Shown: one piece after another, positions 1 to 61,699 of the stretch | Layout: every line of letters begins with the position of its first letter | How positions within the stretch are numbered: position 1 is the stretch's first letter | IMG/VR virus record: IMGVR_UViG_3300020141_000500 | Location: 1-61,699 of that record | Direction: 5' to 3' (one strand) | Source of the DNA: a virus | DNA length: 61,699 nt | Notes under the pieces: model-generated | What the model was told of the DNA's origin: nothing | Databases searched by the model: none | The model's input: the letters and a program-made list of their open reading frames with translations, nothing else | Program-made: the position numbers and the translations under genes

Positions 1-137
1 AACTCCCACAGATACGCCAACGCCAACGCCAACGCCAACTCCCACAGATACGCCAACGCCAACACCAACGCCAACTCCCACAGATACGCCAACGCCAACA
101 CCAACGCCAACTCCCACAGATACGCCAACGCCAACAT
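1..137 (+). repeat. 36-bp tandem repeat encoding Thr-Pro/Asp units
   Basis: A 36-bp unit starts at 1, 37, 73 and 109 (the last copy is incomplete). Each unit begins aactcccacagatacgcc and encodes twelve residues alternating Thr-Pro with one Thr-Asp. It lies in frame inside the partial gene that follows, so it is a coding repeat and not a CRISPR: no spacers separate the units. Copies differ by single synonymous changes, which points to expansion by recombination or slippage. Confidence 0.9.
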
Positions 138-439
138 ACAATTTGGCAATTGATCCCGTTTTGCACGGAGTTGCCACTTTTGGTCTTGGACCAGAATATG
201 TGATACCGTATAATTATAAATTTGTAAACGGTGAAAAGGTGATGTTGACCTGCACACAAAATCATTATAGTTTTGACTATTATGAAATTCGTTATCCCAT
301 AACCATTGCAAATTCAAATTTTTGGTTTGTGACAAATCTAGGTTTTACCGCATCATTTGACCCAAGAACAGAAGTTTCTCTCAATTATAATGGAGATATT
401 GTTGGAAAGAACTCTCTTATTATAGCAAGATATAGATAA
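2..439 (+). CDS. C-terminal part of a Thr-Pro-repeat fibre/adhesin-like protein (5' truncated)
   Basis: The reading frame is open from the left edge, so the start of the gene lies outside the window; a TTG at 143 would be an in-frame false start. About 45 residues of Thr-Pro/Thr-Asp repeat lead into a roughly 98-residue C-terminal domain rich in Tyr, Asn and beta-branched residues, probably a small beta domain. No family was recognised. The Thr-Pro linker followed by a variable terminal domain is the same architecture as the proteins at 3410, 5047 and 9445, so it is probably another member of that set of virion surface proteins. The function is inferred from architecture only. Confidence 0.75.
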   Translation, partial: TPTDTPTPTPTPTPTDTPTPTPTPTPTDTPTPTPTPTPTDTPTPTYNLAIDPVLHGVATFGLGPEYVIPYNYKFVNGEKVMLTCTQNHYSFDYYEIRYPITIANSNFWFVTNLGFTASFDPRTEVSLNYNGDIVGKNSLIIARYR

Positions 440-462
440 GTTTCATATACTTATTCGTATAT

Positions 463-657
463 ATGAAACCTAATATCTCTGAAATTGGAAAAATTGTAAA
501 AGACATGACCAAAGATGTCACGTCTGCACCAAACTATAATGCAGCTGCTGCTGAAATTGTGAAGCAAGGTATTGTTGACAAGACCAATGCTCGCATGGGT
601 TATCAAACAGTTTTGACCAAGCCACTGGGTAGAGTAACACCACCAAAGACATTATAA
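463..657 (+). CDS. Small hypothetical protein (64 aa)
   Basis: A 64-residue protein starting at ATG 463, preceded by an AT-rich leader (cgtatat) with no Shine-Dalgarno. It begins MKPNISEIGKIVKDM, has an Ala-rich amphipathic middle and a Pro/Lys-rich tail. No domain, signal peptide or membrane segment is seen. It sits 23 bases after the Thr-Pro protein and before the duplicated 701/1670 family, so a virion-associated role is possible but unproven. It is kept as a gene because the frame is clean, the composition is protein-like and it fills the space between two genes on the same strand. Confidence 0.6.
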   Translation: MKPNISEIGKIVKDMTKDVTSAPNYNAAAAEIVKQGIVDKTNARMGYQTVLTKPLGRVTPPKTL

Positions 658-688
658 AGTTGGTGCGATATAATCGCGGTATAGGCAT

Positions 689-696
689 ATATTTAT
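689..696 (+). promoter_or_regulatory. ATATTTAT box (candidate late-promoter element)
   Basis: An exact ATATTTAT, four bases before the ATG at 701. It belongs to a set of such boxes ahead of virion genes, but it lies so close to the start that the transcript would be essentially leaderless. This copy is therefore the least convincing. Confidence 0.25.
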
Positions 697-700
697 ATGT

Positions 701-1582
701 ATGAGCAAACCTAGACTGCCATTAGACATAGAGTTTTTATTAGAAAACGTTTTAGATGAAACGCCGGACACTGTATATAATCAAGACGACGAATGGGTTG
801 CTGATTATAAGGACCGTGACGGTGTTGCGTTTATGCTAACTCCAAATTTTTCTGCTATATGTAGACGCGGAGTTCATTTTGACATTGTTGACGCTTTAAG
901 ATTTGCATATAACAATTTAGATAAACTAGAAAACGATGTTGCATTAAAAGACGAATTAAAATTTTGGTCTGTAAAAGTGGCAAACTTAAAAGGTTTGCGT
1001 AACGATTTAAAATCCGGACCAATGGCTGATTATTTTAGCAAACCAAAAAGTTCCGAAGCAGTTTCTGTTAGAAAAATTCCGGGTACAATCTCCGGTCGTC
1101 TTTGGATTAATAGAAAAATAATTTCATTTTGGAACAACTCAAAAACAGTTGTAAAAAACTGGGATATGGTAAAGGATCTTTTTATTGAAAATAGTTTGAT
1201 GGTTGGAAAATTGGAAAATTATAGAGTTGATTGGATAGAACGAGCTTTAAATAGTCGAGGCAGTCCTATGACACCGGCTGGCAGTGTGACAAGTGACACT
1301 AAAAAAGATGATCCAAATCAAGGCGACTTTATAGCAAAACTTTTTGGTGATAAAAATAAACTACAATCACTTCCTCAAGAAAAACTGGATGATATTGTAA
1401 AAAAAATTCATCTATTATCACCAGCAAAAAAAAGAGAAGCATTGCTGGCAATGGGATATAAAAATATTAAGGCTATAGAGATTGCTGAAATACTTGGTAT
1501 GACCGTGGCAGAGTTCAATAATATAATGAACGTCAACGAGTCAATAAAGTTGAGCGAGATTGTTAAAAAATTACAAAAATAA
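701..1582 (+). CDS. Hypothetical protein, paralogue of the protein at 1670 (293 aa)
   Basis: This 293-residue protein shares three blocks with the next gene: an N-terminal signature (KPRLP-DIEFLLE), a central block containing GRLW...K..SFW and VVKNW, and a C-terminal block reading KKREALLAMGYKNIKAIEIA then LGMTVAEFNNIMNVNE. The last block looks like a helix-turn-helix or small helical bundle. No known family was recognised. It is followed after four bases by a truncated copy of a fibre N-terminal module (1587), so the pair forms a cassette that is repeated downstream. The short N-terminal signature could be a targeting sequence. It is probably a virion or morphogenesis protein by context, with low certainty on function. 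Confidence 0.85.
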   Translation: MSKPRLPLDIEFLLENVLDETPDTVYNQDDEWVADYKDRDGVAFMLTPNFSAICRRGVHFDIVDALRFAYNNLDKLENDVALKDELKFWSVKVANLKGLRNDLKSGPMADYFSKPKSSEAVSVRKIPGTISGRLWINRKIISFWNNSKTVVKNWDMVKDLFIENSLMVGKLENYRVDWIERALNSRGSPMTPAGSVTSDTKKDDPNQGDFIAKLFGDKNKLQSLPQEKLDDIVKKIHLLSPAKKREALLAMGYKNIKAIEIAEILGMTVAEFNNIMNVNESIKLSEIVKKLQK

Positions 1583-1586
1583 ATTT

Positions 1587-1664
1587 ATGTCAAAGTATAT
1601 AAGACCATATGGCAATCCAAACGGAAACGTGTTTGGCAAACTCGGTGAAACATTATATACATAA
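1587..1664 (+). pseudogene. Truncated remnant of a fibre N-terminal module
   Basis: An ATG at 1587 opens a 25-codon frame containing YGNPNGNVFGKLGE, then stops at 1662. The same module opens the full-length protein at 3410 (YGNPNGQIFGTIGS) and, in diverged form, the protein at 5047 ([14 protein letters not shown]). Here it ends just before the Gly-Leu-x-Tyr-x-Lys and Asn-x-Gly-Trp part, and the Thr-Pro linker is absent. The start context (aaatttatg right after the upstream stop) matches that at 3410. This is a deletion relic of a duplicated two-gene cassette; expression as a peptide cannot be excluded. Confidence 0.7.
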
Positions 1665-1669
1665 AATAT

Positions 1670-3406
1670 ATGAACAAACCTAGATTGCCATTTGATATAG
1701 AATTTTTGTTGGAAAGTATATTATATGAATCTCCTGACAGAATTGATTTGTCAGGAAATTCAAATGATAAAACAAAAAAATCTGATGCAGAAAGACTAAA
1801 CAGTCTTGGTGCAGCTGTGCCAAAAACTGGTGCAACATTCAAATATTTATCTGATGATGATTATGCGTTTTTCTTTGATGTTGAAACTGGTGTAATAATG
1901 TATGCAGAAAAAAATACCCATGGCAGCATGGAGGAAATGTTGCAAAATGCCGCACACAAAGCCACTTTATATGCCGCCACGTTCAAAAACATGTATAACA
2001 TCAAACGTGATGTGTTTGGTAATATATCTGCATATTCATACCACGAGAAAGAGGATGACGGTGATGATGCAGCAACTGTGGGGTTTGTTGGATTGCAGCA
2101 ACAAGGTGATGATGTTGAAACAGTTAGAAATTATTTACACAACAACAGAATACGTTTTCGTCAATTGAATATTCGAGGTAACTGGGACGATTCAGCCACT
2201 GTTCCGGCTGGTAGAATTTGGGTCAAAAAAAATGCAATTAGTTTTTGGAACAGCAAGGATGAAATTGTAAATGAAAATTTCCAACGTGTTGAAAAGTTGA
2301 TGAGTGCAATGAAACTTGATAAAACAAAGTTTGCTTATGAATTTATAGACACGAAAGGTTTGTTTGCATATTCAGAACTTGTGGGCAATTCAAACAAAGA
2401 AAAATTGAGTCCTGAAGAAATAAAAAAACTATTGGCGGCTCAACATCTGGATTCAAAAGCAAAGAAAAAATTGGCTGGATCAACATATAAAGCAGATCAC
2501 TTGAAAAAAGGTGCCAAAGGATTTGATTATGCTGCTCAAGCAAATGCAGCTGTACCAGCACTGGAAGGTCATATCAAACTAAAAGATTTGATAAATGAAG
2601 ATCCGGACGAAGTGGTTGATATGACAGGTCAAGAAATTTCTGACTGGACAGATGCAGATGCTGTTGCTTTTATTATCACAGAAAAATGCAGCATCATCAA
2701 TATGGGTGGAGTGCACAGTGACATTATGGATGCAATGGAAAATTTGTATATATATTTACTGGACCGCCCAAGTGCCAACGACGCAAGTTTGCAAAGAAGA
2801 CTTGAAAAGAATGGCATGGCTACCGACAATATAGTTGCGTTAAGAGAATTGTTGACGCAACCAAGTGCATTTCATGAATATTTAAAAAATGGTGGCAGAT
2901 CCGGAAACCAAGGTATCAATGTCAGAACCATACAAGGAACAATTTTTGGTCGTTTGTGGTATAGAAAGAAATTGATGAGTTTTTGGATCACTACACAAAA
3001 AGTTGTGAAAAATTGGAATTGGGTAAAAAACTTTTTCAACAACATGAACAAATTAACTGGAAACTTGAATGATTATGAAATTGATTGGTTGGAAAGAAGT
3101 CGTAATGCATCAATGACGCCATTGACCAAAGCAAGTGATGTTGATGCCAACACTGGCAAGCCAGATGCAAATCAAAAAGATTTTATTTCTACACTGTTTG
3201 GTGATGTAGAAAAAATCAAATCATTGCCACCAGAAGAAATTGAAAAATTGAATAAAAAAATTCATCTATTACCACCATCAAAAAAACGTGAAGCATTGTT
3301 GGCAATGGGATACAAAAATATAAAAGCAATTGAAATTGCAGATGCACTTGGCATGACTGTGGCAGAATTTAATAACATCATGAATGTGAATGAAGGAGAT
3401 ATATAA
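1670..3406 (+). CDS. Hypothetical protein with internal duplication, paralogue of 701 (578 aa)
   Basis: This is a longer version of the protein at 701. It keeps the same N-terminus (NKPRLPFDIEFLLE) and the same C-terminal block (KKREALLAMGYKNIKAIEIA, LGMTVAEFNNIMNVNE). The module with GR(L/I)W..K...SFW, followed by an acidic/aromatic helix, occurs twice: near residues 180-225 and again near 425-475. The middle (about 230-300) is Lys/Ala-rich. No enzyme motif, membrane segment or known family is evident. It is followed after three bases by a full-length fibre-type gene at 3410, mirroring the 701/1587 pair. A virion protein or an assembly factor for the adjacent fibre is plausible. The gene call is firm; the function is unknown. 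Confidence 0.88.
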   Translation: MNKPRLPFDIEFLLESILYESPDRIDLSGNSNDKTKKSDAERLNSLGAAVPKTGATFKYLSDDDYAFFFDVETGVIMYAEKNTHGSMEEMLQNAAHKATLYAATFKNMYNIKRDVFGNISAYSYHEKEDDGDDAATVGFVGLQQQGDDVETVRNYLHNNRIRFRQLNIRGNWDDSATVPAGRIWVKKNAISFWNSKDEIVNENFQRVEKLMSAMKLDKTKFAYEFIDTKGLFAYSELVGNSNKEKLSPEEIKKLLAAQHLDSKAKKKLAGSTYKADHLKKGAKGFDYAAQANAAVPALEGHIKLKDLINEDPDEVVDMTGQEISDWTDADAVAFIITEKCSIINMGGVHSDIMDAMENLYIYLLDRPSANDASLQRRLEKNGMATDNIVALRELLTQPSAFHEYLKNGGRSGNQGINVRTIQGTIFGRLWYRKKLMSFWITTQKVVKNWNWVKNFFNNMNKLTGNLNDYEIDWLERSRNASMTPLTKASDVDANTGKPDANQKDFISTLFGDVEKIKSLPPEEIEKLNKKIHLLPPSKKREALLAMGYKNIKAIEIADALGMTVAEFNNIMNVNEGDI

Positions 3407-3409
3407 TTT

Positions 3410-4366
3410 ATGGTAAGAACAATACCACTATATGGAAATCCAAATGGCCAAATTTTTGGTACAATAGGTTCATTGATAGAAATGAACGATGGATTGAAAT
3501 ATGTGAAAATATCCGGAGATTCTTCCAATGTTGGATGGCAAGTGTATAATGTTGCACCAACACCCACGCCTACGCCTACGCCAACTGCAACGCCAACTCC
3601 GACTGCAACGCCAACTCCGACGCCAACTCCGACGCCTACACCAACGACGGGTGGATCAACGCCAACGCCAACGCCAACAACATCAACGCTGTCAATAACA
3701 TATCAAACTCCGGATAATCAAACAGTGAGTGTTGGTTATTCGGTAGCGGGTGCTACTGTTTACGCTCCGGCTGGAGGAGCGTACACGGTGACTTGGGTAG
3801 TTTGGAACGGTAATGGTAGCCACAGTCCTAGAACTGTTTCAACTATCGGCGGAACTTTAACTGCGGGTGCGATACAAGGTTTTTCCGGTCCATCTGCAAT
3901 CGACGGTACTTTCACGGACAATGGTTCTGTCCACTACAACGACAGTGGTGGGGCGGGGTATTATAAATTTACAATAACTGTTGGTGCTGTTTCTATAAAT
4001 ACCGGATTTATTAGAGTAAATACACAAACCGTGACACTGGTTGGCACAGAGGAATGCAACTGCGCGTGCAAGGATGGTGGGGGTAACGTGGTTGGAACTT
4101 GGACACAGGGTGATACAATTTGCGAAGATGATTGCTGCAACTATGACTGCGATAATAACGGTGTGGGTTGCGTGGATGTGACCGGTGACATATCGCAATG
4201 CTGTAAGCGTTGTTGTGGCGGCGTTGATGAATATGACAACTGCGATTCTGCTGGTACGGCGTGCGGTCTGAAGTGCTACACTGACTGGTATTGCACCAGT
4301 GGAGATCGTATTTGCGAAACGTGCGATGTTTATGGATATGGTACTGTGAACAATCCACAGTTTTAA
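3410..4366 (+). CDS. Modular fibre/adhesin-like protein with Thr-Pro linker and Cys-rich C-terminus (318 aa)
   Basis: Residues 1-48 form a module with YGNPNGQIFGTIGS, then a Gly-Leu-x-Tyr-x-Lys and Asn-Val-Gly-Trp pattern, as seen in tail-fibre-type proteins. Residues about 50-100 are a Thr-Pro/Ala-Thr-Pro linker. Residues about 105-210 look like an Ig-type beta domain. The last 100 residues hold around twenty cysteines (CNCACKDGGG, CEDDCC, CCKRCC and others). The segment GNVVGTWTQGDTIC in this tail resembles [14 protein letters not shown] at the end of the 882-residue protein at 9445. No signal peptide is present. The likely role is an exposed virion adhesin. A Cys density like this is unusual for a protein assembled in a reducing cytoplasm, so metal binding or disulfide formation after release are options. 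Confidence 0.85.
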   Translation: MVRTIPLYGNPNGQIFGTIGSLIEMNDGLKYVKISGDSSNVGWQVYNVAPTPTPTPTPTATPTPTATPTPTPTPTPTPTTGGSTPTPTPTTSTLSITYQTPDNQTVSVGYSVAGATVYAPAGGAYTVTWVVWNGNGSHSPRTVSTIGGTLTAGAIQGFSGPSAIDGTFTDNGSVHYNDSGGAGYYKFTITVGAVSINTGFIRVNTQTVTLVGTEECNCACKDGGGNVVGTWTQGDTICEDDCCNYDCDNNGVGCVDVTGDISQCCKRCCGGVDEYDNCDSAGTACGLKCYTDWYCTSGDRICETCDVYGYGTVNNPQF

Positions 4367-4378
4367 TAAAAATTATTT

Positions 4379-5005
4379 ATGAACCCAGAAAATACAGACA
4401 ACAAAAATTTCCCATCATTGTTTGTTCAGGCTGAAAATTTAGTAAAGCAAGCAATATCCAGCGGCACAGACGCTTTGAAAGGAAAGCCGTTGGTCGCATC
4501 CACAGAAAAAGCCAAAGCTAGGCTGGACATATGTGCTGCATGTGAATTTTTTCATCAGGGCCGTTGCTTAAAATGTGGATGTTTTATGAATAAAAAAGCT
4601 CATTTGGAATCTGCCCAATGCCCACTAAACAAGTGGGGAGATTTGCAAAACCCATATTTACAGAAGTCAATCGCTGTGAACATTGATGATTTTCCTTCGC
4701 AAGAAAGAGAAACTATTCTTGCAATAGCCAATCATGCTGCTGATATTGGTAATACATTTTATCATAACAATATACCTTACAAGTCAAAGAAAAATGAAGA
4801 TGGTGGTGTGAGTATATTTTTATACAACAATGAACCAAGGCGGCACACAGGAACTATTACTTCGGGTTTTACTGCCGAAGAATTGATAGAATTTAACCAA
4901 TTGGTTCGAACATCAAAAAACACAGAAGATAAAGTGTTTTCTTTCAAAGACTCAAATTATAAAATCACCGTTGATGGAAACAAAATATCCATAAAGTATG
5001 CTTAA
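4379..5005 (+). CDS. Zinc-ribbon-like phage hypothetical protein (208 aa)
   Basis: Residues about 50-90 carry a clear metal-binding cluster: CAAC, then CLKCGCFMNKK, then CPLNKW. This pattern is common in small hypothetical proteins of T4-like aquatic phages. The N-terminal 45 residues are helical and may be a linker or targeting segment. The C-terminal half (about 100-208) is a mixed alpha/beta region with no recognised motif. The gene starts at ATG 4379, directly after attattt and without a Shine-Dalgarno, between two fibre-type genes. Zn binding is a confident family-level reading; the biological role is unknown. Confidence 0.8.
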   Translation: MNPENTDNKNFPSLFVQAENLVKQAISSGTDALKGKPLVASTEKAKARLDICAACEFFHQGRCLKCGCFMNKKAHLESAQCPLNKWGDLQNPYLQKSIAVNIDDFPSQERETILAIANHAADIGNTFYHNNIPYKSKKNEDGGVSIFLYNNEPRRHTGTITSGFTAEELIEFNQLVRTSKNTEDKVFSFKDSNYKITVDGNKISIKYA

Positions 5006-5046
5006 TATATTAACTATTGATTATCGCGACGGCATTATCACAATTT

Positions 5047-6462
5047 ATGTCTAACACAATTGCATCACATGGAGCACCATCGGGTAGCGTATTTGGAAAA
5101 CTTGGAGAAATTATTGGCACAGACGAAGGACTCGCTTATCTAAAACGAGAATTTGATTCTCGTAATATTGGCTGGGGAGATCCGTATGTTTCAACCACAA
5201 CACCGACGCCAACTCCCACCCCAACGCCAACTCCAACAACTGGTGGAAACACGTTTCCACCGTTTTCTTGCGATGAAATACAAGTCACCGGTTCAACAAA
5301 ATGCTATGGTAATGAAGTAAAGTTGGTGTGGCGATTGGACTCACAATCTGTTACAACATGCAGCCTGAGTTGGGACCGTGCCGCAACAGCACTTGATCCT
5401 GTGGTTTTCGGTGGAAATGTAGTCGCAGCAACATTAACAAGTGGACAACAATCTTATATATTTAAATCAACTAAACAGGCTGACACATATATTATTTCAT
5501 ATATGCGCACAACAAATGTTCCAGATACTGTAAGAATGCAGGTGCGTACATCTTTTCCGTCGCGTGCCGTGAAAAAGGCACAACTATTTTCATATCGTTC
5601 TGGTTCATACACAACAAATTTGAAAGTTTTTAATGCTTTTGGATATTATCAATATCATACCAGAAATCTTACTACAGGTGGATCTGATAATGTCAGTCAA
5701 ATTATCAGTGGCTCCGTAACTCAATTTTTAACAGGTTCTGGAGCATTTCCATGTGTTGATTTGTTGGAAGTTGTGAGTTATGATGATGTTTTTTCATTTG
5801 ATCCAGAAGATGTTGTGGACTGTGTTGCCGCACCAACTCCAACTCCAACAGCAACGCCAACAGCAACGCCAACGTCCACTCCGACACCAACACCAACGCC
5901 GACACCAACTCCAACAGCAACTGCGGGTGGATCAACCCCAACGCCGACACCAACTGGTGGAACAACCCCAACACCGACTCCCACACCAACAGCAACGCCT
6001 ACGCCTACGCCTACGGCAACGCCTACACCGACGCCAACGGCCACTCCGGTTCCAAGTCAACGAATATGGATGGACTATGATTCGGTTGGTCGAGTATCTG
6101 CATCGTGGGAGAATTCCGGTGGAGGATCGACGAATGTGTCTTCAACTGGAACTCCATACACCACTGCTGTTGACGGAGTTTGTATTGTTCAAAATTCATT
6201 GCGTCTTGTGTATGGAACAAATTTGAGAACTTCCGCATGTGCATCAACATCAGACCCAAGAAACGATGCTTCGCGTCAAATTGATGCAACTTGCAATCAG
6301 CAGGGTTATTACAATTTTGATTATACCGACTCGTATGGTGTAACCAGAAACGCAAGTAGCACGTCCGGAACTCCAAATGGAAAAGTATATTCTGTTGCGT
6401 GTGGAGTTGCGATAACAGCCCAGTACACAGGAACCGCTGCCACGTCATCTCGTGTTTGTTAA
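5047..6462 (+). CDS. Modular Thr-Pro-repeat fibre/adhesin-like protein (471 aa)
   Basis: The ATG at 5047 is preferred over an upstream in-frame TTG (5017), because the conserved N-terminal module ([15 protein letters not shown] ... GLAYLKRE ... NIGWG) begins there. A short Thr-Pro linker follows (about residues 52-68), then a beta-rich domain of about 190 residues. A second long Thr-Pro/Ala-Thr-Pro linker spans about 262-336, interrupted by Gly-Gly-Ser/Thr patches. The C-terminal domain of about 135 residues is Ser/Thr/Gly-rich with several cysteines and ends in Cys. The architecture matches the proteins at 3410 and 9445 and suggests a virion surface protein with flexible, possibly glycosylated, linkers. 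No enzymatic domain is seen. Confidence 0.85.
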
Positions 6463-6590
6463 TACTTTATAGTAAATAATGTACGGCACAATCCTTTGAT
6501 ATAAAACATAGGATTTCTCTTTAAATATATACATTTTATTATGCACAAACAATGCATACCAGCATGCCTCATTCTATCAAAAAATGTGTA

Positions 6591-6676
6591 TATACTATTT
6601 TTCACTTGGGGTTATTATAAATAGTATATTTACGAAAAAAGTGGTTGACTTTTATTAAATGTGCGGACAGTATATA
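6591..6676 (+). promoter_or_regulatory. Inverted repeat plus promoter-like elements upstream of small basic genes
   Basis: A 10-bp inverted repeat (tatactattt at 6591-6600, aaatagtata at 6619-6628) flanks an 18-base loop. A TATAAATA, the T4 late-promoter consensus, lies at 6616-6623. A TTGACT at 6645-6650 is followed 20 bases later by tatata at 6671, a longer spacing than a normal sigma-70 promoter. These features sit in a 218-base gap and face the 6681 gene. Regulation is likely from here, but which element is used cannot be told. Confidence 0.4.
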
Positions 6677-6680
6677 CAAG

Positions 6681-6869
6681 ATGAATAAAACATCCAATAC
6701 AACTAAACAAACTCGCGGCGTTGGTCGTCCCAAGAACAATGTTTCTGTAGACACTGAACAGCCTGTTAAGATGGTTGGTCTACCAGCCATGATTGAGCCC
6801 ACAATTCATGACATTACAGACGAACTGTCTATGCTCGACAGTTATGCCTATTCTCAGTATAACGACTAA
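6681..6869 (+). CDS. Small protein with AT-hook-like motif (62 aa)
   Basis: The ATG at 6681 is chosen. The longer frame from TTG 6645 would begin on the TTGACT promoter-like hexamer. The first 25 residues are basic and contain TRGVGRPKNN, with a GRPK core like a minor-groove-binding AT-hook; the rest is acidic (DELSMLDSYAYSQYND). A similar RGRPKGKK motif occurs in the late sigma factor at 21648. The gene is first in a run of three small genes ending at a strong terminator (7293). DNA binding is a hypothesis from the motif alone. Confidence 0.65.
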   Translation: MNKTSNTTKQTRGVGRPKNNVSVDTEQPVKMVGLPAMIEPTIHDITDELSMLDSYAYSQYND

Positions 6870-6884
6870 AAAAAAACAAAAAGT

Positions 6885-7079
6885 ATGCAAAATAACACAG
6901 TTGACAATCAAACTGAAACTACAATGTATGCCATTTTTCGGAACGGCATCCGCGTGAGCGATTCGGAGTATGACTCCAAGCTAGACGCCCAAAGGGAGTA
7001 TGAGTATTGGGCGGGTATTATCAAGCGTAATCCGGATGGTAGCAAGCTTGATGTTCGTCAACTCAACTATCGTCGTTAA
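6885..7079 (+). CDS. Small hypothetical protein (64 aa)
   Basis: A 64-residue protein starting at ATG 6885, 15 bases after the preceding stop. It contains MYAIFRNGIRVSDSEYDSKL then AQREYEYWAGIIKR. The pattern of an aromatic strand, a short helix with A..EYEYW, and a basic end suggests a compact alpha/beta fold, but no family is recognised. The next gene starts three bases after its stop, so it is probably co-transcribed with 6681 and 7083. The GC content is somewhat higher than in its neighbours. Confidence 0.65.
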   Translation: MQNNTVDNQTETTMYAIFRNGIRVSDSEYDSKLDAQREYEYWAGIIKRNPDGSKLDVRQLNYRR

Positions 7080-7082
7080 TTT

Positions 7083-7286
7083 ATGAATGGACTAAAGCAA
7101 AAAATCCTGCTGGCAACCTCCGAGGACGAGGTGAAAAGTCTGCTGGCAGAAGGTAAAACATACGAGTTTGCCAGTCGCAGGACTCGCAACTCGTGGGTAA
7201 ATGCAGCACGCAGAAAGTCTGCTGGTGAGAAGTATGTTGCCACCAAGACCGAGAGGCCCAAGAAAAAGGCTCGCCGTAGCCGATAA
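7083..7286 (+). CDS. Small highly basic protein (67 aa)
   Basis: A 67-residue Lys/Arg-rich protein. The N-terminal half is a likely helix (LLATSEDEVKSLLAEGKTYE), then RRTRNSWVNAARRKS, and a very basic tail ending KKKARRSR. The composition suggests nucleic-acid or ribosome binding. It is the last gene before the strong hairpin terminator at 7293. No family was recognised. Start at ATG 7083 in a taatttatg context, without Shine-Dalgarno. Confidence 0.65.
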   Translation: MNGLKQKILLATSEDEVKSLLAEGKTYEFASRRTRNSWVNAARRKSAGEKYVATKTERPKKKARRSR

Positions 7287-7292
7287 AATATA

Positions 7293-7316
7293 GGGGAGCA
7301 TATGCTCCCCTTTTTT
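7293..7316 (+). terminator. Rho-independent terminator
   Basis: A perfect GC-rich inverted repeat (ggggagca/tgctcccc, 7293-7300 and 7303-7310) is followed immediately by six T. It ends the 6681-7286 transcription unit. Confidence 0.93.
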
Positions 7317-7320
7317 ATTT

Positions 7321-7776
7321 ATGAAAAAATTGAACAATAAAGATTTCGATTGGTTGTCAATGCAACTTTTGAGCGTCAATCCATTGTTTGATGGTATGTG
7401 GAAAACATTTGAACATATGGTATTTAACAAAGACACTGAGAGTGTTGAGTTAGAAATACACAACAATAATTTTAGAATTGTTGCTAATCCAAATTTTTGG
7501 AAGAAATGCAACGATACAAAAAAAGTATTTGTTATTTGCCATGAAATGTGTCATGTTATGTTTGGTCATTGGCTAATCAATCCAAAGCATGACAGAGAAT
7601 GGTCAAACATAGCACAAGACATTGTAGTAAATGAATATCTTTCAACAATGTTTGATACAGAAAAAATTGGAGACGATTTTGTTACTATAAAAAGTGTATT
7701 CAAGCACAAATCCGACATGATTGAACGCAGAATGGATTATACTTATTATTATAAACTTTTGATGAAGTGTATATAA
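7321..7776 (+). CDS. HExxH metallopeptidase-like protein, probably shortened (151 aa)
   Basis: Residues about 74-84 read CHEMCHVMFGHW, a zinc-binding HExxHxxxGH site as in the putative metallopeptidase domain that usually precedes a VWA domain. Downstream are AQDIVVNEYL (conserved-type D..VN) and a C-terminal MDYTYYYKLL, the usual end of the metallopeptidase part. The chain stops there; no VWA domain follows. The gene starts at ATG 7321 directly after the terminator at 7293. The next 75 bases carry no + strand gene. It could be a genuine short form or a C-terminally truncated gene. Confidence 0.75.
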   Translation: MKKLNNKDFDWLSMQLLSVNPLFDGMWKTFEHMVFNKDTESVELEIHNNNFRIVANPNFWKKCNDTKKVFVICHEMCHVMFGHWLINPKHDREWSNIAQDIVVNEYLSTMFDTEKIGDDFVTIKSVFKHKSDMIERRMDYTYYYKLLMKCI

Positions 7777-7840
7777 TAGTTACGGCAGTTCCTAAACTTT
7801 TTGCTTTGTCAACTAAATTAGGTTCTTTTCTATTTTCCAT
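7772..7840 (-). other. Possible antisense gene-start remnant
   Basis: On the minus strand an ATG at 7840 opens MENRKEPNLVDKAKSLGTAV, which resembles the opening of phage proteins such as the zinc-ribbon protein at 4379. The resemblance ends at the stop codon of the + gene (7774-7776). It may be a fragment left by rearrangement or a coincidence. It is listed because it occupies the gap between 7776 and 7852. Confidence 0.15.
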
Positions 7841-7851
7841 GATACTTATAT

Positions 7852-8232
7852 GTGGTGCTAAATCCAAATAAAAAAATCAATATTCCAAAAGAATTTACGC
7901 TACTTGGACACAAATATACCGTAGTTATAAAAAAAGATTTGTTTGAAACAGAAGATTGTTACGGAAACGCGGACGAAGACTTGAAGTTGATTCAAATTCA
8001 AGATTTGGGAGAAGTAACAAAACGGTATAAAGAAGACGGCAAAATGGTGGAACGAAAGTTGATCATTACAGAAGAAACAATGATAGAAACATTTTTTCAC
8101 GAAGTTGTGCATATTATATTGGATTCCACAGGGGAACTAAAACTTTCTCAGAACGAAAAATTTGTTAATATGATGGGTAAAGCATGGCTAGAGATATATT
8201 TATCTTCAGTATATGAAAAAGACTCCGCGTAA
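7852..8232 (+). CDS. HExxH zinc-peptidase-like protein (126 aa)
   Basis: The start is a GTG at 7852, since the nearby ATG is out of frame. Residues about 82-88 read FHEVVHIIL, an HExxH zinc site preceded by an acidic stretch. The arrangement of an N-terminal beta sheet, then a helix with HExxH, then a C-terminal helix resembles small ImmA/SprT-type metalloprotease folds. It follows another HExxH protein (7321), but the two share no obvious sequence beyond the motif. The substrate is unknown. The downstream gene begins inside its last seven codons, indicating translational coupling. Confidence 0.7.
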   Translation: MVLNPNKKINIPKEFTLLGHKYTVVIKKDLFETEDCYGNADEDLKLIQIQDLGEVTKRYKEDGKMVERKLIITEETMIETFFHEVVHIILDSTGELKLSQNEKFVNMMGKAWLEIYLSSVYEKDSA

Positions 8233-8584
8233 AAAGAAGTCTAATAAAGTTTTAAATTCAAAATATGAAGTTGTTGAACTTCCATGTGATAATTCCGAAA
8301 TGGAAAAGTATGTTCTGGAAAACAGAAAAGAAATAAATATCAATATTGTAAATACAATAGAGTATGCTATATCAAACAAACTTGGAGGAATAGAATTATT
8401 CTGTTTTAAAAATTCAAGTTTTGTGGTGGTCTTGCAAAGAAAAGATTTCAAGGAAAGTTTAGAAACCGTCTTTGAGTTCAGTATGGACCATCAACAGTTT
8501 CAAATTTGTGCAAGAATTAAAAAAATCATAAGTAAATTGGATAAATTGAGTACTATATTCACATACAAAAAAATAAAAAAATAA
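8213..8584 (+). CDS. Hypothetical protein (123 aa)
   Basis: The gene overlaps the end of the upstream gene by 20 bases. It has a Lys-rich N-terminus (KKTPRKKKSNK), then an alpha/beta pattern including GGIELFCFKNSSFVVVLQRK and a Lys-rich end. No family was recognised. An ATATTTAT (8196-8203) lies nine bases before the start, within the preceding coding region. The next gene (PhoH) starts one base after its stop, so it is probably part of the 7852-9365 unit. Confidence 0.65.
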   Translation: MKKTPRKKKSNKVLNSKYEVVELPCDNSEMEKYVLENRKEININIVNTIEYAISNKLGGIELFCFKNSSFVVVLQRKDFKESLETVFEFSMDHQQFQICARIKKIISKLDKLSTIFTYKKIKK

Positions 8585-8585
8585 T

Positions 8586-9365
8586 ATGTCAAAACAAAAA
8601 CGACTGAGCAACAAGAAGAAAAATAACGCACCAAGCCAAACTCCAACTTCATCTCAACAAACTACTAAAGATAAAAGTCCAGTCGTTCATCAAAGAAATA
8701 AAATAGATCATTATTTAACCATATTGCACAGAGAACTAACTCCAAAGCAGAAAGCTTTCATTGAGTTGGCAATGGATCGTAAAGTAAAACTGTTGCTCAT
8801 ATCTGGTCCGGCAGGTTCTACAAAAACATATTTGTCTGTACTAGCATCATTGATGCTCATGAATGAGAAAAAAGTAAGTGATATACTTTATGTAAGAAGT
8901 ATTGTTGAAAGTGCAGATGTTAAGATGGGTACATTGCCAGGTGAAGCCGAAGACAAATTGTCTCCATTCAAACGACCACTAATAGACAAAATGGATGAAC
9001 TTCTGCCAAAAGAAGATATTCAATATTTGATAAAAGAAAACAGAGTAGAAGGATTGCCAATTGGATATTTGAGAGGATTGAACTGGAATGCAAAAGCTGT
9101 GGTTGGTGATGAATTGCAGAATTGCACACAGAAAGAATTGATTACTATGATGACAAGAACTGGAGAATTTTGTAAAGTATTTATGTGCGGAGATCCACAG
9201 CAATCTGACATTGGAACAAGGTCTGGTTTCAGAGATATATTCAATCTGTTCAATGATGATGACAGCAAAGAAAATGGCATATATACATTTGAATTCACAG
9301 ATGATGATATTCTTCGCAGTGCATTGACCAAGTTTATTGTAAAAAAGATAAAGACCTTGGGATGA
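8586..9365 (+). CDS. phoH: PhoH-like P-loop ATPase
   Basis: A 259-residue PhoH-family protein. Residues 1-45 are a Lys/Gln/Thr-rich lead. The conserved domain starts near LTPKQKAFIELA. Walker A is SGPAGSTKTY, differing from the usual GxxGxGKT by a Ser-Thr in place of the Gly pair member. Further family signatures are LYVRS, GTLPGEAEDKLSPF, Walker B AVVGDELQN (usually hhLDEAQN) and CGDPQQSDIGTRSG. PhoH is one of the most frequent auxiliary genes of aquatic phages, and its function in infection is not settled. It sits at the end of a run of small genes and is followed by an ATATTTAT box and a fibre gene. Confidence 0.93.
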   Translation: MSKQKRLSNKKKNNAPSQTPTSSQQTTKDKSPVVHQRNKIDHYLTILHRELTPKQKAFIELAMDRKVKLLLISGPAGSTKTYLSVLASLMLMNEKKVSDILYVRSIVESADVKMGTLPGEAEDKLSPFKRPLIDKMDELLPKEDIQYLIKENRVEGLPIGYLRGLNWNAKAVVGDELQNCTQKELITMMTRTGEFCKVFMCGDPQQSDIGTRSGFRDIFNLFNDDDSKENGIYTFEFTDDDILRSALTKFIVKKIKTLG

Positions 9366-9422
9366 TATAAAAAGTTCTTGTTATAAAATGATCTGATTGA
9401 TATATATTTTTCAATTAGATTG

Positions 9423-9430
9423 ATATTTAT
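9423..9430 (+). promoter_or_regulatory. ATATTTAT box (candidate late promoter)
   Basis: An exact ATATTTAT, 14 bases before the ATG of the large fibre-like gene at 9445, in a noncoding gap. It is part of the set discussed in the findings. Confidence 0.45.
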
Positions 9431-9444
9431 AATGAAAAGATACT

Positions 9445-12093
9445 ATGTCTAATCAGAAAACATCTCAACTTCGCAGGGTAAGTGGTAGCCAGCTTGTTTA
9501 TGGCGATTTGATTCCGTTGATTGATGTTAGTGAAAACACATCGCCAACCGGAGAAACCAAAGCAATTTCTGCTGGTGATTTGGCTTCATATGTTGTATCT
9601 GGTGGATTCTTGGAAGTATTCACGCCAATGCATGGCTATCAATCCGCTAATGGACTTGTGTTTGACCAAAATATTGCACCGGAGTCAGATTTGAATTTGC
9701 GTTGTTATGGAGAATTTCCAGAAGTTGGAACAGAATTTAGTTTGATGGTTCGTGCATTTATTCCTTCTTCCATGTATCCCGATCCACCAGTATCTCGTGC
9801 AATTTTTGGTATAGGAGAATCTCAAGAAACACTAACGTCTGGCAGTCTGGTTGTGTCTGCCAGTCAAGCCGCATATATTGGAATGGAAGACAATGATTTG
9901 ATTTGTTATACATACGATGGAATTGCTGAGAAAAAAATCCCAGTGACCAATTTTATGTGTGATTACGAAGACAAAGTTTTTGAGGCAGTTCTAACCAGAG
10001 ATTCTTCTGGTACTTTGAAGTTGTATTTGAACAGTACATTGATTGGTACATTGAGCGGTTCTGCAACACCAATTTCATCATCATATGTGGTTATGGGCAA
10101 TGGACATTCTACTGCGTTCAATATTGATTGTACCATTTATGAAGCTCATGTATTTAATACAGAATTGACCGCCAACAAAATTAAAAGCATGTTTTATAGT
10201 GGTGTAAATAATTCAGATACAACATTGATTGCTTCTTATACTTCACCAAATTTAAATCCAGGACCAACTCAATGGTTGGATTCAAAAGGAACAAATCATA
10301 TTTTATTACCAGTGTCTGGTGCAAGAGCAAGCAATCCAGATAAAGAATTTAGTTTGAGATTCAAGAGTGATGGAACATCTAGTTATCTTGGAAATGGAAC
10401 AGAAAGAGATATTCTTCCAGATAATTATGTTTTGACAGATGCATTTGTTTATTCAACTGGTTCTCCATTGTTGTCAATTGGATCAACATCTTCTGTTGCG
10501 CCAGTTGGAGCAAGTGGAATACATTCATGGAACAACAATAGAGTTCCATTGACCAATGCAATTTACAGCAGAAACAATCTGCAATTATTGGAATTGGGTG
10601 TAGCACATACTGATAAATCAATTTATGTGTTTTATAGTTCAAGTGCAGCACCATGCACATTTAGTTTTGAAGGATATATTTCTGATTATGGTCCATCAAC
10701 ATATTTTCCACCAGCACCTGTAATCGTAAGCAGTTTGTATGAAACTGCAACAAATACTATACCATATAGTTATCAAATTTTGGCTACAAATTATCCACTG
10801 ATTTATAGTGCATCCAATTTACCAAATGGTCTTTCGTTGAATAATTTAACCGGTGTTATTTCTGGTACTCCATCCGCCGCTGCAAATATATACTATGTTC
10901 ATCTGTTTGCTGCAAACTATGATGCAACTGGAAGTGCGTTTATGACCATGTCGCTGGCACCTGCTCCAACACCAACACCAACACCTACTCCGACAGCAAC
11001 GCCGACGCCTACTCCGACAGCAACACCTACACCAACCAGTGGTGCAACGGCAACTCCTACGCCAACCAGTGGCGCAACAGCAACGCCGACGCCGACTCCG
11101 ACAGCAACCAGCGTTGGACCAACAGCAACACCGACAGCAACCAGCGTTGGACCAACAGCAACACCGACAGCAACGCCGACAGCAACAGCAACGGCAACGC
11201 CGACCCCAACGGCTACATCACAGACACCATTCGTAGATGTTGGATTTATAATAGAACCCTCTCCTGGTAGATTTGACGTGCATTCTTCGGCATATGCATA
11301 CTCACAAACATTTAGTTCACATACAATAGAATTGAAGTCTGCCGCATCGGAAGCCGGTCTTGCCGCTGCGGGATATGTTGCAATTGGAACAAACAACGCT
11401 CCTCCAAGCAATGTTCCCACAAACAGCGATTACTTGATTGTTATAAATGCCCAAACTGGGATCGGATCGACTCCTCCGTATTGGATCAGAGCCAGAGCAA
11501 GCGTTACAACTAATACCGGAACTTATTATAGTAGTGAACAAACTTACAATTTTGGGACCGGTGTACCAATGACGGCAACGCCGACGCCAACAGCAACGGA
11601 AACACCAACGGCAACACCAACGGCAAGTCCGACTCCGACGCCGACCCCAACAAACACGGCGGGCGGTCCAACTGACACGCCAACAGCAACACCAACGGAA
11701 ACGCCAACTCCAACCGACACGCCAACAGCAACGGCAACTCCCACTCCGTCTCCGACCCCAACAAACACGGCGGGCGGTCCAACTGACACGCCAACAGCAA
11801 CACCAACGGAAACGCCAACTCCAACCGACACGCCAACAGCAACGGCAACGGAAACGCCAACTCCAACCGACACGCCAACAGCAACACCAACGGAAACGCC
11901 AACTCCAACGCCAACGGAAGCGCCATGTCATTTATGGACATCTACGGGCGATGGACAAAGTGTAGTTATGAGTGGCGCGGGCTGTGGTGGTGGCAATATC
12001 AACGGGATGTTTAACACTGGTGATACTATATGCTTGGCGAGCGGTTTCTCGCCAGCGGGATCTTGGACTGACGGCGGCGGGGGATCTTGCTAA
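9445..12093 (+). CDS. Large tail-fibre/adhesin-like protein with LamG-like, Ig and Thr-Pro regions (882 aa)
   Basis: The N-terminus ([20 protein letters not shown] ... ISAGDL) matches the collar motif common at the start of phage fibre proteins. Residues about 60-275 look like a LamG/concanavalin-type carbohydrate-binding domain ([33 protein letters not shown]). Residues about 430-503 contain the putative-Ig signature [21 protein letters not shown] Thr-Pro block (about 506-592) is followed by a fibronectin-like domain (593-708), a second Thr-Pro block with Thr-Glu and Thr-Asp variants (710-828), and a Cys/Gly-rich tail sharing GDTIC with the protein at 3410. The likely role is host-surface attachment. 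The two long linkers are candidate glycosylation regions. Confidence 0.88.
11641..11849 (+). repeat. 98-bp direct repeat inside a Thr-Pro block
   Basis: Bases 11641-11738 recur exactly at 11752-11849 (111-bp period, 37 codons). Each copy encodes a [20 protein letters not shown]-type stretch. The exactness at DNA level indicates a recent duplication, so the linker length is probably still changing. Confidence 0.9.
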
Positions 12094-12107
12094 TAAAATT
12101 AACTCCT

Positions 12108-12302
12108 ATGCTAACATACAACGAAATTCAAGACGCATTGATGTCAAACCCCCCTACCAAAGTTGCCATTAGCAGCGGCGGCGAAGATATTCCTATATAC
12201 GGCGCTGGAAAAAGCCCCGCGAATCCATATATCTGGGTATCCCCGTATAACGACAATGCATTTAAAATAACAGAAGAACATGCAATTAAAATTTTACCAT
12301 AA
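12108..12302 (+). CDS. Small hypothetical protein (64 aa)
   Basis: The ATG at 12108 is preferred over a TTG at 12087 that overlaps the fibre gene. The protein begins MLTYNEIQDALMSNPP, continues with GGEDIPIYGAGKSPANPYIW, and ends in a helix EEHAIKILP. No family was recognised. It lies 14 bases after the fibre gene and is probably co-transcribed with it; a chaperone or cap for the fibre is possible but not shown. The 152 bases after it hold the regulatory elements of the sugar operon. Confidence 0.6.
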   Translation: MLTYNEIQDALMSNPPTKVAISSGGEDIPIYGAGKSPANPYIWVSPYNDNAFKITEEHAIKILP

Positions 12303-12407
12303 ATTGTATCAAATCACACAGCGTCGGAAGACGAACTTTATTACAACTCGGTCTTATAAAATTCTGCCGGTGCGTTTTTAATGTTGTTTTATATATTTCA
12401 TCAATTA

Positions 12408-12415
12408 TTATTTAT
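12408..12415 (+). promoter_or_regulatory. TTATTTAT box (variant candidate late promoter)
   Basis: One base off the ATATTTAT box, 39 bases before the ATG at 12455 and just ahead of an 18-bp palindrome. Confidence 0.3.
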
Positions 12416-12416
12416 A

Positions 12417-12434
12417 ACTTGTATATATACAAGT
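12417..12434 (+). promoter_or_regulatory. 18-bp perfect palindrome upstream of the first sugar operon
   Basis: acttgtata/tatacaagt is a perfect inverted repeat between the TTATTTAT box and the GT gene at 12455. It could be an operator or a 5' leader hairpin. It is followed by aaagg at 12443, one of the few Shine-Dalgarno-like sequences in the window. Confidence 0.45.
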
Positions 12435-12454
12435 AAACACTATAAAGGTTATAT

Positions 12455-13705
12455 ATGAATGATTTAATATTTGTACAAATTGCGTCGTATCGTGATCCAG
12501 AGCTTGTTCCTACAATAAAGGACATGATCTCCAAATCAAAATATCCAGAGAAACTGACCTTTGGTGTTTGCTGGCAAAAAGATGATACAGAAAATATGGA
12601 CGAGTTTCTTAATAACCCAGCATTCAGAATAGAAGCGTATGATTATACTCAAAGCCAAGGATTGGGGTGGGCAAGAAACATCACCAACAAGTTGTATCGT
12701 GGTGAAAAGTATACATTGCAAATAGATAGCCATCATCGTTTTGTACAAGATTGGGATGTTTTGGTGCTCGAAGATTATGCACAGGCTTTGACCATGTGCA
12801 AAAAGCCAATCATCAGTACATATTGTACCCCGTTTGATACTCACGAGCCTGTGGAAAAAGCAAGTCAAGTTCCTTCATTAATGTCTCAATATGAGTTCAG
12901 CAATGACAAGCTTTTGATGAGTATGCCACATTACATTGGTGATCACAAAATTCGCAACAAAGTTATTCGCGCTCGTACACTCAGCGGACACTTCTATTTT
13001 GTTGAGGGAAAGTTCATTGAAGAAGTTCCATACGATCCAAACATTTACTTTGGTGGATATACTGAAGAAACAACTATGAGTGTTCGTGCGTTTACTCATG
13101 GGTATGATTTCTTTAGCCCATATCGTATGATCATGTGGCACGAATATACTCGTAAGTATCGTCCAAAACACTGGGATGATCACGGTAAAGAAAGTGCCAC
13201 CAAGAAGACCAGTGGAGAACGAGATGTGTATGCTCGCAACAAGACTCGTCAGATGTTTGGACAAGAGGAGCATAATATTGAAATGGGAATTTATGGTCTT
13301 GGAACTGAACGCACACTGCATGACTATGAAGTGTATGGTGGATTTAATTTCAAAAAATGTTTGATTCAAGATTACACATTGTTGGTAAAAGAAGCGCCCA
13401 ACCCACCCGATTGGGAAGAACAGTTCAAAAAGCTAAAAGTCAAAATGAATGTGGCATGGGATGTTGGACATTTTATATCGGAAGATATCGGAGATTTTGA
13501 ATTCATTACTCTCGGAGTTGTTGACAAGTATGATACAAATTTGTATCGTGTTGATTTTAAACCAGTGACACATCCAGAAATTTTTCAATACAAAAAAAGT
13601 TCGTTGGATATTAATATAATATCGGACAACAAACCCGAAAAGCTAATTATGTATTCATTTAGCAAATCTAAACAGTGGGGTCAACGCTATGAAAAGAAAC
13701 TATGA
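12455..13705 (+). CDS. GlcNAc-type glycosyltransferase (Skp1 Gnt1-like family)
   Basis: This 416-residue GT-A protein opens with IFVQIASYRDPELVPTIKDM, the hallmark of the Glycosyltransferase (GlcNAc) family (Pfam PF11397) that includes the Dictyostelium enzyme adding GlcNAc to hydroxyproline of Skp1. The metal-binding motif is LQIDSHHRF (residues about 88-96), followed by WD. Further family-like blocks are SGHFYFVEGKF, VPYDPNIYFGGYTEE, MSVRAFTHGYDFFSP and a Trp-His-Glu-Tyr. It is the first gene of a three-gene operon and overlaps the next by ATGA (13702-13705). Expected activity is sugar transfer from a UDP donor, plausibly to protein; the acceptor is not identified by sequence. Confidence 0.85.
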   Translation: MNDLIFVQIASYRDPELVPTIKDMISKSKYPEKLTFGVCWQKDDTENMDEFLNNPAFRIEAYDYTQSQGLGWARNITNKLYRGEKYTLQIDSHHRFVQDWDVLVLEDYAQALTMCKKPIISTYCTPFDTHEPVEKASQVPSLMSQYEFSNDKLLMSMPHYIGDHKIRNKVIRARTLSGHFYFVEGKFIEEVPYDPNIYFGGYTEETTMSVRAFTHGYDFFSPYRMIMWHEYTRKYRPKHWDDHGKESATKKTSGERDVYARNKTRQMFGQEEHNIEMGIYGLGTERTLHDYEVYGGFNFKKCLIQDYTLLVKEAPNPPDWEEQFKKLKVKMNVAWDVGHFISEDIGDFEFITLGVVDKYDTNLYRVDFKPVTHPEIFQYKKSSLDINIISDNKPEKLIMYSFSKSKQWGQRYEKKL

Positions 13706-15555
13706 GAATCGCATTCATTGTTGTTGGAAACGTTGAGAGGGGAGGTCTAATCAACGGGGAGAGTATAAGATATGGCGGAACCAGTGCATCTGGAACGGAT
13801 TCAAGTGCCATATTGGTTGCGGAATATCTATCAAAAGTTGGACATGATGTTGTGTTTGCGGTTGAAGGTGTCACCGATTTTGGAATCTGCCGTGGAGTCA
13901 AATATACCAACTTGAAGTTTGACACGGTTGATAATAAGGAGTTTGATGTTCTAGTCAGTTGCCTGTGGTTTGACAAGTATAACGATTTAAACATAAAAGT
14001 TACAAAATCTTTGATTTATTGGTGCCATTTGGCTTGGATGTATGGTATTAAAGAAATGACGGAATATGCAAAAGAAAATAATCTGCATCTTGGAATTGTT
14101 CATGTATCTGAATGGGAGAAGAAACACAACAACCAAACAATTGAGGTCATGCGCAGAGACTATAAAAATATCAGTCAAATTACTATTCCAAATTCAATTT
14201 GTGTGGATGTTGTTGAGGAAATATTGAAAGAGAAAATACAAAAGAAGTCAAAAAAAACCATCTTTCACGCACAGTGGTCAAGAGGCGGACCAACCGCACT
14301 TGAGATTGTAAAACGTCTTGGTTGGGATGAGTCCAATTTCACTTCATTTGATTATTTAAATACCGCCGGTGGTCGGGTAGATAAAAAACAATTGTTCCGA
14401 GAGTTGGCGGAAAGTGAATATTTTATATTTCCAAGTTTCACGCACGGACGGCTTGTTTACAAGGACACTTTTTCTTGTGCTGTCGCAGAAGCACTTGCGA
14501 TGGGAGTTATTGTCGTGGCATATCCATTGGGGGCTTTACCAGAATACTACAACAACTATTGCGAGTGGGTCGATTTTCCGGTTGGAACGGATTTGGAAAA
14601 AATTAAGTCCGAGAAGGTGTCAGAACTTCCGGCGATGGGAAATACGGATAATATGACGGATGCTGTTAACCGGATGGAAATGAACTTGGAAAAAAAGAAG
14701 GCACTTTCATCTAACGGCAATTCCATCATAAATTCTTTTAACATAAAAAAAATAGGTCCGATCTGGGAAATGTATCTGAAAAATCCCACCGTTCCAAAAA
14801 AAGATCATAGGTTCTTTGAACTCAAACCTTTCATTGGAGCATCTTCTCTGTCCGTTGTTGAAAAAATAGTATATATAAACTTGGATTCAAGAAAAGATCG
14901 ATTTGAACAAGCTCAAACTGAATTTCGTAAATACAATATAACAGCGGAGAGATTTCCGGCAGTTTGTATGAGCATAGAAGAGAGCAACGAAATAACGAGA
15001 AATGGTGGGGCGACATGGGACATCAATGTGTTAAAAATGGCACAGGATGAATTGGAAAGAAAACTCAGAGCACAGCGGTCTTGTACAAAATCTCACATAG
15101 AAATAATAAAAAAAGCCAAAAAAGATGGAACCAGAAACATTTTGATATTTGAAGATGATGTTATTTTCAATGACGAAATTGATTTAAATTTTGAGTTGAG
15201 AAACTGTTTATCGGAGTTGCAAGAAAAACAGTGGGATTTGTTTGTTCTTGGGTGCAATCCCAGAACTCCATTCAAACTGGATGGAAAATATTTGGCAAAA
15301 CTTGGTGGATTTTATAATGCACATGCCGTTCTAGTGAATAATACTGCATATGATGAAATTATAAAATTTCCATTTAATACTCACATAGTAATTGACCAGT
15401 TCTATTTTGGAATGTCGATTGAAAATCGCTTCAAAGTTTATACCCCTAAAATTCCACTGGCATATCAACGAGACAGTTTTTCCGATATCGAAGGTCGTAC
15501 CTACGAAACAAAATATATTCAGAAAGACGCTTATAAAACTTTTCTCACAACATGA
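13702..15555 (+). CDS. Bifunctional GT-B / GT25 glycosyltransferase fusion (617 aa)
   Basis: Residues 1-355 are a GT-B type glycosyltransferase (N-terminal GGTSASGTDSSAILVAEYLS; later SEYFIFPSFTHG, AVAEALAMGVIVVAYPLGALPEYY, matching the GT4 donor-site region). Residues about 385-617 are a GT25 domain: VYINLDSRKDRFEQA, then R.PAV, SCTKSHIEIIKKAKK, LIFEDDVIFND (EDDV metal motif) and GGFYNAHAVLVNN. GT25 includes bacterial lipopolysaccharide galactosyltransferases and animal collagen galactosyltransferases. The fusion would carry out two successive transfers. Both ends overlap neighbouring genes by ATGA, indicating one operon. The adjacent UDP-galactopyranose mutase suggests galactofuranose may be one donor sugar. 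Confidence 0.88.
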   Translation: MRIAFIVVGNVERGGLINGESIRYGGTSASGTDSSAILVAEYLSKVGHDVVFAVEGVTDFGICRGVKYTNLKFDTVDNKEFDVLVSCLWFDKYNDLNIKVTKSLIYWCHLAWMYGIKEMTEYAKENNLHLGIVHVSEWEKKHNNQTIEVMRRDYKNISQITIPNSICVDVVEEILKEKIQKKSKKTIFHAQWSRGGPTALEIVKRLGWDESNFTSFDYLNTAGGRVDKKQLFRELAESEYFIFPSFTHGRLVYKDTFSCAVAEALAMGVIVVAYPLGALPEYYNNYCEWVDFPVGTDLEKIKSEKVSELPAMGNTDNMTDAVNRMEMNLEKKKALSSNGNSIINSFNIKKIGPIWEMYLKNPTVPKKDHRFFELKPFIGASSLSVVEKIVYINLDSRKDRFEQAQTEFRKYNITAERFPAVCMSIEESNEITRNGGATWDINVLKMAQDELERKLRAQRSCTKSHIEIIKKAKKDGTRNILIFEDDVIFNDEIDLNFELRNCLSELQEKQWDLFVLGCNPRTPFKLDGKYLAKLGGFYNAHAVLVNNTAYDEIIKFPFNTHIVIDQFYFGMSIENRFKVYTPKIPLAYQRDSFSDIEGRTYETKYIQKDAYKTFLTT

Positions 15556-16667
15556 GCTATGATTATCTTATAGTAGGTGCCGGATTCTTTGGTGCGATTT
15601 GTGCTTACGAACTTAATAAAATAGGCAAGAAAGTTATTGTTATAGATTCTCGTGATCATGTTGGAGGAAATTGTTATACAGAAAACAGAGACAACATAAA
15701 TCTTCATGTATATGGTCCGCACATTTTTCATACATCAAACGAAGAAGTGTGGAAGTGGATAAATCAGTTTGCCACATTCAACAACTTTGTATATACCCCC
15801 GTCGCAAACTATAAAGAAAAATTATATGCTCTTCCATTCAACATGTGGACGTTTTATCAAATGTGGGGAGCAACTTCGGAAATAGAAGTAAAAGAAATTA
15901 TTGAAAAACAATCATCTGTTATAACAGGCGAGCCGAAAAATCTTGAAGAGCAAGCAATCAAACTTGTTGGACATGATGTATACAACACACTTATTAAAGG
16001 TTACACAGAAAAACAATGGAGAAAATCGGCCAAAGAACTTCCTAAAGAAATTATAAAACGACTACCTGTTCGTTATACATTTGATAATAATTATTTCAAT
16101 GATAAGTATCAAGGTATACCCGTTGGTGGATATACAAAAATATTTGAGAAGTTGCTTGAAGGCATTGAAGTAAGATTAAACACGGATTATTTTACAGCGG
16201 AACTACCAGAACACATCAAAGTTATTTATACTGGTCCTATTGACAAATATTTTGGTTATAAGCACGGCAAACTTGAATATAAAACTGTTGAACTTGATCA
16301 TATGAAAATAAACACTTCAAACTATCAAGGCGTTGCTGTGATAAATCACACAGATAAAGATGTGCCTCACACTCGTACCATAGAACACAAACACTTCGAG
16401 AAATCGGACAGCCCAGTTTCTTGGGTTAGCTGGGAAACTCCGGTTGAATATATTCCAGAAAAAACTGAACCATATTATCCAGTGAATGATGCCAAGAATA
16501 CAGAAATATATAACAAGTATAAAGCAGATGCTTTACTTGAAGATAAAGTTATTTTTGGTGGAAGACTTGGTGAATATAAATACTATGACATGCACCAAGT
16601 AATTGCCAGTGCATTGGAGTGTGCCAAACAATTGACATATCTCAATACGTGGCATCCAAACTTATAA
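15552..16667 (+). CDS. glf: UDP-galactopyranose mutase
   Basis: A 371-residue flavoenzyme interconverting UDP-galactopyranose and UDP-galactofuranose. The FAD site is YLIVGAGFFGAICAYEL at the N-terminus, followed by DHVGGNCYT and YGPHIFHTS, all classical Glf motifs. LIKGYTEKQW, FDNNYFNDKYQGIPVGGYTK and the C-terminal GRLGEYKYYDMHQVI are also family blocks. The length matches bacterial enzymes (about 370-390). Translation is coupled to the upstream glycosyltransferase by an ATGA overlap. The gene supplies the galactofuranose donor, so one of the phage transferases probably uses it; this is inference from linkage. Confidence 0.96.
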   Translation: MSYDYLIVGAGFFGAICAYELNKIGKKVIVIDSRDHVGGNCYTENRDNINLHVYGPHIFHTSNEEVWKWINQFATFNNFVYTPVANYKEKLYALPFNMWTFYQMWGATSEIEVKEIIEKQSSVITGEPKNLEEQAIKLVGHDVYNTLIKGYTEKQWRKSAKELPKEIIKRLPVRYTFDNNYFNDKYQGIPVGGYTKIFEKLLEGIEVRLNTDYFTAELPEHIKVIYTGPIDKYFGYKHGKLEYKTVELDHMKINTSNYQGVAVINHTDKDVPHTRTIEHKHFEKSDSPVSWVSWETPVEYIPEKTEPYYPVNDAKNTEIYNKYKADALLEDKVIFGGRLGEYKYYDMHQVIASALECAKQLTYLNTWHPNL

Positions 16668-16797
16668 TTGATATATTTTATTGAGACATGTAGTCTCATG
16701 CATGTGACAAAATGATACACATAAAATATGTATTTTTTATTTGTTACGAGGTAAGAGTGTGACATTACATTTGGCACGAAACATGATAATGTGTATG

Positions 16798-16823
16798 TGC
16801 CGATGTTCATAATGAAGTCGGCA
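16798..16823 (+). promoter_or_regulatory. Stem-loop in the hsp20 leader
   Basis: tgccga (16798-16803) pairs with tcggca (16818-16823) around a 14-base loop, just upstream of an aaagga Shine-Dalgarno and the hsp20 ATG. Small heat-shock genes are often controlled by RNA thermometers, but the hairpin does not obviously cover the ribosome site, so that role is only a possibility. The rest of the 177-base gap (16668-16844) shows no gene. Confidence 0.3.
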
Positions 16824-16844
16824 TAAATAAAGGATACAATAAAT

Positions 16845-17291
16845 ATGTCACTAACTAAATACACACGGGATGAGTTTCTCACCCCTTTTGATAGATTGTT
16901 TGATGAAGTTTTCAATAACTTCGGAGTAACACCATATGCTGGTTCATATACAAAAACCAGTTTTCCCAAAGTGGATGTGGTTGAATATATAGATAAACTT
17001 GTTCTAGAAGCAGATGTTGCTGGACTAGACAAGGAAGATGTAAGTGTTGAACTAGAAGGCGATACTCTCACCATTCGTGGTGGAAAGAAGCCAGCATCAA
17101 CTGAAACAGACAATAATGCTCGTTATGTTTATAGAGAAATAAAGCGTTCAAGTTTTGTTCGCTCTTTTGCTGTTGGCGAGGGTATTGATAAAAGTAACAT
17201 AAAGGTTGATTATCAAAATGGAGCAATCAAGATTATATTACCCAGAATTAAGATTGAAGAACAAAAGCCACAAAAAATCAAGTTGCTATAA
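16845..17291 (+). CDS. hsp20: Small heat-shock protein (Hsp20/alpha-crystallin)
   Basis: A 148-residue Hsp20 chaperone. The N-terminal LTPFDRLFDEVFNNFG is followed by an alpha-crystallin domain (about residues 40-135): PKVDVVEYIDKLVLEADVAG, VSVELEGDTLTIRGGKK, REIKRSSFVRSFAVGEGID and NGAIKIILPR, the A-x-x-x-n-GvL equivalent. The length is normal. It is an ATP-independent holdase found in many aquatic T4-like phages, where it may help virion assembly. A good aaagga sequence lies 12 bases before ATG 16845. It appears to be monocistronic: a gap of 177 bases precedes it and a non-coding stretch with a promoter and terminator follows. Confidence 0.95.
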   Translation: MSLTKYTRDEFLTPFDRLFDEVFNNFGVTPYAGSYTKTSFPKVDVVEYIDKLVLEADVAGLDKEDVSVELEGDTLTIRGGKKPASTETDNNARYVYREIKRSSFVRSFAVGEGIDKSNIKVDYQNGAIKIILPRIKIEEQKPQKIKLL

Positions 17292-17299
17292 GATAAATG

Positions 17300-17440
17300 T
17301 TGACAATTGATATATCTTCATACAATATATCAGTCTTAAAGGTTATATAAAGTTCCAATTCTTATGATAATTGGATGGTGGAGGGTGATGTTGAGTTCAA
17401 CCACCCCTAATTAAGCCCCACAGAAATGTGGGGTTTTTTG
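17300..17440 (+). ncRNA. Candidate small RNA with own promoter and terminator
   Basis: The 201-base gap after hsp20 has TTGACA at 17300-17305 and tacaat at 17321 (15-base spacing, short of the ideal 17), and ends at the GNRA-loop terminator at 17416-17440. Between them is no convincing gene, only a 16-codon frame from ATG 17364. The segment has a gttgagttcaac hairpin and flanking ggtgg/ccacc pairing. It could be a small RNA of about 100 bases, or simply an hsp20 trailer followed by its terminator. Confidence 0.35.
17416..17440 (+). terminator. Rho-independent terminator
   Basis: ccccaca/tgtgggg stem (17416-17422, 17427-17433) with a GAAA tetraloop and a T6 tail. It ends the hsp20 or small-RNA transcript and abuts the 99-bp repeat. 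Confidence 0.93.
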
Positions 17441-17528
17441 TTTTTTTCTATGAGTTGTATATATTTATTGTTATAACTTTATACAAAAATATATGAAAAA
17501 ATCAGAATTAAAGCAGTTGATTAGAGAA
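17430..17528 (+). repeat. 99-bp direct repeat, copy 1 (terminator tail, promoter box, leader, N-terminal tag)
   Basis: Identical to 18221-18319 except for one base. It spans the 3' half of a terminator, the T tract, the ATATTTAT box, the leader, the start codon and the first 12 codons of the 17493 gene. Confidence 0.95.
17461..17468 (+). promoter_or_regulatory. ATATTTAT box (candidate late promoter)
   Basis: An exact ATATTTAT, 24 bases before ATG 17493 and immediately after a terminator, so a new transcript must begin close by. This makes it one of the best-supported boxes. Confidence 0.55.
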
Positions 17529-18170
17529 GTTGTGCGAGAAGTATATTCTCAACAAGACGAAGGTCTTGTTGATAAGATTGGAGATTTTTTGACAGATCCA
17601 ACCGGAAGAAAGAGAAAAGCGGCGGATGCGGAAAGTCGCGAGGAAGAAAAATCTAAAAATGAAAAATTTAAACAATTTAAAGATACGATTCAACATAACT
17701 TAAAATCTATTCCTAAATATGTTGAGGCATTTACTGCCAAAGCACGTGAGGTTTATAAAGACGCGGAAGAAGCAAGAGAACGCGGTCACGGTAGGTCCGG
17801 ACCACAGTATCATCAAGGAAACGGCTATTATTCACGTGACGCTGGTCAAGATTATGAGTATTGGGAAAAACGCACTAAGGAACAAGACGCGGCACAAAAA
17901 GATAGTTATGACAATTGGAGAAGAAATTTGAAATCAATAGAACAAAAGTATGAAGATATCAAAAAATTTATTGATTATATTCAGGGACAATTTAGAACTG
18001 GTATAAAAGAGCTTGAACAATATGATAGCTATGATTCCGCCAAAAACATGTTTGCAAACTCCGAAGAATACACCAACGACCGGATTGACCGCATAGAGGA
18101 ATTTCGCAGTGAATATAGTATAAGACCCATAGGATATGAAAATGAATTTAAAAAGCTAGAAAAATTTTAA
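17493..18170 (+). CDS. Tagged charged/helical hypothetical protein (225 aa)
   Basis: It begins with the recurrent tag MKKSELKQLIREVVREV. The remainder is very hydrophilic, rich in Lys, Glu, Asp and Tyr, with long predicted helices (EEEKSKNEKFKQFKDTIQHN and others) and a Gly/His/Arg/Tyr-rich insertion near residues 95-125. No enzyme motif or membrane segment is seen. It is flanked by terminators at 17416 and 18202, making it a single-gene unit with its own candidate late promoter. The tag, shared with 18284, 40703 and loosely 25531, suggests a common destination such as the capsid interior. This is inference. Confidence 0.8.
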   Translation: MKKSELKQLIREVVREVYSQQDEGLVDKIGDFLTDPTGRKRKAADAESREEEKSKNEKFKQFKDTIQHNLKSIPKYVEAFTAKAREVYKDAEEARERGHGRSGPQYHQGNGYYSRDAGQDYEYWEKRTKEQDAAQKDSYDNWRRNLKSIEQKYEDIKKFIDYIQGQFRTGIKELEQYDSYDSAKNMFANSEEYTNDRIDRIEEFRSEYSIRPIGYENEFKKLEKF

Positions 18171-18201
18171 TAACTTAATATAACACACATATTACACAAA
18201 G

Positions 18202-18230
18202 AACCCCAAACATAAAGTTTGGGGTTTTTT
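18202..18230 (+). terminator. Rho-independent terminator
   Basis: aaccccaaac/gtttggggtt stem with an ataaa loop and T6 tail, after the 17493 gene. The same hairpin recurs at 18937. Confidence 0.95.
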
Positions 18231-18319
18231 GTTTTTTTCTATGAGTTGTATATATTTATTGTTATAACTTTATACAAAAATATATGAAAAAATCGGAATT
18301 AAAGCAGTTGATTAGAGAA
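18221..18319 (+). repeat. 99-bp direct repeat, copy 2
   Basis: The second copy of the 17430-17528 repeat, 791 bases downstream. It supplies the promoter box, leader, start codon and N-terminal tag of the 18284 gene. Confidence 0.95.
18252..18259 (+). promoter_or_regulatory. ATATTTAT box (candidate late promoter)
   Basis: An exact ATATTTAT, 24 bases before ATG 18284 and right behind a terminator, in the same arrangement as at 17461. Confidence 0.55.
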
Positions 18320-18883
18320 ACCGTTGAAGAAGTGCGCGTCATCAGCGAAGCCAATAAGATTGCAGCATATCTTAAATCAAATCCAAGATTGGTTAAATCG
18401 TTAATGGCACATGGTGTATTAACAGAAGCAGAAATGGGTCGTCGTGATTTTCTTAAAAAAATGGGAATGGGTCTTGCTGGGGCGGGACTTACCGCTTCCG
18501 GACTTAAGGGAGCTACTACTGGTGAAGGCTTGCCAGATATGAAGAGAGCATACACGGCACTGGACAGTAAATGGGCGCAAGACGCAATAATGAAAGAATT
18601 TAATTATGACGATACTCCAAGTTTACGAAAAGCATTCATGGCAGAACTGCGTAAAGTGTTTAATATAATGGAAAAATCTCTAAAAGACGTTTCTTCAAAA
18701 TCATTTGGCCAAGCTATAGCTGTACGAGTAGATGCTATCAATGACGAAGCCGAGCAGGGTCGCGCACATTCTGGTAAAAACCTAGAAAATTTGGATCTGG
18801 GATTAAAACGACTAGTCATTCGGGAACTTGAACGTGTTCAAAAAGATCTGCACTTCGCGTTGGCAGAAATATGTGGTTGGTAA
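18284..18883 (+). CDS. Tagged hypothetical protein with internal Tat-like signal (199 aa)
   Basis: It starts with the tag MKKSELKQLIRETVEEV. After about 50 residues comes GRRDFLKKMGMGLAGAGLTA (residues 52-71), which has the twin-arginine signature RRxFLK and a following hydrophobic Gly/Ala stretch, as in Tat signal peptides. An in-frame ATG at residue 51 could give a form starting MGRRDFLKK with a canonical Tat layout. The motif LTE at 46-48, just before it, would also fit the [LI]-x-E pattern cut by T4-type prohead proteases. The rest (80-199) is helical with no recognised family. It is flanked by identical terminators. Confidence 0.78.
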   Translation: MKKSELKQLIRETVEEVRVISEANKIAAYLKSNPRLVKSLMAHGVLTEAEMGRRDFLKKMGMGLAGAGLTASGLKGATTGEGLPDMKRAYTALDSKWAQDAIMKEFNYDDTPSLRKAFMAELRKVFNIMEKSLKDVSSKSFGQAIAVRVDAINDEAEQGRAHSGKNLENLDLGLKRLVIRELERVQKDLHFALAEICGW

Positions 18884-18936
18884 TTATTCTAATTAGTTAA
18901 ATTCAAAATCTAATAACATTATAGTACAATCAACAA

Positions 18937-18968
18937 AACCCCAAACATAAAGTTTGGGGTTTCTTTTT
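18937..18968 (+). terminator. Rho-independent terminator
   Basis: aaccccaaac/gtttggggtt stem with ataaa loop, identical to the terminator at 18202, followed by a T-rich tail. It closes the 18284 unit. Confidence 0.93.
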
Positions 18969-18984
18969 TATAGTATATACTATA
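18969..18984 (+). promoter_or_regulatory. 16-bp palindrome upstream of the membrane protein
   Basis: tatagtat/atactata is a perfect palindrome between the terminator and ATG 18995. Half of it resembles the arms of the inverted repeat at 6591/6619 (tatactat/atagtata). It may be an operator or promoter element, or chance in an AT-rich gap. Confidence 0.3.
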
Positions 18985-18994
18985 CTTATATACT

Positions 18995-20512
18995 ATGAAC
19001 TTTTTAGCATTTTTAGTATTATTGAGTGCAATAGCAATATCTGCATGCGGTGCATATTTTAGTATCGTTGGATTAAAGTTGTTGTTTGTTGGTGGCGGCA
19101 TATCCATTATAATAATGGGAATTGCTCTTGAAGTTGGCAAATTTATTACCGCTACGTTTTTAAAACAAAAATGGAATGATATAACTTTGTGGATGAAAAC
19201 ATATATGGTTTTAGCCACAATGATACTTATGCTCATAACATCAATAGGTATATATGGATATTTGAGTGCGGGATATACCGCCACTTCTATTGCTGTACAA
19301 GGCTATGAACATCAAATAGAAGCAAATATAACCAATATAAAAGATATTGAGAAAGAAATAGCGTCTTTGAAGACATCAACTTATAATGAAGCAGAAACAC
19401 GGTCTATCGAGGACAACAGAAAGAAAATAATTGAACAGCGTACTTTGCTTATAAATCAAAAGAATCAGCAAGCAGAAACTATAAGAAAATCAACTGATAC
19501 AAACAGAGATGCGTCGTCTGATATAATGTCGGCAAAACAAGCATTGGAATTATCTAAATCATCTACAGATTCTGATATTGGTAGAGAACTTGAACAAATC
19601 AAGCTGTATAATTCACGACTTGAGATATTGGACAAAGAAGTACAAAAATGGATAGACCAAGGAAGTGGAAACATGTTCAAAAAAGGTGGCTTGGATAAAG
19701 CCCGAGAAATCAAACAATCGCAGCAGAAAGAACGTGATGACATTGATGCTCAAATAAAATCTTCACAAGACAGAATGGAAAAACTTCGTCAGCAATATGC
19801 TGGTCAAGTAAAAGAATATAATGATCGTGTGGCAGCAATTGAATCTCGTAGCAGATCTCAAAGAAGTGAAATTGACGCTAATATAAAAAATACTGAAAAA
19901 GAAGCTGCCGAAATTGCTGCGTCTATAATAGCATACAACAAAGAAACAGATGAAAAGATTGTTGCATTAAACACCAAAAAAGGTGAAATGACTGAACAAA
20001 GTAAACAAAAGATAACCGAATATCAAAATAATATACAAACGTTGCGAGCACAAAATACCGAAACACAAGAAAAGATTGTTCATACAGATGTTGGTACATT
20101 CAAGTTTATTGCGAAAAGTCTAAACATTCCATTGGACGATGCAGTTAATTATTTTATTTGGGCAATTATTGGAGTGTTTGATCCATTGGCAATATGTTTA
20201 ATTTTGGCGTTTAATGCATTGATTAAAAAAGATGAAAAATCCGAAAATAAACAACAACCAAAGACTGTGACAGAGCCAGAACCAACATCAACGCCGACTC
20301 CGACTCCGACGCCGACACCAAATCCAACCCCGACTGCATCATCCGAACCATCATCCACGCTGGTCGTAGAAAATATTTTGGTACAAGAACCAATTGCAAT
20401 TGATGCTATATCATCAGAGTCAGTTGATATAGACATACCACACATAGCATCGCCGCCCAAAGCACCAACCGCTCCACACGGAATAAAAAGCGGAAAAGTG
20501 TCTCCAAGATAA
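18995..20512 (+). CDS. Membrane protein with long coiled coil and Thr-Pro tail (505 aa)
   Basis: Three hydrophobic segments lie in the first 95 residues (about 2-22, 27-47 and 69-91). A long coiled-coil region rich in Lys, Glu, Gln and Ser follows (about 100-365), then a fourth hydrophobic helix (FIWAIIGVFDPLAICLILAF, about 385-405). The remaining C-terminal tail contains a Thr-Pro run ([18 protein letters not shown]) like the linkers of the fibre proteins, then an acidic/hydrophobic region. The layout resembles DUF4407-type membrane/coil proteins, but that assignment is tentative. It is probably inserted in the host inner membrane. The Thr-Pro tail makes it another possible target of the sugar enzymes. 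Confidence 0.85.
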   Translation: MNFLAFLVLLSAIAISACGAYFSIVGLKLLFVGGGISIIIMGIALEVGKFITATFLKQKWNDITLWMKTYMVLATMILMLITSIGIYGYLSAGYTATSIAVQGYEHQIEANITNIKDIEKEIASLKTSTYNEAETRSIEDNRKKIIEQRTLLINQKNQQAETIRKSTDTNRDASSDIMSAKQALELSKSSTDSDIGRELEQIKLYNSRLEILDKEVQKWIDQGSGNMFKKGGLDKAREIKQSQQKERDDIDAQIKSSQDRMEKLRQQYAGQVKEYNDRVAAIESRSRSQRSEIDANIKNTEKEAAEIAASIIAYNKETDEKIVALNTKKGEMTEQSKQKITEYQNNIQTLRAQNTETQEKIVHTDVGTFKFIAKSLNIPLDDAVNYFIWAIIGVFDPLAICLILAFNALIKKDEKSENKQQPKTVTEPEPTSTPTPTPTPTPNPTPTASSEPSSTLVVENILVQEPIAIDAISSESVDIDIPHIASPPKAPTAPHGIKSGKVSPR

Positions 20513-20539
20513 AATTCTTTAAATTTTATTTTTTATATA

Positions 20540-20567
20540 TTGACAATATAAACATTTAGCATATATA
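20540..20567 (+). promoter_or_regulatory. Sigma-70-type promoter for def
   Basis: TTGACA at 20540-20545 and TATATA at 20562-20567 with a 16-base spacer, ahead of the deformylase ATG at 20599. It is a good match to a host vegetative promoter and suggests early expression. Confidence 0.65.
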
Positions 20568-20598
20568 TGTGAATTGTATATACGACTATTCACAAAAT

Positions 20599-21213
20599 AT
20601 GAGTTACAAAATTGTCAAAAATAAAGATATTCTACACAAAAAAACCGAACCAGTATCAACAATACAAGAAGGTGAAGAAATAGCCAAAAAATTGATCGAG
20701 GCTTTGGATACACTTTCACATGGTATTGGTCTTTCTGCTATACAAATAGGAATACCCAAGGCGGTATCAATTGTAAGAGTTCGTAAAGATAATCCTCCGA
20801 TTATTCTCATGAATCCTACTATTGTAGAAGCAAGTAAAGAAAAGCTCATCTTTACTGAAGGTTGTATAAGTTTGCCAGGCAAGCTTACCAACACAGTTCG
20901 TTCATTGAAAGTTACTGTATCCACTCTGAATCATGCCAATCCTCTTTCATTTGGTCCAGATACAGACCCAATCACGCAAGAATCTGTTGGCAAGGACTTG
21001 GGTTTGCTTGAAAGCATCTGCATTCAACATGAAACTGACCATACCAATGGTGTATTGATGATTGATGAAGGTGTTCGTTTTGTTCCTGTAGTAGATAAAA
21101 AAGTGAAATATGGAAGAAATGATAAAGTTATGGTAGAAAAAGCTGGAGAAACTCAATATATAAAATACAAGAAAGCCTTGGAACTCGTGGAGCAAGGCTG
21201 GGCAATTCTATAA
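20599..21213 (+). CDS. def: Peptide deformylase
   Basis: The ATG at 20599 is chosen over an in-frame GTG at 20569, which falls right behind the promoter. The three PDF motifs are present: GIGLSAIQIG (motif 1), EGCISLP (motif 2, metal-binding Cys) and QHETDHTNG (motif 3, HExxH). It removes the formyl group from nascent N-terminal Met. The length (204 residues) is longer than the usual phage PDF (about 130-150): an insertion lies between motifs 2 and 3 (NHANPLSFGPDTDPIT), and there is a C-terminal extension. Phage deformylases are known in aquatic T4-like viruses. It is followed one base later by a small acidic gene. Confidence 0.95.
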   Translation: MSYKIVKNKDILHKKTEPVSTIQEGEEIAKKLIEALDTLSHGIGLSAIQIGIPKAVSIVRVRKDNPPIILMNPTIVEASKEKLIFTEGCISLPGKLTNTVRSLKVTVSTLNHANPLSFGPDTDPITQESVGKDLGLLESICIQHETDHTNGVLMIDEGVRFVPVVDKKVKYGRNDKVMVEKAGETQYIKYKKALELVEQGWAIL

Positions 21214-21214
21214 T

Positions 21215-21367
21215 ATGAACATTGACATTGATAACCTTGAAGAAATAAAAGAACTACTTAAACACGCACTTGAACGACACAGTTGGCCAGCCGTTGAAGA
21301 TGCTCTAACAATACTGAAAGAAGAACTCGGTTATGAAGCCGATGAACTTGAAGAAGAGGAGCAATAA
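21215..21367 (+). CDS. Small acidic protein (50 aa)
   Basis: ATG 21215 begins one base after the def stop and gives MNIDIDNLEEIKELLKHALE, then a second helix and a Glu-rich tail ending DELEEEEQ. It is strongly acidic and probably helical. The next gene starts three bases after its stop, so it lies in the def-sigma unit. No family is recognised. It is accepted as a gene for its tight packing and protein-like periodicity. Confidence 0.6.
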   Translation: MNIDIDNLEEIKELLKHALERHSWPAVEDALTILKEELGYEADELEEEEQ

Positions 21368-21370
21368 TTT

Positions 21371-21646
21371 ATGTGGATAATAGTAACATTAATGGTTTTG
21401 TTTTTCATCTCAACATGTGCGTTGGGATTTGCGTGCTATAACATGCTAAAAAAGATTGAAGTTCACGAAGAGTGGATTGAAGAATATCGCACAGAAATAG
21501 ACAAATATCGTACAGAAATAGAAAATGTGTATAAACGCTTAAAAATGGTCGATGACAAAAACTTGTTTGAAAAAGACGATGATGTTGGATTTGTTTTTTC
21601 CGAAATACAAAGAGTGATACAAGAGTTTAATGACAGCATAAAATAA
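21371..21646 (+). CDS. Single-pass membrane protein with coiled coil (91 aa)
   Basis: An N-terminal hydrophobic helix (WIIVTLMVLFFISTCALGFA) is followed by a charged coiled coil (KKIEVHEEWIEEYRTEIDKY...) and a short C-terminal domain (DDDVGFVFSEIQRVIQEF). Proteins with this layout are often found next to gp55 in aquatic T4-like phages, and it immediately precedes the sigma factor here (one base between stop and start). The likely location is the host inner membrane; the function is unknown. Confidence 0.75.
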   Translation: MWIIVTLMVLFFISTCALGFACYNMLKKIEVHEEWIEEYRTEIDKYRTEIENVYKRLKMVDDKNLFEKDDDVGFVFSEIQRVIQEFNDSIK

Positions 21647-21647
21647 A

Positions 21648-22541
21648 ATGAAGAAAATTAAAAAAACTGGTAAGCAGAATAAAGTTGTAAAAAAGTCCAA
21701 GCCAACAAAAAAAGTTGTCAAAGCTCAAAATCCTAAAAATAAAATAAAGAAGCAAATTGTACATACAGCAGAATTTCATGTAAATGAAAAGATTTCGCGT
21801 CCGCGTGGTAGACCAAAGGGAAAAAAGAACACAAAAGAACCAGTTGAGGGGGTTGAAAAAAAGGTTTCTAATGTATACTTTACTCCAGATACAGAATCGG
21901 CCATTGTTGCTTATAATGAAACAGAAGACTCAAGAGAAAAAGATAAAATATACAACGAAAAGATACAAGGTGCATTTGGTAAAATAGCCGAGAATATTTA
22001 TAATACATTCAAGTTTAGTTATGCTGATGTAAGTCCTCTTGATATTCAGAAGCAAGCCATTTCACATATGGTCGCAAACATGAGCAAATATGAAAAAGGA
22101 AAAGGCAAGGCATTCAGTTATTTTAGTATTGTAGCCAAACATTGGTTTATTTTAGACAACAATACAACACATCGTCGTTTCAAGAAACATGTTGAGATTT
22201 GTGAACAAGCTGGAGAATCTGGAGAATTTGTGGTTGAACCAGAACACCAAAAGCAAGAAAGCGAAACACGCGAGTTTATCAAACTCATGGTTGAATATTG
22301 GGACAAAAATGTTGGCAAGCATTTTACCAAAGAACGCGACTTGAAGATTGCCAATGCGGTCATTGAAATATTCAGAAATGCTGATCGTATCGATGTATTC
22401 AATAAAAAAGCATTGTATCTATATATACGAGAGATCGCAGATTGCCAGACACAACATATCACAAAAGTTATAAACAAGATGACAGGACCGCAGTCAGTTA
22501 TAAAAACAGAATATCTAAACCGTGGTACGGTTGCTCTCTAA
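21648..22541 (+). CDS. gp55: Late-transcription sigma factor (gp55-like)
   Basis: After a Lys-rich N-terminal extension of about 75 residues, which carries the AT-hook-like RPRGRPKGKK, the conserved gp55 region begins: VYFTPDTESAIVAYNETEDS, EKDKIYNEKIQGAFGKIAEN, IYNTFKFSY and KGKAFSYFSIVAKHWFI, corresponding to sigma region 2. In T4, gp55 replaces the host sigma on RNA polymerase and directs it to TATAAATA late promoters with the sliding clamp and gp33. The N-terminal basic extension is absent from T4 gp55 (185 residues). The phage's own late-promoter sequence may be the ATATTTAT boxes found ahead of virion genes here. Confidence 0.9.
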   Translation: MKKIKKTGKQNKVVKKSKPTKKVVKAQNPKNKIKKQIVHTAEFHVNEKISRPRGRPKGKKNTKEPVEGVEKKVSNVYFTPDTESAIVAYNETEDSREKDKIYNEKIQGAFGKIAENIYNTFKFSYADVSPLDIQKQAISHMVANMSKYEKGKGKAFSYFSIVAKHWFILDNNTTHRRFKKHVEICEQAGESGEFVVEPEHQKQESETREFIKLMVEYWDKNVGKHFTKERDLKIANAVIEIFRNADRIDVFNKKALYLYIREIADCQTQHITKVINKMTGPQSVIKTEYLNRGTVAL

Positions 22542-22570
22542 ATATATACAAATTAGACTATTTATAGGAT

Positions 22571-22951
22571 ATGGAAACATATGAATTTGAGATTTATAAG
22601 GGAAAAAGCTTTGCTTCTTTGTGCAAAGATATTATAAATAACTCAGAACAAAAGAAAGACCAGTTGGATATATTGATCACAGACCTAAAAGACATGATCA
22701 AGACTGTAAATGACGCTGTTACAATTGTTCCTTTGCTCAAAGAATACTTTGATGTGTCTGTGCGCAATGATGAGCAACTAATCAAACTTGCTGCCATTAT
22801 TCAACGATTAATGTCTGGTAAGGTTGGACCAGAAGGTGAAGGTGGTGGCACTATGCTAACAGATGAAGAAAAAAAGCAACTCATGTCGGCTATAGAAGAA
22901 ACAGCAAAGACCATGAAGTCTCCAGAAAAATCTAAAGAAGAAAGTAAATAA
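22571..22951 (+). CDS. Conserved-type phage hypothetical protein (126 aa)
   Basis: A mostly helical protein (DQLDILITDLKDMIKTVNDA, VRNDEQLIKLAAIIQRLMSG) followed by a Gly-rich turn (GPEGEGGGT) and an acidic/Lys C-terminal helix. No enzyme motif. It stands directly ahead of the gp5-like spike gene (two bases between) and after gp55, an order I associate with related aquatic phages. The helical arrangement suggests a baseplate or tail assembly partner, but nothing proves it. ATG 22571 follows ataggat, a weak Shine-Dalgarno. Confidence 0.7.
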   Translation: METYEFEIYKGKSFASLCKDIINNSEQKKDQLDILITDLKDMIKTVNDAVTIVPLLKEYFDVSVRNDEQLIKLAAIIQRLMSGKVGPEGEGGGTMLTDEEKKQLMSAIEETAKTMKSPEKSKEESK

Positions 22952-22953
22952 TA

Positions 22954-24390
22954 ATGGCACACTCAATCATCAATCGCAAAAGTGATTTGAACGTCAAGCA
23001 AGACGATTTGTTGGCGTCTAAAAGATATGTAATAGAACGTAAACCGGATTTTCCACTTTTTTATGAACTTGAAGAAGCGGTGGTTTTGGATGTTATATTG
23101 GACCAAAACCATCCGGAAATGAAACAATCTCAAGCAAATCCGGACGATTGGCCAAAGAACATAGACGGTTCCCAAGTCACGGGAAATGATTTGGATTATG
23201 GAATGATTGGCAAGATCAAGTTTAGATTCTTATATGGTGAACGTGGCCAACCAAAAGAATCATTGAATTGGGCATATCCTATTGAAAATACCGGCATAAC
23301 TGAGTGGCCGTTGATGAATGAAATTGTAATCATTGCAAAATATCTAAACAAGTATTACTATTCCAAGAAGCTGAATTTCAAGTCAGTGGTCAATAGCGAT
23401 GCATCTTTTATTACCGAACGTGTAGCTGGTCACGCGGAGGAAAATCGTAATGAATATGACCCCAACGGAAAATATCATGGTCCAACGTCCACCATGAATG
23501 CAACGGGTGGAACAAAAAATTATCAAGGAATTTTGGGAAGTTACTTTAAATTTAATCCAAACGTCCGTTCATTGAAGCGATACGAGGGTGATACAATATT
23601 AGAATCCAGATTTGGGTCTTCTATAAGATTTGGAGCATATGACGATAATCGTGGGAATGATAATGGAAAAGATGATTATGCAGATGGTGGCGGAAATCCA
23701 ATGGTGTTGATTCGAAATAAACAAGCGCCAGTAAAAAATCCAGAAGGAAAAACGGCCAAGGGATATGTATCAGAAGATATCAATAAAGATGGATCATCTA
23801 TGCATATGACATCAGGGAAAACTGTTTCTGGTTTTAGGCCACCAATAAATATTCCGAATGTTGTAAAGGGTTCAACTGCTAAATTACCAACATTGGATGG
23901 TGATCAAATAATCATAAACAGCGATAGACTTGTTTTTTCATCAAGATCAAAAGAGACATTGATATTCTCAAAAGGACTGATAGGTATGACTACAGAAAGT
24001 CATTTGAGCGGAACGGCAAAAGGGGCAGTAACATTTAACTCGTTGGAAGACAATATTTATCTCAACGCCAAGAAGATCTATCTGGGATTTAATAAGTCAG
24101 GAGCATCCGACCAACCAGTTATTTTAGGAGGAGAACTTACCCAATGGTTAGATACTTTGACGGATGTAGTGATGTATATACTAAATTCCAACGTTGAAAT
24201 GGCGGCGTCTCTGGCCACCCACATTCACGTGGCGACAGGTCCGCTTGCTCCAACAACCCCACCGCCACCACCTTGGAGTGTATTGTTCATCGACGAGGCT
24301 CAATCATATTATGGCGCCATTGTTCAATTAAAGGTACTGCAATCTCAAATAGCAGCATTGCAAAGTACTCGTGCATTTGTTGGAAAATAA
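22954..24390 (+). CDS. Baseplate central-spike protein (gp5-like, lysozyme domain not seen)
   Basis: A 478-residue baseplate protein. Residues about 45-160 form an OB-fold-like region (AVVLDVILD ... GMIGKIKFRFLYGERGQP ... PLMNEIVIIAKY). Residues about 185-235 contain the signature YEGDTILESRFGSSIRFG found in marine T4-like spike proteins. Residues about 310-385 hold a repeated beta segment (GDQIIINSDRLVFSSRSKE; IYLNAKKIYLGF), as in triple-stranded spike helices, and the end is Pro-rich (TTPPPPPW). No lysozyme motif is seen, unlike T4 gp5. It should form the membrane-puncturing tip of the tail. It sits at the head of the baseplate operon. Confidence 0.82.
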   Translation: MAHSIINRKSDLNVKQDDLLASKRYVIERKPDFPLFYELEEAVVLDVILDQNHPEMKQSQANPDDWPKNIDGSQVTGNDLDYGMIGKIKFRFLYGERGQPKESLNWAYPIENTGITEWPLMNEIVIIAKYLNKYYYSKKLNFKSVVNSDASFITERVAGHAEENRNEYDPNGKYHGPTSTMNATGGTKNYQGILGSYFKFNPNVRSLKRYEGDTILESRFGSSIRFGAYDDNRGNDNGKDDYADGGGNPMVLIRNKQAPVKNPEGKTAKGYVSEDINKDGSSMHMTSGKTVSGFRPPINIPNVVKGSTAKLPTLDGDQIIINSDRLVFSSRSKETLIFSKGLIGMTTESHLSGTAKGAVTFNSLEDNIYLNAKKIYLGFNKSGASDQPVILGGELTQWLDTLTDVVMYILNSNVEMAASLATHIHVATGPLAPTTPPPPPWSVLFIDEAQSYYGAIVQLKVLQSQIAALQSTRAFVGK

Positions 24391-24393
24391 ATT

Positions 24394-25473
24394 ATGCTAC
24401 TGGAAATAGCAGGAATACCAAAAGTAGAAGCTCCGAAAATTTCGGCAACTCTACCTACATTTACCACTACCAACACAGTGTCGATTGGATCTTCCGGATT
24501 TTCAACTCCTTCGAATGGAAATTTGATAAATGTTTCTTCATTGGCTTCAAATGGCATAAAAACGAGCATTGCACCCCCATTGGATTTTAAGTCTGTAACA
24601 CCATCATTAAATTTGAATGGAAAGGTTAATGTAGCTGCCGACACATTGAAAGCTATGACTACAAAGGCTGGTATAACTGCTACAATAGGTACAATTGCAT
24701 CTGGAATGAATATACCAATCGGACTTCCATCGACCACTGATGCATTAAAAACTTTGGGAGTTCCCACGGATCTGGCAAGTTTGCAAAAGGCTCTTGATTT
24801 CAAACTTCCAGAAATTCCGGCATTTCCAGGAATCAATTTTGCACTTTTATTTGGAAAAAGTCCACAATTTATCGCAGAAGTTGTATTGAAGTATAAGACA
24901 ATCTGCTTACCTCATATTCCCGGCGTGAAAATCAATATGGCACAAGCATTGGCTGCTATATCTATCATAAAAGCAGTTGCGTCTGGACAGGGTGGTGCAA
25001 TTATAAAACATTTATTGGAAGGAATTACTGGAGAATTAAAAGCAGAACTAATTCAAGGATTGGAAAAATCTATTAGTGCTGGATTGAATGAAAGTGCAAA
25101 CAGCCTACAATCGGTTTTGAAAGAATCAATAAAGTTGGATATATCAGTTAAAACGAAAAATCAAAAAGCCGAATATGACCAAGAAGGTGAGTTAATTCAA
25201 ATGGATGCAATTGAGCCGGATTTTAATCCAGAAGACTATGATACCACTCAAATGCGAGAAGAATCTTCTCCGAACTCTACATTACAAGATTCCAACAATG
25301 AAAACATTGGACAATTCTCTGAGAACCACGAATCACCAGCCCCCAACAATATACAGACCGAGCAGACTGTAGCTACCTCCCCTATTGCAGAGGCGGTAGC
25401 TACTCCAGTGACAAAACCCGATACAAATGCTACAGTAGCACCAACTCCAGTAACACCACCTACCCGTGGGTAA
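24394..25473 (+). CDS. Probable baseplate/tail protein of unknown function (359 aa)
   Basis: The N-terminal part (1-165) is Ser/Thr/Gly/Pro-rich and low in charge. The central part (about 145-255) is more hydrophobic with Ala/Ile helices (MAQALAAISIIKAVASGQGG), which could be a buried assembly helix. The C-terminal 100 residues are acidic and Asn/Gln/Pro-rich, with TPVTKP and APTPVTPP. No family was recognised. Its position between the spike protein and gp25 implies a structural baseplate role. The start is three bases after the spike stop. Confidence 0.75.
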   Translation: MLLEIAGIPKVEAPKISATLPTFTTTNTVSIGSSGFSTPSNGNLINVSSLASNGIKTSIAPPLDFKSVTPSLNLNGKVNVAADTLKAMTTKAGITATIGTIASGMNIPIGLPSTTDALKTLGVPTDLASLQKALDFKLPEIPAFPGINFALLFGKSPQFIAEVVLKYKTICLPHIPGVKINMAQALAAISIIKAVASGQGGAIIKHLLEGITGELKAELIQGLEKSISAGLNESANSLQSVLKESIKLDISVKTKNQKAEYDQEGELIQMDAIEPDFNPEDYDTTQMREESSPNSTLQDSNNENIGQFSENHESPAPNNIQTEQTVATSPIAEAVATPVTKPDTNATVAPTPVTPPTRG

Positions 25474-25508
25474 TTTAAATTTAACTAAAAAAAGATCAAA
25501 CAACCCTT

Positions 25509-25516
25509 ATATTTAT
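25509..25516 (+). promoter_or_regulatory. ATATTTAT box (candidate late promoter)
   Basis: An exact ATATTTAT, 14 bases before ATG 25531, in the only gap between the spike genes and gp25. Confidence 0.5.
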
Positions 25517-25530
25517 AGAAAGACATATAT

Positions 25531-25980
25531 ATGAACAAGAAAGAACTTGTAGAAATCATCAGAACAGTTGTACGAGAAGAAATCAATGAATCTCTTCCTC
25601 AGTATCTCATGGAAGTATTGGCTGAACGAATCACCGCACAGCCGGTTATTACTGAGAGAAAAGAGTCAGATATACCAGTTGCACAAAGAAAAAAGCCTTC
25701 GGTCGCGTTTGAAGCGCCGATCAAGCAAGTTCCTGTTCAAGCACCAAGAACATTTTCTTCAAACCCAATATTTAACCAAATATTGAACGAGACAGTTGGA
25801 GGAATACCGGACGAAAGTTCTGTGTCTGCTCCATCTGCAATAGACACTATTAAAAATTTACCAAAAGAAGTGTTGGCAGAAAACAAGGACGTTGCTGCTG
25901 TAGCAAACGCCATGACCAGAGACTATTCAAAATTGATGAAGGCGATTGACTCCAAAGCCAAATCCAACAGACCGTTATAA
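25531..25980 (+). CDS. Helical-tagged hypothetical protein upstream of gp25 (149 aa)
   Basis: It begins NKKELVEIIRTVVREEINES, a diverged form of the KKSELKQLIRE tag seen at 17493, 18284 and 40703. The middle (50-110) is Pro/Ser-rich and probably disordered. The end (DYSKLMKAIDSKAKSNRPL) is the sort of conserved terminal motif seen for proteins just ahead of gp25 in related phages. Its last base is the first base of gp25's ATG, so translation is coupled. A structural or assembly role in the baseplate is likely from context. Confidence 0.78.
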   Translation: MNKKELVEIIRTVVREEINESLPQYLMEVLAERITAQPVITERKESDIPVAQRKKPSVAFEAPIKQVPVQAPRTFSSNPIFNQILNETVGGIPDESSVSAPSAIDTIKNLPKEVLAENKDVAAVANAMTRDYSKLMKAIDSKAKSNRPL

Positions 25981-26384
25981 TGATAACTGACACACAAACT
26001 TTTGGTATAACTTTACCCATCCAACATGGGCCTCGTGGTTATTTTAACCAAAGCAGAAATGTGTCGGAACAAGTAAAATCAAATCTTACTTTATTGTTAA
26101 AAACAAAAAAGGGAGAAAGAAGAATGAATCCAGAATTTGGTTCTGGTCTTTGGAGTGTATTATTTGAAAACATTACCGACGATCTGAAACCAATTATCGA
26201 ATCAACAATTCGCAAAGATATATCAAATTGGCTTAACTATATTACCGTGCAATCTGTTGATGTTCAGTACAACACAGACAACAATTATAATCGTGTGAGT
26301 GTTTCAGTCAAATATGTTGCCGCCTCAGCGGGTATATATGACCAGCAAGTTTTGAATGTACAGATGATAACAAATAACATATGA
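25980..26384 (+). CDS. gp25: Baseplate wedge subunit gp25
   Basis: A 134-residue member of the GPW/gp25 family. Conserved features are the N-terminal GITLPIQHGPRGYF, NLTLLLKTKKGERRMNPEFG and GLWSVLFENITD, followed by an alpha/beta sheet. In T4 gp25 nucleates the wedge with gp6 and gp53, holding the sheath's first ring. The length matches T4 (132). It overlaps gp6 by ATGA (26381-26384), the same gene order as in T4. Confidence 0.95.
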   Translation: MITDTQTFGITLPIQHGPRGYFNQSRNVSEQVKSNLTLLLKTKKGERRMNPEFGSGLWSVLFENITDDLKPIIESTIRKDISNWLNYITVQSVDVQYNTDNNYNRVSVSVKYVAASAGIYDQQVLNVQMITNNI

Positions 26385-28336
26385 TTTTAGACACGCCAAA
26401 ATCCTTTCAACCGGGTAAAAAAGATATAAAATACCTCAGCAAAGATTTTGCTCAATTGAAGCAAACACTTACTCAGTTTGCTCAAGTATATTATCCAAAC
26501 ACATACAAAGACTTTAGTGATGCATCTACAGGTATGATGTTTATAGAAATGGCGGCATATGTTGGAGACGTTTTGTCTTATTATATTGATTATCAATTTA
26601 AAGAATCTATGTTGGTGAATGCCGAGGAAAGACAAAATATCATTGATTCTGCTCGTTCGCTTGGGTACAAAACAAAATCAACGGCACCAAGTGTAACCAA
26701 TTTGGACGTTTATCAATTGGTTCCATCAAAAATATCAGAAGATGGTAGCATGGTTCCAGACATGAATTATGCACAGATTATAAAACCGGGTATGGCAACT
26801 GTGAGTGACAATGGAGTTCCATTCTTAACCAATGCTCCTGTAGATTTTACCGTTGATACAAAAAATGACCCACTGGAAGTCAGTGTTTATCAAAGAAACA
26901 ACGCTGGACAAGCTGAGTTTTATGTATTGAAAAAGAATGTTGATGCTTTTTCCGGACAACTATTGAGTAAAGATGTGTCAATTGGTGCACCATCTTCATT
27001 CTACAAAATTTATTTGGATGAAACAAACATCATTGAAGTTTTTGATATCTATGATTCTGACGGAAATCGCTGGTATGAAACAGACTATCTTGCACAAGAT
27101 TTGGTGCCAATTGAAAATGAGAATATATACAAAAACGATATGTCACTCTCTTCACACAGAGACACTGTTCCGTTCTTGTTGAAGTATCTTCGCACATCAA
27201 AGAGATTTGTCTCCGGAGTTGAATCTGACAATACAACTTTCATAGAATTTGGCTCAGGTACTAATATTTCCGATGATGAAATTATTATACCAAATGTTTA
27301 CACAGTTGGAAAACCTTCAACTTTCAGAAATGAAAGCGTGAATTATGACCCAGATAATTTCTTGTCATCAAGAGCGTTTGGTCAGGCACCTGCAAACACT
27401 ACATTAACAATAAGATATATTACAGGCGGTGGAATTAATAGTAATGTTAACGCCAATACAATAAAGAATACTACCAATATAGAATTCTTTGGAGATATTA
27501 CAGAATTGCCAGTGTTTGATCAGGGACTGACAAATTTGGTTAGACGTTCTGTGAAAGTAAACAATCCCGTCCCAGCAACCGGTGGTCGTGGATCTGAAAC
27601 CAACGACGAAATTAGAAATAACGCATTGTCAAGTTTTTCTGCTCAAGGACGTATAGTGACTCAAAAAGATTACGTGGTACGAACATATGCAATGCCCTCC
27701 AAGTATGGTTCAATTGCCAAAGCATATGCGGCTGCGGATACCAACTTGGATTTACCAAATATACAAGCATTTCCAAATGATCTTTCTACAAGCTCACTTG
27801 GTCCTGAAAATACAAATCGTAAGAATATCAACCAGAATAATCCGTTCGCTATCAATCTATATTTGCTTGGTTATGATACGAACCAACGTTTGATAAATAC
27901 CAATGAGGCAATTCGTCAAAATCTCAAGAACTATCTCAATCAATATCGTATGTTGACAGACAGTGTAAATCTATTGGATGGATATATAATAAATATTGGA
28001 GTGGACTTCACTATCATTGCTTATAAAAATTATAACAAACGCGAAGTGTTGGCAAACTGTTTAACTTTGGTTCAACAATTCTTTGATATCAACAACATTC
28101 AATTCTGCCAACCAATAAATCTCAGTCGTTTGGAGCTTGAAATTGCCAAGGTTGATGGTGTACAATCTGTTTCTTCATTGAAAATCAAAAATTTGACATT
28201 GCGAGATGGTGATTATTCTCCATATGAATATGACATTTCCAAAGCCACATTAGACAAAGTTGTATATCCGTCAATCGACCCGTCAATATTTGAAGTAAGA
28301 TTTCCAACAAAAGACATTGTGGGACGTGTGAGTTAA
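26381..28336 (+). CDS. gp6: Baseplate wedge protein gp6-like (Baseplate_J)
   Basis: A 651-residue protein of the gp6/baseplate-J family. The N-terminus has KKDIKYLSKDFAQLKQTLTQ and DASTGMMFIEMAAYVGDVLS, characteristic of this family. The domain around 380-470 (VNNPVPATGGRGSETNDEIR; VTQKDYVVRTY) is the baseplate J signature. T4 gp6 is 660 residues, so the length matches. It forms the iris of the baseplate and couples tail fibres to sheath contraction. It follows gp25 with an ATGA overlap. Confidence 0.94.
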   Translation: MILDTPKSFQPGKKDIKYLSKDFAQLKQTLTQFAQVYYPNTYKDFSDASTGMMFIEMAAYVGDVLSYYIDYQFKESMLVNAEERQNIIDSARSLGYKTKSTAPSVTNLDVYQLVPSKISEDGSMVPDMNYAQIIKPGMATVSDNGVPFLTNAPVDFTVDTKNDPLEVSVYQRNNAGQAEFYVLKKNVDAFSGQLLSKDVSIGAPSSFYKIYLDETNIIEVFDIYDSDGNRWYETDYLAQDLVPIENENIYKNDMSLSSHRDTVPFLLKYLRTSKRFVSGVESDNTTFIEFGSGTNISDDEIIIPNVYTVGKPSTFRNESVNYDPDNFLSSRAFGQAPANTTLTIRYITGGGINSNVNANTIKNTTNIEFFGDITELPVFDQGLTNLVRRSVKVNNPVPATGGRGSETNDEIRNNALSSFSAQGRIVTQKDYVVRTYAMPSKYGSIAKAYAAADTNLDLPNIQAFPNDLSTSSLGPENTNRKNINQNNPFAINLYLLGYDTNQRLINTNEAIRQNLKNYLNQYRMLTDSVNLLDGYIINIGVDFTIIAYKNYNKREVLANCLTLVQQFFDINNIQFCQPINLSRLELEIAKVDGVQSVSSLKIKNLTLRDGDYSPYEYDISKATLDKVVYPSIDPSIFEVRFPTKDIVGRVS

Positions 28337-28364
28337 TTTAGGTCAAATTTATTGGTTGGGGTGT

Positions 28365-28372
28365 ATATTTAT
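28365..28372 (+). promoter_or_regulatory. ATATTTAT box (candidate late promoter)
   Basis: An exact ATATTTAT in the 55-base gap after gp6, 19 bases before ATG 28392. Confidence 0.5.
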
Positions 28373-28391
28373 AATGTAAAGAACATAGTAT

Positions 28392-29738
28392 ATGCATTAC
28401 TTTTTATATCCAACTAAAGACACTACCATCAGCAACGATCCGTCATATATGTTCAAGAACATGGGGTTGGATGAAATTCTTGAAGTAGAAAAGAAGATTT
28501 CCGTCAATAGTTGTTCAAGCACATCTACGTTTCCTATACTTATTTCTTACACCAGTTCTAGCATAGGACTTTTGAGTGGATCTATGTCTGCTTCTTATGC
28601 ATCAGGATCAACAGACTCAAGTATAGTGTCCAGCTCTTATCGACTTGTGTCTGGAGCGGTCACAGCGGGATCGGTTTTATCAAGGGCATTATTGAACTTT
28701 GATTTGACCGAGATATCAAAATCAATTTCATCCAACGATGAATACAGACCAGTAAATCCAAAGTTTTATTTAAACTTGAAAGTGTGTGAGTCCGAAGAAG
28801 TTCCGGTTAAATATACGTTGGCTGCATATCCGGTATCACAGTCTTGGGAAATGGGGACTGGATACAAGTATGATGGACAAGCTAATTCGGATGGTGCAAA
28901 TTGGAAGTTCTCTGACGGATATTCAAAGCCTTGGTATAGTGGTTCTTTGACCGATTGTTCTGGCGGAGGTGCGTGGTGGATTGAAAGTGGATCAATTGCA
29001 TACGGCGTCGGTTACGCCGATCCTCCGTATGTAACTGCGTCCGCGTATTATGCGGATTGTCACATTGCTCCATACGTTCCGCCGGTTCCAAGTCCAATTC
29101 CGCATGTAACGGGTTCGTATACTTGTTATCAAAATTTTGATTATCAAACTTCGGACGTAAGAATGGATGTTACCACGATAGTAAATGCTTGGTTAACGGG
29201 AGAAATCCGAAACAATGGTTTGATATTAATGCACAGCGATGAGTCCAGTTCAATAGATTATGGTAAATTGCGTTTTTTCTCAAAAGAAACCAACACTGTA
29301 TATTCTCCGTGTATTGATATGGCATGGGAAGACGCAACGATTGCTACCGGCAGTGCCGACCCAATTCAAATTCGCGATGCTGTTGTTAACATGAAAAACA
29401 TGTCAAAAGAATATAAGTTTGGATCTATATTAAGAATGGATGTATCAGCAAGAAAACGTTATCCAGTCAAAACATTCACAAATAAATTTTCTGATTATCT
29501 GGCTCCATATTATCTTCCAACGGGCAGTTTTTATTCTATAAAAGACGCAGAAAGTGAAGAAACCGTGATGCCATACGACAAATATACCAGATTGAGTTTT
29601 GATGGAAATGGAAATTATTTTATGTTGGACACAACTTGCCTTCCTCAAGAAAGATATTTCAAAGTGGAAATTCGTTCGGAGCAAAGCGGTTCTATAGTGA
29701 CATTCACCGTTCCAACCGCATTCAAAATTTCTAGATGA
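28392..29738 (+). CDS. Virion structural protein with DNRLRE-like domain (448 aa)
   Basis: The opening (LYPTKDTTISNDPSYMFKNM ... EVEK) and SRALLNFDLTEIS resemble the DNRLRE-type beta domain used in bacterial surface and phage structural proteins. WEMGTGYKYDG and a Ser/Tyr/Pro-rich insertion (about 195-235) follow, then VTTIVNAWLTGEIRNNGLIL, another family-typical block. The C-terminus is a beta domain with an EMxYDKYTRLSFD-like start. It lies inside the baseplate cluster and overlaps the next gene by ATGA (29735). It is probably a baseplate or wedge-attached protein. Confidence 0.8.
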   Translation: MHYFLYPTKDTTISNDPSYMFKNMGLDEILEVEKKISVNSCSSTSTFPILISYTSSSIGLLSGSMSASYASGSTDSSIVSSSYRLVSGAVTAGSVLSRALLNFDLTEISKSISSNDEYRPVNPKFYLNLKVCESEEVPVKYTLAAYPVSQSWEMGTGYKYDGQANSDGANWKFSDGYSKPWYSGSLTDCSGGGAWWIESGSIAYGVGYADPPYVTASAYYADCHIAPYVPPVPSPIPHVTGSYTCYQNFDYQTSDVRMDVTTIVNAWLTGEIRNNGLILMHSDESSSIDYGKLRFFSKETNTVYSPCIDMAWEDATIATGSADPIQIRDAVVNMKNMSKEYKFGSILRMDVSARKRYPVKTFTNKFSDYLAPYYLPTGSFYSIKDAESEETVMPYDKYTRLSFDGNGNYFMLDTTCLPQERYFKVEIRSEQSGSIVTFTVPTAFKISR

Positions 29739-29956
29739 ACGCAAATCCAAATCTAACAGGTTATAATCAAGATGACGTACAGAAGCTATATCAAAGCGGG
29801 TCTATTGTACCAAACATTGATTCATATGGCAATTTGATCATACAAAACGTACAAGGTCAGCTATATTCATCTTCGATAACTATTCCTTTACAGAACGTAG
29901 TATATAATCCAACCAAGGTACAGACAAGATACAACGTACAATTTACAGAGCTATGA
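29735..29956 (+). CDS. Small baseplate-cluster protein (73 aa)
   Basis: A 73-residue protein with NANPNLTGYNQDDVQKLYQS and a beta-rich end (GQLYSSSITIPLQNVVYNP). It overlaps both the preceding and following genes by ATGA, so it is translated as part of the same coupled chain. No family is recognised. The tight coupling suggests a stoichiometric partner of the large wedge protein that follows. Confidence 0.75.
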   Translation: MNANPNLTGYNQDDVQKLYQSGSIVPNIDSYGNLIIQNVQGQLYSSSITIPLQNVVYNPTKVQTRYNVQFTEL

Positions 29957-32900
29957 AATTTTCTGATATAAAATATATAACACAATCCACATCTTCTTTG
30001 AACGTAGGTTCAACTTTGTATGAACCCGACTTGATGTTTTATACTGACGGAAATACTTCAGTAAATTTTCCATTTGGATACTCGGACAAAGATATTGTAA
30101 AATTGGGAGTATATAATCTTGACGGAACTCCTATCACATCGTCTGTAATATATGGTACCGGAACTTATATAGAACACACTCGTTCATTTCGAGATGTTCT
30201 AAACAAGAACATCACATATTCATATTCTTCGTTTCAAAGTGATTGGCCATTGTTGCAATCTGAAACAAAGTCATTGTTTTTGGACGTTGCTAAAGAATTC
30301 AAGAAAATGGCAATTCTTGACGGCAACTACACTACCACGATTGAATTGAACAGAAACATGGTTGGTTCAAATTTCTCGTCCGAAGACAAACTAATAATTG
30401 ACAAAATTTCCACATTAAGAGATGAAATTTCAGTTATTCCAAAATCTCTGGTTGGTGTAGATTCTCAAATAAATTCAGAATATACAATATATCGCAACAA
30501 CCAGACACAAGTAAAAGAGGTTGCCGAAGAGTTGGTCACAAAGCTTGCATCTCCCGAAATATACTCGGCATACTATACCGCAGTTTCTCAAGACAAAACA
30601 GGATCTGAATATTTCAAGTATTACTACGGGTTCACAAACAGAGAAAATGAAACTAATAATGACGTTGATGTAATATCGTTCATCACAGACATGTATTACG
30701 GTGTTAAAAAAGGAAACTTAAAAAATGGTGGAGACATTGCCACCAATGACATACTTGGTGTATATGACCAATTCAAAAATTGGTTATATCAAAATTATGA
30801 AGCGGGTGCATTGTTTCAGGATTTTCGCGACTATTACTATAGTTTGTTTAAGTTTGTTGCGGACCAAGAACTGAATAGAATAACAAACAAAAAACCGGCG
30901 GAATATGAAGCAATTATCAGTTTCTTGCAAAAAATTTATTACAATATTATTTTTTATCCGGTAATATATTTAATAGAGTACAAATATGATGTAGATTTGT
31001 CCGGTTACTTCAAGCATTATGTGAACTTTGATTCTGGTTTGAGTGTATCGGTAATCAACAAACGTTCACAAGCAGCAATTGCCGAAAACTATTGGGATAA
31101 GTTGCTACTGAAACTTGATAGTCCTCTTCCGTTGGGAATTGAAGTTGGTGACGAATTGTGGATTAGTAATAGCTTTGGCTTCTTACCAATTGTTCAAAAT
31201 GTATACTACTTTACCAAACCGTATGCAAACATCATTCGTTTGAAGGGTCCAAACTTCTTGGTCAGGGTGGAAAATCAAGGAAACTCTACCGAAACACTTT
31301 CTATGGACCAGTTGGTAAATCAAACAGGTAGCGCGTTTGATGACATTGTATCAAAAATAACTGCACCGGCTGATGGTATAGTAGACAACACCAATTATAG
31401 AAAATTTGAAAATTTTGTAAATTTTTCTTCGGCCAATTTGAGAATGGAGGCATTTGACATCAAAGCGGCACAAATAGAAGAACAAAATAAAGTACTTGAT
31501 GATTTGACCAATTACATCAGCAGCAATTCTACGCAAAGACCGGAACCTCCGGATATTGCAATATTTTTTACGTCAAGTCAAGACGCCAATACCTATAATA
31601 CTGTAGATAAATATCATTATAGCCAACTAAACAAGGCTAACCAAGAAATAACAAGGATAGAAGTTAGTATGGATGGATATGAAAAGTTCTTGTATAATAA
31701 TCCCACGTGGTATCAACAACACGCCGCATCGGCTTCAATATATGATCGCGAAAATAGAAATTCTTTAATTAACAATCTTCCACAATTCATGGTTGAAGAA
31801 TCGGATGCCAACATTGATTATATAAAATTTGTTGGCATGGTTGGTCATTTCTTTGATAATATGTCATTGACCATCAAACAAATTACTGAGAAAAACAATT
31901 ATTCCAATAGTTCAAATTATGGTATTTCCGTGGACATTGTTGAAGACATGTTGGCATCGCTTGGATGGGAAGCTGAGATTTCCAAAGAAAATCTACCGTT
32001 ATTATTGTCGTCATTTAATCAAAATGATTTTGATATTGGTACCGAGTTGTATAATCAAACTAGACAACTGTCCGAAGAACAGCGGAATCAAATCATCTGG
32101 AAGCGTATTCTCAACACCCTGCCTTATATCTACAAGACCAAAGGTACAGAAGCTTCGTTATCATCATTGTTGAGTTGTTTTGGAATACCAAAGAATATCA
32201 TAAAAATAAAAGAGTATGGTGGAATTCATAATATACATAATCTGCAAGATACTTCTGAGTATGTGATAGACGAAGTAAAATATGAACCATATTTTGGTGG
32301 AAATTCGGAATATTTTAAGGTCAACTGGACTGGAAGTGCTCAAACATTGGAATTCAACTTTGCGTTTGACAAAACCAACACAAGTGAGGAAGGACATGTA
32401 TTCAGATTGGCTGAATGTCCAGGTAGTTGGTTATTGGGTGTATATAGAGACAAAGGATTGGATTGGGGAAAACTGTTCTTTAGCTTGGACGATGGTTCCG
32501 GTAGCGTGAAGACTATCATGACCAACAAGGCACCGATGTTTGATGGCAATACCTATCACGCCATGCTTCGCCGCCATGATGCATCTCAAGAATTTTCCGT
32601 TTACAATTTCACTCCGTCGCAAATAGATCAATACCCAATCAAGTATGATGTACAACTGCAACGAGCTGAGGATTCCAGAATAACATTCTTCGCGACGGCA
32701 AGCCAATATTTGAGTGGAAGTTGTAATACACAATTCCGTTCTGGTTCACATGTTTATATTGGTAACTATAACCAGAACACCGCTTCATTAAATGTTGATC
32801 CAGAAGCATTCTTTGGAAACATTGATGAAATAAAAATTTGGGAATCTCCTATCAGCGATTCTGTTTTTGAAAATCACACATTGCATCAGAATGCATATGA

Positions 32901-34653
32901 TATGAATTCACCTACGGATATGATTTCTGACAATCTAATCAGAATATCGTTTGAACGTCCATTGGAATTACATGCACCTTCAAATTCCACCACCTTAAAC
33001 AATTTGTCTTTCCGTAGTGATTTTCCGACGTTTGATGCAGTAAACTTCCCAGAAAATAATATTCCTATAAAGCAAGAAACCGAATGCGATCCTACAAATG
33101 GACCTGGATTTCCGTGGCAGTTTACTCGCAAGGATTCAAGACAGACCATAAAATTACCTGACTATGGTGCCGGTAAGTTCGGAAGCAATAAAATCAATTA
33201 TGTTGAACAAGAGTTGATATCAAGCTTGTCTTCGACCGAACGCTCGTCCCTGCAATCAAGCGAACTTGTTGGCGTGGGATCTAATAGACTTGGTATATTC
33301 TTTTCTCCTTCCGAAATTCAAAACACAGAAATAATCAAGTTCTTTGGAAATTATCCGTTATCTGAACTAATTGGAGACCCCTCATATGTGTATGCAAGTT
33401 CATATACTCGATTTGAAAAGTTTAGGCAAATATTCTATGACCAAGGATTTGGTGCAATAGACTATCAGCTGTTTATGAACGTTGTAAGATTCTATTTTGA
33501 TAAGGCAATGTTCAAATATATCAAGTCGGTTGTTCCAGCCAGAGCCAACCTCGTTGATGGTATTTTGATTGAACCGTCAATTTTGGAGCGTCCAAAGATT
33601 CAGTTGAAGCCAATGGTTCAAGAAACCATTCAACAAAAAGAATCGCACATAGAAGTTAATCGCGGAATTGCCGGAACGCAAATTCATAAATTGGAAGATA
33701 CTTTGGTGACAAAAAATAAAGGAACATCAATTTTAAGTGATGTAAATCAAATATTTTTTCCAACCGATGAAGACCGGTACGGATTTGGAGTATATTCAGA
33801 CAATGGAGTTACATATTACAACGGAGAATATTATCGCGCAGATGTAATCAAAGTCAAGAAGCAGTATCAAGTATACAACAAATACAATTTACCATCGTCT
33901 TCATTCAATGACCGTGAGATAAATGTCAATTTAAATGGAACTGTTCAAACAATGTCGTCTTCTTATTACAAAATTAATATGGCAAAATTGCCAGAATTAA
34001 CTTCATATATCACGACAATTTCCTATGAAGATATATACTACAGCGGAAGCGTCAGCTTTGTTCCATCTTCAATTGGGTCGCCAACATCTTTCACTACATC
34101 ATCAGCACATTCATTAAATGGCACAATATTATCCGGTTCTGTGTGGGGATCGACAGGAAATGGTGTAATATCATCAACCGGCATTTCTATAACTGCTGAT
34201 TATGTTTCATCATATCCTATGATTTATACCGGAACTTTTACATATTCTGGTGGAATATATCATTTTGTTGGAAGTATATTTGGCGGAGTTCCGGCCACAT
34301 TGAATCTTGCAAAATATAATACCACATTTTTGTCATCTGGGACTGGTCCCGTCACCGACGACTTCAAATATAGAACATCGGGCACATTCTTCGGTTCTTT
34401 GTCTTCTGGTATTGATTATAAAAAAGCACTATCTATGGAATATTACCCCCAGAACGCTGAATTGCTGAATGGGTATTTTAACAATCACCATAAATACGGC
34501 AAACGACAGTTTTCTTTAAAGGAAATAAACTCATACGACAATGTAAAAGTCCGTTTTAAATGGAAAAAGCACAGTCAAAATAAAAAAACTACTGTTGATG
34601 TAAATACGGGCTTGTTGAATAACTCTGAGCCAATTGAAACAAAAACGGTTTAA
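29953..34653 (+). CDS. Giant baseplate wedge protein with LamG-like domain (1566 aa; gp7 position)
   Basis: The largest protein in the window. Around residue 722 is LPYIYKTKGTEASLSSLLSC with FGIPKNIIKIKEYGG following, a motif typical of phage tail-protein-I/wedge domains. Residues about 776-1005 form a LamG/concanavalin-like domain (VFRLAECPGSWLLGVYRDKG; GNIDEIKIWESPISDSVF). The N-terminal 500 residues are helical/beta with no motif; the C-terminal 250 are Ser/Gly/Thr/Tyr-rich. In T4, gp7 (1032 residues) follows gp6, so this is a positional equivalent of gp7. The inserted carbohydrate-binding-type fold may reach outward from the wedge. Confidence 0.82.
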   Translation: MKFSDIKYITQSTSSLNVGSTLYEPDLMFYTDGNTSVNFPFGYSDKDIVKLGVYNLDGTPITSSVIYGTGTYIEHTRSFRDVLNKNITYSYSSFQSDWPLLQSETKSLFLDVAKEFKKMAILDGNYTTTIELNRNMVGSNFSSEDKLIIDKISTLRDEISVIPKSLVGVDSQINSEYTIYRNNQTQVKEVAEELVTKLASPEIYSAYYTAVSQDKTGSEYFKYYYGFTNRENETNNDVDVISFITDMYYGVKKGNLKNGGDIATNDILGVYDQFKNWLYQNYEAGALFQDFRDYYYSLFKFVADQELNRITNKKPAEYEAIISFLQKIYYNIIFYPVIYLIEYKYDVDLSGYFKHYVNFDSGLSVSVINKRSQAAIAENYWDKLLLKLDSPLPLGIEVGDELWISNSFGFLPIVQNVYYFTKPYANIIRLKGPNFLVRVENQGNSTETLSMDQLVNQTGSAFDDIVSKITAPADGIVDNTNYRKFENFVNFSSANLRMEAFDIKAAQIEEQNKVLDDLTNYISSNSTQRPEPPDIAIFFTSSQDANTYNTVDKYHYSQLNKANQEITRIEVSMDGYEKFLYNNPTWYQQHAASASIYDRENRNSLINNLPQFMVEESDANIDYIKFVGMVGHFFDNMSLTIKQITEKNNYSNSSNYGISVDIVEDMLASLGWEAEISKENLPLLLSSFNQNDFDIGTELYNQTRQLSEEQRNQIIWKRILNTLPYIYKTKGTEASLSSLLSCFGIPKNIIKIKEYGGIHNIHNLQDTSEYVIDEVKYEPYFGGNSEYFKVNWTGSAQTLEFNFAFDKTNTSEEGHVFRLAECPGSWLLGVYRDKGLDWGKLFFSLDDGSGSVKTIMTNKAPMFDGNTYHAMLRRHDASQEFSVYNFTPSQIDQYPIKYDVQLQRAEDSRITFFATASQYLSGSCNTQFRSGSHVYIGNYNQNTASLNVDPEAFFGNIDEIKIWESPISDSVFENHTLHQNAYDMNSPTDMISDNLIRISFERPLELHAPSNSTTLNNLSFRSDFPTFDAVNFPENNIPIKQETECDPTNGPGFPWQFTRKDSRQTIKLPDYGAGKFGSNKINYVEQELISSLSSTERSSLQSSELVGVGSNRLGIFFSPSEIQNTEIIKFFGNYPLSELIGDPSYVYASSYTRFEKFRQIFYDQGFGAIDYQLFMNVVRFYFDKAMFKYIKSVVPARANLVDGILIEPSILERPKIQLKPMVQETIQQKESHIEVNRGIAGTQIHKLEDTLVTKNKGTSILSDVNQIFFPTDEDRYGFGVYSDNGVTYYNGEYYRADVIKVKKQYQVYNKYNLPSSSFNDREINVNLNGTVQTMSSSYYKINMAKLPELTSYITTISYEDIYYSGSVSFVPSSIGSPTSFTTSSAHSLNGTILSGSVWGSTGNGVISSTGISITADYVSSYPMIYTGTFTYSGGIYHFVGSIFGGVPATLNLAKYNTTFLSSGTGPVTDDFKYRTSGTFFGSLSSGIDYKKALSMEYYPQNAELLNGYFNNHHKYGKRQFSLKEINSYDNVKVRFKWKKHSQNKKTTVDVNTGLLNNSEPIETKTV

Positions 34654-34678
34654 AAATAGTAAAAAAGTAATCAGATAT

Positions 34679-34686
34679 ATATTTAT
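34679..34686 (+). promoter_or_regulatory. ATATTTAT box (candidate late promoter)
   Basis: An exact ATATTTAT, 17 bases before ATG 34704, in a 50-base gap. Confidence 0.5.
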
Positions 34687-34703
34687 TGAGAAAGTAACAC
34701 TAT

Positions 34704-35345
34704 ATGGCGTATATCAATAATGAAATAATAACAGTGGATGCGGTCTTGACAAAGAAGGGTAGAGAGCTACTTGCGGCAAATGGCGGATTGAATATCAAGT
34801 CATATGCCTTGGCTGACGACGAAATTGATTATCGTCTGTATCAACCAAATCATCCACAAGGTTCAGCCTACTATGATTTGGCTATTCGCAACACACCGGT
34901 ATTTGAAGCATTCACCGACGAAACTCAGTTGCTAAAATACAAGCTTGTTACTCTGCCTTCCGGAGTCACTTCTATCCCAGTCATTTCTCTTGGACAAAGT
35001 GCGATTTATGTAGACAAGGACTATAAGGGTGAAGTGATCATTGTTCCGTCTACCAACCCCGTTTACAACACAACTCTTGGTTATACAGCAATTTTGTCCA
35101 ACAAGTCGGCTGGCACAATAATTGGCGAACAACTTCAGAATGTTACAAATGCAACGATCCCAACTTTTATTGGAGATGTTTCTTCAACAACTGCTCAAGT
35201 TAGCCTCGGTCTTCGTTTCCGTTTTGTTCCAAACTCAGCATTGACACAAACCTTGAGTGCAACGCTCACGGTGGTTGGAAATGAAAGTGGTGGATCGGTA
35301 ACAATACCAGTTAATGTGAATGTAAAGGGAACTACAACCTCTTAA
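34704..35345 (+). CDS. Virion structural protein, conserved-type (213 aa)
   Basis: The N-terminus AYINNEIITVDAVLTKKGRE with LLAANGGLNIKSYALADDEI then DYRLY is a signature I associate with baseplate-cluster proteins of aquatic T4-like phages. The rest is a beta-sandwich-like sequence with a Thr/Val-rich C-terminal domain (LRFRFVPNSALTQTLSATLT), perhaps Ig-like. No enzyme motif. It is part of the baseplate block and expressed with 35356. Confidence 0.8.
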   Translation: MAYINNEIITVDAVLTKKGRELLAANGGLNIKSYALADDEIDYRLYQPNHPQGSAYYDLAIRNTPVFEAFTDETQLLKYKLVTLPSGVTSIPVISLGQSAIYVDKDYKGEVIIVPSTNPVYNTTLGYTAILSNKSAGTIIGEQLQNVTNATIPTFIGDVSSTTAQVSLGLRFRFVPNSALTQTLSATLTVVGNESGGSVTIPVNVNVKGTTTS

Positions 35346-35355
35346 TTTTACCACA

Positions 35356-36495
35356 ATGATTTTCAAACAATTTGATTCAACGGACATAGTAGCGGGAAGA
35401 ACTCAACCAGTTTCCACTGGATTGTGGAGTGACGGTGAAGCGATATGGGGAAGTGGTTCCGTATCTGTGGGTTCGTCATTTTACACCAGCAGCCGTCAAA
35501 CCCAACAATCTTCTTCATTGTTTGAGCCATTGAATGGTCTTTACTATACCAATGTTTATGATGCTCCAACCGGATCATTAAATTCTGATATTTATTTTTC
35601 AATTGCATATGGTCATTATGCGGGGTCGGGTTCTTCTACTTTCGACACAAATTCTTCGCAAGGAAGTTTGTTGTTTCCAACCAAGGCAATATACAATCAG
35701 TACAGAAATTTGTTGCTGTCACCTGGTGACGACAAGTTCACGTTTAAATCTTCTTCACTCACCGATCCGAAACCAGACGCGAATGATATATATGCAATTT
35801 CTTTTAGAAATGCTAAGTACAAAGACAGATTAGATCCCGGTCAATTTGAAATGACACTGAGTGGTTCTGGTGTGGGTGGTGCCGGAACCAGTATCACGAT
35901 AATTGATGACTCCAGAATTAATACAGACCCAGACGTTCAAACTGGTGGCAAGCGATACAACCTGTTACGAGGAACATTGGCTGATGGTCCTTCTGCTACA
36001 AGAAATTATGAAGCAATTGGATTGATGTATCCAGACTTGGGTATTATTATTCTAAATGCCAAGAAGATACATGAATTGATTGGTAAAGTTGATGGATACT
36101 CGTTGTACTGGACGGCTGGTGAGTGGGGATCGCAATTTGCTCGCATGACCAATGTGTTGTTTAGTTCTATAAAGAACGGTGCGGTAAATAGTGGTATGAA
36201 AGCCAGAGTAACTGAATATGTTCCTGCTCGGCACTTCTTTGTAAGAGTGAAGAATCAAGAATACAACTATAGCAACAATCCTACCTTTGTTATATCCGAG
36301 AACGACAATCCAAGTAATTCTCAAGACATTGGTAAGCTAAGATTTACCGACTTTTATACCAATCCAAAGGCGTATATCACCACGGTTGGTTTGTATAACG
36401 ACAACAACGATCTTGTCGCAGTTGCCAAGTTGAGTCAGCCGTTGCTAAAAGACTTTACCAACGAATGCCTTATAAAAATAAAAATTGATGTTTGA
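35356..36495 (+). CDS. Baseplate/tail structural protein (379 aa)
   Basis: It starts MIFKQFDSTDIVAGRTQPVS, with LNGLYYTNVYDAPTGSLNSD and FSIAYGHYAGSGSS following, as in large-baseplate proteins of T4-like aquatic phages. The C-terminal 90 residues (VKNQEYNYSNNPTFVISEND ... TTVGLYNDNNDLVAVAKLSQ) are also found at the end of the next protein (36537), where that domain is interrupted by an insertion. So the two genes share a paralogous terminal module, probably the baseplate-docking part. Gene start at ATG 35356, ten bases after the 34704 stop. Confidence 0.82.
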   Translation: MIFKQFDSTDIVAGRTQPVSTGLWSDGEAIWGSGSVSVGSSFYTSSRQTQQSSSLFEPLNGLYYTNVYDAPTGSLNSDIYFSIAYGHYAGSGSSTFDTNSSQGSLLFPTKAIYNQYRNLLLSPGDDKFTFKSSSLTDPKPDANDIYAISFRNAKYKDRLDPGQFEMTLSGSGVGGAGTSITIIDDSRINTDPDVQTGGKRYNLLRGTLADGPSATRNYEAIGLMYPDLGIIILNAKKIHELIGKVDGYSLYWTAGEWGSQFARMTNVLFSSIKNGAVNSGMKARVTEYVPARHFFVRVKNQEYNYSNNPTFVISENDNPSNSQDIGKLRFTDFYTNPKAYITTVGLYNDNNDLVAVAKLSQPLLKDFTNECLIKIKIDV

Positions 36496-36522
36496 GTAAC
36501 GGGCAAATCCCAGTGTAGACAA

Positions 36523-36530
36523 ATATTTAT
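36523..36530 (+). promoter_or_regulatory. ATATTTAT box
   Basis: An exact ATATTTAT, six bases before ATG 36537, so the leader would be very short if this is a promoter. Confidence 0.35.
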
Positions 36531-36536
36531 GTCTAT

Positions 36537-39500
36537 ATGATTAAGCAGTTTTCTGCGGGAGACATCACAGTACGGCCATTTAGCACGTTCAAGCATTGGA
36601 CATTACAAAGTATTGATTCTGCGAGCGTAAACACATATGGTGATAGTACTTATTATAATGGTAGAATAGAAGTGAATGAAGGTCTTAAACTTTCAACTCC
36701 ATTTTATCCTTCTGGTAGCATACACTATGTATCAACCAATGAACCAATAAACTCTTCTGGTAAATATGCCAGAAATATACATAGTATGACTGATGCTATG
36801 TTTTATAAGAATGCTGGCGAACCAATCAAGTTATTTGGTGTTGAAGAATATACACAAGATCCAAAAACTGGAAAAGAAGAAGTGAGAGAAATTCATGATC
36901 GTATCATTACTGCAACATTGAAACATAATGTATATGGTGAAAAAATTATACCAAATACGGTTAAACTTGTGGATGATTCTGATATTCACCAGACTCTAAA
37001 AATTCATGACGATGGTTACACCAATTTGTATGTGACAGGATCTCACTTTCCATCAACGGCGGAGATACAAGCCATAAGAGACACTCATGTATCAATTTCA
37101 CAGTGGGATACAGGCAGTGGTTTATTTTATGTAACATTTAGTAATGGTACTACGCAATATGTTGATTATGTAAATGCCAAACAATATATGGCGATGGGGC
37201 TTCAAGTAACATATGTTCCGCCAGTATCAAGTGGATCTGAGTGGGTATTAAACACAGGAAGTCACCAGGATTTATTTTTTCCCGAAAATGAACACTTTGG
37301 TGAATCTGTGAGTTGTTGGTCCAAATATGTTGCGGTTGGTTCATCTATGGATGCTTATAGTTTATCAGATGCTCGCGTTGGTCATGCGGCATTGTTCAAG
37401 TATGATGAAACTAACGGTGTTCATCGCCCAATTGCAAAGATTCATTTTCCATTTACTCAAAGTTTGACAGACACATCGTCATATTTTAAAGATTCTTTTG
37501 GAACATCTGTATGTGTGCGAGATAATTTTTTGGCGGTTGGTTCTCCAACGGGGTCTGTTTGTTCTTCAAGTATGTATCCAGGTTTTGTGTGTGTTTATGA
37601 CAGATACAAGGGTGGTGAAGATAATTGGGGAATAATTAATATTCTAAAAGGAAAAAGCAACGGCGACAGATTTGGTACTTCAGTTGCAATAGACAATGAT
37701 ATATTAGCGGTTGGTGCTACGGGTGTTAGCGGCAGTAAGGGTGCAGTATATTTGTACAGAAAGAAAAGATACATGGATTCTGAATATCCATGTCAAAATA
37801 TTGATACGGGATCTGTATGGATGCAGATTGTTACTCAAGAAGATTTTTGCAAAGAGCTACAAACAGGTTCGTATATTGCGTCACAAAGTTATACTCCAAC
37901 ATTTGTTTCTGGTAACTATACATGGGTGTATGAAACTACAATCACGTCTAGCAATCAGTCGGCTGGTGACAATTTTGGTTGGTGTGTATCTTTAGATTCA
38001 AACCGGTTGGTTGTGGGAACAAACAAAACCGGCAAAGGCTACGCGGCTGTGTTCACCTGTTCTTATCACTCAGCATCTTTATCCGCATGTCCAACTGCAT
38101 CTTGGAGCCAAAATCAACTATTCACTGCAACTTCAGATTATGGTGATTTGAATGTTGATGCACCGGAATATTCTGTTGATGTTTCTGATACTGTATCAGA
38201 TATGTTTGGTTATAGCGTAGATGTGAGCGGAAAAAATGTAATCATTGGGTGCAAAGCAGACAAGGCGTTTAAGCCATATTATGGATATACAGGAAGTGCA
38301 ATGATTCTTGGTGCGGCTTATTTATACACTTATAGATATGATGCCGATTGTTTAGCGTGGCAATATGACCTTCTGACCAAAACATTTGGAAACAGAGAAT
38401 ATTTGACCAATAATAATTTTGGACATGCTGTGTCTATTGATGGCACAATAGCGGCGGTGACATCTCTACCAGATACACTTGCAAGATCGGTGGGATATTC
38501 CGGTAGTTTATATACATTGGAAAATTATTCTTACGAATCATCCGCATCACTTGATTCTGTGTTGGGTAGAGTAACATTGTATAATTTTGATTTCACAAAT
38601 GATGCTTGGTATAGAGCTGGTGAATTGAGAAGAAACAAAGAAGAAAATCATCCATACAATATCTACGGATATTCTGTTTCTATTGCATCTGATTTTATGT
38701 GCGTTGGTGCACCAATTGTGAACACTGCATCGCTGGCATCTTATTCACAGATAATTAATCCAGTAAATCAATCTGGTTCATTTCCATCATCATATTCTGG
38801 TTCTGTGTTTGTGTATGATATGAACAAATATGAAGCTGATCCAAAGATTGGCAATGTATTTTATAAGAATGGACATTTGGTCATCACCAATACATCATCA
38901 ATGTATCATGATGTAATGACAGGAACTGGTTCTCGTGGATTTACTTTGGATTATCAAGGTGCTCATACAATATATGAACATGAATATCTTGTATCAATAA
39001 GACCGGGTGAATTTAATTATAGTACCAACCCAACTTCGTTGCAGCCAAACCCTCTTACATTTGATGTAAATCAAGATGGTGTATTCGACTATAAAGATGT
39101 TGATCTTATCATGAGATACTTGAAACTCAAGAAGTTTTATGCAGATTATGTGTTGGATGATAATGGTATTGTTTTGGAACAAGACACAAACACTGATTTT
39201 AGTTGGTGGGCAAATGATATTATTCAAACAGAAGCCGGTGATGTATTACAACAAGAGGATGATACAGCATCCAGCGTCAAATATTCATATTTGTCTGCAT
39301 TTACAAATACCGCATATATGTTTATAACAAACAATTTATATGATACTGGTTTATTGGATATTGATGGTGATGGAAAAATCAATGTGGATGATGGTTATAT
39401 ATTGGCACTATATGTGTTGAAGAGATTAAATCCAGATTCATTGGCTCAATATCTCACATCAGATTCAACTCGTAGATATGTCAAAGATATTGAAGATTAT

Positions 39501-39722
39501 CTAAATCCATATTGCGGCAACAATCCATTCAGAGTAAATCCAACATTTCTTGGTTATCAATATAGTTCATCATATGACGCAACTGGTTCATTCTTGTCAC
39601 CATGTGTTACTACGATTGGATTATATCAAGACAATCAACTTGTGGCAGTTGGTAAACTTGGCCGTCCTATAAAAAATTTAATTGATTGGCCAGTCAATAT
39701 TGTCGTCCGTTTTGATACATAA
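36537..39722 (+). CDS. Virion protein with FG-GAP beta-propeller and dockerin-like repeats (1061 aa)
   Basis: Residues 1-240 are a baseplate-type N-terminal domain (IKQFSAGDITVRPFSTFKHW). Residues about 251-764 contain about seven repeats with (F/Y)G-x-(S/A)V followed by (A/C/I)VG, for example FGTSVAIDNDILAVGATG and FGYSVDVSGKNVIIGCKA, the pattern of an FG-GAP seven-bladed propeller as in integrin alpha chains. The C-terminal module is shared with 35356. It is split by two calcium-loop segments, DVNQDGVFDYKDVDLIMRYL (about 842) and DIDGDGKINVDDGYILALYV (about 941), which match type I dockerin repeats, separated by about 80 residues. The end (TTIGLYQDNQLVAVGKLGRP) restores the shared module. 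An exposed adhesion or receptor-binding role is likely. Confidence 0.85.
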   Translation: MIKQFSAGDITVRPFSTFKHWTLQSIDSASVNTYGDSTYYNGRIEVNEGLKLSTPFYPSGSIHYVSTNEPINSSGKYARNIHSMTDAMFYKNAGEPIKLFGVEEYTQDPKTGKEEVREIHDRIITATLKHNVYGEKIIPNTVKLVDDSDIHQTLKIHDDGYTNLYVTGSHFPSTAEIQAIRDTHVSISQWDTGSGLFYVTFSNGTTQYVDYVNAKQYMAMGLQVTYVPPVSSGSEWVLNTGSHQDLFFPENEHFGESVSCWSKYVAVGSSMDAYSLSDARVGHAALFKYDETNGVHRPIAKIHFPFTQSLTDTSSYFKDSFGTSVCVRDNFLAVGSPTGSVCSSSMYPGFVCVYDRYKGGEDNWGIINILKGKSNGDRFGTSVAIDNDILAVGATGVSGSKGAVYLYRKKRYMDSEYPCQNIDTGSVWMQIVTQEDFCKELQTGSYIASQSYTPTFVSGNYTWVYETTITSSNQSAGDNFGWCVSLDSNRLVVGTNKTGKGYAAVFTCSYHSASLSACPTASWSQNQLFTATSDYGDLNVDAPEYSVDVSDTVSDMFGYSVDVSGKNVIIGCKADKAFKPYYGYTGSAMILGAAYLYTYRYDADCLAWQYDLLTKTFGNREYLTNNNFGHAVSIDGTIAAVTSLPDTLARSVGYSGSLYTLENYSYESSASLDSVLGRVTLYNFDFTNDAWYRAGELRRNKEENHPYNIYGYSVSIASDFMCVGAPIVNTASLASYSQIINPVNQSGSFPSSYSGSVFVYDMNKYEADPKIGNVFYKNGHLVITNTSSMYHDVMTGTGSRGFTLDYQGAHTIYEHEYLVSIRPGEFNYSTNPTSLQPNPLTFDVNQDGVFDYKDVDLIMRYLKLKKFYADYVLDDNGIVLEQDTNTDFSWWANDIIQTEAGDVLQQEDDTASSVKYSYLSAFTNTAYMFITNNLYDTGLLDIDGDGKINVDDGYILALYVLKRLNPDSLAQYLTSDSTRRYVKDIEDYLNPYCGNNPFRVNPTFLGYQYSSSYDATGSFLSPCVTTIGLYQDNQLVAVGKLGRPIKNLIDWPVNIVVRFDT

Positions 39723-39726
39723 CACT

Positions 39727-39734
39727 ATATTTAT
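39727..39734 (+). promoter_or_regulatory. ATATTTAT box (candidate late promoter)
   Basis: An exact ATATTTAT, 24 bases before ATG 39759. Confidence 0.5.
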
Positions 39735-39758
39735 AATAAACAACAGGAAAAATTATAT

Positions 39759-40115
39759 ATGCATCCAACAAAAACAGCAACAAAACCAGATCCAACGTCG
39801 GCAATTCAAAGACATTCACTAACCGACGGAGGTCTTGAAGGTATTTATAAAAACTCAGCCGAATTGGCGGTTGCACGGGGGCTTAATGGTAGAAATTTCA
39901 ACGCCAAAGACGCTGGAACAGAAACGTCAGCCGTGGATTCTATCAATGGCACTGCACCAAATTCTGGTGGACAATACGTTGGAAATGACATTGTTCAGAA
40001 AAATTTTAAGATCGAGCAACCGATCAAAGTTACTCAATTTACGGGTGCTGGACTTAATTACGCCGACACGCTCAAGGTAAATACCACGCAGTACGCACCA
40101 TCTGGTCGTTTGTAA
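39759..40115 (+). CDS. Hypothetical protein closing the baseplate block (118 aa)
   Basis: A low-hydrophobicity protein rich in Gly, Asn, Thr and Ala (HPTKTATKPDPTSAIQRHSL; GLNGRNFNAKDAG). No membrane segment or enzyme motif. The composition suggests an extended or partly disordered virion component. It has its own candidate late-promoter box and an agg near the start (acaggaaaa), so it may be well expressed. It sits between the giant propeller protein and RuvC. Confidence 0.68.
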   Translation: MHPTKTATKPDPTSAIQRHSLTDGGLEGIYKNSAELAVARGLNGRNFNAKDAGTETSAVDSINGTAPNSGGQYVGNDIVQKNFKIEQPIKVTQFTGAGLNYADTLKVNTTQYAPSGRL

Positions 40116-40138
40116 TATAGTTTTTATAAAATGGTTAT

Positions 40139-40630
40139 ATGAAAGTATTGGGACTTGATCTCTCAACCACGACATGTGGTTGGGCTATAGCAGAAAATAA
40201 GATTATTCTTGGTGCTGGATTTGTTGATATTTCAGATGTGGTAGATTATGCTGCTAAAGCAGACCTTATTATAACTGCTTTAAAAGGTCAAACTTTTGAG
40301 AAAATAATGATTGAAGAAAGCTTGTTTGGTTTTGCCGGTGGAGGTACTTCTCAGCAAGTTATAATCAAACTTGTGAAAAACAAAGCAGTGGTTGGTTATA
40401 TACTAGAAAATCATTATAAATTGAAAATAGAGAGCATACATGCCCAAACAGCAAGAAAGAAAGCATTTGGTGTAGCAAGAATAAAAGGAATAAAACCCAA
40501 GGTGTTTGTAAAAGAACAAGTTGAGAAACTATATGATATGACAGCTTGGACTATTTATAATAAGATAAAAAATCCTGATAAAAGAATGGAAGATGTTAGA
40601 GATGCTATAGTATTAAGTTTAGCGGGTTGA
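40139..40630 (+). CDS. ruvC: RuvC-like Holliday-junction resolvase
   Basis: A 163-residue RNase H-fold nuclease. The first catalytic Asp is in VLGLDLSTTTCGWA, the second acidic residue in IMIEESLFGF, and the C-terminal Asp in EDVRDAIVLSLAG. The central helix with GGTSQQVIIKLVKNKAVVGY also fits. The length equals typical RuvC. It would cut recombination or replication junctions before packaging, in the role of T4 endonuclease VII, a different family. It leads a short segment of DNA-metabolism genes and is followed by a tagged protein with its own box. Confidence 0.88.
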   Translation: MKVLGLDLSTTTCGWAIAENKIILGAGFVDISDVVDYAAKADLIITALKGQTFEKIMIEESLFGFAGGGTSQQVIIKLVKNKAVVGYILENHYKLKIESIHAQTARKKAFGVARIKGIKPKVFVKEQVEKLYDMTAWTIYNKIKNPDKRMEDVRDAIVLSLAG

Positions 40631-40662
40631 TATATATTTCGTTTTTTTTTTGATATTATCAT

Positions 40663-40670
40663 ATATTTAT
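40663..40670 (+). promoter_or_regulatory. ATATTTAT box (candidate late promoter)
   Basis: An exact ATATTTAT, 32 bases before ATG 40703. The gap also has a T10 tract (40632-40641) just after ruvC. Confidence 0.45.
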
Positions 40671-40702
40671 TGATATAAGATTTAACAAACAAGCATAATA
40701 TT

Positions 40703-41269
40703 ATGAAAAGAAGCGAACTAAAACAATTGATTAGAGAAGCTATTGAAGAGCAAATGATCCAAGAATCGGAAGCCGTTGACAACTTAGTAAAACAAATTCA
40801 AGCATTGTCAAAAGAAGAACAGGGAATTCTTCAAAAGAAATTGACCGACTTGTTCAAAGCATCAAAGTCTGGTTCCTTGCAGGACGCATATAATGAGCTT
40901 GCAAAAAATGGTAAGATAGTTATCATGCGCAGCGAAAAAAATAGAAATCAATTGATTGGATTTTTACAGTATAAAGATCAATTTTTGAACGACGAAAAAT
41001 GCATAACCAGTAAAGAACACGTAAAATATAATGCGAACGCATTTGCGGAAGAATATCCAAACCTTGCGTTTGCGTTTAAAAATAATCCAGAATTGATGAT
41101 TCCGTCGGTCGGCGGCGGTGACGACAGAGTTCCCAGCCCGCTCAGAGGATATGGCACTTCTATGAAAGATCAAATAAATGGTCTCACGCGCTCTTGGAAA
41201 AAAAGACTTGGTGGGGCAGACATAAAAGTGGAACTTGATAAAAATCTTGAGCGTGACATGCCGAAGTAA
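40703..41269 (+). CDS. Tagged hypothetical protein (188 aa)
   Basis: It begins with the tag KRSELKQLIREAIEEQMIQE, then a helical region (VDNLVKQIQALSKEEQGILQ) and an alpha/beta C-terminal part (FLQYKDQFLNDEKCITSKEH; GGGDDRVPSPLRGYGTSM). No enzyme motif was recognised. The tag links it to the proteins at 17493 and 18284, and like them it is a single-gene unit with an upstream ATATTTAT box and a downstream hairpin terminator (41313). The middle contains MRSEKNRNQLIGFLQY. The function is unknown; a virion-packaged protein is the working hypothesis. Confidence 0.78.
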   Translation: MKRSELKQLIREAIEEQMIQESEAVDNLVKQIQALSKEEQGILQKKLTDLFKASKSGSLQDAYNELAKNGKIVIMRSEKNRNQLIGFLQYKDQFLNDEKCITSKEHVKYNANAFAEEYPNLAFAFKNNPELMIPSVGGGDDRVPSPLRGYGTSMKDQINGLTRSWKKRLGGADIKVELDKNLERDMPK

Positions 41270-41312
41270 AATCGCCGATATTATAACTTCTTAACAGCAT
41301 TGTCAGTTCATA

Positions 41313-41339
41313 AACCCGCCAAAATACGGCGGGTTTTTT
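41313..41339 (+). terminator. Rho-independent terminator
   Basis: aacccgcc/ggcgggtt stem (41313-41320, 41328-41335) with a seven-base loop and T tract. It ends the 40703 unit just before the primase promoter. Confidence 0.93.
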
Positions 41340-41344
41340 ATTTG

Positions 41345-41372
41345 TTGACCATATAACACTTTTGTGTATAGT
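41345..41372 (+). promoter_or_regulatory. Sigma-70-type promoter for primase/gp47-46
   Basis: TTGACC at 41345-41350 and TATAGT at 41367-41372 with a 16-base spacer, ahead of ATG 41383. The terminator immediately upstream supports a new transcript here. It fits early transcription of replication genes by host polymerase. Confidence 0.65.
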
Positions 41373-41382
41373 GATATGGTAA

Positions 41383-42354
41383 ATGTCGTCGCTGAAAATT
41401 TCAGAACTAACAATTTTAGTAAATAATGTTCTCAAAGAGAATGGGCGACTGCGTAAAGGACTCAATCTACAGTATCATTGTCCAAAATGTCATCATCGCA
41501 AGCGAAAATTGGAAGTGTGTCTTGATGCTCCAAATGCTTGGCATTGTTGGACATGTAATATAAAAGGCAGAGGATTATATTGGTTGTTGAAACTTGCGCA
41601 AGCCACGCAAGAACAATTCAACAAGTTGGAATCTCTGATAGGACCACATGTTTCTAAAAATAGTTTATCAGAGTTTGATAAAAAAATTGCTTCACTAACT
41701 TCAAATAAAGTATATGAAGATCATGGTGAAATATTATGTTTGCCAAATGAGTTTAAAAGTTTGGCTGAAAATGATGCTAGTATAGAATATCGCGTTGCAT
41801 TTAACTATGCGAAAAAACGCAAACTATCATTTTGTGATATTATCAAATACAATATTGGATATTGTGCAACAGGTCCATTTGCCAATCGTCTTGTATTTCC
41901 GTCATATGATAAAAACAACAACTTAAACTTTTATAGTTGCCGCAGTTATTATGATGATGGCTACAAATACAAGAACAGCGAGTTTAGTAAAAATATTGTA
42001 GGATTTGAGAACCTTGTTGATTTTGATTTTCCAATTTATTTATGCGAGGGTGCTTTGGATGCAATCTCAATAAAAAGAAATGCAATTCCATTATTTGGCA
42101 AAAGCATGAGTCAAAAACTCAAGACATCTATTATACAAAGCAAATGTCCAGAAGTAAATATTGTGTTGGATGATGATGCATTGAATAATGCAATTCGCAT
42201 CGCAGAATATATAAACTCTATTGGTAAAATAGCCAAGTTGGTTCGACTGCAAGGTAAAGATCCAAACACATTGGGCTTTGTTGAAACAATGAAGCAGATT
42301 AGAAAAACAGATGTGCTTGACTTTAGAGCACTAACAATGCTAAGATTGGAATAA
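41383..42354 (+). CDS. DNA primase (zinc-finger and TOPRIM; gp61-type role)
   Basis: A 323-residue primase-like protein. The zinc site is YHCPKCHHRKRKLEVCL with WHCWTCNIKGRG (residues about 30-65), a CHC2-type ribbon. The TOPRIM motif is IYLCEGALDAISI (about 217-229), followed by VNIVLDDDALNNAIRIAEYI. The size matches a phage primase subunit that would partner a separate helicase such as gp41, not seen here. It synthesises RNA primers for lagging-strand replication. It is followed three bases later by the gp47-gp46 fusion. Confidence 0.9.
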   Translation: MSSLKISELTILVNNVLKENGRLRKGLNLQYHCPKCHHRKRKLEVCLDAPNAWHCWTCNIKGRGLYWLLKLAQATQEQFNKLESLIGPHVSKNSLSEFDKKIASLTSNKVYEDHGEILCLPNEFKSLAENDASIEYRVAFNYAKKRKLSFCDIIKYNIGYCATGPFANRLVFPSYDKNNNLNFYSCRSYYDDGYKYKNSEFSKNIVGFENLVDFDFPIYLCEGALDAISIKRNAIPLFGKSMSQKLKTSIIQSKCPEVNIVLDDDALNNAIRIAEYINSIGKIAKLVRLQGKDPNTLGFVETMKQIRKTDVLDFRALTMLRLE

Positions 42355-42357
42355 CAT

Positions 42358-45300
42358 ATGATAGATACATACGAAAAACTGAATACATCCTTTGCTCGCG
42401 TAGATTATATTGTTCATCTATCGGATGTTCATATTCGTTTGACAAAACGACATCAAGAATATCGCGAAGTGTTTGCTAAGATATATGAAGAAGTGAAAAA
42501 AACACCAGCAAACACAGTCATTATAAATACCGGAGATAGTTTTCACTCAAAATGCGACCTTTCGCCCGAGGCTGTGCAGATTGCAAGTGAGTTCTTCAAG
42601 AGTTTATCCGACTTGCGTCCTACAGTTGTTATTGCTGGCAATCATGATTGTTTGCTCACAAATGTTACTCGACTTGACAGCATTTCTCCTATTGTAGAAA
42701 ATTTGGCTCATGACAATCTTTATTATCTAAAAGAAAGCAAGTTGTATTCATTTGCCAATATTCTTATAAATAACATGTCTATTTTCACCGACCATACTTC
42801 ATTTATAAAGATGAAGGACGTGTCAAAGAAAATCAAGATAGAGTTTGATACAAAGATTGCTTTATTTCATGGTGGTGTATTTGACGCCAAGACTGATGTA
42901 GGTTATACAGTAACCAACAAGAGTATCATGAATGATATGTTTGATGGTCATGATATGGCATTGTTGGGTGATATTCATTTGGCACAAAATCTACAAATGT
43001 GTGATATAGCAGCAGAAAAACCAATCATTCGTTATGCTGGTTCGGTTATTCAACAAAATCATGGCGAAGCATTGCTTGGTCACGGCATTTGTTTGTGGGA
43101 CGTAAAGAACAGAGCATACAAGCATGTAGAAATACCAAATGATTATGGTTATTTTACTATTGATATTGATGACGGCAAGTTGATGACTGATATAAGCACA
43201 ATGCCCAAGAAGCCAAAACTTCGTGTGCGTTGCAAAGAAACTATTGCTACTGAACTAAAAAAGGTAGTAAATGAAATCAAAAAGACGCATGAAATCAGCG
43301 ACATTATTTATATGCGAGTTGATGGCGATGATGCTTCCAAAGTTGTGAGTGTTCAAGCTGCTGCCAACTTGAGTCAGATTGGCAATGTTGATTATCAAAA
43401 TAAACTTATTAGTGAAACACTCAAAGCTAAATATCCAGATATTATGGATGATGACACACTTGAGTCTGTTCATAAAATCAACAAAGACCTCAATACTGAT
43501 TTGAGTAAAGATGATACTGCTCGCAATATTCGTTGGAAGCCAATCAAGTTTGAGTTTAGTAATATGTTTAGTTATGGTGAAAACAATGTGATTGACTTTA
43601 CAAAATTATCAGATGTATACGGATTGTTTGCGTCGAATGCAAGTGGAAAATCTTCTCTTTTTGACGCATTGTGCTTTATCGCATTTGATAAATCTGCTAA
43701 AGCATTCAAAGCAACTCATGTGATGAACTCACAAAAAATGTCTTTTCATGGCAAGTTCACATTTGAGATAAATGATGTTCAATATATCATTGAGCGTAAA
43801 GGCATCAGAGATAAAAAAGGCAATGTAAAAGTTGATGTAAACTTCTATAAGATGGAGAAAGAAGAAAAGATTAGCCTCAACAGCGAAGCTCGCAGAAGCA
43901 CAAATGAAATCATTCGCGATTATATTGGTGATTATGATGACTTTGTATTGACCTCTCTTGCATTACAAGGCAATCAAGGTTCATTTGTTGAAATGGGTCA
44001 AACTGAACGTAAGGATTTGTTGTGCCAGTTCATTGGTCTAAATGTGTTTGATAAACTTGTAGTAAAAGGCAATGACAAACTAAAAGAACTAACAGGTGCC
44101 ATCAAGTCATTCAACAAAGAAAGCAATCAAGTCAAGATTGAGTCGAACAAAAATGATTTGGGATTGGCAGAGTCCAAACTTATTGATTTGACCACTCAAA
44201 AAGATTTTTACACAACAAAAAAGAATGAGTTTGACAACAAAATCAGCGAACAACAATCCAAGATTGTAAAACTTGAAAATGTGCCAACAAATGTAGTGGC
44301 TCTAAAGAAAGAACGCGAAACTTTGGAAACAAAAAATAGTCAATCCGTTGATGCCATTTCAGTTATTGACACAAACACAGAGTCAAAGAAAAAAGAATAT
44401 GTGGATGCGTCTAATAAAATATCTGCTTGTCCAAGTGATCTAAAAGAAAAATCAGACAAGCATGCAGGTTTGGTTCGTCAAAAAAATCGTCTTGAACAAG
44501 ACATGGAAAAGCTAAAGCTTGTGGTCAAAGAAAAACTCAAGAAGATAGAACATCTGTCCAACCACAAATATGATCCAAATTGTGAATATTGCTGTGATAA
44601 TGCGTTTGTAAAAGATGCTATATCTGCCAAAGATAGTTTGGAATCCGACAAAACTGATGCAAGAGAATTGTTTGATGCCATATCAACCATAAAAACACAG
44701 ATTGTAGAAGTTGAACCATTTGTAGCTCAATATGAACAAAGTGTGCTGCTCAAAGAAACCATCAATACACTCACAGCATTTATTTCCAAGAAAGAACTGG
44801 AGAAATCTAATCTAAACAATCTTATATCCAAAAACTCTAACAGAATAGTTGAGATTGATACTCTGGTTGAGTTGTATGAAAAGTCCAAAGAAATCGTAGA
44901 AAGCAACAAGATTGTTGAATCATCTATTTATGATTTGAAAAATGATGTTGCTACTATAACATCAAAACTAAAGAATATTGAACGAGAATATGTGGATGCT
45001 TATAGTCGTAAAGTATCATTGACTGACCAAATCAAAAGCATCGAAGAACAAATCAAAAAAGTAGAAGAGTATGAAAACGAGCTTGCTGCTTATCAATATT
45101 ATCTAACTTCAATTGGTAAAGATGGCGTGCCATACAAGATTATTTCAGATGCCATTCCAAGAATTGAACAAGAAGTAAATAATATATTATCTCAAATGGT
45201 TGAGTTTAGTATGAGCATTGAAACAGATGGCAAGAATGTCAATGTATATATCAAATATGATGATAAAAAATGGCCATTGGAACTATGTTCTGGCATGGAA

Positions 45301-45564
45301 AAGTTTGTTAGTGCTTTGGCTTTGAGAGTATCTTTGATCAACATCAGCAATCTACCGCGTTCCAACTTTTTGGTAGTTGACGAAGGAATGTCGGCCTTGG
45401 ATGCTTCAAATCTTCCTATGCTACATGCGCTGTTTGATTATCTAAAGAGCAGCTTTGATTTTATTATTATAATAAGCCATCTTGACGCTATGAGAGACAT
45501 GGTAGACAAGCAGCTGGAAATCAAGAAAGAAAACGGATTTAGCAAGATTGATAATAGCGTCTGA
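42358..45564 (+). CDS. gp47-gp46: Fused gp47-gp46 (SbcD-SbcC / Mre11-Rad50) recombination nuclease
   Basis: One 1068-residue chain carries both subunits of a complex that is two genes in T4. Residues 1-335 are the Mre11-like phosphoesterase: HLSDVHI, NTGDSFHS, AGNHDCL, LFHGGVFD and LLGDIHLAQ. From about residue 395 comes the Rad50-like ATPase: Walker A FASNASGKSSLFDAL (about 425), a long coiled coil with the zinc hook CEYC (about 742), the signature LCSGMEKFVSALALRV (about 977), and Walker B NFLVVDEGMSALDAS. It resects DNA ends for recombination-dependent replication and may degrade host DNA. No stop or frameshift separates the halves. Confidence 0.95.
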   Translation: MIDTYEKLNTSFARVDYIVHLSDVHIRLTKRHQEYREVFAKIYEEVKKTPANTVIINTGDSFHSKCDLSPEAVQIASEFFKSLSDLRPTVVIAGNHDCLLTNVTRLDSISPIVENLAHDNLYYLKESKLYSFANILINNMSIFTDHTSFIKMKDVSKKIKIEFDTKIALFHGGVFDAKTDVGYTVTNKSIMNDMFDGHDMALLGDIHLAQNLQMCDIAAEKPIIRYAGSVIQQNHGEALLGHGICLWDVKNRAYKHVEIPNDYGYFTIDIDDGKLMTDISTMPKKPKLRVRCKETIATELKKVVNEIKKTHEISDIIYMRVDGDDASKVVSVQAAANLSQIGNVDYQNKLISETLKAKYPDIMDDDTLESVHKINKDLNTDLSKDDTARNIRWKPIKFEFSNMFSYGENNVIDFTKLSDVYGLFASNASGKSSLFDALCFIAFDKSAKAFKATHVMNSQKMSFHGKFTFEINDVQYIIERKGIRDKKGNVKVDVNFYKMEKEEKISLNSEARRSTNEIIRDYIGDYDDFVLTSLALQGNQGSFVEMGQTERKDLLCQFIGLNVFDKLVVKGNDKLKELTGAIKSFNKESNQVKIESNKNDLGLAESKLIDLTTQKDFYTTKKNEFDNKISEQQSKIVKLENVPTNVVALKKERETLETKNSQSVDAISVIDTNTESKKKEYVDASNKISACPSDLKEKSDKHAGLVRQKNRLEQDMEKLKLVVKEKLKKIEHLSNHKYDPNCEYCCDNAFVKDAISAKDSLESDKTDARELFDAISTIKTQIVEVEPFVAQYEQSVLLKETINTLTAFISKKELEKSNLNNLISKNSNRIVEIDTLVELYEKSKEIVESNKIVESSIYDLKNDVATITSKLKNIEREYVDAYSRKVSLTDQIKSIEEQIKKVEEYENELAAYQYYLTSIGKDGVPYKIISDAIPRIEQEVNNILSQMVEFSMSIETDGKNVNVYIKYDDKKWPLELCSGMEKFVSALALRVSLINISNLPRSNFLVVDEGMSALDASNLPMLHALFDYLKSSFDFIIIISHLDAMRDMVDKQLEIKKENGFSKIDNSV

Positions 45565-45567
45565 GTC

Positions 45568-45575
45568 ATATTTAT
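45568..45575 (+). promoter_or_regulatory. ATATTTAT box (candidate late promoter)
   Basis: An exact ATATTTAT directly after the gp47-46 stop, 21 bases before ATG 45597. The switch from a replication gene to a structural-type gene makes a late promoter likely here. Confidence 0.55.
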
Positions 45576-45596
45576 CCATAGGCGTATATACAACCT

Positions 45597-47705
45597 ATGG
45601 ACACAGTACCGGATAGCAACTCGCAGAATACATATTTCATTTTATCCGACTTTAAGGATACGCTCAAATCTGGAAAAAATTCATTCATTGTAAATCCGAC
45701 TAACTTGGTTGTTCCAGATTCGGATATTACATTATCTGCGTATGATGTGGATGGTAATATATTATCTTCTGGTATTATACGTCCAACCGACGCAAAATAC
45801 AGTGAAGTTACTGATTCTGGTATGTTGTATTATGTTAATATTCCATCAACCACACCAACTGGCATTGGTAGGTTGGAAATACGTTCGATTGGACTTGATG
45901 TTGGAGATTATACTGGAAGAATTGCTTACTTTCGGGGCAATGGATATAAAATAGATAAAAATCAACGCCTTCCACTGATTCAATCTCCGTCGCCCACTCC
46001 GTTGACAAAAGTGAATGTATTATGGTCTAGCAATATATTAATTGATACAACAAAAAAGACCGACACCGAAGTAAGATTTTTTGATTATCCATATATTGAA
46101 GTATCGTCGGAAATATATGATTGTCCAATATATCCAACATCTTCGTATTGTATATCATCCGGTTCATTCTCATCAATTGCTGTATTTCCGAAAAATAATT
46201 CAGATGGCGATTATGATTATCAATACGACAAGCCAATTTATCAATTATATTGGAAAGGTGGAGCAAAATTCAGTTCATCTATGGAAAATGAACAAGTTCG
46301 TATCAAAAGTCCAACCATAAAGAAATTTACATATACCAATTATACAAACAATCAAATACAATACGAAGGATTGATTTCTACGGATTTTATAGCAAAAATT
46401 GATAGTGTAGTAAATGACACAACAATATTATTAGACATTCCTTTTTCAACTGTTTCAGAATTGATAGATCGTTCCAACCAAGATTCTTCATATGCCAAAA
46501 ACAATTTGGTGAATATAAAAGGATATGGTACAAGCAATGATCCATCAAAGCAGACCGTTAACCATAAAAAGAATTTTTACATATTGAGTATTGATGATGG
46601 TGAGTTTGAAATTATTCATAAAAATATTGTAACTGAATTGCCACGGGCAATTGTGTCCGGTTCCACTTTCTACAAAAAATCCATATTGGATATTGATTTT
46701 AATAATTTGCGAGTATTGTGTGGAGATCTGAATAGCTATAAAATTTACGGTCGCAGCTTAAATAGTCCAGAAACAAAAACATTGATTTGCGAAGGAAAGA
46801 TAAAACCTACAAATTTAATTTCAACAACCAAATTTGATAATGGACTATACAATAATCCAGGTGAATTTTACAATTCTACACATGTTTCAAAATATTGGCT
46901 GGTTCAAGGTAGTTGCGTATTTTCACAAACCAACCAAGTGTTTATTGACGGTGTTACTGTATCTCACACCGGAAATGAAAATCAAAACGATTATGTGATA
47001 TATAAAGATGCTACAAGTGTCGGTAGAACTGCGGCGTATATAAGTTATACCTTACTATCAAATTCTTATTGGTATGGTAAGTCCGACGCTTTTATAAATT
47101 TTGCGTCATATCCAACTGCATCATATCTTGGACTTAGCAATGCACCAGAATTGACTTCATATACCAACTCTCAAGAAAATTTGATACAAGGTGCTGTGCA
47201 TGACAGCAATCCAATTATATTGAAAGGAAATTCATTATATGAGTTTTCTATAAATGTAAAACCGGCAGCTGAAAATGCAAGTGTATCAGTGCTGTATGTT
47301 TATTTTGTAAGCGGCACTGACAAAATAAAGATTGCTACTATTGATAGTACATTTAAATTTGGCTCTGGTCAAATATACAAATCAACATTCTTTTCTGATA
47401 TAGAAAGATATGGCACAATCATATTGGTTCCTGTGTCTGGCAATTGGAGTATATCAAAACTCAAATTATGTTCATATCAGGCTTTGGATTATTCGGTGGA
47501 TAATTTTAAAATAAAGATTCCAATAAAAGCCACTCTGACAAACGAATTGTTTGAAATTGAAGCTGAACTATATGACAGTGCTCACCAACTTGCATATGGT
47601 GAAGATTCTTATACTTTTATATATAATCAAACGTTCCTACCATTAAAAAAACAAATATTTGTTGATCCAAACGGAACCACACTGGTTGTTAACAATTTGG
47701 GTTGA
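45597..47705 (+). CDS. Large beta-rich virion protein (702 aa)
   Basis: The opening (FILSDFKDTLKSGKNSFIVN; LVVPDSDITLSAYDVDGNIL; IGRLEIRSIGLDVGDYTGRI) is a set of Ig-like beta strands, as in structural proteins of aquatic T4-like phages. A Pro-rich SPSPTP hinge follows. The large remainder is Ser/Tyr/Asn-rich with a carbohydrate-module-like domain near 540-640 (LYEFSINVKPAAENASVSVL). No enzyme motif. It stands alone between gp47-46 and the second sugar island with its own upstream box. It is probably a virion surface component. Confidence 0.8.
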   Translation: MDTVPDSNSQNTYFILSDFKDTLKSGKNSFIVNPTNLVVPDSDITLSAYDVDGNILSSGIIRPTDAKYSEVTDSGMLYYVNIPSTTPTGIGRLEIRSIGLDVGDYTGRIAYFRGNGYKIDKNQRLPLIQSPSPTPLTKVNVLWSSNILIDTTKKTDTEVRFFDYPYIEVSSEIYDCPIYPTSSYCISSGSFSSIAVFPKNNSDGDYDYQYDKPIYQLYWKGGAKFSSSMENEQVRIKSPTIKKFTYTNYTNNQIQYEGLISTDFIAKIDSVVNDTTILLDIPFSTVSELIDRSNQDSSYAKNNLVNIKGYGTSNDPSKQTVNHKKNFYILSIDDGEFEIIHKNIVTELPRAIVSGSTFYKKSILDIDFNNLRVLCGDLNSYKIYGRSLNSPETKTLICEGKIKPTNLISTTKFDNGLYNNPGEFYNSTHVSKYWLVQGSCVFSQTNQVFIDGVTVSHTGNENQNDYVIYKDATSVGRTAAYISYTLLSNSYWYGKSDAFINFASYPTASYLGLSNAPELTSYTNSQENLIQGAVHDSNPIILKGNSLYEFSINVKPAAENASVSVLYVYFVSGTDKIKIATIDSTFKFGSGQIYKSTFFSDIERYGTIILVPVSGNWSISKLKLCSYQALDYSVDNFKIKIPIKATLTNELFEIEAELYDSAHQLAYGEDSYTFIYNQTFLPLKKQIFVDPNGTTLVVNNLG

Positions 47706-47751
47706 AGTATGAGGTCAGATTTTTAATTTTTTATTACGCAATAAGTAATTA

Positions 47752-47847
47752 TATAAATACAAAACTTGAAATTTGTTTTGCTATTCAATATATATGAACG
47801 AGCGATTGTTGTAAATTTCGCTTGACAAATAAAAATATGGTTATAAT
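47752..47847 (+). promoter_or_regulatory. Promoter-like region ahead of the second sugar island
   Basis: In the 151-base gap after 47705 lies a TATAAATA (47752-47759, T4 late consensus), a small inverted repeat (agcga/tcgct, about 47801-47822), and a TTGACA at 47822-47827 with TATAAT at 47842-47847 (14-base spacer, short for sigma-70). Transcription of the 47857 gene probably starts here, but the sigma type is unresolved. Confidence 0.45.
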
Positions 47848-47856
47848 CTACCAAAG

Positions 47857-49809
47857 ATGAAAATTTTATATATAGCTCCGCATTTATCAACGGGTGGATG
47901 TCCACAATTTTTGTTTAAGAAGATACAGGTTTTACACAAAGACCATGAGATATATTGTATTGAATATGCAGACCACGGATGTTTCACAGTACAAAAGAAC
48001 AAAATAAAAGAAATTCTCAAAGACAGGTTGATTTCTGTGAATTATGATCGCTCAAAAATAGTTGATATAATCAAAGATTTGGACCCAGATGTGGTGCATC
48101 TGGAAGAAATGCCAGAATATTTCATGGACAATGACATTGCTAAAAAGATATACATCAAAGATAGACGATATAAAATCATTGAAACATCGCATGACAGCAG
48201 CTTTGATCCAAAAGGTAAAGTGTTCTTTCCAGACCGATTGATATATGTGAGCAAATATCAAAAAGAAAATCTCAAAGAAATTGATGTGCCATCCGAAGTT
48301 TGTGAATATCCTATTCTAATAAATCCAAGAAAGCCAAGAGAAGAAGCACTAAGAGTGTTGGGTCTTGATCCAAAGAAAAAGCATGTGATGCATGTTGGTT
48401 TGTTCACATCAAGAAAAAACCAAAAAGAAATTATTGAGTATGCCAGAATACTCAAAGACCAACCAATACAGTTCCATTTCATTGGAAATCAAGCGGACAA
48501 TTTTAGAAGCTATTGGGAACCATTGATGAAAAATTTTCCATCCAACTGCAAATGGTGGAATGAAAGAAAAGATGTAGATAATTTTTATCAAGCAGCCGAT
48601 TTGTTTCTGTTTGTGTCTAAGGATGAAAATGGAGACAAAGAAACAAGTCCATTGGTTATACGCGAAGCAATATCATACAATATACCAACGTTGATTTATA
48701 ATTCTCCTGTGTATATGGGAATGTATGACAAATATGAAAATATAAAATATCTTGATTATGATGACAAGGATGAAAATTTAAACAGAATACTAAAAACTCT
48801 AAATCTAACAGAACCAAAAAAAATGCACATATTTCAATCCAATTGGGACATGAACGAACAAAAGATGTACTACTCGGTGAATACCAATGTAGATTTTCCT
48901 ATAATAGTCGCGTTGAGAGAATACAAGTCCGACGCTGTGTTGTGGTCTACCACATACGAAACTTTTCCACCAAATTGCAATTTTTGGATGATTCCTGTCT
49001 CAAAGAGTAACCGAGATTACTCCACAGAAGAAACATTTTCTGGCATAAAGCTTTGCATATACAAAAAAGAAACGGGCGAACAGATTTACGAGCAACCATA
49101 TTTTTATAAATTTGCAAATGTTCCAACGGTCACTTTGAGCAATCGTGCTCCATACTATGATAACTATACAGAATTTTTTGTTCGCGACAAATACAAAGAA
49201 TGGTTGGGCAACAAGAAGTTTGATGTTGCGGTTGACGTTGGTGCAAATGTAGGCGTGTTTACGCGATATTTGATACACAATAAAATAGCAAAGAGGGTTG
49301 TGTCGGTTGAATGCGACTCCGCCGCTTTATTTGATTTGAAAAGAAACTACGAATTTAACGACAATGTGAAAATAATTGAAAAAGCATTAAGCGACACGAA
49401 CGATCCAATAACATTTTATCACTGCGAAGAAAATCCAATCGTAAGCAGCACAATTCCACCGGAAAAGCTAAAACAACACATGGCCGGTGTGAGGGGAAAT
49501 GTGAAAACCACGGTTGATGCTGTTACAATAAGGGATCTGGTTGATGAACTTGGTCAAATTGATTTGTTGAAGATTGACATCGAGGGAGGCGAATACAAAA
49601 TTATAGAAAAGTTGGAAACCAAGTTGTTTGACCATATAAATAACATATTCATTGAATGTCATTTTTTTGAGGAAGATTATAAAGAAAAGTATGTATCTCT
49701 ACTTGAAAAGTTGCGCAACAATGGATATGAAGTAAAAGAATATCTATCGAATCAGTCGAATAATGCCGGAACCAGTGAATGTATTTTTGCTACTAAAAAA
49801 TCTCAATAA
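47857..49809 (+). CDS. GT4 glycosyltransferase - FkbM methyltransferase fusion (650 aa)
   Basis: Residues 1-310 are a GT-B (GT4-type) glycosyltransferase: ILYIAPHLSTGGCPQFLFKK, HLEEMPEYF, HVGLFTSRKNQKEIIEYARI, and the donor-site region DLFLFVSKDENGDKETSPLV with IREAISYNIPTLIYNS. Residues about 455-645 are an FkbM-family SAM-dependent methyltransferase (VAVDVGANVGVFTRYLI; VVSVECDSAALFDLKRNYEF; LLKIDIEGGEYKIIEKL). The linker between them (about 330-440) is unassigned. The fusion could add a sugar and then O-methylate it. It is the first gene of the second sugar island. Confidence 0.88.
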   Translation: MKILYIAPHLSTGGCPQFLFKKIQVLHKDHEIYCIEYADHGCFTVQKNKIKEILKDRLISVNYDRSKIVDIIKDLDPDVVHLEEMPEYFMDNDIAKKIYIKDRRYKIIETSHDSSFDPKGKVFFPDRLIYVSKYQKENLKEIDVPSEVCEYPILINPRKPREEALRVLGLDPKKKHVMHVGLFTSRKNQKEIIEYARILKDQPIQFHFIGNQADNFRSYWEPLMKNFPSNCKWWNERKDVDNFYQAADLFLFVSKDENGDKETSPLVIREAISYNIPTLIYNSPVYMGMYDKYENIKYLDYDDKDENLNRILKTLNLTEPKKMHIFQSNWDMNEQKMYYSVNTNVDFPIIVALREYKSDAVLWSTTYETFPPNCNFWMIPVSKSNRDYSTEETFSGIKLCIYKKETGEQIYEQPYFYKFANVPTVTLSNRAPYYDNYTEFFVRDKYKEWLGNKKFDVAVDVGANVGVFTRYLIHNKIAKRVVSVECDSAALFDLKRNYEFNDNVKIIEKALSDTNDPITFYHCEENPIVSSTIPPEKLKQHMAGVRGNVKTTVDAVTIRDLVDELGQIDLLKIDIEGGEYKIIEKLETKLFDHINNIFIECHFFEEDYKEKYVSLLEKLRNNGYEVKEYLSNQSNNAGTSECIFATKKSQ

Positions 49810-49842
49810 TAAAATCTCAATAATAAAATCTCAATAATAAAA
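49801..49842 (+). repeat. 14-bp tandem repeat (three copies)
   Basis: tctcaataataaaa occurs three times head to tail, running from the last codons of the 47857 gene across its stop to the start of the 49846 gene. Copy-number change would alter the spacing between the genes without affecting either protein much. Confidence 0.92.
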
Positions 49843-49845
49843 TCT

Positions 49846-50664
49846 ATGGTTATATTTTTATATAGCGACAAAAACTGCGAACATCAAGCAATGGCTTGCA
49901 TCAAATCATTAACTCACAAAATTACAGATGATGTAAAGATTGTATACTATACAATCGGATTCGACAGCAGGTTTGAATTCAAGAACTTAAACAAAGTTCG
50001 TATTGAATACAAACCACAATATCCAACATTTCATTTTTATAAAGCCGAGCTGTCTTTACTTACTATGCAGATGTTTCCCAATGATTATTATCTATTTACA
50101 GACACCGACGTATTGTTCTCACGAAACTTCAACTTCAACGACCATAAATATAACGAGTCATATCCCATGGCAAGTTATGGTCCACATGAATATCCATTCA
50201 TTTGGCAAGAAGTAAACGGCGTTAAGATTATTTTTAATGAAAAGAAACTAATGACATACCACGGTGTAGCCGACAGAAGTATGAGATACTGCTGGTCTTG
50301 CTTTTTTGCATTTAATCCAAACTGCAAAGAGTTTTTTGAAGAATATACTTCAATTTGTCAGAACAAATATTTGCTTGATCGCCGCAAAGATTATTTTCCA
50401 TATGCCGACGAAACTGCATTTAATGTATGCTTGTGGAAGCGCGGGGCCACTAAGAATCTAAAACAAGGATTTGTAAACACACATTCACTAGAAACGGTAA
50501 AAATTGTGGAAGAAAGAAAAGCAAAAAATAAAGTGTTTATGAACAGTGTAGACGCATTTGGTTCAAGTTGGGAAGCCGTTGAAGATCCAGATAAAGTATT
50601 GCTATATCACGGATTTAAAGAAAAAATAGAAATGGATAAGACCGTTGATTATCTGTTGGCATGA
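49846..50664 (+). CDS. GT-A-type glycosyltransferase (272 aa)
   Basis: A nucleotide-diphospho-sugar transferase fold is indicated by VIFLYSDKNCEHQAMACIKS at the start and YYLFTDTDVLFSRNF (residues about 83-97), where DTD acts as the DxD metal/donor motif. FAFNPNCKEFFEEY, DETAFNVCLWKRGATKN and LYHGFKE are typical of GT8/GT32-like proteins in their second half. The length is normal. It is probably cytoplasmic. It is expressed with the upstream fusion across the 14-bp repeat. The donor and acceptor are not predictable. Confidence 0.8.
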   Translation: MVIFLYSDKNCEHQAMACIKSLTHKITDDVKIVYYTIGFDSRFEFKNLNKVRIEYKPQYPTFHFYKAELSLLTMQMFPNDYYLFTDTDVLFSRNFNFNDHKYNESYPMASYGPHEYPFIWQEVNGVKIIFNEKKLMTYHGVADRSMRYCWSCFFAFNPNCKEFFEEYTSICQNKYLLDRRKDYFPYADETAFNVCLWKRGATKNLKQGFVNTHSLETVKIVEERKAKNKVFMNSVDAFGSSWEAVEDPDKVLLYHGFKEKIEMDKTVDYLLA

Positions 50665-50729
50665 AATTTAATAAAAATAAAATACTTGACCCAAAAAAAC
50701 GGAAGTTTTGCTAGATTGAAATAAAATAC

Positions 50730-50758
50730 TTGACATTGAGTAAAACTTTAAATATATA
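50730..50758 (+). promoter_or_regulatory. Sigma-70-type promoter, copy 1 of a duplicated element
   Basis: TTGACA (50730-50735), a 17-base spacer and TATATA (50753-50758). The surrounding sequence acttgacattgagtaaaact recurs at 52846. A degenerate third start, aaaatacttgacc, lies at 50681. The promoter drives the aminotransferase gene at 50790. Confidence 0.75.
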
Positions 50759-50789
50759 CACTGGGAAATCAAGTAAAAATGAAAATATT

Positions 50790-51419
50790 ATGGCAAACGG
50801 AATATACAGAATAACAGAAGAGTTTGAAGAAAAATTAGCAAAATACACAGGAGCACAATACGCTGTCACACTTGACAACGCTAGTAATGCCTTGTTTTTA
50901 TCGTTATATTACGAAAATATTAAAGGTTCTACTATAACCATACCCACCAGAACATACCCAAGTGTTCCATGCGAAATCATACATGCTGGCGGCAAGGTTG
51001 CATTTGAACCAGTTGAAGGTGGAACTATAAAGGGTGCATATCAATTGAAACCAACCAGAACATGGGATAGTGCATTAAGATTTACATCAAATATGTATAT
51101 TCCAAATACATTTATGTGTATTTCATTCACTGGGCCATATAAGCACTTCAAATTAAGTAAGGGTGGAGCTATTCTTACGGACGATCTTAAAGCATATCAT
51201 TGGTTCAAGCGTGCAAGATATAGCGGAAGACGTGAGTGTTCATATCACGACGACAATCTGGACATGCTTGGGTGGAACTTTTATATGATGCCGGAATTGG
51301 CCGCACGTGGTGTTCTTCTCATGAATCAATTTTATAATATGGATGGTACGCCAAAACAAAATGATGATTTGGAAATGCCATATCCGGACTTGTCAAAATT
51401 TGAAATATATAAACAATGA
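50790..51419 (+). CDS. Short DegT/DnrJ-type sugar aminotransferase (209 aa)
   Basis: The ATG at 50790 is chosen; a longer frame would start on the TTG of the -35 hexamer. YRITEEFEEKLAKYTGAQYA and VTLDNASNALFLSLYY are the N-terminal PLP-fold motifs of DegT/DnrJ/EryC1 proteins. SFTGPYKHFKLSKGGAILTD is the position of the PLP-binding lysine. The chain is about half the usual 370 residues and ends shortly after RARYSGRRE and ELAARGVLL, lacking the C-terminal domain. It is either a minimal phage form or a truncation. It would make an amino-sugar nucleotide, a fitting substrate for the acetyltransferase that overlaps it by ATGA. Confidence 0.82.
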   Translation: MANGIYRITEEFEEKLAKYTGAQYAVTLDNASNALFLSLYYENIKGSTITIPTRTYPSVPCEIIHAGGKVAFEPVEGGTIKGAYQLKPTRTWDSALRFTSNMYIPNTFMCISFTGPYKHFKLSKGGAILTDDLKAYHWFKRARYSGRRECSYHDDNLDMLGWNFYMMPELAARGVLLMNQFYNMDGTPKQNDDLEMPYPDLSKFEIYKQ

Positions 51420-51967
51420 TTCGAGGATTTTCAAATTACACAAGAGAGGAACTGATAAACTCACTTCTTTCTATCGGAGAAAACGTCTATATTTCAGACG
51501 ACGTTATATTACACAATCCACAAAACATAATTATTGGAAATAATGTTAGAATAGATTCTCAGTGTATATTGATTACAGGTAAAAATACTAAAATAAAAAT
51601 TGGAAACGACGTACATATTTCTGCCGGATGTTATTATTATGGAAATTCTGGAAATATCACACTCGAAGATTCTGTGTGTACGTCGGCTCGGTGTACATTA
51701 TATACCGCAAATGATGATTACACCGAAGGATATATGGCAAACTCTATGGCACCCAAAGAGTACAAGAAAGTAACCACCGGCGATATATTACTAAAAAAAT
51801 ATAGTCTCGTGGGATGTTATACTGTGATATTGCCAAATGTAACACTCGAACATGCCACGTCGGTTGGTGCTCACTCACTGGTAACAAAATCAACTATTCC
51901 ATTTGATATTATAGCAGGCGTTCCTGCGAAATTTATAAAGAAGAGAAAAAACGTATATCTAAATTAA
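51416..51967 (+). CDS. Hexapeptide-repeat acetyltransferase (183 aa)
   Basis: A left-handed beta-helix acyltransferase. The repeat pattern [IVL]-G-x-x is visible in NIIIGNNVRIDSQCILITGK, IKIGNDVHISAGCYYYGNSG and ILPNVTLEHATSVGAHSLVT, and the end IPFDIIAGVPAKFIKKR is the classical C-terminal motif of the WbbJ/galactoside-acetyltransferase group. The start is coupled to the aminotransferase by an ATGA overlap. Together the two genes suggest synthesis of an N-acetylated amino sugar, with O-acetylation of a glycan as the alternative. Confidence 0.9.
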   Translation: MIRGFSNYTREELINSLLSIGENVYISDDVILHNPQNIIIGNNVRIDSQCILITGKNTKIKIGNDVHISAGCYYYGNSGNITLEDSVCTSARCTLYTANDDYTEGYMANSMAPKEYKKVTTGDILLKKYSLVGCYTVILPNVTLEHATSVGAHSLVTKSTIPFDIIAGVPAKFIKKRKNVYLN

Positions 51968-51968
51968 T

Positions 51969-52925
51969 ATGAAAAAATGCGCAATTATACCATGTTTTAT
52001 AAGTAATCAATATCGGCGAGATTTGATAATCAGTCAGACTAAATTCTTCAACGATCTAAATATAGACGTAGTGTTGGTGTCATCGAATCATATAGAAAAA
52101 ATTGAAGGTGTTAAAAATTATATTACCATAAACCACGTGATTAATAAAAAGTATTTATCGGAGGGAATTTTTCCATATTGCTGTATTGATGGAATTAAAT
52201 ACTATTCGGGCACTGCTTATAGTAATATTTCCGCGTCAAACTTTTTCGTAAAATTATTTCAAGCTTCTTTTAATTATTGTAAAAATTTGGGTTATGATTT
52301 TTGTTATGTTCTTGATTTTGATAATATAATAAAAGAAAGCCACGTTGATGTCGCATTTGGCAAAAATTTAGACTATTCAAAAATTTATTTTTATGATTTG
52401 CAAAAATCAAATGAATATCAAGGTGCATTTTTTTATGGCAATTTGAATGTGTTGGTTGATATTTTTTCGGAAAAAAATCTAAACTATATAGAAAAATTAG
52501 CAACTGAAAAAAAGGTAATAACCAATGAACAAGTATTATTTGAAATATCGCAATATTATAATAAATTTATAATAGTATTAAAACATAAAGACTTTGAAAT
52601 ATTTTCAACGAGAAACATGTTTTCCAGTAGAAATGTTGCGGATATATTTTACGATGGAGAACGCAAAGAATATTGGTTTTTACAATATAAAGGAGATACC
52701 TGTGAAAACGAGTTTGCGTGTGAATTATTTTTGGACGATGTTCTTATATATTCCAACCACTTCAAACACACTAGATATTGGAGCTTGCGTAAATTGGAAA
52801 ATAATAAAAATTATAAAATAAAATATTATGACGCCGCGATATCTGACTTGACATTGAGTAAAACTATAAATATATACACTGATACAAGTACGGTTACTAC
52901 ATCAAACTGGATACAAAGAACTTAA
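51969..52925 (+). CDS. Putative GT-A-like protein of the second sugar island (318 aa)
   Basis: The N-terminus (KKCAIIPCFISNQYRRDLII; VVLVSSNH) and the central YDFCYVLDFDNIIKES suggest a nucleotide-sugar-transferase fold with DFDN in place of DxD. FKHTRYWSLRKLENNKNY and the end are unassigned. The last 30 codons overlap a copy of the duplicated promoter (52848-52876), so the C-terminal LTLSKTINIY is encoded by promoter sequence. The tail may therefore be a by-product of promoter insertion. The function is tentative. Confidence 0.65.
   Translation: MKKCAIIPCFISNQYRRDLIISQTKFFNDLNIDVVLVSSNHIEKIEGVKNYITINHVINKKYLSEGIFPYCCIDGIKYYSGTAYSNISASNFFVKLFQASFNYCKNLGYDFCYVLDFDNIIKESHVDVAFGKNLDYSKIYFYDLQKSNEYQGAFFYGNLNVLVDIFSEKNLNYIEKLATEKKVITNEQVLFEISQYYNKFIIVLKHKDFEIFSTRNMFSSRNVADIFYDGERKEYWFLQYKGDTCENEFACELFLDDVLIYSNHFKHTRYWSLRKLENNKNYKIKYYDAAISDLTLSKTINIYTDTSTVTTSNWIQRT
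52848..52876 (+). promoter_or_regulatory. Sigma-70-type promoter, copy 2 of the duplicated element
   Basis: TTGACA (52848-52853), 17-base spacer, TATATA (52871-52876), nearly identical to the promoter at 50730, but here inside the 3' end of the preceding gene. It drives the heptosyltransferase fusion at 52927. Confidence 0.75.
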
Positions 52926-52926
52926 A

Positions 52927-55062
52927 ATGAAAATAATCAATATCACGCCGGGACTTATATCAATTCCACCAAATGGGTGGGGTGCAATCGAAAAAATTAT
53001 TTGGGATTATCATCTTGAATTGAACAAGCTGAACATCCGTAATGAGATAAAATATCTCAATGATGTTAAATATGACGAAAGTATGGTTGTGCATGTACAC
53101 GTGGCTAATCTCGCCAATATGCTTCATGAACGCGGTGTTCCATACATCTTTAGCATTCATGATCATCATGCTTTTTTGTATGGTAAAGATTCTCATGTAT
53201 ATAAAGAAAATTTGAAAGCAATTGAAAATAGTGTGTTTTCTTTGTCACCATGTAAGTTTTTGATACCATATTTTGGAAGCAAAAAGTTGAGATATGTATC
53301 TCACGCCGTCAATACAGATGTATTTGCCTACAAAGCAAGAGAAATGAGCAGCAATCCAAAGTTGTTGTGCGTAGCCAACAATGGATATGCTAATGACCAA
53401 AACAAAGACCGTAAAGGGTTTGCTATTGCAATTCAAGCGGCTAAACAGTTGGGACTACCGCTTACGATTGCCGGTCCACGCAACAATGATAACTTCTTCA
53501 AAACACTTGATCCTGAACTCAACAACTATGAACAACTAACCAAGATATATGACTTGGATGAAAAGTCTCTCATTGAGTTGTATAACAGCCATGATATATT
53601 TTTACATTTCTCTGAACTAGAAGCCGGTCATCCAAATCTTACATTGTTGGAAGCAATGGCATGTGGTTTGCCCGTGGTTGGTACGTTTGAAGAACAAAAA
53701 TATAAAGGTATGGTTGTTACTTCGCGTGATATATCTGAAGCAATTCGTGGTATTGAAGATGTGAGATTAAATTATAAAGCATACAAAAATGCCGCGTTGG
53801 AAAATGCCAAAGAAAATTCATACAGCAACAGAGTACATGATTTGGCCAAACTATACAGCGAATATCGTGAATGTATTTTTGGTAATCAATTGATTGATAG
53901 TTACAAAAACACAGATGTGGTATACAAAGAGCCAAAGAAACCAGAAAACAAAATTAAAATAACTTTCGATGATGGTGCCAAGGTGGATATACCCGGCCCA
54001 GTTGACAAGAGTTATAAGATCAAGTTTATTGATTTTCACACAGGTCATGTTGTGTATGAAACCAAACTTAAAAATAACATGTGGGCATCAACTTCCACAA
54101 AGTATTTCAACAAGTGGGTGGTTGAGGTATATGACATATCAGATGGTTATGATGTATTGGTAGAAAAACACACATTTGATCCAAAAAACAAAAAAGTTAA
54201 AGTTGTGTTAGACAGCGAAAGCCTTGGGGATTTGTTGGCATGGATTGGTGCCGTCGATGAGTTTCAAAAGAAACATCAATGTATAATGGAATGTGCAGTG
54301 TTTAATAAAGTACTTCGTCCAATGTTTGAGAAGAATTATCCAAATATAAAATTCTTGGCTGTGGATGTGTATACAGATCCATATTATGCTAAATACAAGA
54401 TTGGCTGTTTTGATGGAGAAAATAGCAAGAATCATATTCCAACCGACCCAAGATTGCTCAATCTATGTTCTATTGCCACAACCATACTGGGTTTGACCAA
54501 CATAGAATACAAACCAAAGATTACTTTTGATGCCAATAAGTATAAAAATGTAAAGAAGAAGTATGTGTGTATTGCTACTCAAAGTACTTGTCAAGCAAAG
54601 TATTGGAACAACAAAACTGGATGGAAGACCGTGGTGGATTATCTAAAACGCAATGGATATGAAGTATGGTGTATTGACCGACACAATAGTTTTGGCGTAG
54701 ACAAAAGTATGAATTATATGCCAGAAGGTTGTGTAGATAAAACCGGCGACTTTACACTGGACGAACGCATGGCTCAAATAGCAGGAGCACAGTTCTTTAT
54801 TGGACTAAGTTCCGGTTTGAGTTGGTTGGCATGGGCCGTAGGCAAGCCCGTGGTGTTGATCAGTGGATTTACCAAGAGTCTGTGCGAGTTCCATACTGAA
54901 TATAGAGTGATCAATGAAAATGTGTGTAATGGCTGTTGGAACGATGTGTCCTGCAAGTTTAGTCGCAATGATTGGTTTTGGTGCCCAAGGAACAAAAACT
55001 TCGAATGTTCCAAGGAAATATCAGCCGACATGGTATTGAAACAAGTCAAAAAATTGATATAA
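52927..55062 (+). CDS. GT4 fused to TibC-like autotransporter O-heptosyltransferase (711 aa)
   Basis: Residues 1-310 are a GT4-type domain (IINITPGLISIPPNGWGAIE; ISHAVNTDVF-like VSHAVNTDVFAY; HFSELEAGHPNLTLLEAMAC). Residues about 340-711 match the bacterial autotransporter heptosyltransferase family (TibC/Aah, GT9-like). This part has the beta-domain lead (KIKFIDFHTGHVVYETKLKN ... KYFNKWVVEVYDI), SLGDLLAWIGAVDEFQKKHQ, GLSSGLSWLAWAVGKPVVLI, and a four-cysteine cluster C-x2-C-x15-C-x7-C (about 665-692; VCNGCW, FWCPRNKNFECSKEI), corresponding to the iron-finger motif of TibC. TibC-type enzymes transfer heptose to Ser of adhesin repeats. Here the likely targets would be phage adhesin-like proteins. 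Confidence 0.88.
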   Translation: MKIINITPGLISIPPNGWGAIEKIIWDYHLELNKLNIRNEIKYLNDVKYDESMVVHVHVANLANMLHERGVPYIFSIHDHHAFLYGKDSHVYKENLKAIENSVFSLSPCKFLIPYFGSKKLRYVSHAVNTDVFAYKAREMSSNPKLLCVANNGYANDQNKDRKGFAIAIQAAKQLGLPLTIAGPRNNDNFFKTLDPELNNYEQLTKIYDLDEKSLIELYNSHDIFLHFSELEAGHPNLTLLEAMACGLPVVGTFEEQKYKGMVVTSRDISEAIRGIEDVRLNYKAYKNAALENAKENSYSNRVHDLAKLYSEYRECIFGNQLIDSYKNTDVVYKEPKKPENKIKITFDDGAKVDIPGPVDKSYKIKFIDFHTGHVVYETKLKNNMWASTSTKYFNKWVVEVYDISDGYDVLVEKHTFDPKNKKVKVVLDSESLGDLLAWIGAVDEFQKKHQCIMECAVFNKVLRPMFEKNYPNIKFLAVDVYTDPYYAKYKIGCFDGENSKNHIPTDPRLLNLCSIATTILGLTNIEYKPKITFDANKYKNVKKKYVCIATQSTCQAKYWNNKTGWKTVVDYLKRNGYEVWCIDRHNSFGVDKSMNYMPEGCVDKTGDFTLDERMAQIAGAQFFIGLSSGLSWLAWAVGKPVVLISGFTKSLCEFHTEYRVINENVCNGCWNDVSCKFSRNDWFWCPRNKNFECSKEISADMVLKQVKKLI

Positions 55063-55088
55063 TAACGCAGTTATATATACTTATAAGC

Positions 55089-58000
55089 ATGGACATTTCT
55101 ATAAAGAACCTAAAAAAGTATATTTTTGAACCAAAAACAGAGTCTCTGCGTCTAAAAAGGGCCAATGAAATACTAAGTCAGAACATGGTCATCACCGAAA
55201 AGGTGGATGGAACAAAACTTACATTGGTACGTACACAGCAAGTTGATAAAGTAGATTATACCAAAAATTGGGTTGTGGCATATAAAGGAACTGTGTTATA
55301 TGCCAAAGAGTTTGCTCATTTGGGTGATAAAGAAAAGGGTGATATATCCCAATCTTCTGTTGGTATTGGTCAATATTCCATGATATTTGATCATTTGGCC
55401 AAGATAAACAATAAGATTAACAGCATTCCAAAGAGCACTGAGTTTAGTGTTGAGTTTGCTCAAAACAAAGACACATTGACTCGTACATATGTCAACAAGG
55501 GTGGCTTGTTCTTGAGAAGTTATGGTGAAGTGCAGTATCGTGTAGTTGGCGGAGATTTGCACACCATTCCAAAACAAGAAATAACAGATTACAAATCTGT
55601 GAATAAGATGGCAGAATTGTTGGAAATATCATCATTTCCCATATTCTTTCAAGGAAAACTCAGCAAGGAAAATCTGCTAAAGAATCCTTTGTTTGGATCA
55701 AAACTAACAAATGTTGATTGGTCCAATCCGACTGATGTTGTGACAAAATTTTCGGAGGCTATTCTGGCTGTTCCATCTACATTGGGTGGCACAACAGAGG
55801 GTGTGGTAATGAAGCTTGATAATGGAGAGTTCTTCAAGTTGGTGCAAGCCGATCAATATGATGCTGGAGTTCGTGGTGCAAAGAAGGACGCATATAAACT
55901 TGAACCAGAAGCCGCTTCAGCATACTTTCAACAAATCAGAGCATTGATTCAAAATATCTTTGCTGCGATTGGCACTGAAGGAAAATCCGAAGAAGATGTT
56001 ATTTCAGATTCTAATTTTTATATTGCCAAAAACGGTGCCAAGTTAAAGAAGTTCTTTGATGCTCTGCAAAAGATTGCTGGTGATAAAAAGAATATTGTTC
56101 AAATCAAAGATGACATTCACGACACTATTCGTTTGATGACATCAAAACAAGGTTTGCTTGGTTCAACGGGAAAAACTCTTGCTCTTATTCCAATTGCTGG
56201 CAAGCCGCTACACATTGGTCACTGGAAGCTTATTGAAAAAGCAGCCAATGAAAATGATAGAGTGATTGTTTATACATCATCTTCTGACAGAATAAAGAAG
56301 GGCGAGTTTCCTATAAAGGGAGATGACTTTGTGAAACTATGGAGTGATGTGTTTATTCCATCTTTACCAAATAATGTAAAAGTAAAGTTTGTTGATTCTC
56401 CAGTTCGCGCTGTTATGCATGAACTTGGATGGTTGGAACAAAGATTGACTCAAGACGCCGCAGATATGCCAACCATAAATTTGTATTCTGATAAAGACGA
56501 CGTTGAAACAAACTTTAAAGACGAAGATTTAAAAAAGTATCCAGAGTTGTTGGCGGCTAATAAAATTAAAAAAGTTGGTGTAGAAAGAACTGCTACTGTC
56601 AATGTCAGCGGAACCAAGATGCGTGAATTTTTGATGAACAATGATAAAGAATCATTCTTGAAAAATCTTCCACCGGTCAGCAACAAAGACAAAGAAGAAA
56701 TTTGGAATACTCTCATAGCAAACAAGCCAGAACCAGTATCAGAAGTTAATCCATATGCTGCTTTGGCAGAAGAATTGATACAAGCAGAAACAGAGTTGTT
56801 TCGTGAAGGTGGTTGGAGATCTACTGCTACACAATCAACTATTATAACTCCAAAGAAAGTGTCAAATATTTTGAGTACAATGAACAAGTTTGTATCAGAA
56901 TTCAATGCATATTCAAATCTTCCTCCTATAGAATCCAATGGTCCGGTAGGTTCAGCGATGTATTATAAACAAGATTTGGAAAAAGATGATGTAGAATATG
57001 GTGATATAGATATTCAAATTATATTGCCAGAAGAAAGCAATGATAGAACATCACAACTAGCATCCAATAAAAAATATTCAGACAAGATTATCCAGTTTAT
57101 TCAAGAAAAAAAACCGAGCTATATATATCCAAACTTTCAAGATAAAGACTTTGGCACAGGATATTTAATATTCAACGTTGGTGGTGAAAACATCCAAGTT
57201 GATTTGGTTTTGTCATATAAAGTATCATCAGAATGGACAAAAATTAGAACAACTCCAGAAAAAGGACTAAAAGGATTTGTTACTGGAAATCTATTGAGTG
57301 CATTGTCCGATGCTCTTAATGTTGTGCTGGGATCAAACACCAATCCATATATAAATACGATAGATGGTAAGGTTGCGTCATCTCTGATTAAAACAAACGC
57401 AAAGCCTGTGTTCTTTAGTCCAAATCAAGTATTTTTGGATATATTGAAGTTCTATGGCAATCTTGCAGGTGTTTCAAAAGTAAATTCATCAGTATTACAG
57501 GGTTATTATGGATTGGATGCAAACGATCCATCATTAAAGAAAAAATGCGAAACCGTGGTTGCTTTGAGTAAAGCACTTGATAATAACAGAGCATTTGATA
57601 AAGGAGTTGTTGTATCAAAGAATGGAACGGCATTTAAATCCAGAGAAGAATTTGTAAAATATGTATTAGATACATTCATAAAAAATATGAAATCGGCAGG
57701 CACTGCAAAAAAATTAGAAAAAGCAGAAACACCAGAAGCTATGAAAAATATTGAAAAGATAAAACGTGACGCAAATCTTGGTATAGAATTGGCAAAGCAA
57801 CTAATCAGAGAAGAAATTGCATTATTGACCGAGTCTGGTCAATCTGTTGCAATGGCATTCGATAAAAAAACAGAGACTGTCATTGGCCCAAAGACTGTCA
57901 ATGGTCAACCAGCCCAAGCCACCACAAAACTCAGGATTGTTGATCCACAAGGCAAAGACATTCGTTCTGCTGTATCTGGTGATGTGAAGGAACTTATATA

Positions 58001-59024
58001 TGCACTAAATAGTAAGGTAGGTTTTTGGAAAAAGAACAATCCATATATTGAAAATGGGTTTGTGTTCAACGGCAGTTCTCAATATCTAATGAACGGTGAT
58101 GCAAAATATAAAGATTTAGCTAAATACAAATCTGGATTTGGTGACATTGATGTGATCGTGCCAAAAGAAAAGTTGGACACAATGGAAGCATACTTGGATA
58201 ACATTGATGATAGAAAAGTGGAATGGACGCCAACACCAGAAAATAAAGTTAGTAAAAATTTTTATTATGTTGGTCGTACAAAAAATCAACGTGCTTTGGC
58301 CGGTCAAACAGTCACATTGTGGTATTATGCTCCAGTAAAACAAGTAGTACAAATTGACTTTGAAGGAGATGAAATGACACTTGATCCACAGGGATTTGAA
58401 AAACCATCTGAATGGAACAAGTTTATCAAAGATTCTCCATGGCAAGATTTGACCATAGGAATCAAAGGATTGGCAGGAGCTATTTTGTTGCGTGGTCTGA
58501 CACGAGCAGCAACCGCAATACCAAATGCTGTGTATGTCACCAACTCAACTGCACTCAAGATACAATCCGGTGAGTTGAAGAGTTTGGTTAATACCAAGGG
58601 CAAGAGCATGGTTTCTACAAACGCTATTCACTCACTGCTTTCGCAATATACATTGAATACAAGCGGTTCTGGTCATGCTGGTGTTCGCAAGGCATACCGC
58701 CTTGTTGCTAAGAACATGGATCATGAAGGTAAGAAAGTTGATGTTTATACCGACATTGCTGCCAGCGAAAGCAAACCAGAAGATCGTATCAACAGCGTAA
58801 ATAAAGTATTTGAACTAATTTTTAAACGCAAGCCAAGTAGTCAAGATGTTGAAAACTTCAGAAGTTATGTTGGATTGCTGACACTCATGAAGACTCTACC
58901 AAAAGATGTTCAAGTCAACGCGTTGGAAAAAGCCAAGGACGGTTTGACTCAAGCAGGTTTGGAACCGGCAGAATATGCTCCAATTCAAAAAGCAGCCAAA
59001 ACGATTTTGGGAATATCCATATAA
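55089..59024 (+). CDS. Multidomain RNA/DNA ligase-like, adenylyltransferase-like and nucleotidyltransferase protein (1311 aa)
   Basis: The ATG at 55089 is used; the longer frame overlaps the upstream gene. Residues 1-330: nucleotidyltransferase of the ligase superfamily, with the Lys-x-Asp-Gly motif EKVDGTKLTLV (Lys 38) and EGVVMKLDNGEFFKLV. Residues about 365-530: a cytidylyltransferase/NMNAT-like domain with LIPIAGKPLHIGHWKLIEKA (HxGH) and VSGTKMREFL (ISxTxxR). About 590-830: a polymerase-beta-type domain with YGDIDIQIILP. About 905: an internal LAKQLIREEIALLTE like the N-terminal tag elsewhere. About 930-1311: a second such domain with GFGDIDVIVPKE. It may repair or modify nucleic-acid ends and recycle NAD. 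The exact role is unknown. Confidence 0.85.
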   Translation: MDISIKNLKKYIFEPKTESLRLKRANEILSQNMVITEKVDGTKLTLVRTQQVDKVDYTKNWVVAYKGTVLYAKEFAHLGDKEKGDISQSSVGIGQYSMIFDHLAKINNKINSIPKSTEFSVEFAQNKDTLTRTYVNKGGLFLRSYGEVQYRVVGGDLHTIPKQEITDYKSVNKMAELLEISSFPIFFQGKLSKENLLKNPLFGSKLTNVDWSNPTDVVTKFSEAILAVPSTLGGTTEGVVMKLDNGEFFKLVQADQYDAGVRGAKKDAYKLEPEAASAYFQQIRALIQNIFAAIGTEGKSEEDVISDSNFYIAKNGAKLKKFFDALQKIAGDKKNIVQIKDDIHDTIRLMTSKQGLLGSTGKTLALIPIAGKPLHIGHWKLIEKAANENDRVIVYTSSSDRIKKGEFPIKGDDFVKLWSDVFIPSLPNNVKVKFVDSPVRAVMHELGWLEQRLTQDAADMPTINLYSDKDDVETNFKDEDLKKYPELLAANKIKKVGVERTATVNVSGTKMREFLMNNDKESFLKNLPPVSNKDKEEIWNTLIANKPEPVSEVNPYAALAEELIQAETELFREGGWRSTATQSTIITPKKVSNILSTMNKFVSEFNAYSNLPPIESNGPVGSAMYYKQDLEKDDVEYGDIDIQIILPEESNDRTSQLASNKKYSDKIIQFIQEKKPSYIYPNFQDKDFGTGYLIFNVGGENIQVDLVLSYKVSSEWTKIRTTPEKGLKGFVTGNLLSALSDALNVVLGSNTNPYINTIDGKVASSLIKTNAKPVFFSPNQVFLDILKFYGNLAGVSKVNSSVLQGYYGLDANDPSLKKKCETVVALSKALDNNRAFDKGVVVSKNGTAFKSREEFVKYVLDTFIKNMKSAGTAKKLEKAETPEAMKNIEKIKRDANLGIELAKQLIREEIALLTESGQSVAMAFDKKTETVIGPKTVNGQPAQATTKLRIVDPQGKDIRSAVSGDVKELIYALNSKVGFWKKNNPYIENGFVFNGSSQYLMNGDAKYKDLAKYKSGFGDIDVIVPKEKLDTMEAYLDNIDDRKVEWTPTPENKVSKNFYYVGRTKNQRALAGQTVTLWYYAPVKQVVQIDFEGDEMTLDPQGFEKPSEWNKFIKDSPWQDLTIGIKGLAGAILLRGLTRAATAIPNAVYVTNSTALKIQSGELKSLVNTKGKSMVSTNAIHSLLSQYTLNTSGSGHAGVRKAYRLVAKNMDHEGKKVDVYTDIAASESKPEDRINSVNKVFELIFKRKPSSQDVENFRSYVGLLTLMKTLPKDVQVNALEKAKDGLTQAGLEPAEYAPIQKAAKTILGISI

Positions 59025-59026
59025 TA

Positions 59027-59058
59027 AATGTTCGCAAAGAATAAATGAAGCGAACATT
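59027..59058 (+). promoter_or_regulatory. Inverted repeat between the ligase and the 59086 gene
   Basis: aatgttcgc (59027-59035) and gcgaacatt (59050-59058) are exact 9-bp arms around a 14-base loop. No T tract follows, so it is more likely a processing or regulatory hairpin than a terminator. Confidence 0.55.
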
Positions 59059-59085
59059 CATATATATACAAAAGGTTATAACATT

Positions 59086-59706
59086 ATGAAAAACACGGAT
59101 ATAATTAAGTCATATTTGGCAGGAGAAAGACCCTATATAAAAGTAGGATATACTGGCGATAAGGATAAGTTTATCGTTCGCAAAACAGGTGAACGCTGGA
59201 CTGATAGTAGCGGAAAAGAATGGGAACAAAAAGAATATGGTCCGTCAGCAGTAACCAGAGTTTCGGACATCATTAGAATAGAAACCAACGATAAATGTAA
59301 ATGCTGTGGCACTGAGGTTCGTTGGGGATCAAAGATTGATCGCAAAATGCATCTCAAAACCGGTAAATGTTTTGATTGTTTGATTGAAGAAGAAACTCAA
59401 CTGCGTCTCAAAGGCAAGTTCAAGCTATACGAAACCAAGAAACTGTTGGAGAATGAATTATCTTACTTGAATGATATAAAGCAGAAACTCAAAGAAAGCA
59501 AAGAATATTTGGCATCAAATGATTCAAAAAAACTAACATATGTCAATTCCAATGGATTTGTTGAAGAATGGGATAACAATGTGCGTGCTGAACTGACCAC
59601 GAGTATAGAAAAAGATTGGAAAACTTGTTTGAAGAAAATCAAAGAAGGTCAAAAAGAGTTAAAGAAAATCAACAATGAAATTGACTCAGTTCTTGCACCA
59701 GTCTGA
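59086..59706 (+). CDS. Zinc-finger/coiled-coil hypothetical protein (206 aa)
   Basis: The ATG at 59086 follows an aaaagg Shine-Dalgarno-like sequence, so the longer upstream frame is rejected. Residues about 60-100 hold a four-cysteine site (DKCKCCGTEVRWGS ... GKCFDCLIEEE), probably zinc-binding. The C-terminal 100 residues are a Lys/Glu-rich coiled coil (YETKKLLENELSYLNDIKQK). No family was recognised. It precedes terminase by one gene and could be a packaging-associated or nucleic-acid-binding factor. The next gene starts 32 bases inside its end. Confidence 0.78.
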   Translation: MKNTDIIKSYLAGERPYIKVGYTGDKDKFIVRKTGERWTDSSGKEWEQKEYGPSAVTRVSDIIRIETNDKCKCCGTEVRWGSKIDRKMHLKTGKCFDCLIEEETQLRLKGKFKLYETKKLLENELSYLNDIKQKLKESKEYLASNDSKKLTYVNSNGFVEEWDNNVRAELTTSIEKDWKTCLKKIKEGQKELKKINNEIDSVLAPV

Positions 59707-60058
59707 TATAATCGAAGGATTGGCAATCAGAGTAAAGAACAAATACCCAGAAAAAGGTATGTGTGAGTTTATTGCGAAAGATTTGGTAAAAGAACTAAAA
59801 AGTCGTGGTATAAATGCTAAACATGTTGAAGGTAATTTCACATTGGACGAACCAGCAGCATATCAATTTATTAGTCCATTGGATGAAGTAAATGATGAAT
59901 ATACCATAGACCATGATTGGGTGGAAGTAGAAGGTGTGATTGTTGATGCATCAGCTTCTCAATTTAGAAAATATGTGTATGAACAAATACCAGACATTGT
60001 AATGGCAAATTATACACATCCGTTATATACCAAATACGAACCGCACAATTATGTCTAA
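59675..60058 (+). CDS. Hypothetical protein, possible papain/transglutaminase-like fold (127 aa)
   Basis: A helix with KGMCEFIAKDLVKELKSRGI, a strand (AKHVEGNF), then DHDWVEVEGVIVDASASQF give Cys, His and Asp in the order of a papain-like/transglutaminase-like triad. These are visible candidates, not a proven active site. The end (YTHPLYTKYEPHNYV) is conserved-looking. It overlaps the upstream gene by 32 bases and the terminase start by eight, so it is translationally coupled to packaging genes. Confidence 0.75.
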   Translation: MKLTQFLHQSDIIEGLAIRVKNKYPEKGMCEFIAKDLVKELKSRGINAKHVEGNFTLDEPAAYQFISPLDEVNDEYTIDHDWVEVEGVIVDASASQFRKYVYEQIPDIVMANYTHPLYTKYEPHNYV

Positions 60059-61699
60059 TACGACAAAAAATATTAGAGATGTAATTCGGGAAGAGTATAT
60101 AAAGTGTGCCAAAGATCCTATATACTTCATGAAGAAGTATGTAAAGATTCAACATCCTATTCGCGGCACATTGCCATTTCTTACTTATCCATTTCAAGAC
60201 AGAACTTTGACCGACTTGATCAAATATGATCAAAACATTATTCTCAAAAGTCGTCAGATGGGTATTACTACACTAGTTGCTGCATATTCATTGTGGCTCA
60301 TGGTGTTTCATGAAAACAAAGAAATCATTTGTTTGAGTATCACACAAGAAACATCCAAAGCAATTGTAACCAAAGTTCGTTTTGCCAATGACAATCTACC
60401 AAGTTGGTTGAAACTGAAAGAATCAGAAGACAATCGACTGTCATTGAAACTATCCAACGGTTCCAAGATTGTTGCTATTTCATCAGCCGGTACAGCCGGT
60501 CGTTCGGGTGCTGCATCTTTGCTGATCATTGACGAAGCTGCGTTCATCGACAATATCGACGAAATCTGGTTGTCTTCTCAATACACTTTGGCTACTGGTG
60601 GTAAAGCGGTTGTGTTGTCTACACCAAATGGTGTGGGTAATTGGTTTCACAAAATGTGGACAGAAAGCGAAGCTGGTCTAAACAACATGAATCGTATTAG
60701 CTTGCCTTGGAATCATCATCCAGAACGCGACCAAAAATGGCGCGATGAACAAACCAAGTTGTCTAGCGAAAAAGGAGCGGCACAAGAATGTGATTGTGAA
60801 TTTAGTACGTCAGGCAATACCGTTATTGATATTCCACTACTAGAATGGTATGAAAAAAATCATGCGATTGATCCAACAGAAAAGCGTGGATTTGATAAAG
60901 GATTGTGGATATACAAATATCCAGAAGCTGGTAAAAGTTATATGATAAGTGCCGACGTTGGTCGAGGAGATGCCGCCGACTTTAGTGCGTGTCAAGTGTT
61001 GGAAATAGAAACAATGGAACAAGTGGCAGAATACAAAGGAAAAATACCAACAAGTGATTATGCTCGGTTGCTCATGACAATTGCAACTGAATATAATCAA
61101 GCATTGCTTGTTATAGAAAATGCCAATGTAGGATGGGCAGTTATACAAGTTGTATTAGACAGCAACTATCCAAATCTATTTTATAGTTCATCAGATTTAC
61201 AATATGTGGATGTGGAATCGCAATCCACAAACAAGATAAATGCAGAAGAACGCAAAATGACACCGGGCTTTACTACATCCAACAAGTCTAGACCGCTTCT
61301 AATATCCAAGCTTGAAAGTTATATTCGCAATAAAGAAGTAATCATACACAGCAAGCGATTATTGGAAGAATTGAATGTATTCATATGGAAAAACACCGGT
61401 GGATCGTCTGCCAAAGCAGAAGCCATGACTGGTTATAATGATGACCTTGTATTGTCAATGGCTATTGGATTATGGATAAGAGATGTAGCATTGAGATTGA
61501 GAAAAGAAGCAGATGAATCTACTCGTCTTATAATATCAAAGATTGGTTCTACATCCAACGAACAGATAAAAAATAATATGGTGGCGTTGCATAAATCTGG
61601 GAATAATCCTTATGGAGTTTATAGCAATCCTTGGAAAATGAGTATTGGTGGACCAAGTGGTGTTGGTGGACAGAGTAAAACAGAAGATCTAACATGGCT
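60051..61699 (+). CDS. gp17: Terminase large subunit gp17-like (3' truncated by the window)
   Basis: The ATG at 60051 opens 549 codons with no stop before the right edge. The N-terminal ATPase has Walker A LKSRQMGITT (about 66-75), the divergent P-loop of T4-type terminases, and Walker B SLLIIDEAAFID (about 156-167), followed by VVLSTPNGVGNWFHKMW. The C-terminal RNase H-like nuclease has YMISADVGRGDAADFSACQV (about 296), LVIENANVGWAVIQV and GYNDDLVLSMAIGLW. It packages and cuts concatemeric DNA. Only the last residues are missing relative to T4 gp17 (610). Confidence 0.95.
   Translation, partial: MSNTTKNIRDVIREEYIKCAKDPIYFMKKYVKIQHPIRGTLPFLTYPFQDRTLTDLIKYDQNIILKSRQMGITTLVAAYSLWLMVFHENKEIICLSITQETSKAIVTKVRFANDNLPSWLKLKESEDNRLSLKLSNGSKIVAISSAGTAGRSGAASLLIIDEAAFIDNIDEIWLSSQYTLATGGKAVVLSTPNGVGNWFHKMWTESEAGLNNMNRISLPWNHHPERDQKWRDEQTKLSSEKGAAQECDCEFSTSGNTVIDIPLLEWYEKNHAIDPTEKRGFDKGLWIYKYPEAGKSYMISADVGRGDAADFSACQVLEIETMEQVAEYKGKIPTSDYARLLMTIATEYNQALLVIENANVGWAVIQVVLDSNYPNLFYSSSDLQYVDVESQSTNKINAEERKMTPGFTTSNKSRPLLISKLESYIRNKEVIIHSKRLLEELNVFIWKNTGGSSAKAEAMTGYNDDLVLSMAIGLWIRDVALRLRKEADESTRLIISKIGSTSNEQIKNNMVALHKSGNNPYGVYSNPWKMSIGGPSGVGGQSKTEDLTW

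What the first reader, a model, noticed from the sequence alone, without database searches (positions are those of the whole stretch)
12455..55062. Candidate phage-encoded O-glycosylation system for Thr-Pro-rich virion proteins
Seen: at least five proteins (2, 3410, 5047, 9445, and the tail of 18995) carry long Thr-Pro/Thr-Ala runs of the kind that are glycosylated in other organisms. Two sugar islands encode transferases, a UDP-galactopyranose mutase, a sugar aminotransferase, an acetyltransferase and an FkbM methyltransferase. Known: three of the transferase families (TibC/Aah, Skp1-type GlcNAc transferase, GT25) include enzymes that modify protein. Inferred: the phage decorates its own adhesin linkers, perhaps with galactofuranose, amino sugar and heptose-type units, for stiffness, protease resistance or masking. 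The alternatives are modification of host surface glycans or of phage DNA.
Basis: partly seen in the sequence, partly recalled or inferred. Interest (0 to 1): 0.85.

Follow-up and report, generated by a model that had tools for sequence, protein, structure and literature searches.

The report
Phage cassette sugar-coating its fibre linkers
A lake phage carries, directly behind genes for adhesin-like proteins with Thr-Pro linkers, a gene for an enzyme built like the ones that start mucin sugar chains in animals, and the same pairing recurs in other phages and in some bacteria, so these phages probably sugar-coat their own fibre linkers.

Summary
In detail: four window proteins carry long Thr-Pro runs (a fifth a short one), and two sugar islands encode the named enzymes. 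Protein glycosylation is supported for island 1 only. Its first gene (12455-13705) is a GT60 (PF11397) enzyme whose model matches mucin-type polypeptide GalNAc-transferases best (Z 22.4; best other class 17.8). In 80 viral GT60 loci the gene directly upstream is Thr-Pro-rich in 28 of 73 evaluable cases, against 17 of 885 other genes there (p 9e-23). GT60 also travels with a GT4 (66/80) and a galactopyranose mutase (51/80). Among records of 100 kb or more, Thr-Pro runs occur in 12 of 14 with GT60 and 0 of 11 without. Cultured phage XacN1, whose ORF334 is a GT60, is reported to have glycoproteins. Island 2 holds a genuine TibC/Aah-type heptosyltransferase fused to a GT4, but it is not tied to Thr-Pro proteins (0 of 77 loci); its acceptor is unknown, a giant tail sheath being one candidate. 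Best reading: a viral counterpart of mucin-type O-glycosylation for adhesin linkers, plus a second, separate glycosylation enzyme. No glycan was measured.

The parts
2..439 (+). Thr-Pro protein, 5' end cut by the window edge; tract at residues 1-45
3410..4366 (+). Thr-Pro protein: short N-terminal module similar by eye to that of gene 5017, Thr-Pro linker, Cys-rich C-terminus
5017..6462 (+). Thr-Pro protein with three Thr-Pro tracts (ATG at 5047 is an alternative start)
9445..12093 (+). Main Thr-Pro adhesin-like protein (882 aa): N-terminal module, weak LamG-like match (below cut-off), Thr-Pro linkers about 10957-11217 and 11572-11925, Cys-containing tip; directly upstream of GT60
12455..13705 (+). 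GT60 (PF11397) polypeptide HexNAc-transferase-like enzyme, proposed initiator; residues D91, H93, E204, E205, H229 invariant in 33 of 33 aligned phage sequences
13702..15555 (+). GT4-GT25 fusion, proposed chain extender (GT25 at residues about 388-515); overlaps the GT60 stop codon
15552..16667 (+). UDP-galactopyranose mutase (TIGR00031, 395.8 bits against cut-off 303.75), proposed source of UDP-galactofuranose
18995..20512 (+). Conserved protein with hydrophobic and coiled-coil-like stretches and a short Thr-Pro tail; probably not a virion linker
47857..49809 (+). GT4 + FkbM methyltransferase (island 2); relatives recur near the TibC-like gene
49846..50664 (+). Putative glycosyltransferase by position and acidic motif only; no Pfam, NCBIfam or PHROG match
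50730..51419 (+). Short DegT-type sugar aminotransferase (229 aa)
51416..51967 (+). Hexapeptide-repeat sugar acyltransferase
51969..52925 (+). Unassigned protein of island 2 (possible glycosyltransferase; weak match to a PHROG of unknown function)
52927..55062 (+). GT4 (residues about 1-300) fused to a TibC/Aah-type protein O-heptosyltransferase (340-710); D435 and C667, C670, C686, C694 align with TibC D110 and its four iron-finger cysteines, invariant in 77 of 77 relatives

Best explanation
Island 1 (12455-16667) is a phage-encoded, mucin-type protein O-glycosylation cassette that acts on the phage's own Thr-Pro linkers. In the host cytosol late in infection, the GT60 enzyme would put HexNAc (most likely alpha-GlcNAc from host UDP-GlcNAc) on Thr of the linkers of the adhesin-like proteins encoded just upstream; the GT4-GT25 protein would extend it, in part with galactofuranose made by the phage's mutase. 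A sugar-dense linker would be stiff, protease-resistant and masked. Shown: gene identities, predicted fold, gene order, repeated linkage and co-occurrence. Inferred: that Thr is the acceptor, the sugars, the timing, that these proteins are in the virion, and the benefit. Island 2 carries a separate GT4-TibC/Aah enzyme that probably heptosylates (or otherwise glycosylates) a different protein, perhaps another virion protein.
For: GT60: PF11397 E 2.5e-60; model pLDDT 92.7; of the 50 entries shown by VIA-align, the first 29 are all polypeptide GalNAc-transferases (Z 22.4-18.7, 262-283 residues aligned) and the next is at Z 17.8 over 185 residues (the last of the 29 and the 30th are within 1 Z unit); Foldseek's first 40 rows are the same class. 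Linkage: upstream neighbour Thr-Pro-rich for 28 of 73 GT60 genes against 17 of 885 other genes in the same loci, Fisher p 9e-23; a Thr-Pro ORF within 3 kb upstream in 19 of 45 clusters at 85% identity. Thr-Pro ORFs in 39 of 80 GT60 loci, 3 of 76 terminase loci, 0 of 77 TibC-like loci. Reverse: of 84 loci fetched by a (TP)6 DNA pattern, 58 encode a Thr-Pro ORF; GT60 is in 8 loci, all among those 58. Whole records of 100 kb or more: 12 of 14 with GT60, 0 of 11 without, p 2e-5 (test). Cassette: GT4 66/80, mutase 51/80, GT11 35/80, GT25 33/80 in GT60 loci, all 0 in 77 TibC-like and 76 terminase loci. In the window and 50 relatives the mutase is in 3 records, all with GT60. Bacterial chromosomes: a Thr-Pro ORF in 12 of 80 GT60 loci, within about 1.1 kb of GT60 in 9 (either strand, no control measured). 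Literature: GT60 are protist polypeptide alpha-GlcNAc-transferases, and T. cruzi mucin glycans carry Galp and Galf (PMC8724618, PMC6939170, passages); [quoted passage not shown]
Against: No glycan, activity or virion protein was measured. 50 of 58 loci with a Thr-Pro ORF held no GT60 in the short stretch fetched. 45 of 73 evaluable GT60 genes have no Thr-Pro gene directly upstream. GT60 records G077 (136 kb) and G101 (122 kb) lack (TP)4. 68 of 80 bacterial GT60 loci show no Thr-Pro ORF. Only 3 of the 8 GT60 records near the window carry the mutase. The records are not independent, and those without GT60 come only from relatives of the window lineage and of phage immuto. The model of the 9445 protein failed (pLDDT 48), so virion location rests on gene position and module content. 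A profile of 33 phage GT60s finds no PDB chain by sequence. XacN1's authors saw no tail fibres and found no tail-fibre homologues, and the text does not name its Thr-Pro ORF325.
Confidence: 0.65

Rival explanations
1. Host-surface modification: the cassettes alter host LPS or capsule during infection (superinfection exclusion, serotype change), and the Thr-Pro proteins are unrelated neighbours.
For: GT4, GT25, GT9-type, GT11, galactopyranose mutase, DegT and acetyltransferase genes are common in LPS and capsule loci (recalled; several family names say so). The enzymes flanking GT60 vary between phages, as antigen-diversifying genes do.
Against: GT60 and TibC/Aah members are polypeptide-directed in the passages read, and the GT60 model matches polypeptide transferases best. 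GT60 sits behind Thr-Pro genes. No flippase, polymerase or initiating phosphoglycosyltransferase turned up among the island genes and the neighbour representatives scanned with Pfam; they were not searched for by name.
Confidence: 0.17
2. Island 1 modifies other parts of the same fibre proteins (globular Ser/Thr sites or hydroxyproline), and the Thr-Pro runs are only spacers.
For: The Skp1-type members of GT60 act in the Skp1 pathway (PMC6939170 and PMC8724618 passages; that the acceptor there is hydroxyproline is recalled). Several GT60 genes lie behind large genes without Thr-Pro runs.
Against: A prolyl-hydroxylase-type oxygenase (PF13640) is absent from the window and from most GT60 records tested: found in 4 of 17 GT60 records (one of them the weak match G101) and 1 of 11 records without GT60. 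Thr-Pro genes are over-represented next to GT60 in phages and recur beside it in bacteria.
Confidence: 0.12
3. Phage DNA modification by the glycosyltransferases.
For: Virus-encoded glycosyltransferases are known to modify DNA (stated in PMC12619734 and PMC5852040 passages).
Against: None of the matched families is a DNA glycosyltransferase family to my knowledge, and no base-hydroxylating enzyme showed up among the window genes scanned; the window is a fragment.
Confidence: 0.03

Closest known systems
Mucin-type O-glycosylation initiated by GT60 polypeptide alpha-GlcNAc-transferases in protists (Dictyostelium, Trypanosoma cruzi)
   Same: Same enzyme family (PF11397), Thr/Pro-rich candidate acceptors alongside, galactofuranose-making capacity alongside
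   Different: Prokaryotic virus, one operon-like cassette behind an adhesin-like gene; activity not shown
Animal polypeptide GalNAc-transferases (GT27)
   Same: Nearest solved fold (Z 22.4); D-x-H plus downstream acidic and His residues invariant (motif correspondence recalled)
   Different: 11-16% identity in those alignments; the C-terminal part (residues about 327-416) was barely covered by the alignments and not compared on its own
BAHT family (TibC, Aah)
   Same: TIGR04414 385 bits against cut-off 200; Asp at the TibC D110 position and four iron-finger Cys conserved in 77 of 77
   Different: Fused to an N-terminal GT4; phage-encoded; strand-loop-strand target repeats in 0 of 15 records, GmhA in 0 of 17
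Glycosylated mycobacteriophage virions (Che8 and relatives, Freeman et al. 2023)
   Same: Phage glycosyltransferases linked to glycans on virion proteins
   Different: Capsid and tail-tube C-termini rather than Thr-Pro linkers; known here only through citing papers
Xanthomonas phage XacN1 glycoproteins
   Same: Encodes a GT60 (ORF334) and a Thr-Pro-containing 3313-aa protein (ORF325) in the adjoining gene block, and glycoproteins were detected
   Different: Different phage lineage and companion enzymes; which proteins carry glycans was not seen here

Membership tests
GT60 / PF11397 polypeptide GlcNAc-transferase | Curated family score | tested here: met
   205.2 bits against cut-off 21
GT60 / PF11397 polypeptide GlcNAc-transferase | Metal/sugar-nucleotide D-x-H motif (motif recalled) | tested here: met
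   D91 and H93 invariant in 33 of 33 aligned phage sequences, window included
GT60 / PF11397 polypeptide GlcNAc-transferase | Fold like polypeptide HexNAc-transferases | tested here: met
   predicted model: Z 22.4, rmsd 3.4, 274 residues aligned to GalNAc-T2; pLDDT 92.7
GT60 / PF11397 polypeptide GlcNAc-transferase | Transfers GlcNAc to a polypeptide | not testable with these tools
   needs enzymology
BAHT (TibC/Aah) | TIGR04414 equivalog score | tested here: met
   385.3 bits against cut-off 200
BAHT (TibC/Aah) | Asp corresponding to TibC D110 (D110A was used for the ligand-bound structure; catalytic role recalled) | tested here: met
   D435 aligned, D in 77 of 77 relatives; D110A in PMC4358343 passages
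BAHT (TibC/Aah) | Four iron-finger cysteines (TibC C339, C342, C358, C370) | tested here: met
   C667, C670, C686, C694; 77 of 77
BAHT (TibC/Aah) | N-terminal beta-barrel domain | tested here: inconclusive
   TibC_1st 24.3 bits, below cut-off 27; covered by the TIGR04414 alignment
BAHT (TibC/Aah) | Autotransporter strand-loop-strand target repeats (TIGR04415) in the same genome | tested here: not met
   found in 0 of 15 records, most of them possible fragments; so the enzyme is filed by sequence, not as an autotransporter-glycosylation system
BAHT (TibC/Aah) | ADP-heptose donor | not testable with these tools
   GmhA found in 0 of 17 records; the host could supply the donor
UDP-galactopyranose mutase | TIGR00031 score | tested here: met
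   395.8 bits against cut-off 303.75
Mucin-type O-glycosylation | Dense Thr/Ser-Pro domains encoded beside the initiating transferase | tested here: met
   met in the window and in 28 of 73 GT60 genes against 17 of 885 others
Mucin-type O-glycosylation | O-glycans on those domains | not testable with these tools
   needs glycopeptide mass spectrometry

The most novel reading that the evidence does not exclude
Phages run their own mucin-type O-glycosylation: a GT60 transferase starts HexNAc-Thr on mucin-like Thr-Pro linkers of virion adhesins, a mobile GT4/GT25/GT11/mutase set builds galactofuranose- and fucose-containing chains, and the same GT60/Thr-Pro pairing in bacteria makes this a general prokaryotic counterpart of protist and animal mucin glycosylation; independently, a GT4-fused TibC enzyme glycosylates another virion protein such as the giant tail sheath.
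Probability: 0.4. Interest if true: 0.87.

Novelty: new variant of a known kind. Interest (0 to 1): 0.74.

Why it matters
Virion glycosylation in phages is known in a few cases. This would add an enzyme class known from protist mucins, a defined acceptor (Thr-Pro linkers), a recurrent gene cassette that can be searched for, and a simple test: co-express one enzyme and one linker. It would also suggest a role for the puzzling Thr-Pro runs in phage adhesins and give a candidate prokaryotic setting for the GT60 family.

Tried and rejected
Single system on one substrate: rejected, because the TibC-like enzyme shows no tie to Thr-Pro proteins. DNA-level satellite artefact: rejected, because Thr codons are mixed in 12 of 12 tracts and Pro codons in 10 of 12. 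Hydroxyproline route: unlikely, oxygenase mostly absent. TibC target repeats and GmhA: not found. Fold of the 9445 globular part: pLDDT 48, not used. Sequence search of the GT60 profile in PDB: no hit. Tblastn in INPHARED with the 9445 N-terminal part: no match. Paper searches: (held open-access library only). Of these, searches were aimed at Thr/Pro-rich, TibC-type or Skp1-type glycosylation in phages; one search listed nine papers, none on it by title, none, one (an algal virus, whose passages do not concern GT60). This is no proof of absence in print. Freeman et al. 2023 and Heise et al. 2009 are not held and are known only through other papers.

One search took 50 records, chosen for length, from the loci plus Mel-JY01 and immuto. 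One search took 42 of the 49 GT60 loci without an upstream Thr-Pro ORF, plus XacN1 and RAS14. One search took 21 of the 80 portal loci. In one search, 7 of the 80 GT60 genes had no gene within 600 bases upstream and were left out. In the 100-kb comparison, Thr-Pro was scored by DNA pattern, except one GT60 record (behind L210) scored by ORF. One search's neighbour lists include shadow ORFs. Mutase and GT25 counts differ between (49 and 42 loci, clustering, within 6 kb; 51 and 33, search, whole locus).
Full report
What the window is. The window is one linear virus record of 61,699 bases with no tRNA gene found. Its terminase is T4-like (Terminase_6N); the nearest annotated relatives by terminase are Microcystis phage Mel-JY01 (51% identity) and Flavobacterium phages immuto (50%). 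The genes I took from the ORF list all lie on the + strand.

The Thr-Pro proteins. Four ORFs pass a strict Thr-Pro test; 200 shuffles of the pooled window proteins give none. Thr codons are mixed in 12 of 12 tracts and Pro codons in 10 of 12, so most are held at protein level, with some recent array growth. By eye, gene 9445 has an N-terminal module, lectin-like and Ig/FN3-like stretches, two Thr-Pro linker regions and a Cys-containing tip; only a weak LamG-like match (20.0 bits, below the 27.6 cut-off) was found, and its AlphaFold model is poor. It follows PhoH and precedes GT60, an order repeated in relatives. In Stenotrophomonas phage RAS14 an annotated PhoH-type ATPase also precedes a gene with an in-frame (TP)4, with one small gene between. 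I treat these as adhesin-like virion proteins by inference only. The Thr-Pro tail of 18995 belongs to a conserved, apparently membrane-bound protein and is set aside.

Island 1. Gene 12455 matches PF11397 (E 2.5e-60), a family described as protist polypeptide alpha-GlcNAc-transferases, CAZy GT60 (PMC8724618 and PMC6939170, passages; that PF11397 corresponds to GT60 is recalled). Its model (pLDDT 92.7) matches polypeptide GalNAc-transferases before anything else: of 50 entries shown, the first 29, at Z 22.4-18.7, then Z 17.8 over a shorter stretch (Foldseek's first 40 rows agree). D91, H93, G201, E204, E205, W228, H229 and E230 are invariant in 33 of 33 aligned phage sequences. Gene 13702 fuses a GT4 and a GT25; 15552 is a galactopyranose mutase.

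Linkage of GT60 to Thr-Pro genes. In the best 80 of 406 viral GT60 candidates, 31 have a Thr-Pro ORF ending within 3 kb upstream. The directly upstream gene is Thr-Pro-rich for 28 of 73 GT60 genes (7 of 80 not evaluable) and for 17 of 885 other genes in the same loci (p 9e-23); after clustering GT60 at 85% identity, 19 of 45 clusters have a Thr-Pro ORF within 3 kb upstream. Thr-Pro ORFs occur in 39 of 80 GT60 loci, 3 of 76 terminase loci and 0 of 77 TibC-like loci. Starting from Thr-Pro DNA instead, 84 loci gave 58 with a Thr-Pro ORF; GT60 was found in 8 loci, all among those 58; 50 had none in the short stretch held.

Whole records. Among the window and 50 relatives, PF11397 is in 8. Seven of these have Thr-Pro coding just upstream of GT60 (six by ORF; G003 by DNA pattern) and the eighth, G045, has a TTPPG-repeat protein elsewhere. 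By DNA pattern the counts are 6 of 8 with GT60 and 3 of 43 without (the window counted). Of 44 further GT60 records, 42 of them chosen because no Thr-Pro ORF lay within 3 kb upstream, the other two being XacN1 and RAS14, 22 carry (TP)4 somewhere. For records of 100 kb or more, 12 of 14 with GT60 have Thr-Pro runs and 0 of 11 without GT60 (p 2e-5; data). The exceptions are G077 and G101. The set without GT60 consists of relatives of the window and of immuto, so lineage and habitat are confounded with GT60.

The cassette. In GT60 loci a gene like the GT4 half of 13702 is present in 66 of 80, usually overlapping the GT60 stop (median offset -3); a mutase is present in 51, GT11 (fucosyltransferase family) in 35, GT25 in 33, and none of these was found in the 77 TibC-like or 76 terminase loci. 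The fused GT4-GT25 of the window joins two genes that are separate in relatives. Near the window itself the mutase is in only 3 of the 8 GT60 records. In 80 bacterial GT60 loci the companions are almost absent (mutase 1 of 80), but a Thr-Pro ORF is present in 12, within about 1.1 kb of GT60 in 9, on either strand, among them Prosthecobacter, Jiulongibacter, Nostoc and a planctomycete; no control rate was measured there.

A cultured phage. XacN1 encodes a GT60 (ORF334, 34% identity over the full length), and its 3313-aa ORF325, which encodes in-frame (TP)4, lies between baseplate genes and the glycosyltransferase block. Its authors name ORF328 and ORF334 as glycosyltransferases, report at least two glycoproteins, and suggest that the phage enzymes may make them; they also saw no tail fibres, and ORF325 is not named in the text (PMC5852040, passages; the supplement was not seen). 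So the general idea is in print for that phage; the GT60/Thr-Pro link was not mentioned in the passages I saw.

Island 2. The C-terminal half of 52927 scores 385 bits on TIGR04414 (cut-off 200) and aligns with TibC over 366 residues. The residue aligned with TibC D110 and the four iron-finger cysteines are present in 77 of 77 relatives. It is fused to a GT4, and full-length relatives are widespread, including a 735-kb uncultured phage. TIGR04414 is in 45 of 51 records, a set largely selected by this gene, with no tie to Thr-Pro. In 25 of 77 loci an unusually long tail sheath gene (1,269-1,322 aa) follows, in 22 of them after 80-81 bases and in 3 after 2.3 kb; the one read through (L048) is rich in Ser, Gly and Thr, with its sheath domains at the C-terminal end. 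It is a candidate acceptor by position only. Target repeats and GmhA were not found. Its sugar and substrate are open.

Verdict. The proposal that the phage decorates its own Thr-Pro linkers is well supported by context and predicted fold for island 1 and unsupported for island 2. It is a new variant of a known kind (phage virion glycosylation), with enzymes that resemble mucin-type glycosylation. No sugar was detected; confidence 0.65.

Noticed in passing
L048:12225-16139 and 24 further TibC-like loci: Giant tail sheath gene (1,269-1,322 aa; in L048 the sheath domains match only about the last 300 residues) downstream of the GT4-TibC gene.
   Followed up: partly
window 54972-59024: Large protein with a weak RNA-ligase match and a weak adenylyl/cytidylyltransferase-like match, directly downstream of the TibC-like gene.
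   Followed up: partly
window 50730-51419: DegT-type aminotransferase of only 229 aa; its first residues resemble the C-terminus of gene 51969 (11 of 15 identical, E 0.18), perhaps a gene remnant.
   Followed up: partly
window 49797-49845: A 14-bp unit repeated 3.5 times exactly (AT-rich) at the end of gene 47857 and into the gap before 49846.
   Followed up: no
L403, L436, L398: Bacterial loci where a Thr-Pro ORF is flanked by two GT60 genes.
   Followed up: partly
L195 (record G045) 8493-10442; L148:16490-19300: A GT60 record without Thr-Pro ORFs near the gene but with a TTPPG-repeat protein elsewhere in the record.
   Followed up: partly
G025:C1:179758-180573 and G046:C1:26769-27602: Second, shorter TibC-like genes (211.8 bits each) in two records.
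   Followed up: no

What the first reader, a model, noticed from the sequence alone, without database searches (positions are those of the whole stretch)
52927..55062. Phage TibC-like autotransporter heptosyltransferase fused to a GT4 domain
The C-terminal half has the block order of the autotransporter O-heptosyltransferase family: beta lead domain, SLGDLLAW, GLSSGLSWLAWAVGKPVVLI, and a cysteine cluster whose first three members have C-x2-C-x15-C spacing as in the TibC iron finger. These enzymes normally glycosylate bacterial surface adhesins. Finding one in a phage, joined to a second glycosyltransferase, suggests a two-step glycan assembly on a protein acceptor.
Basis: partly seen in the sequence, partly recalled or inferred. 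Interest (0 to 1): 0.78.

Follow-up and report, generated by a model that had tools for sequence, protein, structure and literature searches.

The report
Phage protein-heptosyltransferase fused to second glycosyltransferase
A virus that infects bacteria carries a single enzyme made of two sugar-attaching machines, one of them a clear relative of the bacterial enzyme (TibC) that coats adhesion proteins with heptose, and hundreds of related viral genes suggest that such phages sugar-coat their own proteins, perhaps their tail fibres.

Summary
ORF 52927-55062 (+) encodes 711 aa: a GT4 glycosyltransferase (1-327), a flexible linker, and a complete TibC/AAH-type autotransporter heptosyltransferase (BAHT) domain (343-711). 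TIGR04414 scores 385 bits (cut-off 200); ordinary heptosyltransferases in 399 Pseudomonadota genomes reach at most 40. All four iron-finger cysteines, the catalytic Asp and the Thr/Lys/Trp donor contacts are invariant in 56 of 56 viral ORFs. The hydrophobic thumb tip needed for the TibC dodecamer is not kept. It is not a one-off: at least 587 viral stretches encode relatives, and the domain was joined to or split from GT4, GT2, GT9 and FkbM-methyltransferase domains many times. Some related phages place it beside HldA/HldC-like heptose-activating genes, others near Ser/Thr-rich collagen-like proteins (some with the tail-fibre chaperone domain S74) more often than random viral loci. The window has neither, only Thr-Pro linkers, which do not track the enzyme. 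Best reading: a phage protein O-glycosylation enzyme, heptose first, a second sugar by GT4, probably acting on virion appendages. Family membership is firm; donor, acceptor and order are inferred. New variant of a known kind.

The parts
52927..55062 (+). GT4-BAHT fusion protein, 711 aa
52927..53907 (+). GT4 glycosyltransferase domain (res 1-327); R162-K163 and E232/E242 (E-x9-E) invariant in 30 homologues
53908..53952 (+). flexible inter-domain linker (res 328-342, low pLDDT)
53953..54195 (+). TibC-type N-terminal beta-barrel ('lead') domain (res 343-423)
54196..55059 (+). BAHT GT-B catalytic domain (res 424-711)
54220..54243 (+). SLGDLLAW with D435 = TibC catalytic base D110
54583..54600 (+). 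STCQAK, T554 and K558 = TibC T226/K230 (phosphate contacts)
54682..54717 (+). beta-hairpin thumb; tip Lys-Ser instead of TibC F265-V266
54802..54861 (+). GLSSGLSWLAWAVGKPVVLI; S628 = AAH Ser294/TibC Pro300, W633 = TibC W305
54925..55008 (+). iron-finger C667-x2-C670-x15-C686-x7-C694
47857..49809 (+). GT4-FkbM methyltransferase fusion (650 aa); its family sits in the same island as the GT4-BAHT gene in 11 of 20 locus sets, usually one to a few genes away
49846..50664 (+). 272-aa protein of the island, family found in 5 locus sets; no confident family match
50730..51419 (+). short DegT/DnrJ aminotransferase-like protein
51416..51967 (+). hexapeptide acetyltransferase-like protein
51969..52925 (+). 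318-aa protein directly upstream, no confident family
60051..61697 (+). T4-type large terminase (gp17-like), marks the phage context downstream of the island

Best explanation
The gene encodes a phage-borne bifunctional protein O-glycosyltransferase. The C-terminal BAHT domain most likely transfers a glycero-manno-heptose from ADP-heptose to Ser/Thr side chains of a protein, using D435 as base and K558/T554/W633 for the donor, with a Cys4 iron finger holding the dimer and acceptor site as in TibC. The N-terminal GT4 domain then most likely adds a second sugar, and the GT4-FkbM protein of the same island caps the glycan by O-methylation. The acceptor is probably a repetitive virion appendage: in related phages Ser/Thr-rich collagen-like repeat proteins, some of them tail fibres with the S74 chaperone domain, lie nearby; in this phage possibly the Thr-Pro linkers or another structural protein. 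Shown: domain identity, conserved active and metal sites, recurrent fusions, heptose-activating gene homologues beside the enzyme in a sister clade, statistical co-occurrence with collagen-like Ser/Thr proteins. Inferred: donor, acceptor, order of addition, methyl cap.
For: Family: TIGR04414 385 bits against cut-off 200 and at most 40 bits for ordinary GT9 in 399 genomes; TibC is top by sequence (E 9e-76) and by fold (E 9e-36, TM 0.86 on the target). Active site: D110/T226/K230/W305 and the four Cys invariant in 56/56 viral ORFs (roles from PMC4358343). Second enzyme: GT4 fold matches (MshA, BshA, AviGT4), invariant R162-K163/E232/E242. Coupling: GT4-FkbM-BAHT in one 1226-aa chain in Microcystis phage Mel-JY01 (FkbM there by record annotation); GT4-BAHT-FkbM, BAHT-FkbM-SDR, GT2-GT4-BAHT-FkbM; at least 12 label changes forced by supported branches for N-terminal fusions. 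Donor: HldC-like (TIGR02199 best hit, 100 bits) and HldA-like (TIGR02198 best hit, 121-124 bits) genes directly downstream of the BAHT gene in L073/L076; HldA-like kinase also near BAHT in L417/L418/L427; near full-length HldA match in the 735-kb phage (306 bits); GmhA above cut-off in the 636-kb phage. Acceptor: Ser/Thr collagen-like ORFs near 24 of 143 BAHT-selected loci (9 of 47 clusters) against 0 of 120 random GC-matched viral loci (p 6e-6 by cluster); collagen plus Peptidase_S74 domains in three of five examined.
Against: No activity, donor or acceptor has been measured. The window has no heptose-synthesis gene and no collagen-like Ser/Thr protein, though it is a fragment; in its lineage ADP-heptose would have to come from the host. 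HldA/HldC-like hits in L073-type phages are far below curated cut-offs. Arg286, the adenine contact, is lost in deeper viral clades (9 of 56). Thr-Pro linkers do not track the enzyme. Within loci the collagen-like gene is not significantly nearer than chance (p 0.08), and co-occurrence may partly reflect shared phage type. The thumb tip needed for the active TibC dodecamer is not conserved.
Confidence: 0.6

Rival explanations
1. Same protein heptosyltransferase chemistry, but the acceptor is a host surface protein or lipopolysaccharide: the phage remodels the infected cell's surface, for example to block superinfection.
For: Glycosyltransferases in T4-like aquatic phages are usually read this way, rfaE included (PMC7029224). 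The island holds acetyltransferase, aminotransferase-like and methyltransferase genes typical of surface glycan clusters.
Against: The domain is the protein-O-glycosylating equivalog, not an LPS heptosyltransferase; the iron finger, which contacts the protein acceptor in TibC, is invariant; the enzyme co-occurs with collagen-like fibre proteins of the phages themselves.
Confidence: 0.22
2. The fold and metal site are kept, but the phage enzymes use another nucleotide sugar, so this is a protein O-glycosyltransferase that is not a heptosyltransferase.
For: Arg286 lost in deeper viral clades and position 300 variable (P/S/G); no heptose-synthesis gene found in the window or in the longest records of its lineage, 185 and 297 kb; the host is unknown and may lack ADP-heptose.
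Against: In the window protein Arg614 (=R286), T554, K558, W633 are all kept and S628 matches AAH, which takes both ADP-heptose epimers; HldA/HldC/GmhA homologues occur in several BAHT phages.
Confidence: 0.17
3. Ordinary GT9/LPS-type heptosyltransferase picked up from a host, with resemblance to TibC by chance.
For: PF01075 (GT9) matches, as it does for TibC relatives.
Against: 385 bits on TIGR04414 against at most 40 for ordinary GT9; full Cys4 and beta-barrel; TibC is best by sequence and structure.
Confidence: 0.01

Closest known systems
TibC of enterotoxigenic E. coli (PDB 4rap/4rb4; BAHT family, TIGR04414)
   Same: Whole-domain homology with beta-barrel, GT-B core, catalytic Asp, donor contacts and Cys4 iron finger.
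   Different: TibC stands alone, is bacterial and works on an autotransporter; the phage protein is fused to GT4, lacks the hydrophobic thumb tip, has C-x7-C instead of C-x11-C at the last finger pair, and has Ser at the stereoselectivity position.
AAH of diffusely adhering E. coli (AIDA-I heptosyltransferase)
   Same: Ser at the residue that in AAH permits both D,D- and L,D-heptose donors; same family.
   Different: No fusion in AAH; bacterial autotransporter acceptor.
Microcystis phage Mel-JY01 protein WWT39291 (annotated 'methyltransferase FkbM')
   Same: BAHT domain 864-1224 at 317 bits, GT4 domain, T4-type terminase nearby.
   Different: 1226 aa in a single GT4-FkbM-BAHT chain; collagen-like Ser/Thr protein 1.7 kb away.
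UniProt A0A6J5SVC1 'Glycosyltransferase Aah/TibC' [uncultured Caudovirales phage]
   Same: Predicted structure matches the model (E 2e-35); shows that automatic annotation has already named a phage member.
   Different: Annotation only; no study of phage members was found in the papers searched.
MshA/BshA/AviGT4-type GT4 enzymes
   Same: Fold of the N-terminal domain.
   Different: Only 13-19% identity; E-x9-E rather than the usual E-x7-E spacing; donor unknown.

Membership tests
BAHT (TIGR04414, autotransporter O-heptosyltransferase) | Score above the curated equivalog cut-off over the full profile | tested here: met
   385.3 bits, cut-off 200, profile 9-374/374
BAHT (TIGR04414, autotransporter O-heptosyltransferase) | Four iron-coordinating Cys (TibC C339, C342, C358, C370) | tested here: met
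   C667, C670, C686, C694; invariant in 56/56 viral ORFs
BAHT (TIGR04414, autotransporter O-heptosyltransferase) | Catalytic Asp110 and donor residues T226, K230, R286, W305 | tested here: met
   D435, T554, K558, R614, W633
BAHT (TIGR04414, autotransporter O-heptosyltransferase) | N-terminal beta-barrel domain | tested here: met
   Predicted strands 344-416 and TibC superposition over 387 columns; PF21129 24.3 against cut-off 27
   Lys-Ser in the window; varied in viral ORFs. A structural feature of studied members, not part of the family cut-off; bears on the assembly, not on homology
BAHT (TIGR04414, autotransporter O-heptosyltransferase) | Heptose transfer to Ser/Thr of a protein | not testable with these tools
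   needs enzyme assay
BAHT (TIGR04414, autotransporter O-heptosyltransferase) | Partner autotransporter adhesin in the genome | tested here: inconclusive
   No autotransporter recognised among the window proteins scanned, but not every small ORF was scanned and the record is a fragment
GT4 retaining glycosyltransferase | Glycos_transf_1 domain with conserved R/K and a Glu pair | tested here: met
   42 bits; R162-K163, E232, E242 invariant; spacing E-x9-E
Ordinary LPS heptosyltransferase (RfaC/RfaF/RfaQ, GT9) | Score above the cut-off of an LPS heptosyltransferase model | tested here: not met
   18.7-30.8 bits against cut-offs of 134.6-467

The most novel reading that the evidence does not exclude
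A large, unrecognised class of phages encodes its own protein O-heptosylation pathway: heptose-activating enzymes, a protein heptosyltransferase joined to extending and methylating enzymes, and Ser/Thr-rich collagen-like tail fibres as hyperglycosylated acceptors. Virions would carry dense glycan coats comparable to those of bacterial adhesins.
Probability: 0.4. Interest if true: 0.82.

Novelty: new variant of a known kind. Interest (0 to 1): 0.64.

Why it matters
BAHT enzymes are known as bacterial virulence-adhesin modifiers. Finding at least hundreds of viral copies, in many architectures, makes phages a major reservoir of protein heptosyltransferases and may bear on the origin of the bacterial ones. 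If virion fibres are heptosylated, this would give a function to phage 'LPS-type' sugar genes usually read as host-surface modifiers, and a testable role for collagen-like Ser/Thr repeats in phage fibres. The fused enzymes are also ready-made two-step glycosylation tools.

Tried and rejected
(1) Shared beta domain in the neighbours P0002 and P0003: looked alike by eye, rejected by profile comparison (hhalign probability about 0.1%). (2) Thr-Pro linkers as the general acceptor: the TPTPTPT pattern is in only 9 of 37 BAHT records, all in the window's wider lineage. (3) HldE-like reading of the cytidylyltransferase fold in ORF 54972-59024: TIGR02199 gives no match in the window; phrogs include an NMNAT-like match. 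(4) Tight linkage of the collagen-like gene to the BAHT gene within loci: not better than chance on short loci (p 0.08); only co-occurrence is claimed. (5) GPX collagen pattern as control: much of it was out-of-frame GC-rich DNA (62 loci with in-frame GPX and no Ser/Thr repeat, none with BAHT), so a random GC-matched control was added. (6) Campylobacter phage paper PMC4283603: its heptose passages concern host spacers and host genes, not phage genes.

Full report
OBSERVATION. ORF 52927-55062 (+) encodes 711 aa, inside a co-oriented run of genes in a 61.7-kb virus record that holds T4-type terminase, baseplate wedge and PhoH genes by profile and, by sequence reading only, primase- and SbcC-like genes. 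The C-terminal 370 residues score 385 bits on TIGR04414 (cut-off 200) against 19-31 bits for LPS heptosyltransferase models. The same profile over 399 Pseudomonadota genomes separates cleanly: true members 484-650 bits in 8 genomes, everything else at most 40.3 bits. TibC is the best PDB match by sequence (E 9e-76) and by predicted fold (AlphaFold2 mean pLDDT 87; Foldseek E 9e-36, TM 0.86 on TibC). The N-terminal 327 residues are a GT4 domain with invariant R162-K163, E232 and E242. Residues 328-342 form a low-confidence linker.

SITES. Using the residue roles published for TibC (PMC4358343), D110, T226, K230, W305 and the cysteines C339, C342, C358, C370 are identical in all 56 distinct viral ORFs examined; R286 is kept in 47, the window included. 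In the window they are D435, T554, K558, W633, C667, C670, C686, C694 and R614. S628 replaces TibC Pro300, as Ser294 does in AAH, which accepts both heptose epimers. The thumb-tip pair F265-V266, whose mutation breaks the TibC dodecamer and its activity, is Lys-Ser here and variable in other viral ORFs, whereas 7 of 9 bacterial ORFs keep Phe-Val. The chemistry and metal site are therefore predicted to be kept and the assembly to differ.

HOW COMMON. Only four records in a collection of 50,697 phage records carry the BAHT domain: two 735-kb records and one 636-kb record from metagenomes, and Microcystis phage Mel-JY01. At 80% identity there were 72 clusters. In a tree of 69 rows the N-terminally fused forms need 13 label changes, at least 12 of them forced by supported branches, so fusion was gained or lost many times (a few 'stand-alone' rows are contig fragments, which inflates this somewhat); the six bacterial rows form one supported clade, from narrow bacterial sampling. 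Partners include GT4, GT2 plus GT4, GT9, FkbM methyltransferase and an SDR. BFVD holds a phage protein already named 'Glycosyltransferase Aah/TibC', so the bare existence of phage members is in databases. The paper searches found no study of them; that library lacks most subscription journals.

SURROUNDINGS. The gene closes a variable glycan island (47857-55062) upstream of the terminase. The GT4-FkbM protein (47857-49809) has relatives in 11 of the 20 locus sets compared, mostly next to or a few genes from the fusion. In Mel-JY01 GT4, FkbM (by annotation) and BAHT are one chain. The other island genes vary between loci.

DONOR. In the clade of L073 and L075-L078 the fusion is followed by a cupin, an HldC-like nucleotidyltransferase (best NCBIfam hit TIGR02199, 100 bits, cut-off 181.5) and an HldA-like kinase (best hit TIGR02198, 121-124 bits, cut-off 345). 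HldA-like kinases also lie near BAHT genes in L417, L418 and L427, which share the window's terminase lineage. The 735-kb phage has a near full-length HldA match (306 bits, below cut-off) and the 636-kb phage a GmhA above cut-off about 27 kb from its BAHT gene. TIGR02198 matched 10 of 52 records. None of these genes was found in the window or in the 185- and 297-kb relatives. Precedent: rfaE in pelagimyophages (PMC7029224).

ACCEPTOR. Several BAHT genes lie near very long (GSSGTSG)n-type ORFs. Three of five examined carry collagen repeats plus the Peptidase_S74 chaperone domain known from phage tail fibres and spikes. Viral stretches picked by this repeat carry a BAHT gene in 8 of 120 cases, against 1 of 239 in two control sets (p 9e-4) and 1 of 120 in the random set alone (p 0.04). 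Loci picked by BAHT carry the repeat in 24 of 143 cases (9 of 47 clusters) against 0 of 120 random, GC-matched loci (p 6e-6 by cluster); BAHT-picked loci are on average longer (about 17 kb against 9 kb), so part of the excess is length. The printed Fisher value wrongly counted zero BAHT in the random set; one search is the corrected one. Within loci the two genes are not significantly nearer than chance, and phage type may confound. The window has no such protein; it has Thr-Pro linkers in five ORFs, but that pattern is in only 9 of 37 BAHT records and, in the window, the largest such ORF lies next to other glycosyltransferase genes at 12455-15555. The acceptor in this phage is therefore open.

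MECHANISM. Most likely the BAHT half adds heptose to Ser/Thr of a protein, the GT4 half extends it, and the FkbM-type neighbour methylates it. The first step follows from family membership and intact sites; the second and third from fusion and neighbourhood; the acceptor from co-occurrence in relatives. Rivals: modification of the host surface, or a donor other than ADP-heptose.

VERDICT. Observation confirmed, interpretation supported, acceptor suggestion (linkers) not supported in general. A new variant of a known kind, with a plausible larger story that is not yet shown.

Noticed in passing
window 2-439, 3410-4366, 5017-6462, 9445-12093, 18995-20512: Five ORFs carry Thr-Pro-rich low-complexity stretches ([11 protein letters not shown]), up to 74 Thr in runs in one protein; the DNA repeat is GC-rich (45% around 10-12 kb against about 36% elsewhere).
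   Followed up: partly
window 12455-15555: Two further glycosyltransferase genes (phrog_24687; phrog_2170 plus phrog_2835 glucosyltransferase) directly downstream of the Thr-Pro-rich ORF 9445-12093, a second candidate glycosylation cassette.
   Followed up: no
L073:9032-17876 and L075-L078: Compact cassette: GT4-BAHT fusion, cupin, HldC-like, HldA-like kinase, then a convergent giant (GSSGTSG)n protein; looks like a self-contained protein heptosylation module.
   Followed up: partly
window 52800-52925 and 50730-50780: A near-repeat peptide (TLSKTINIYT / TLSKTLNIYT) lies near the end of the 318-aa ORF and begins the DegT-like ORF two genes upstream, a possible recombination scar in the island.
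   Followed up: no
window 54972-59024: 1350-aa ORF (probable ATG start 55089) joining RNA-ligase-like, HxGH nucleotidyltransferase-like (NMNAT-type) and further domains; overlaps the end of the fusion gene only if an earlier start is used.
   Followed up: no
window 36537-39722: 1061-aa protein with FG-GAP repeats and a dockerin-like stretch in the phage structural region.
   Followed up: no
L068:9953-12367 and L057: Fusion proteins with the BAHT beta-barrel domain duplicated in tandem.
   Followed up: no
L248, L258: BAHT chains with a second GT9 match in the same protein (two heptosyltransferase-like domains in one chain).
   Followed up: no
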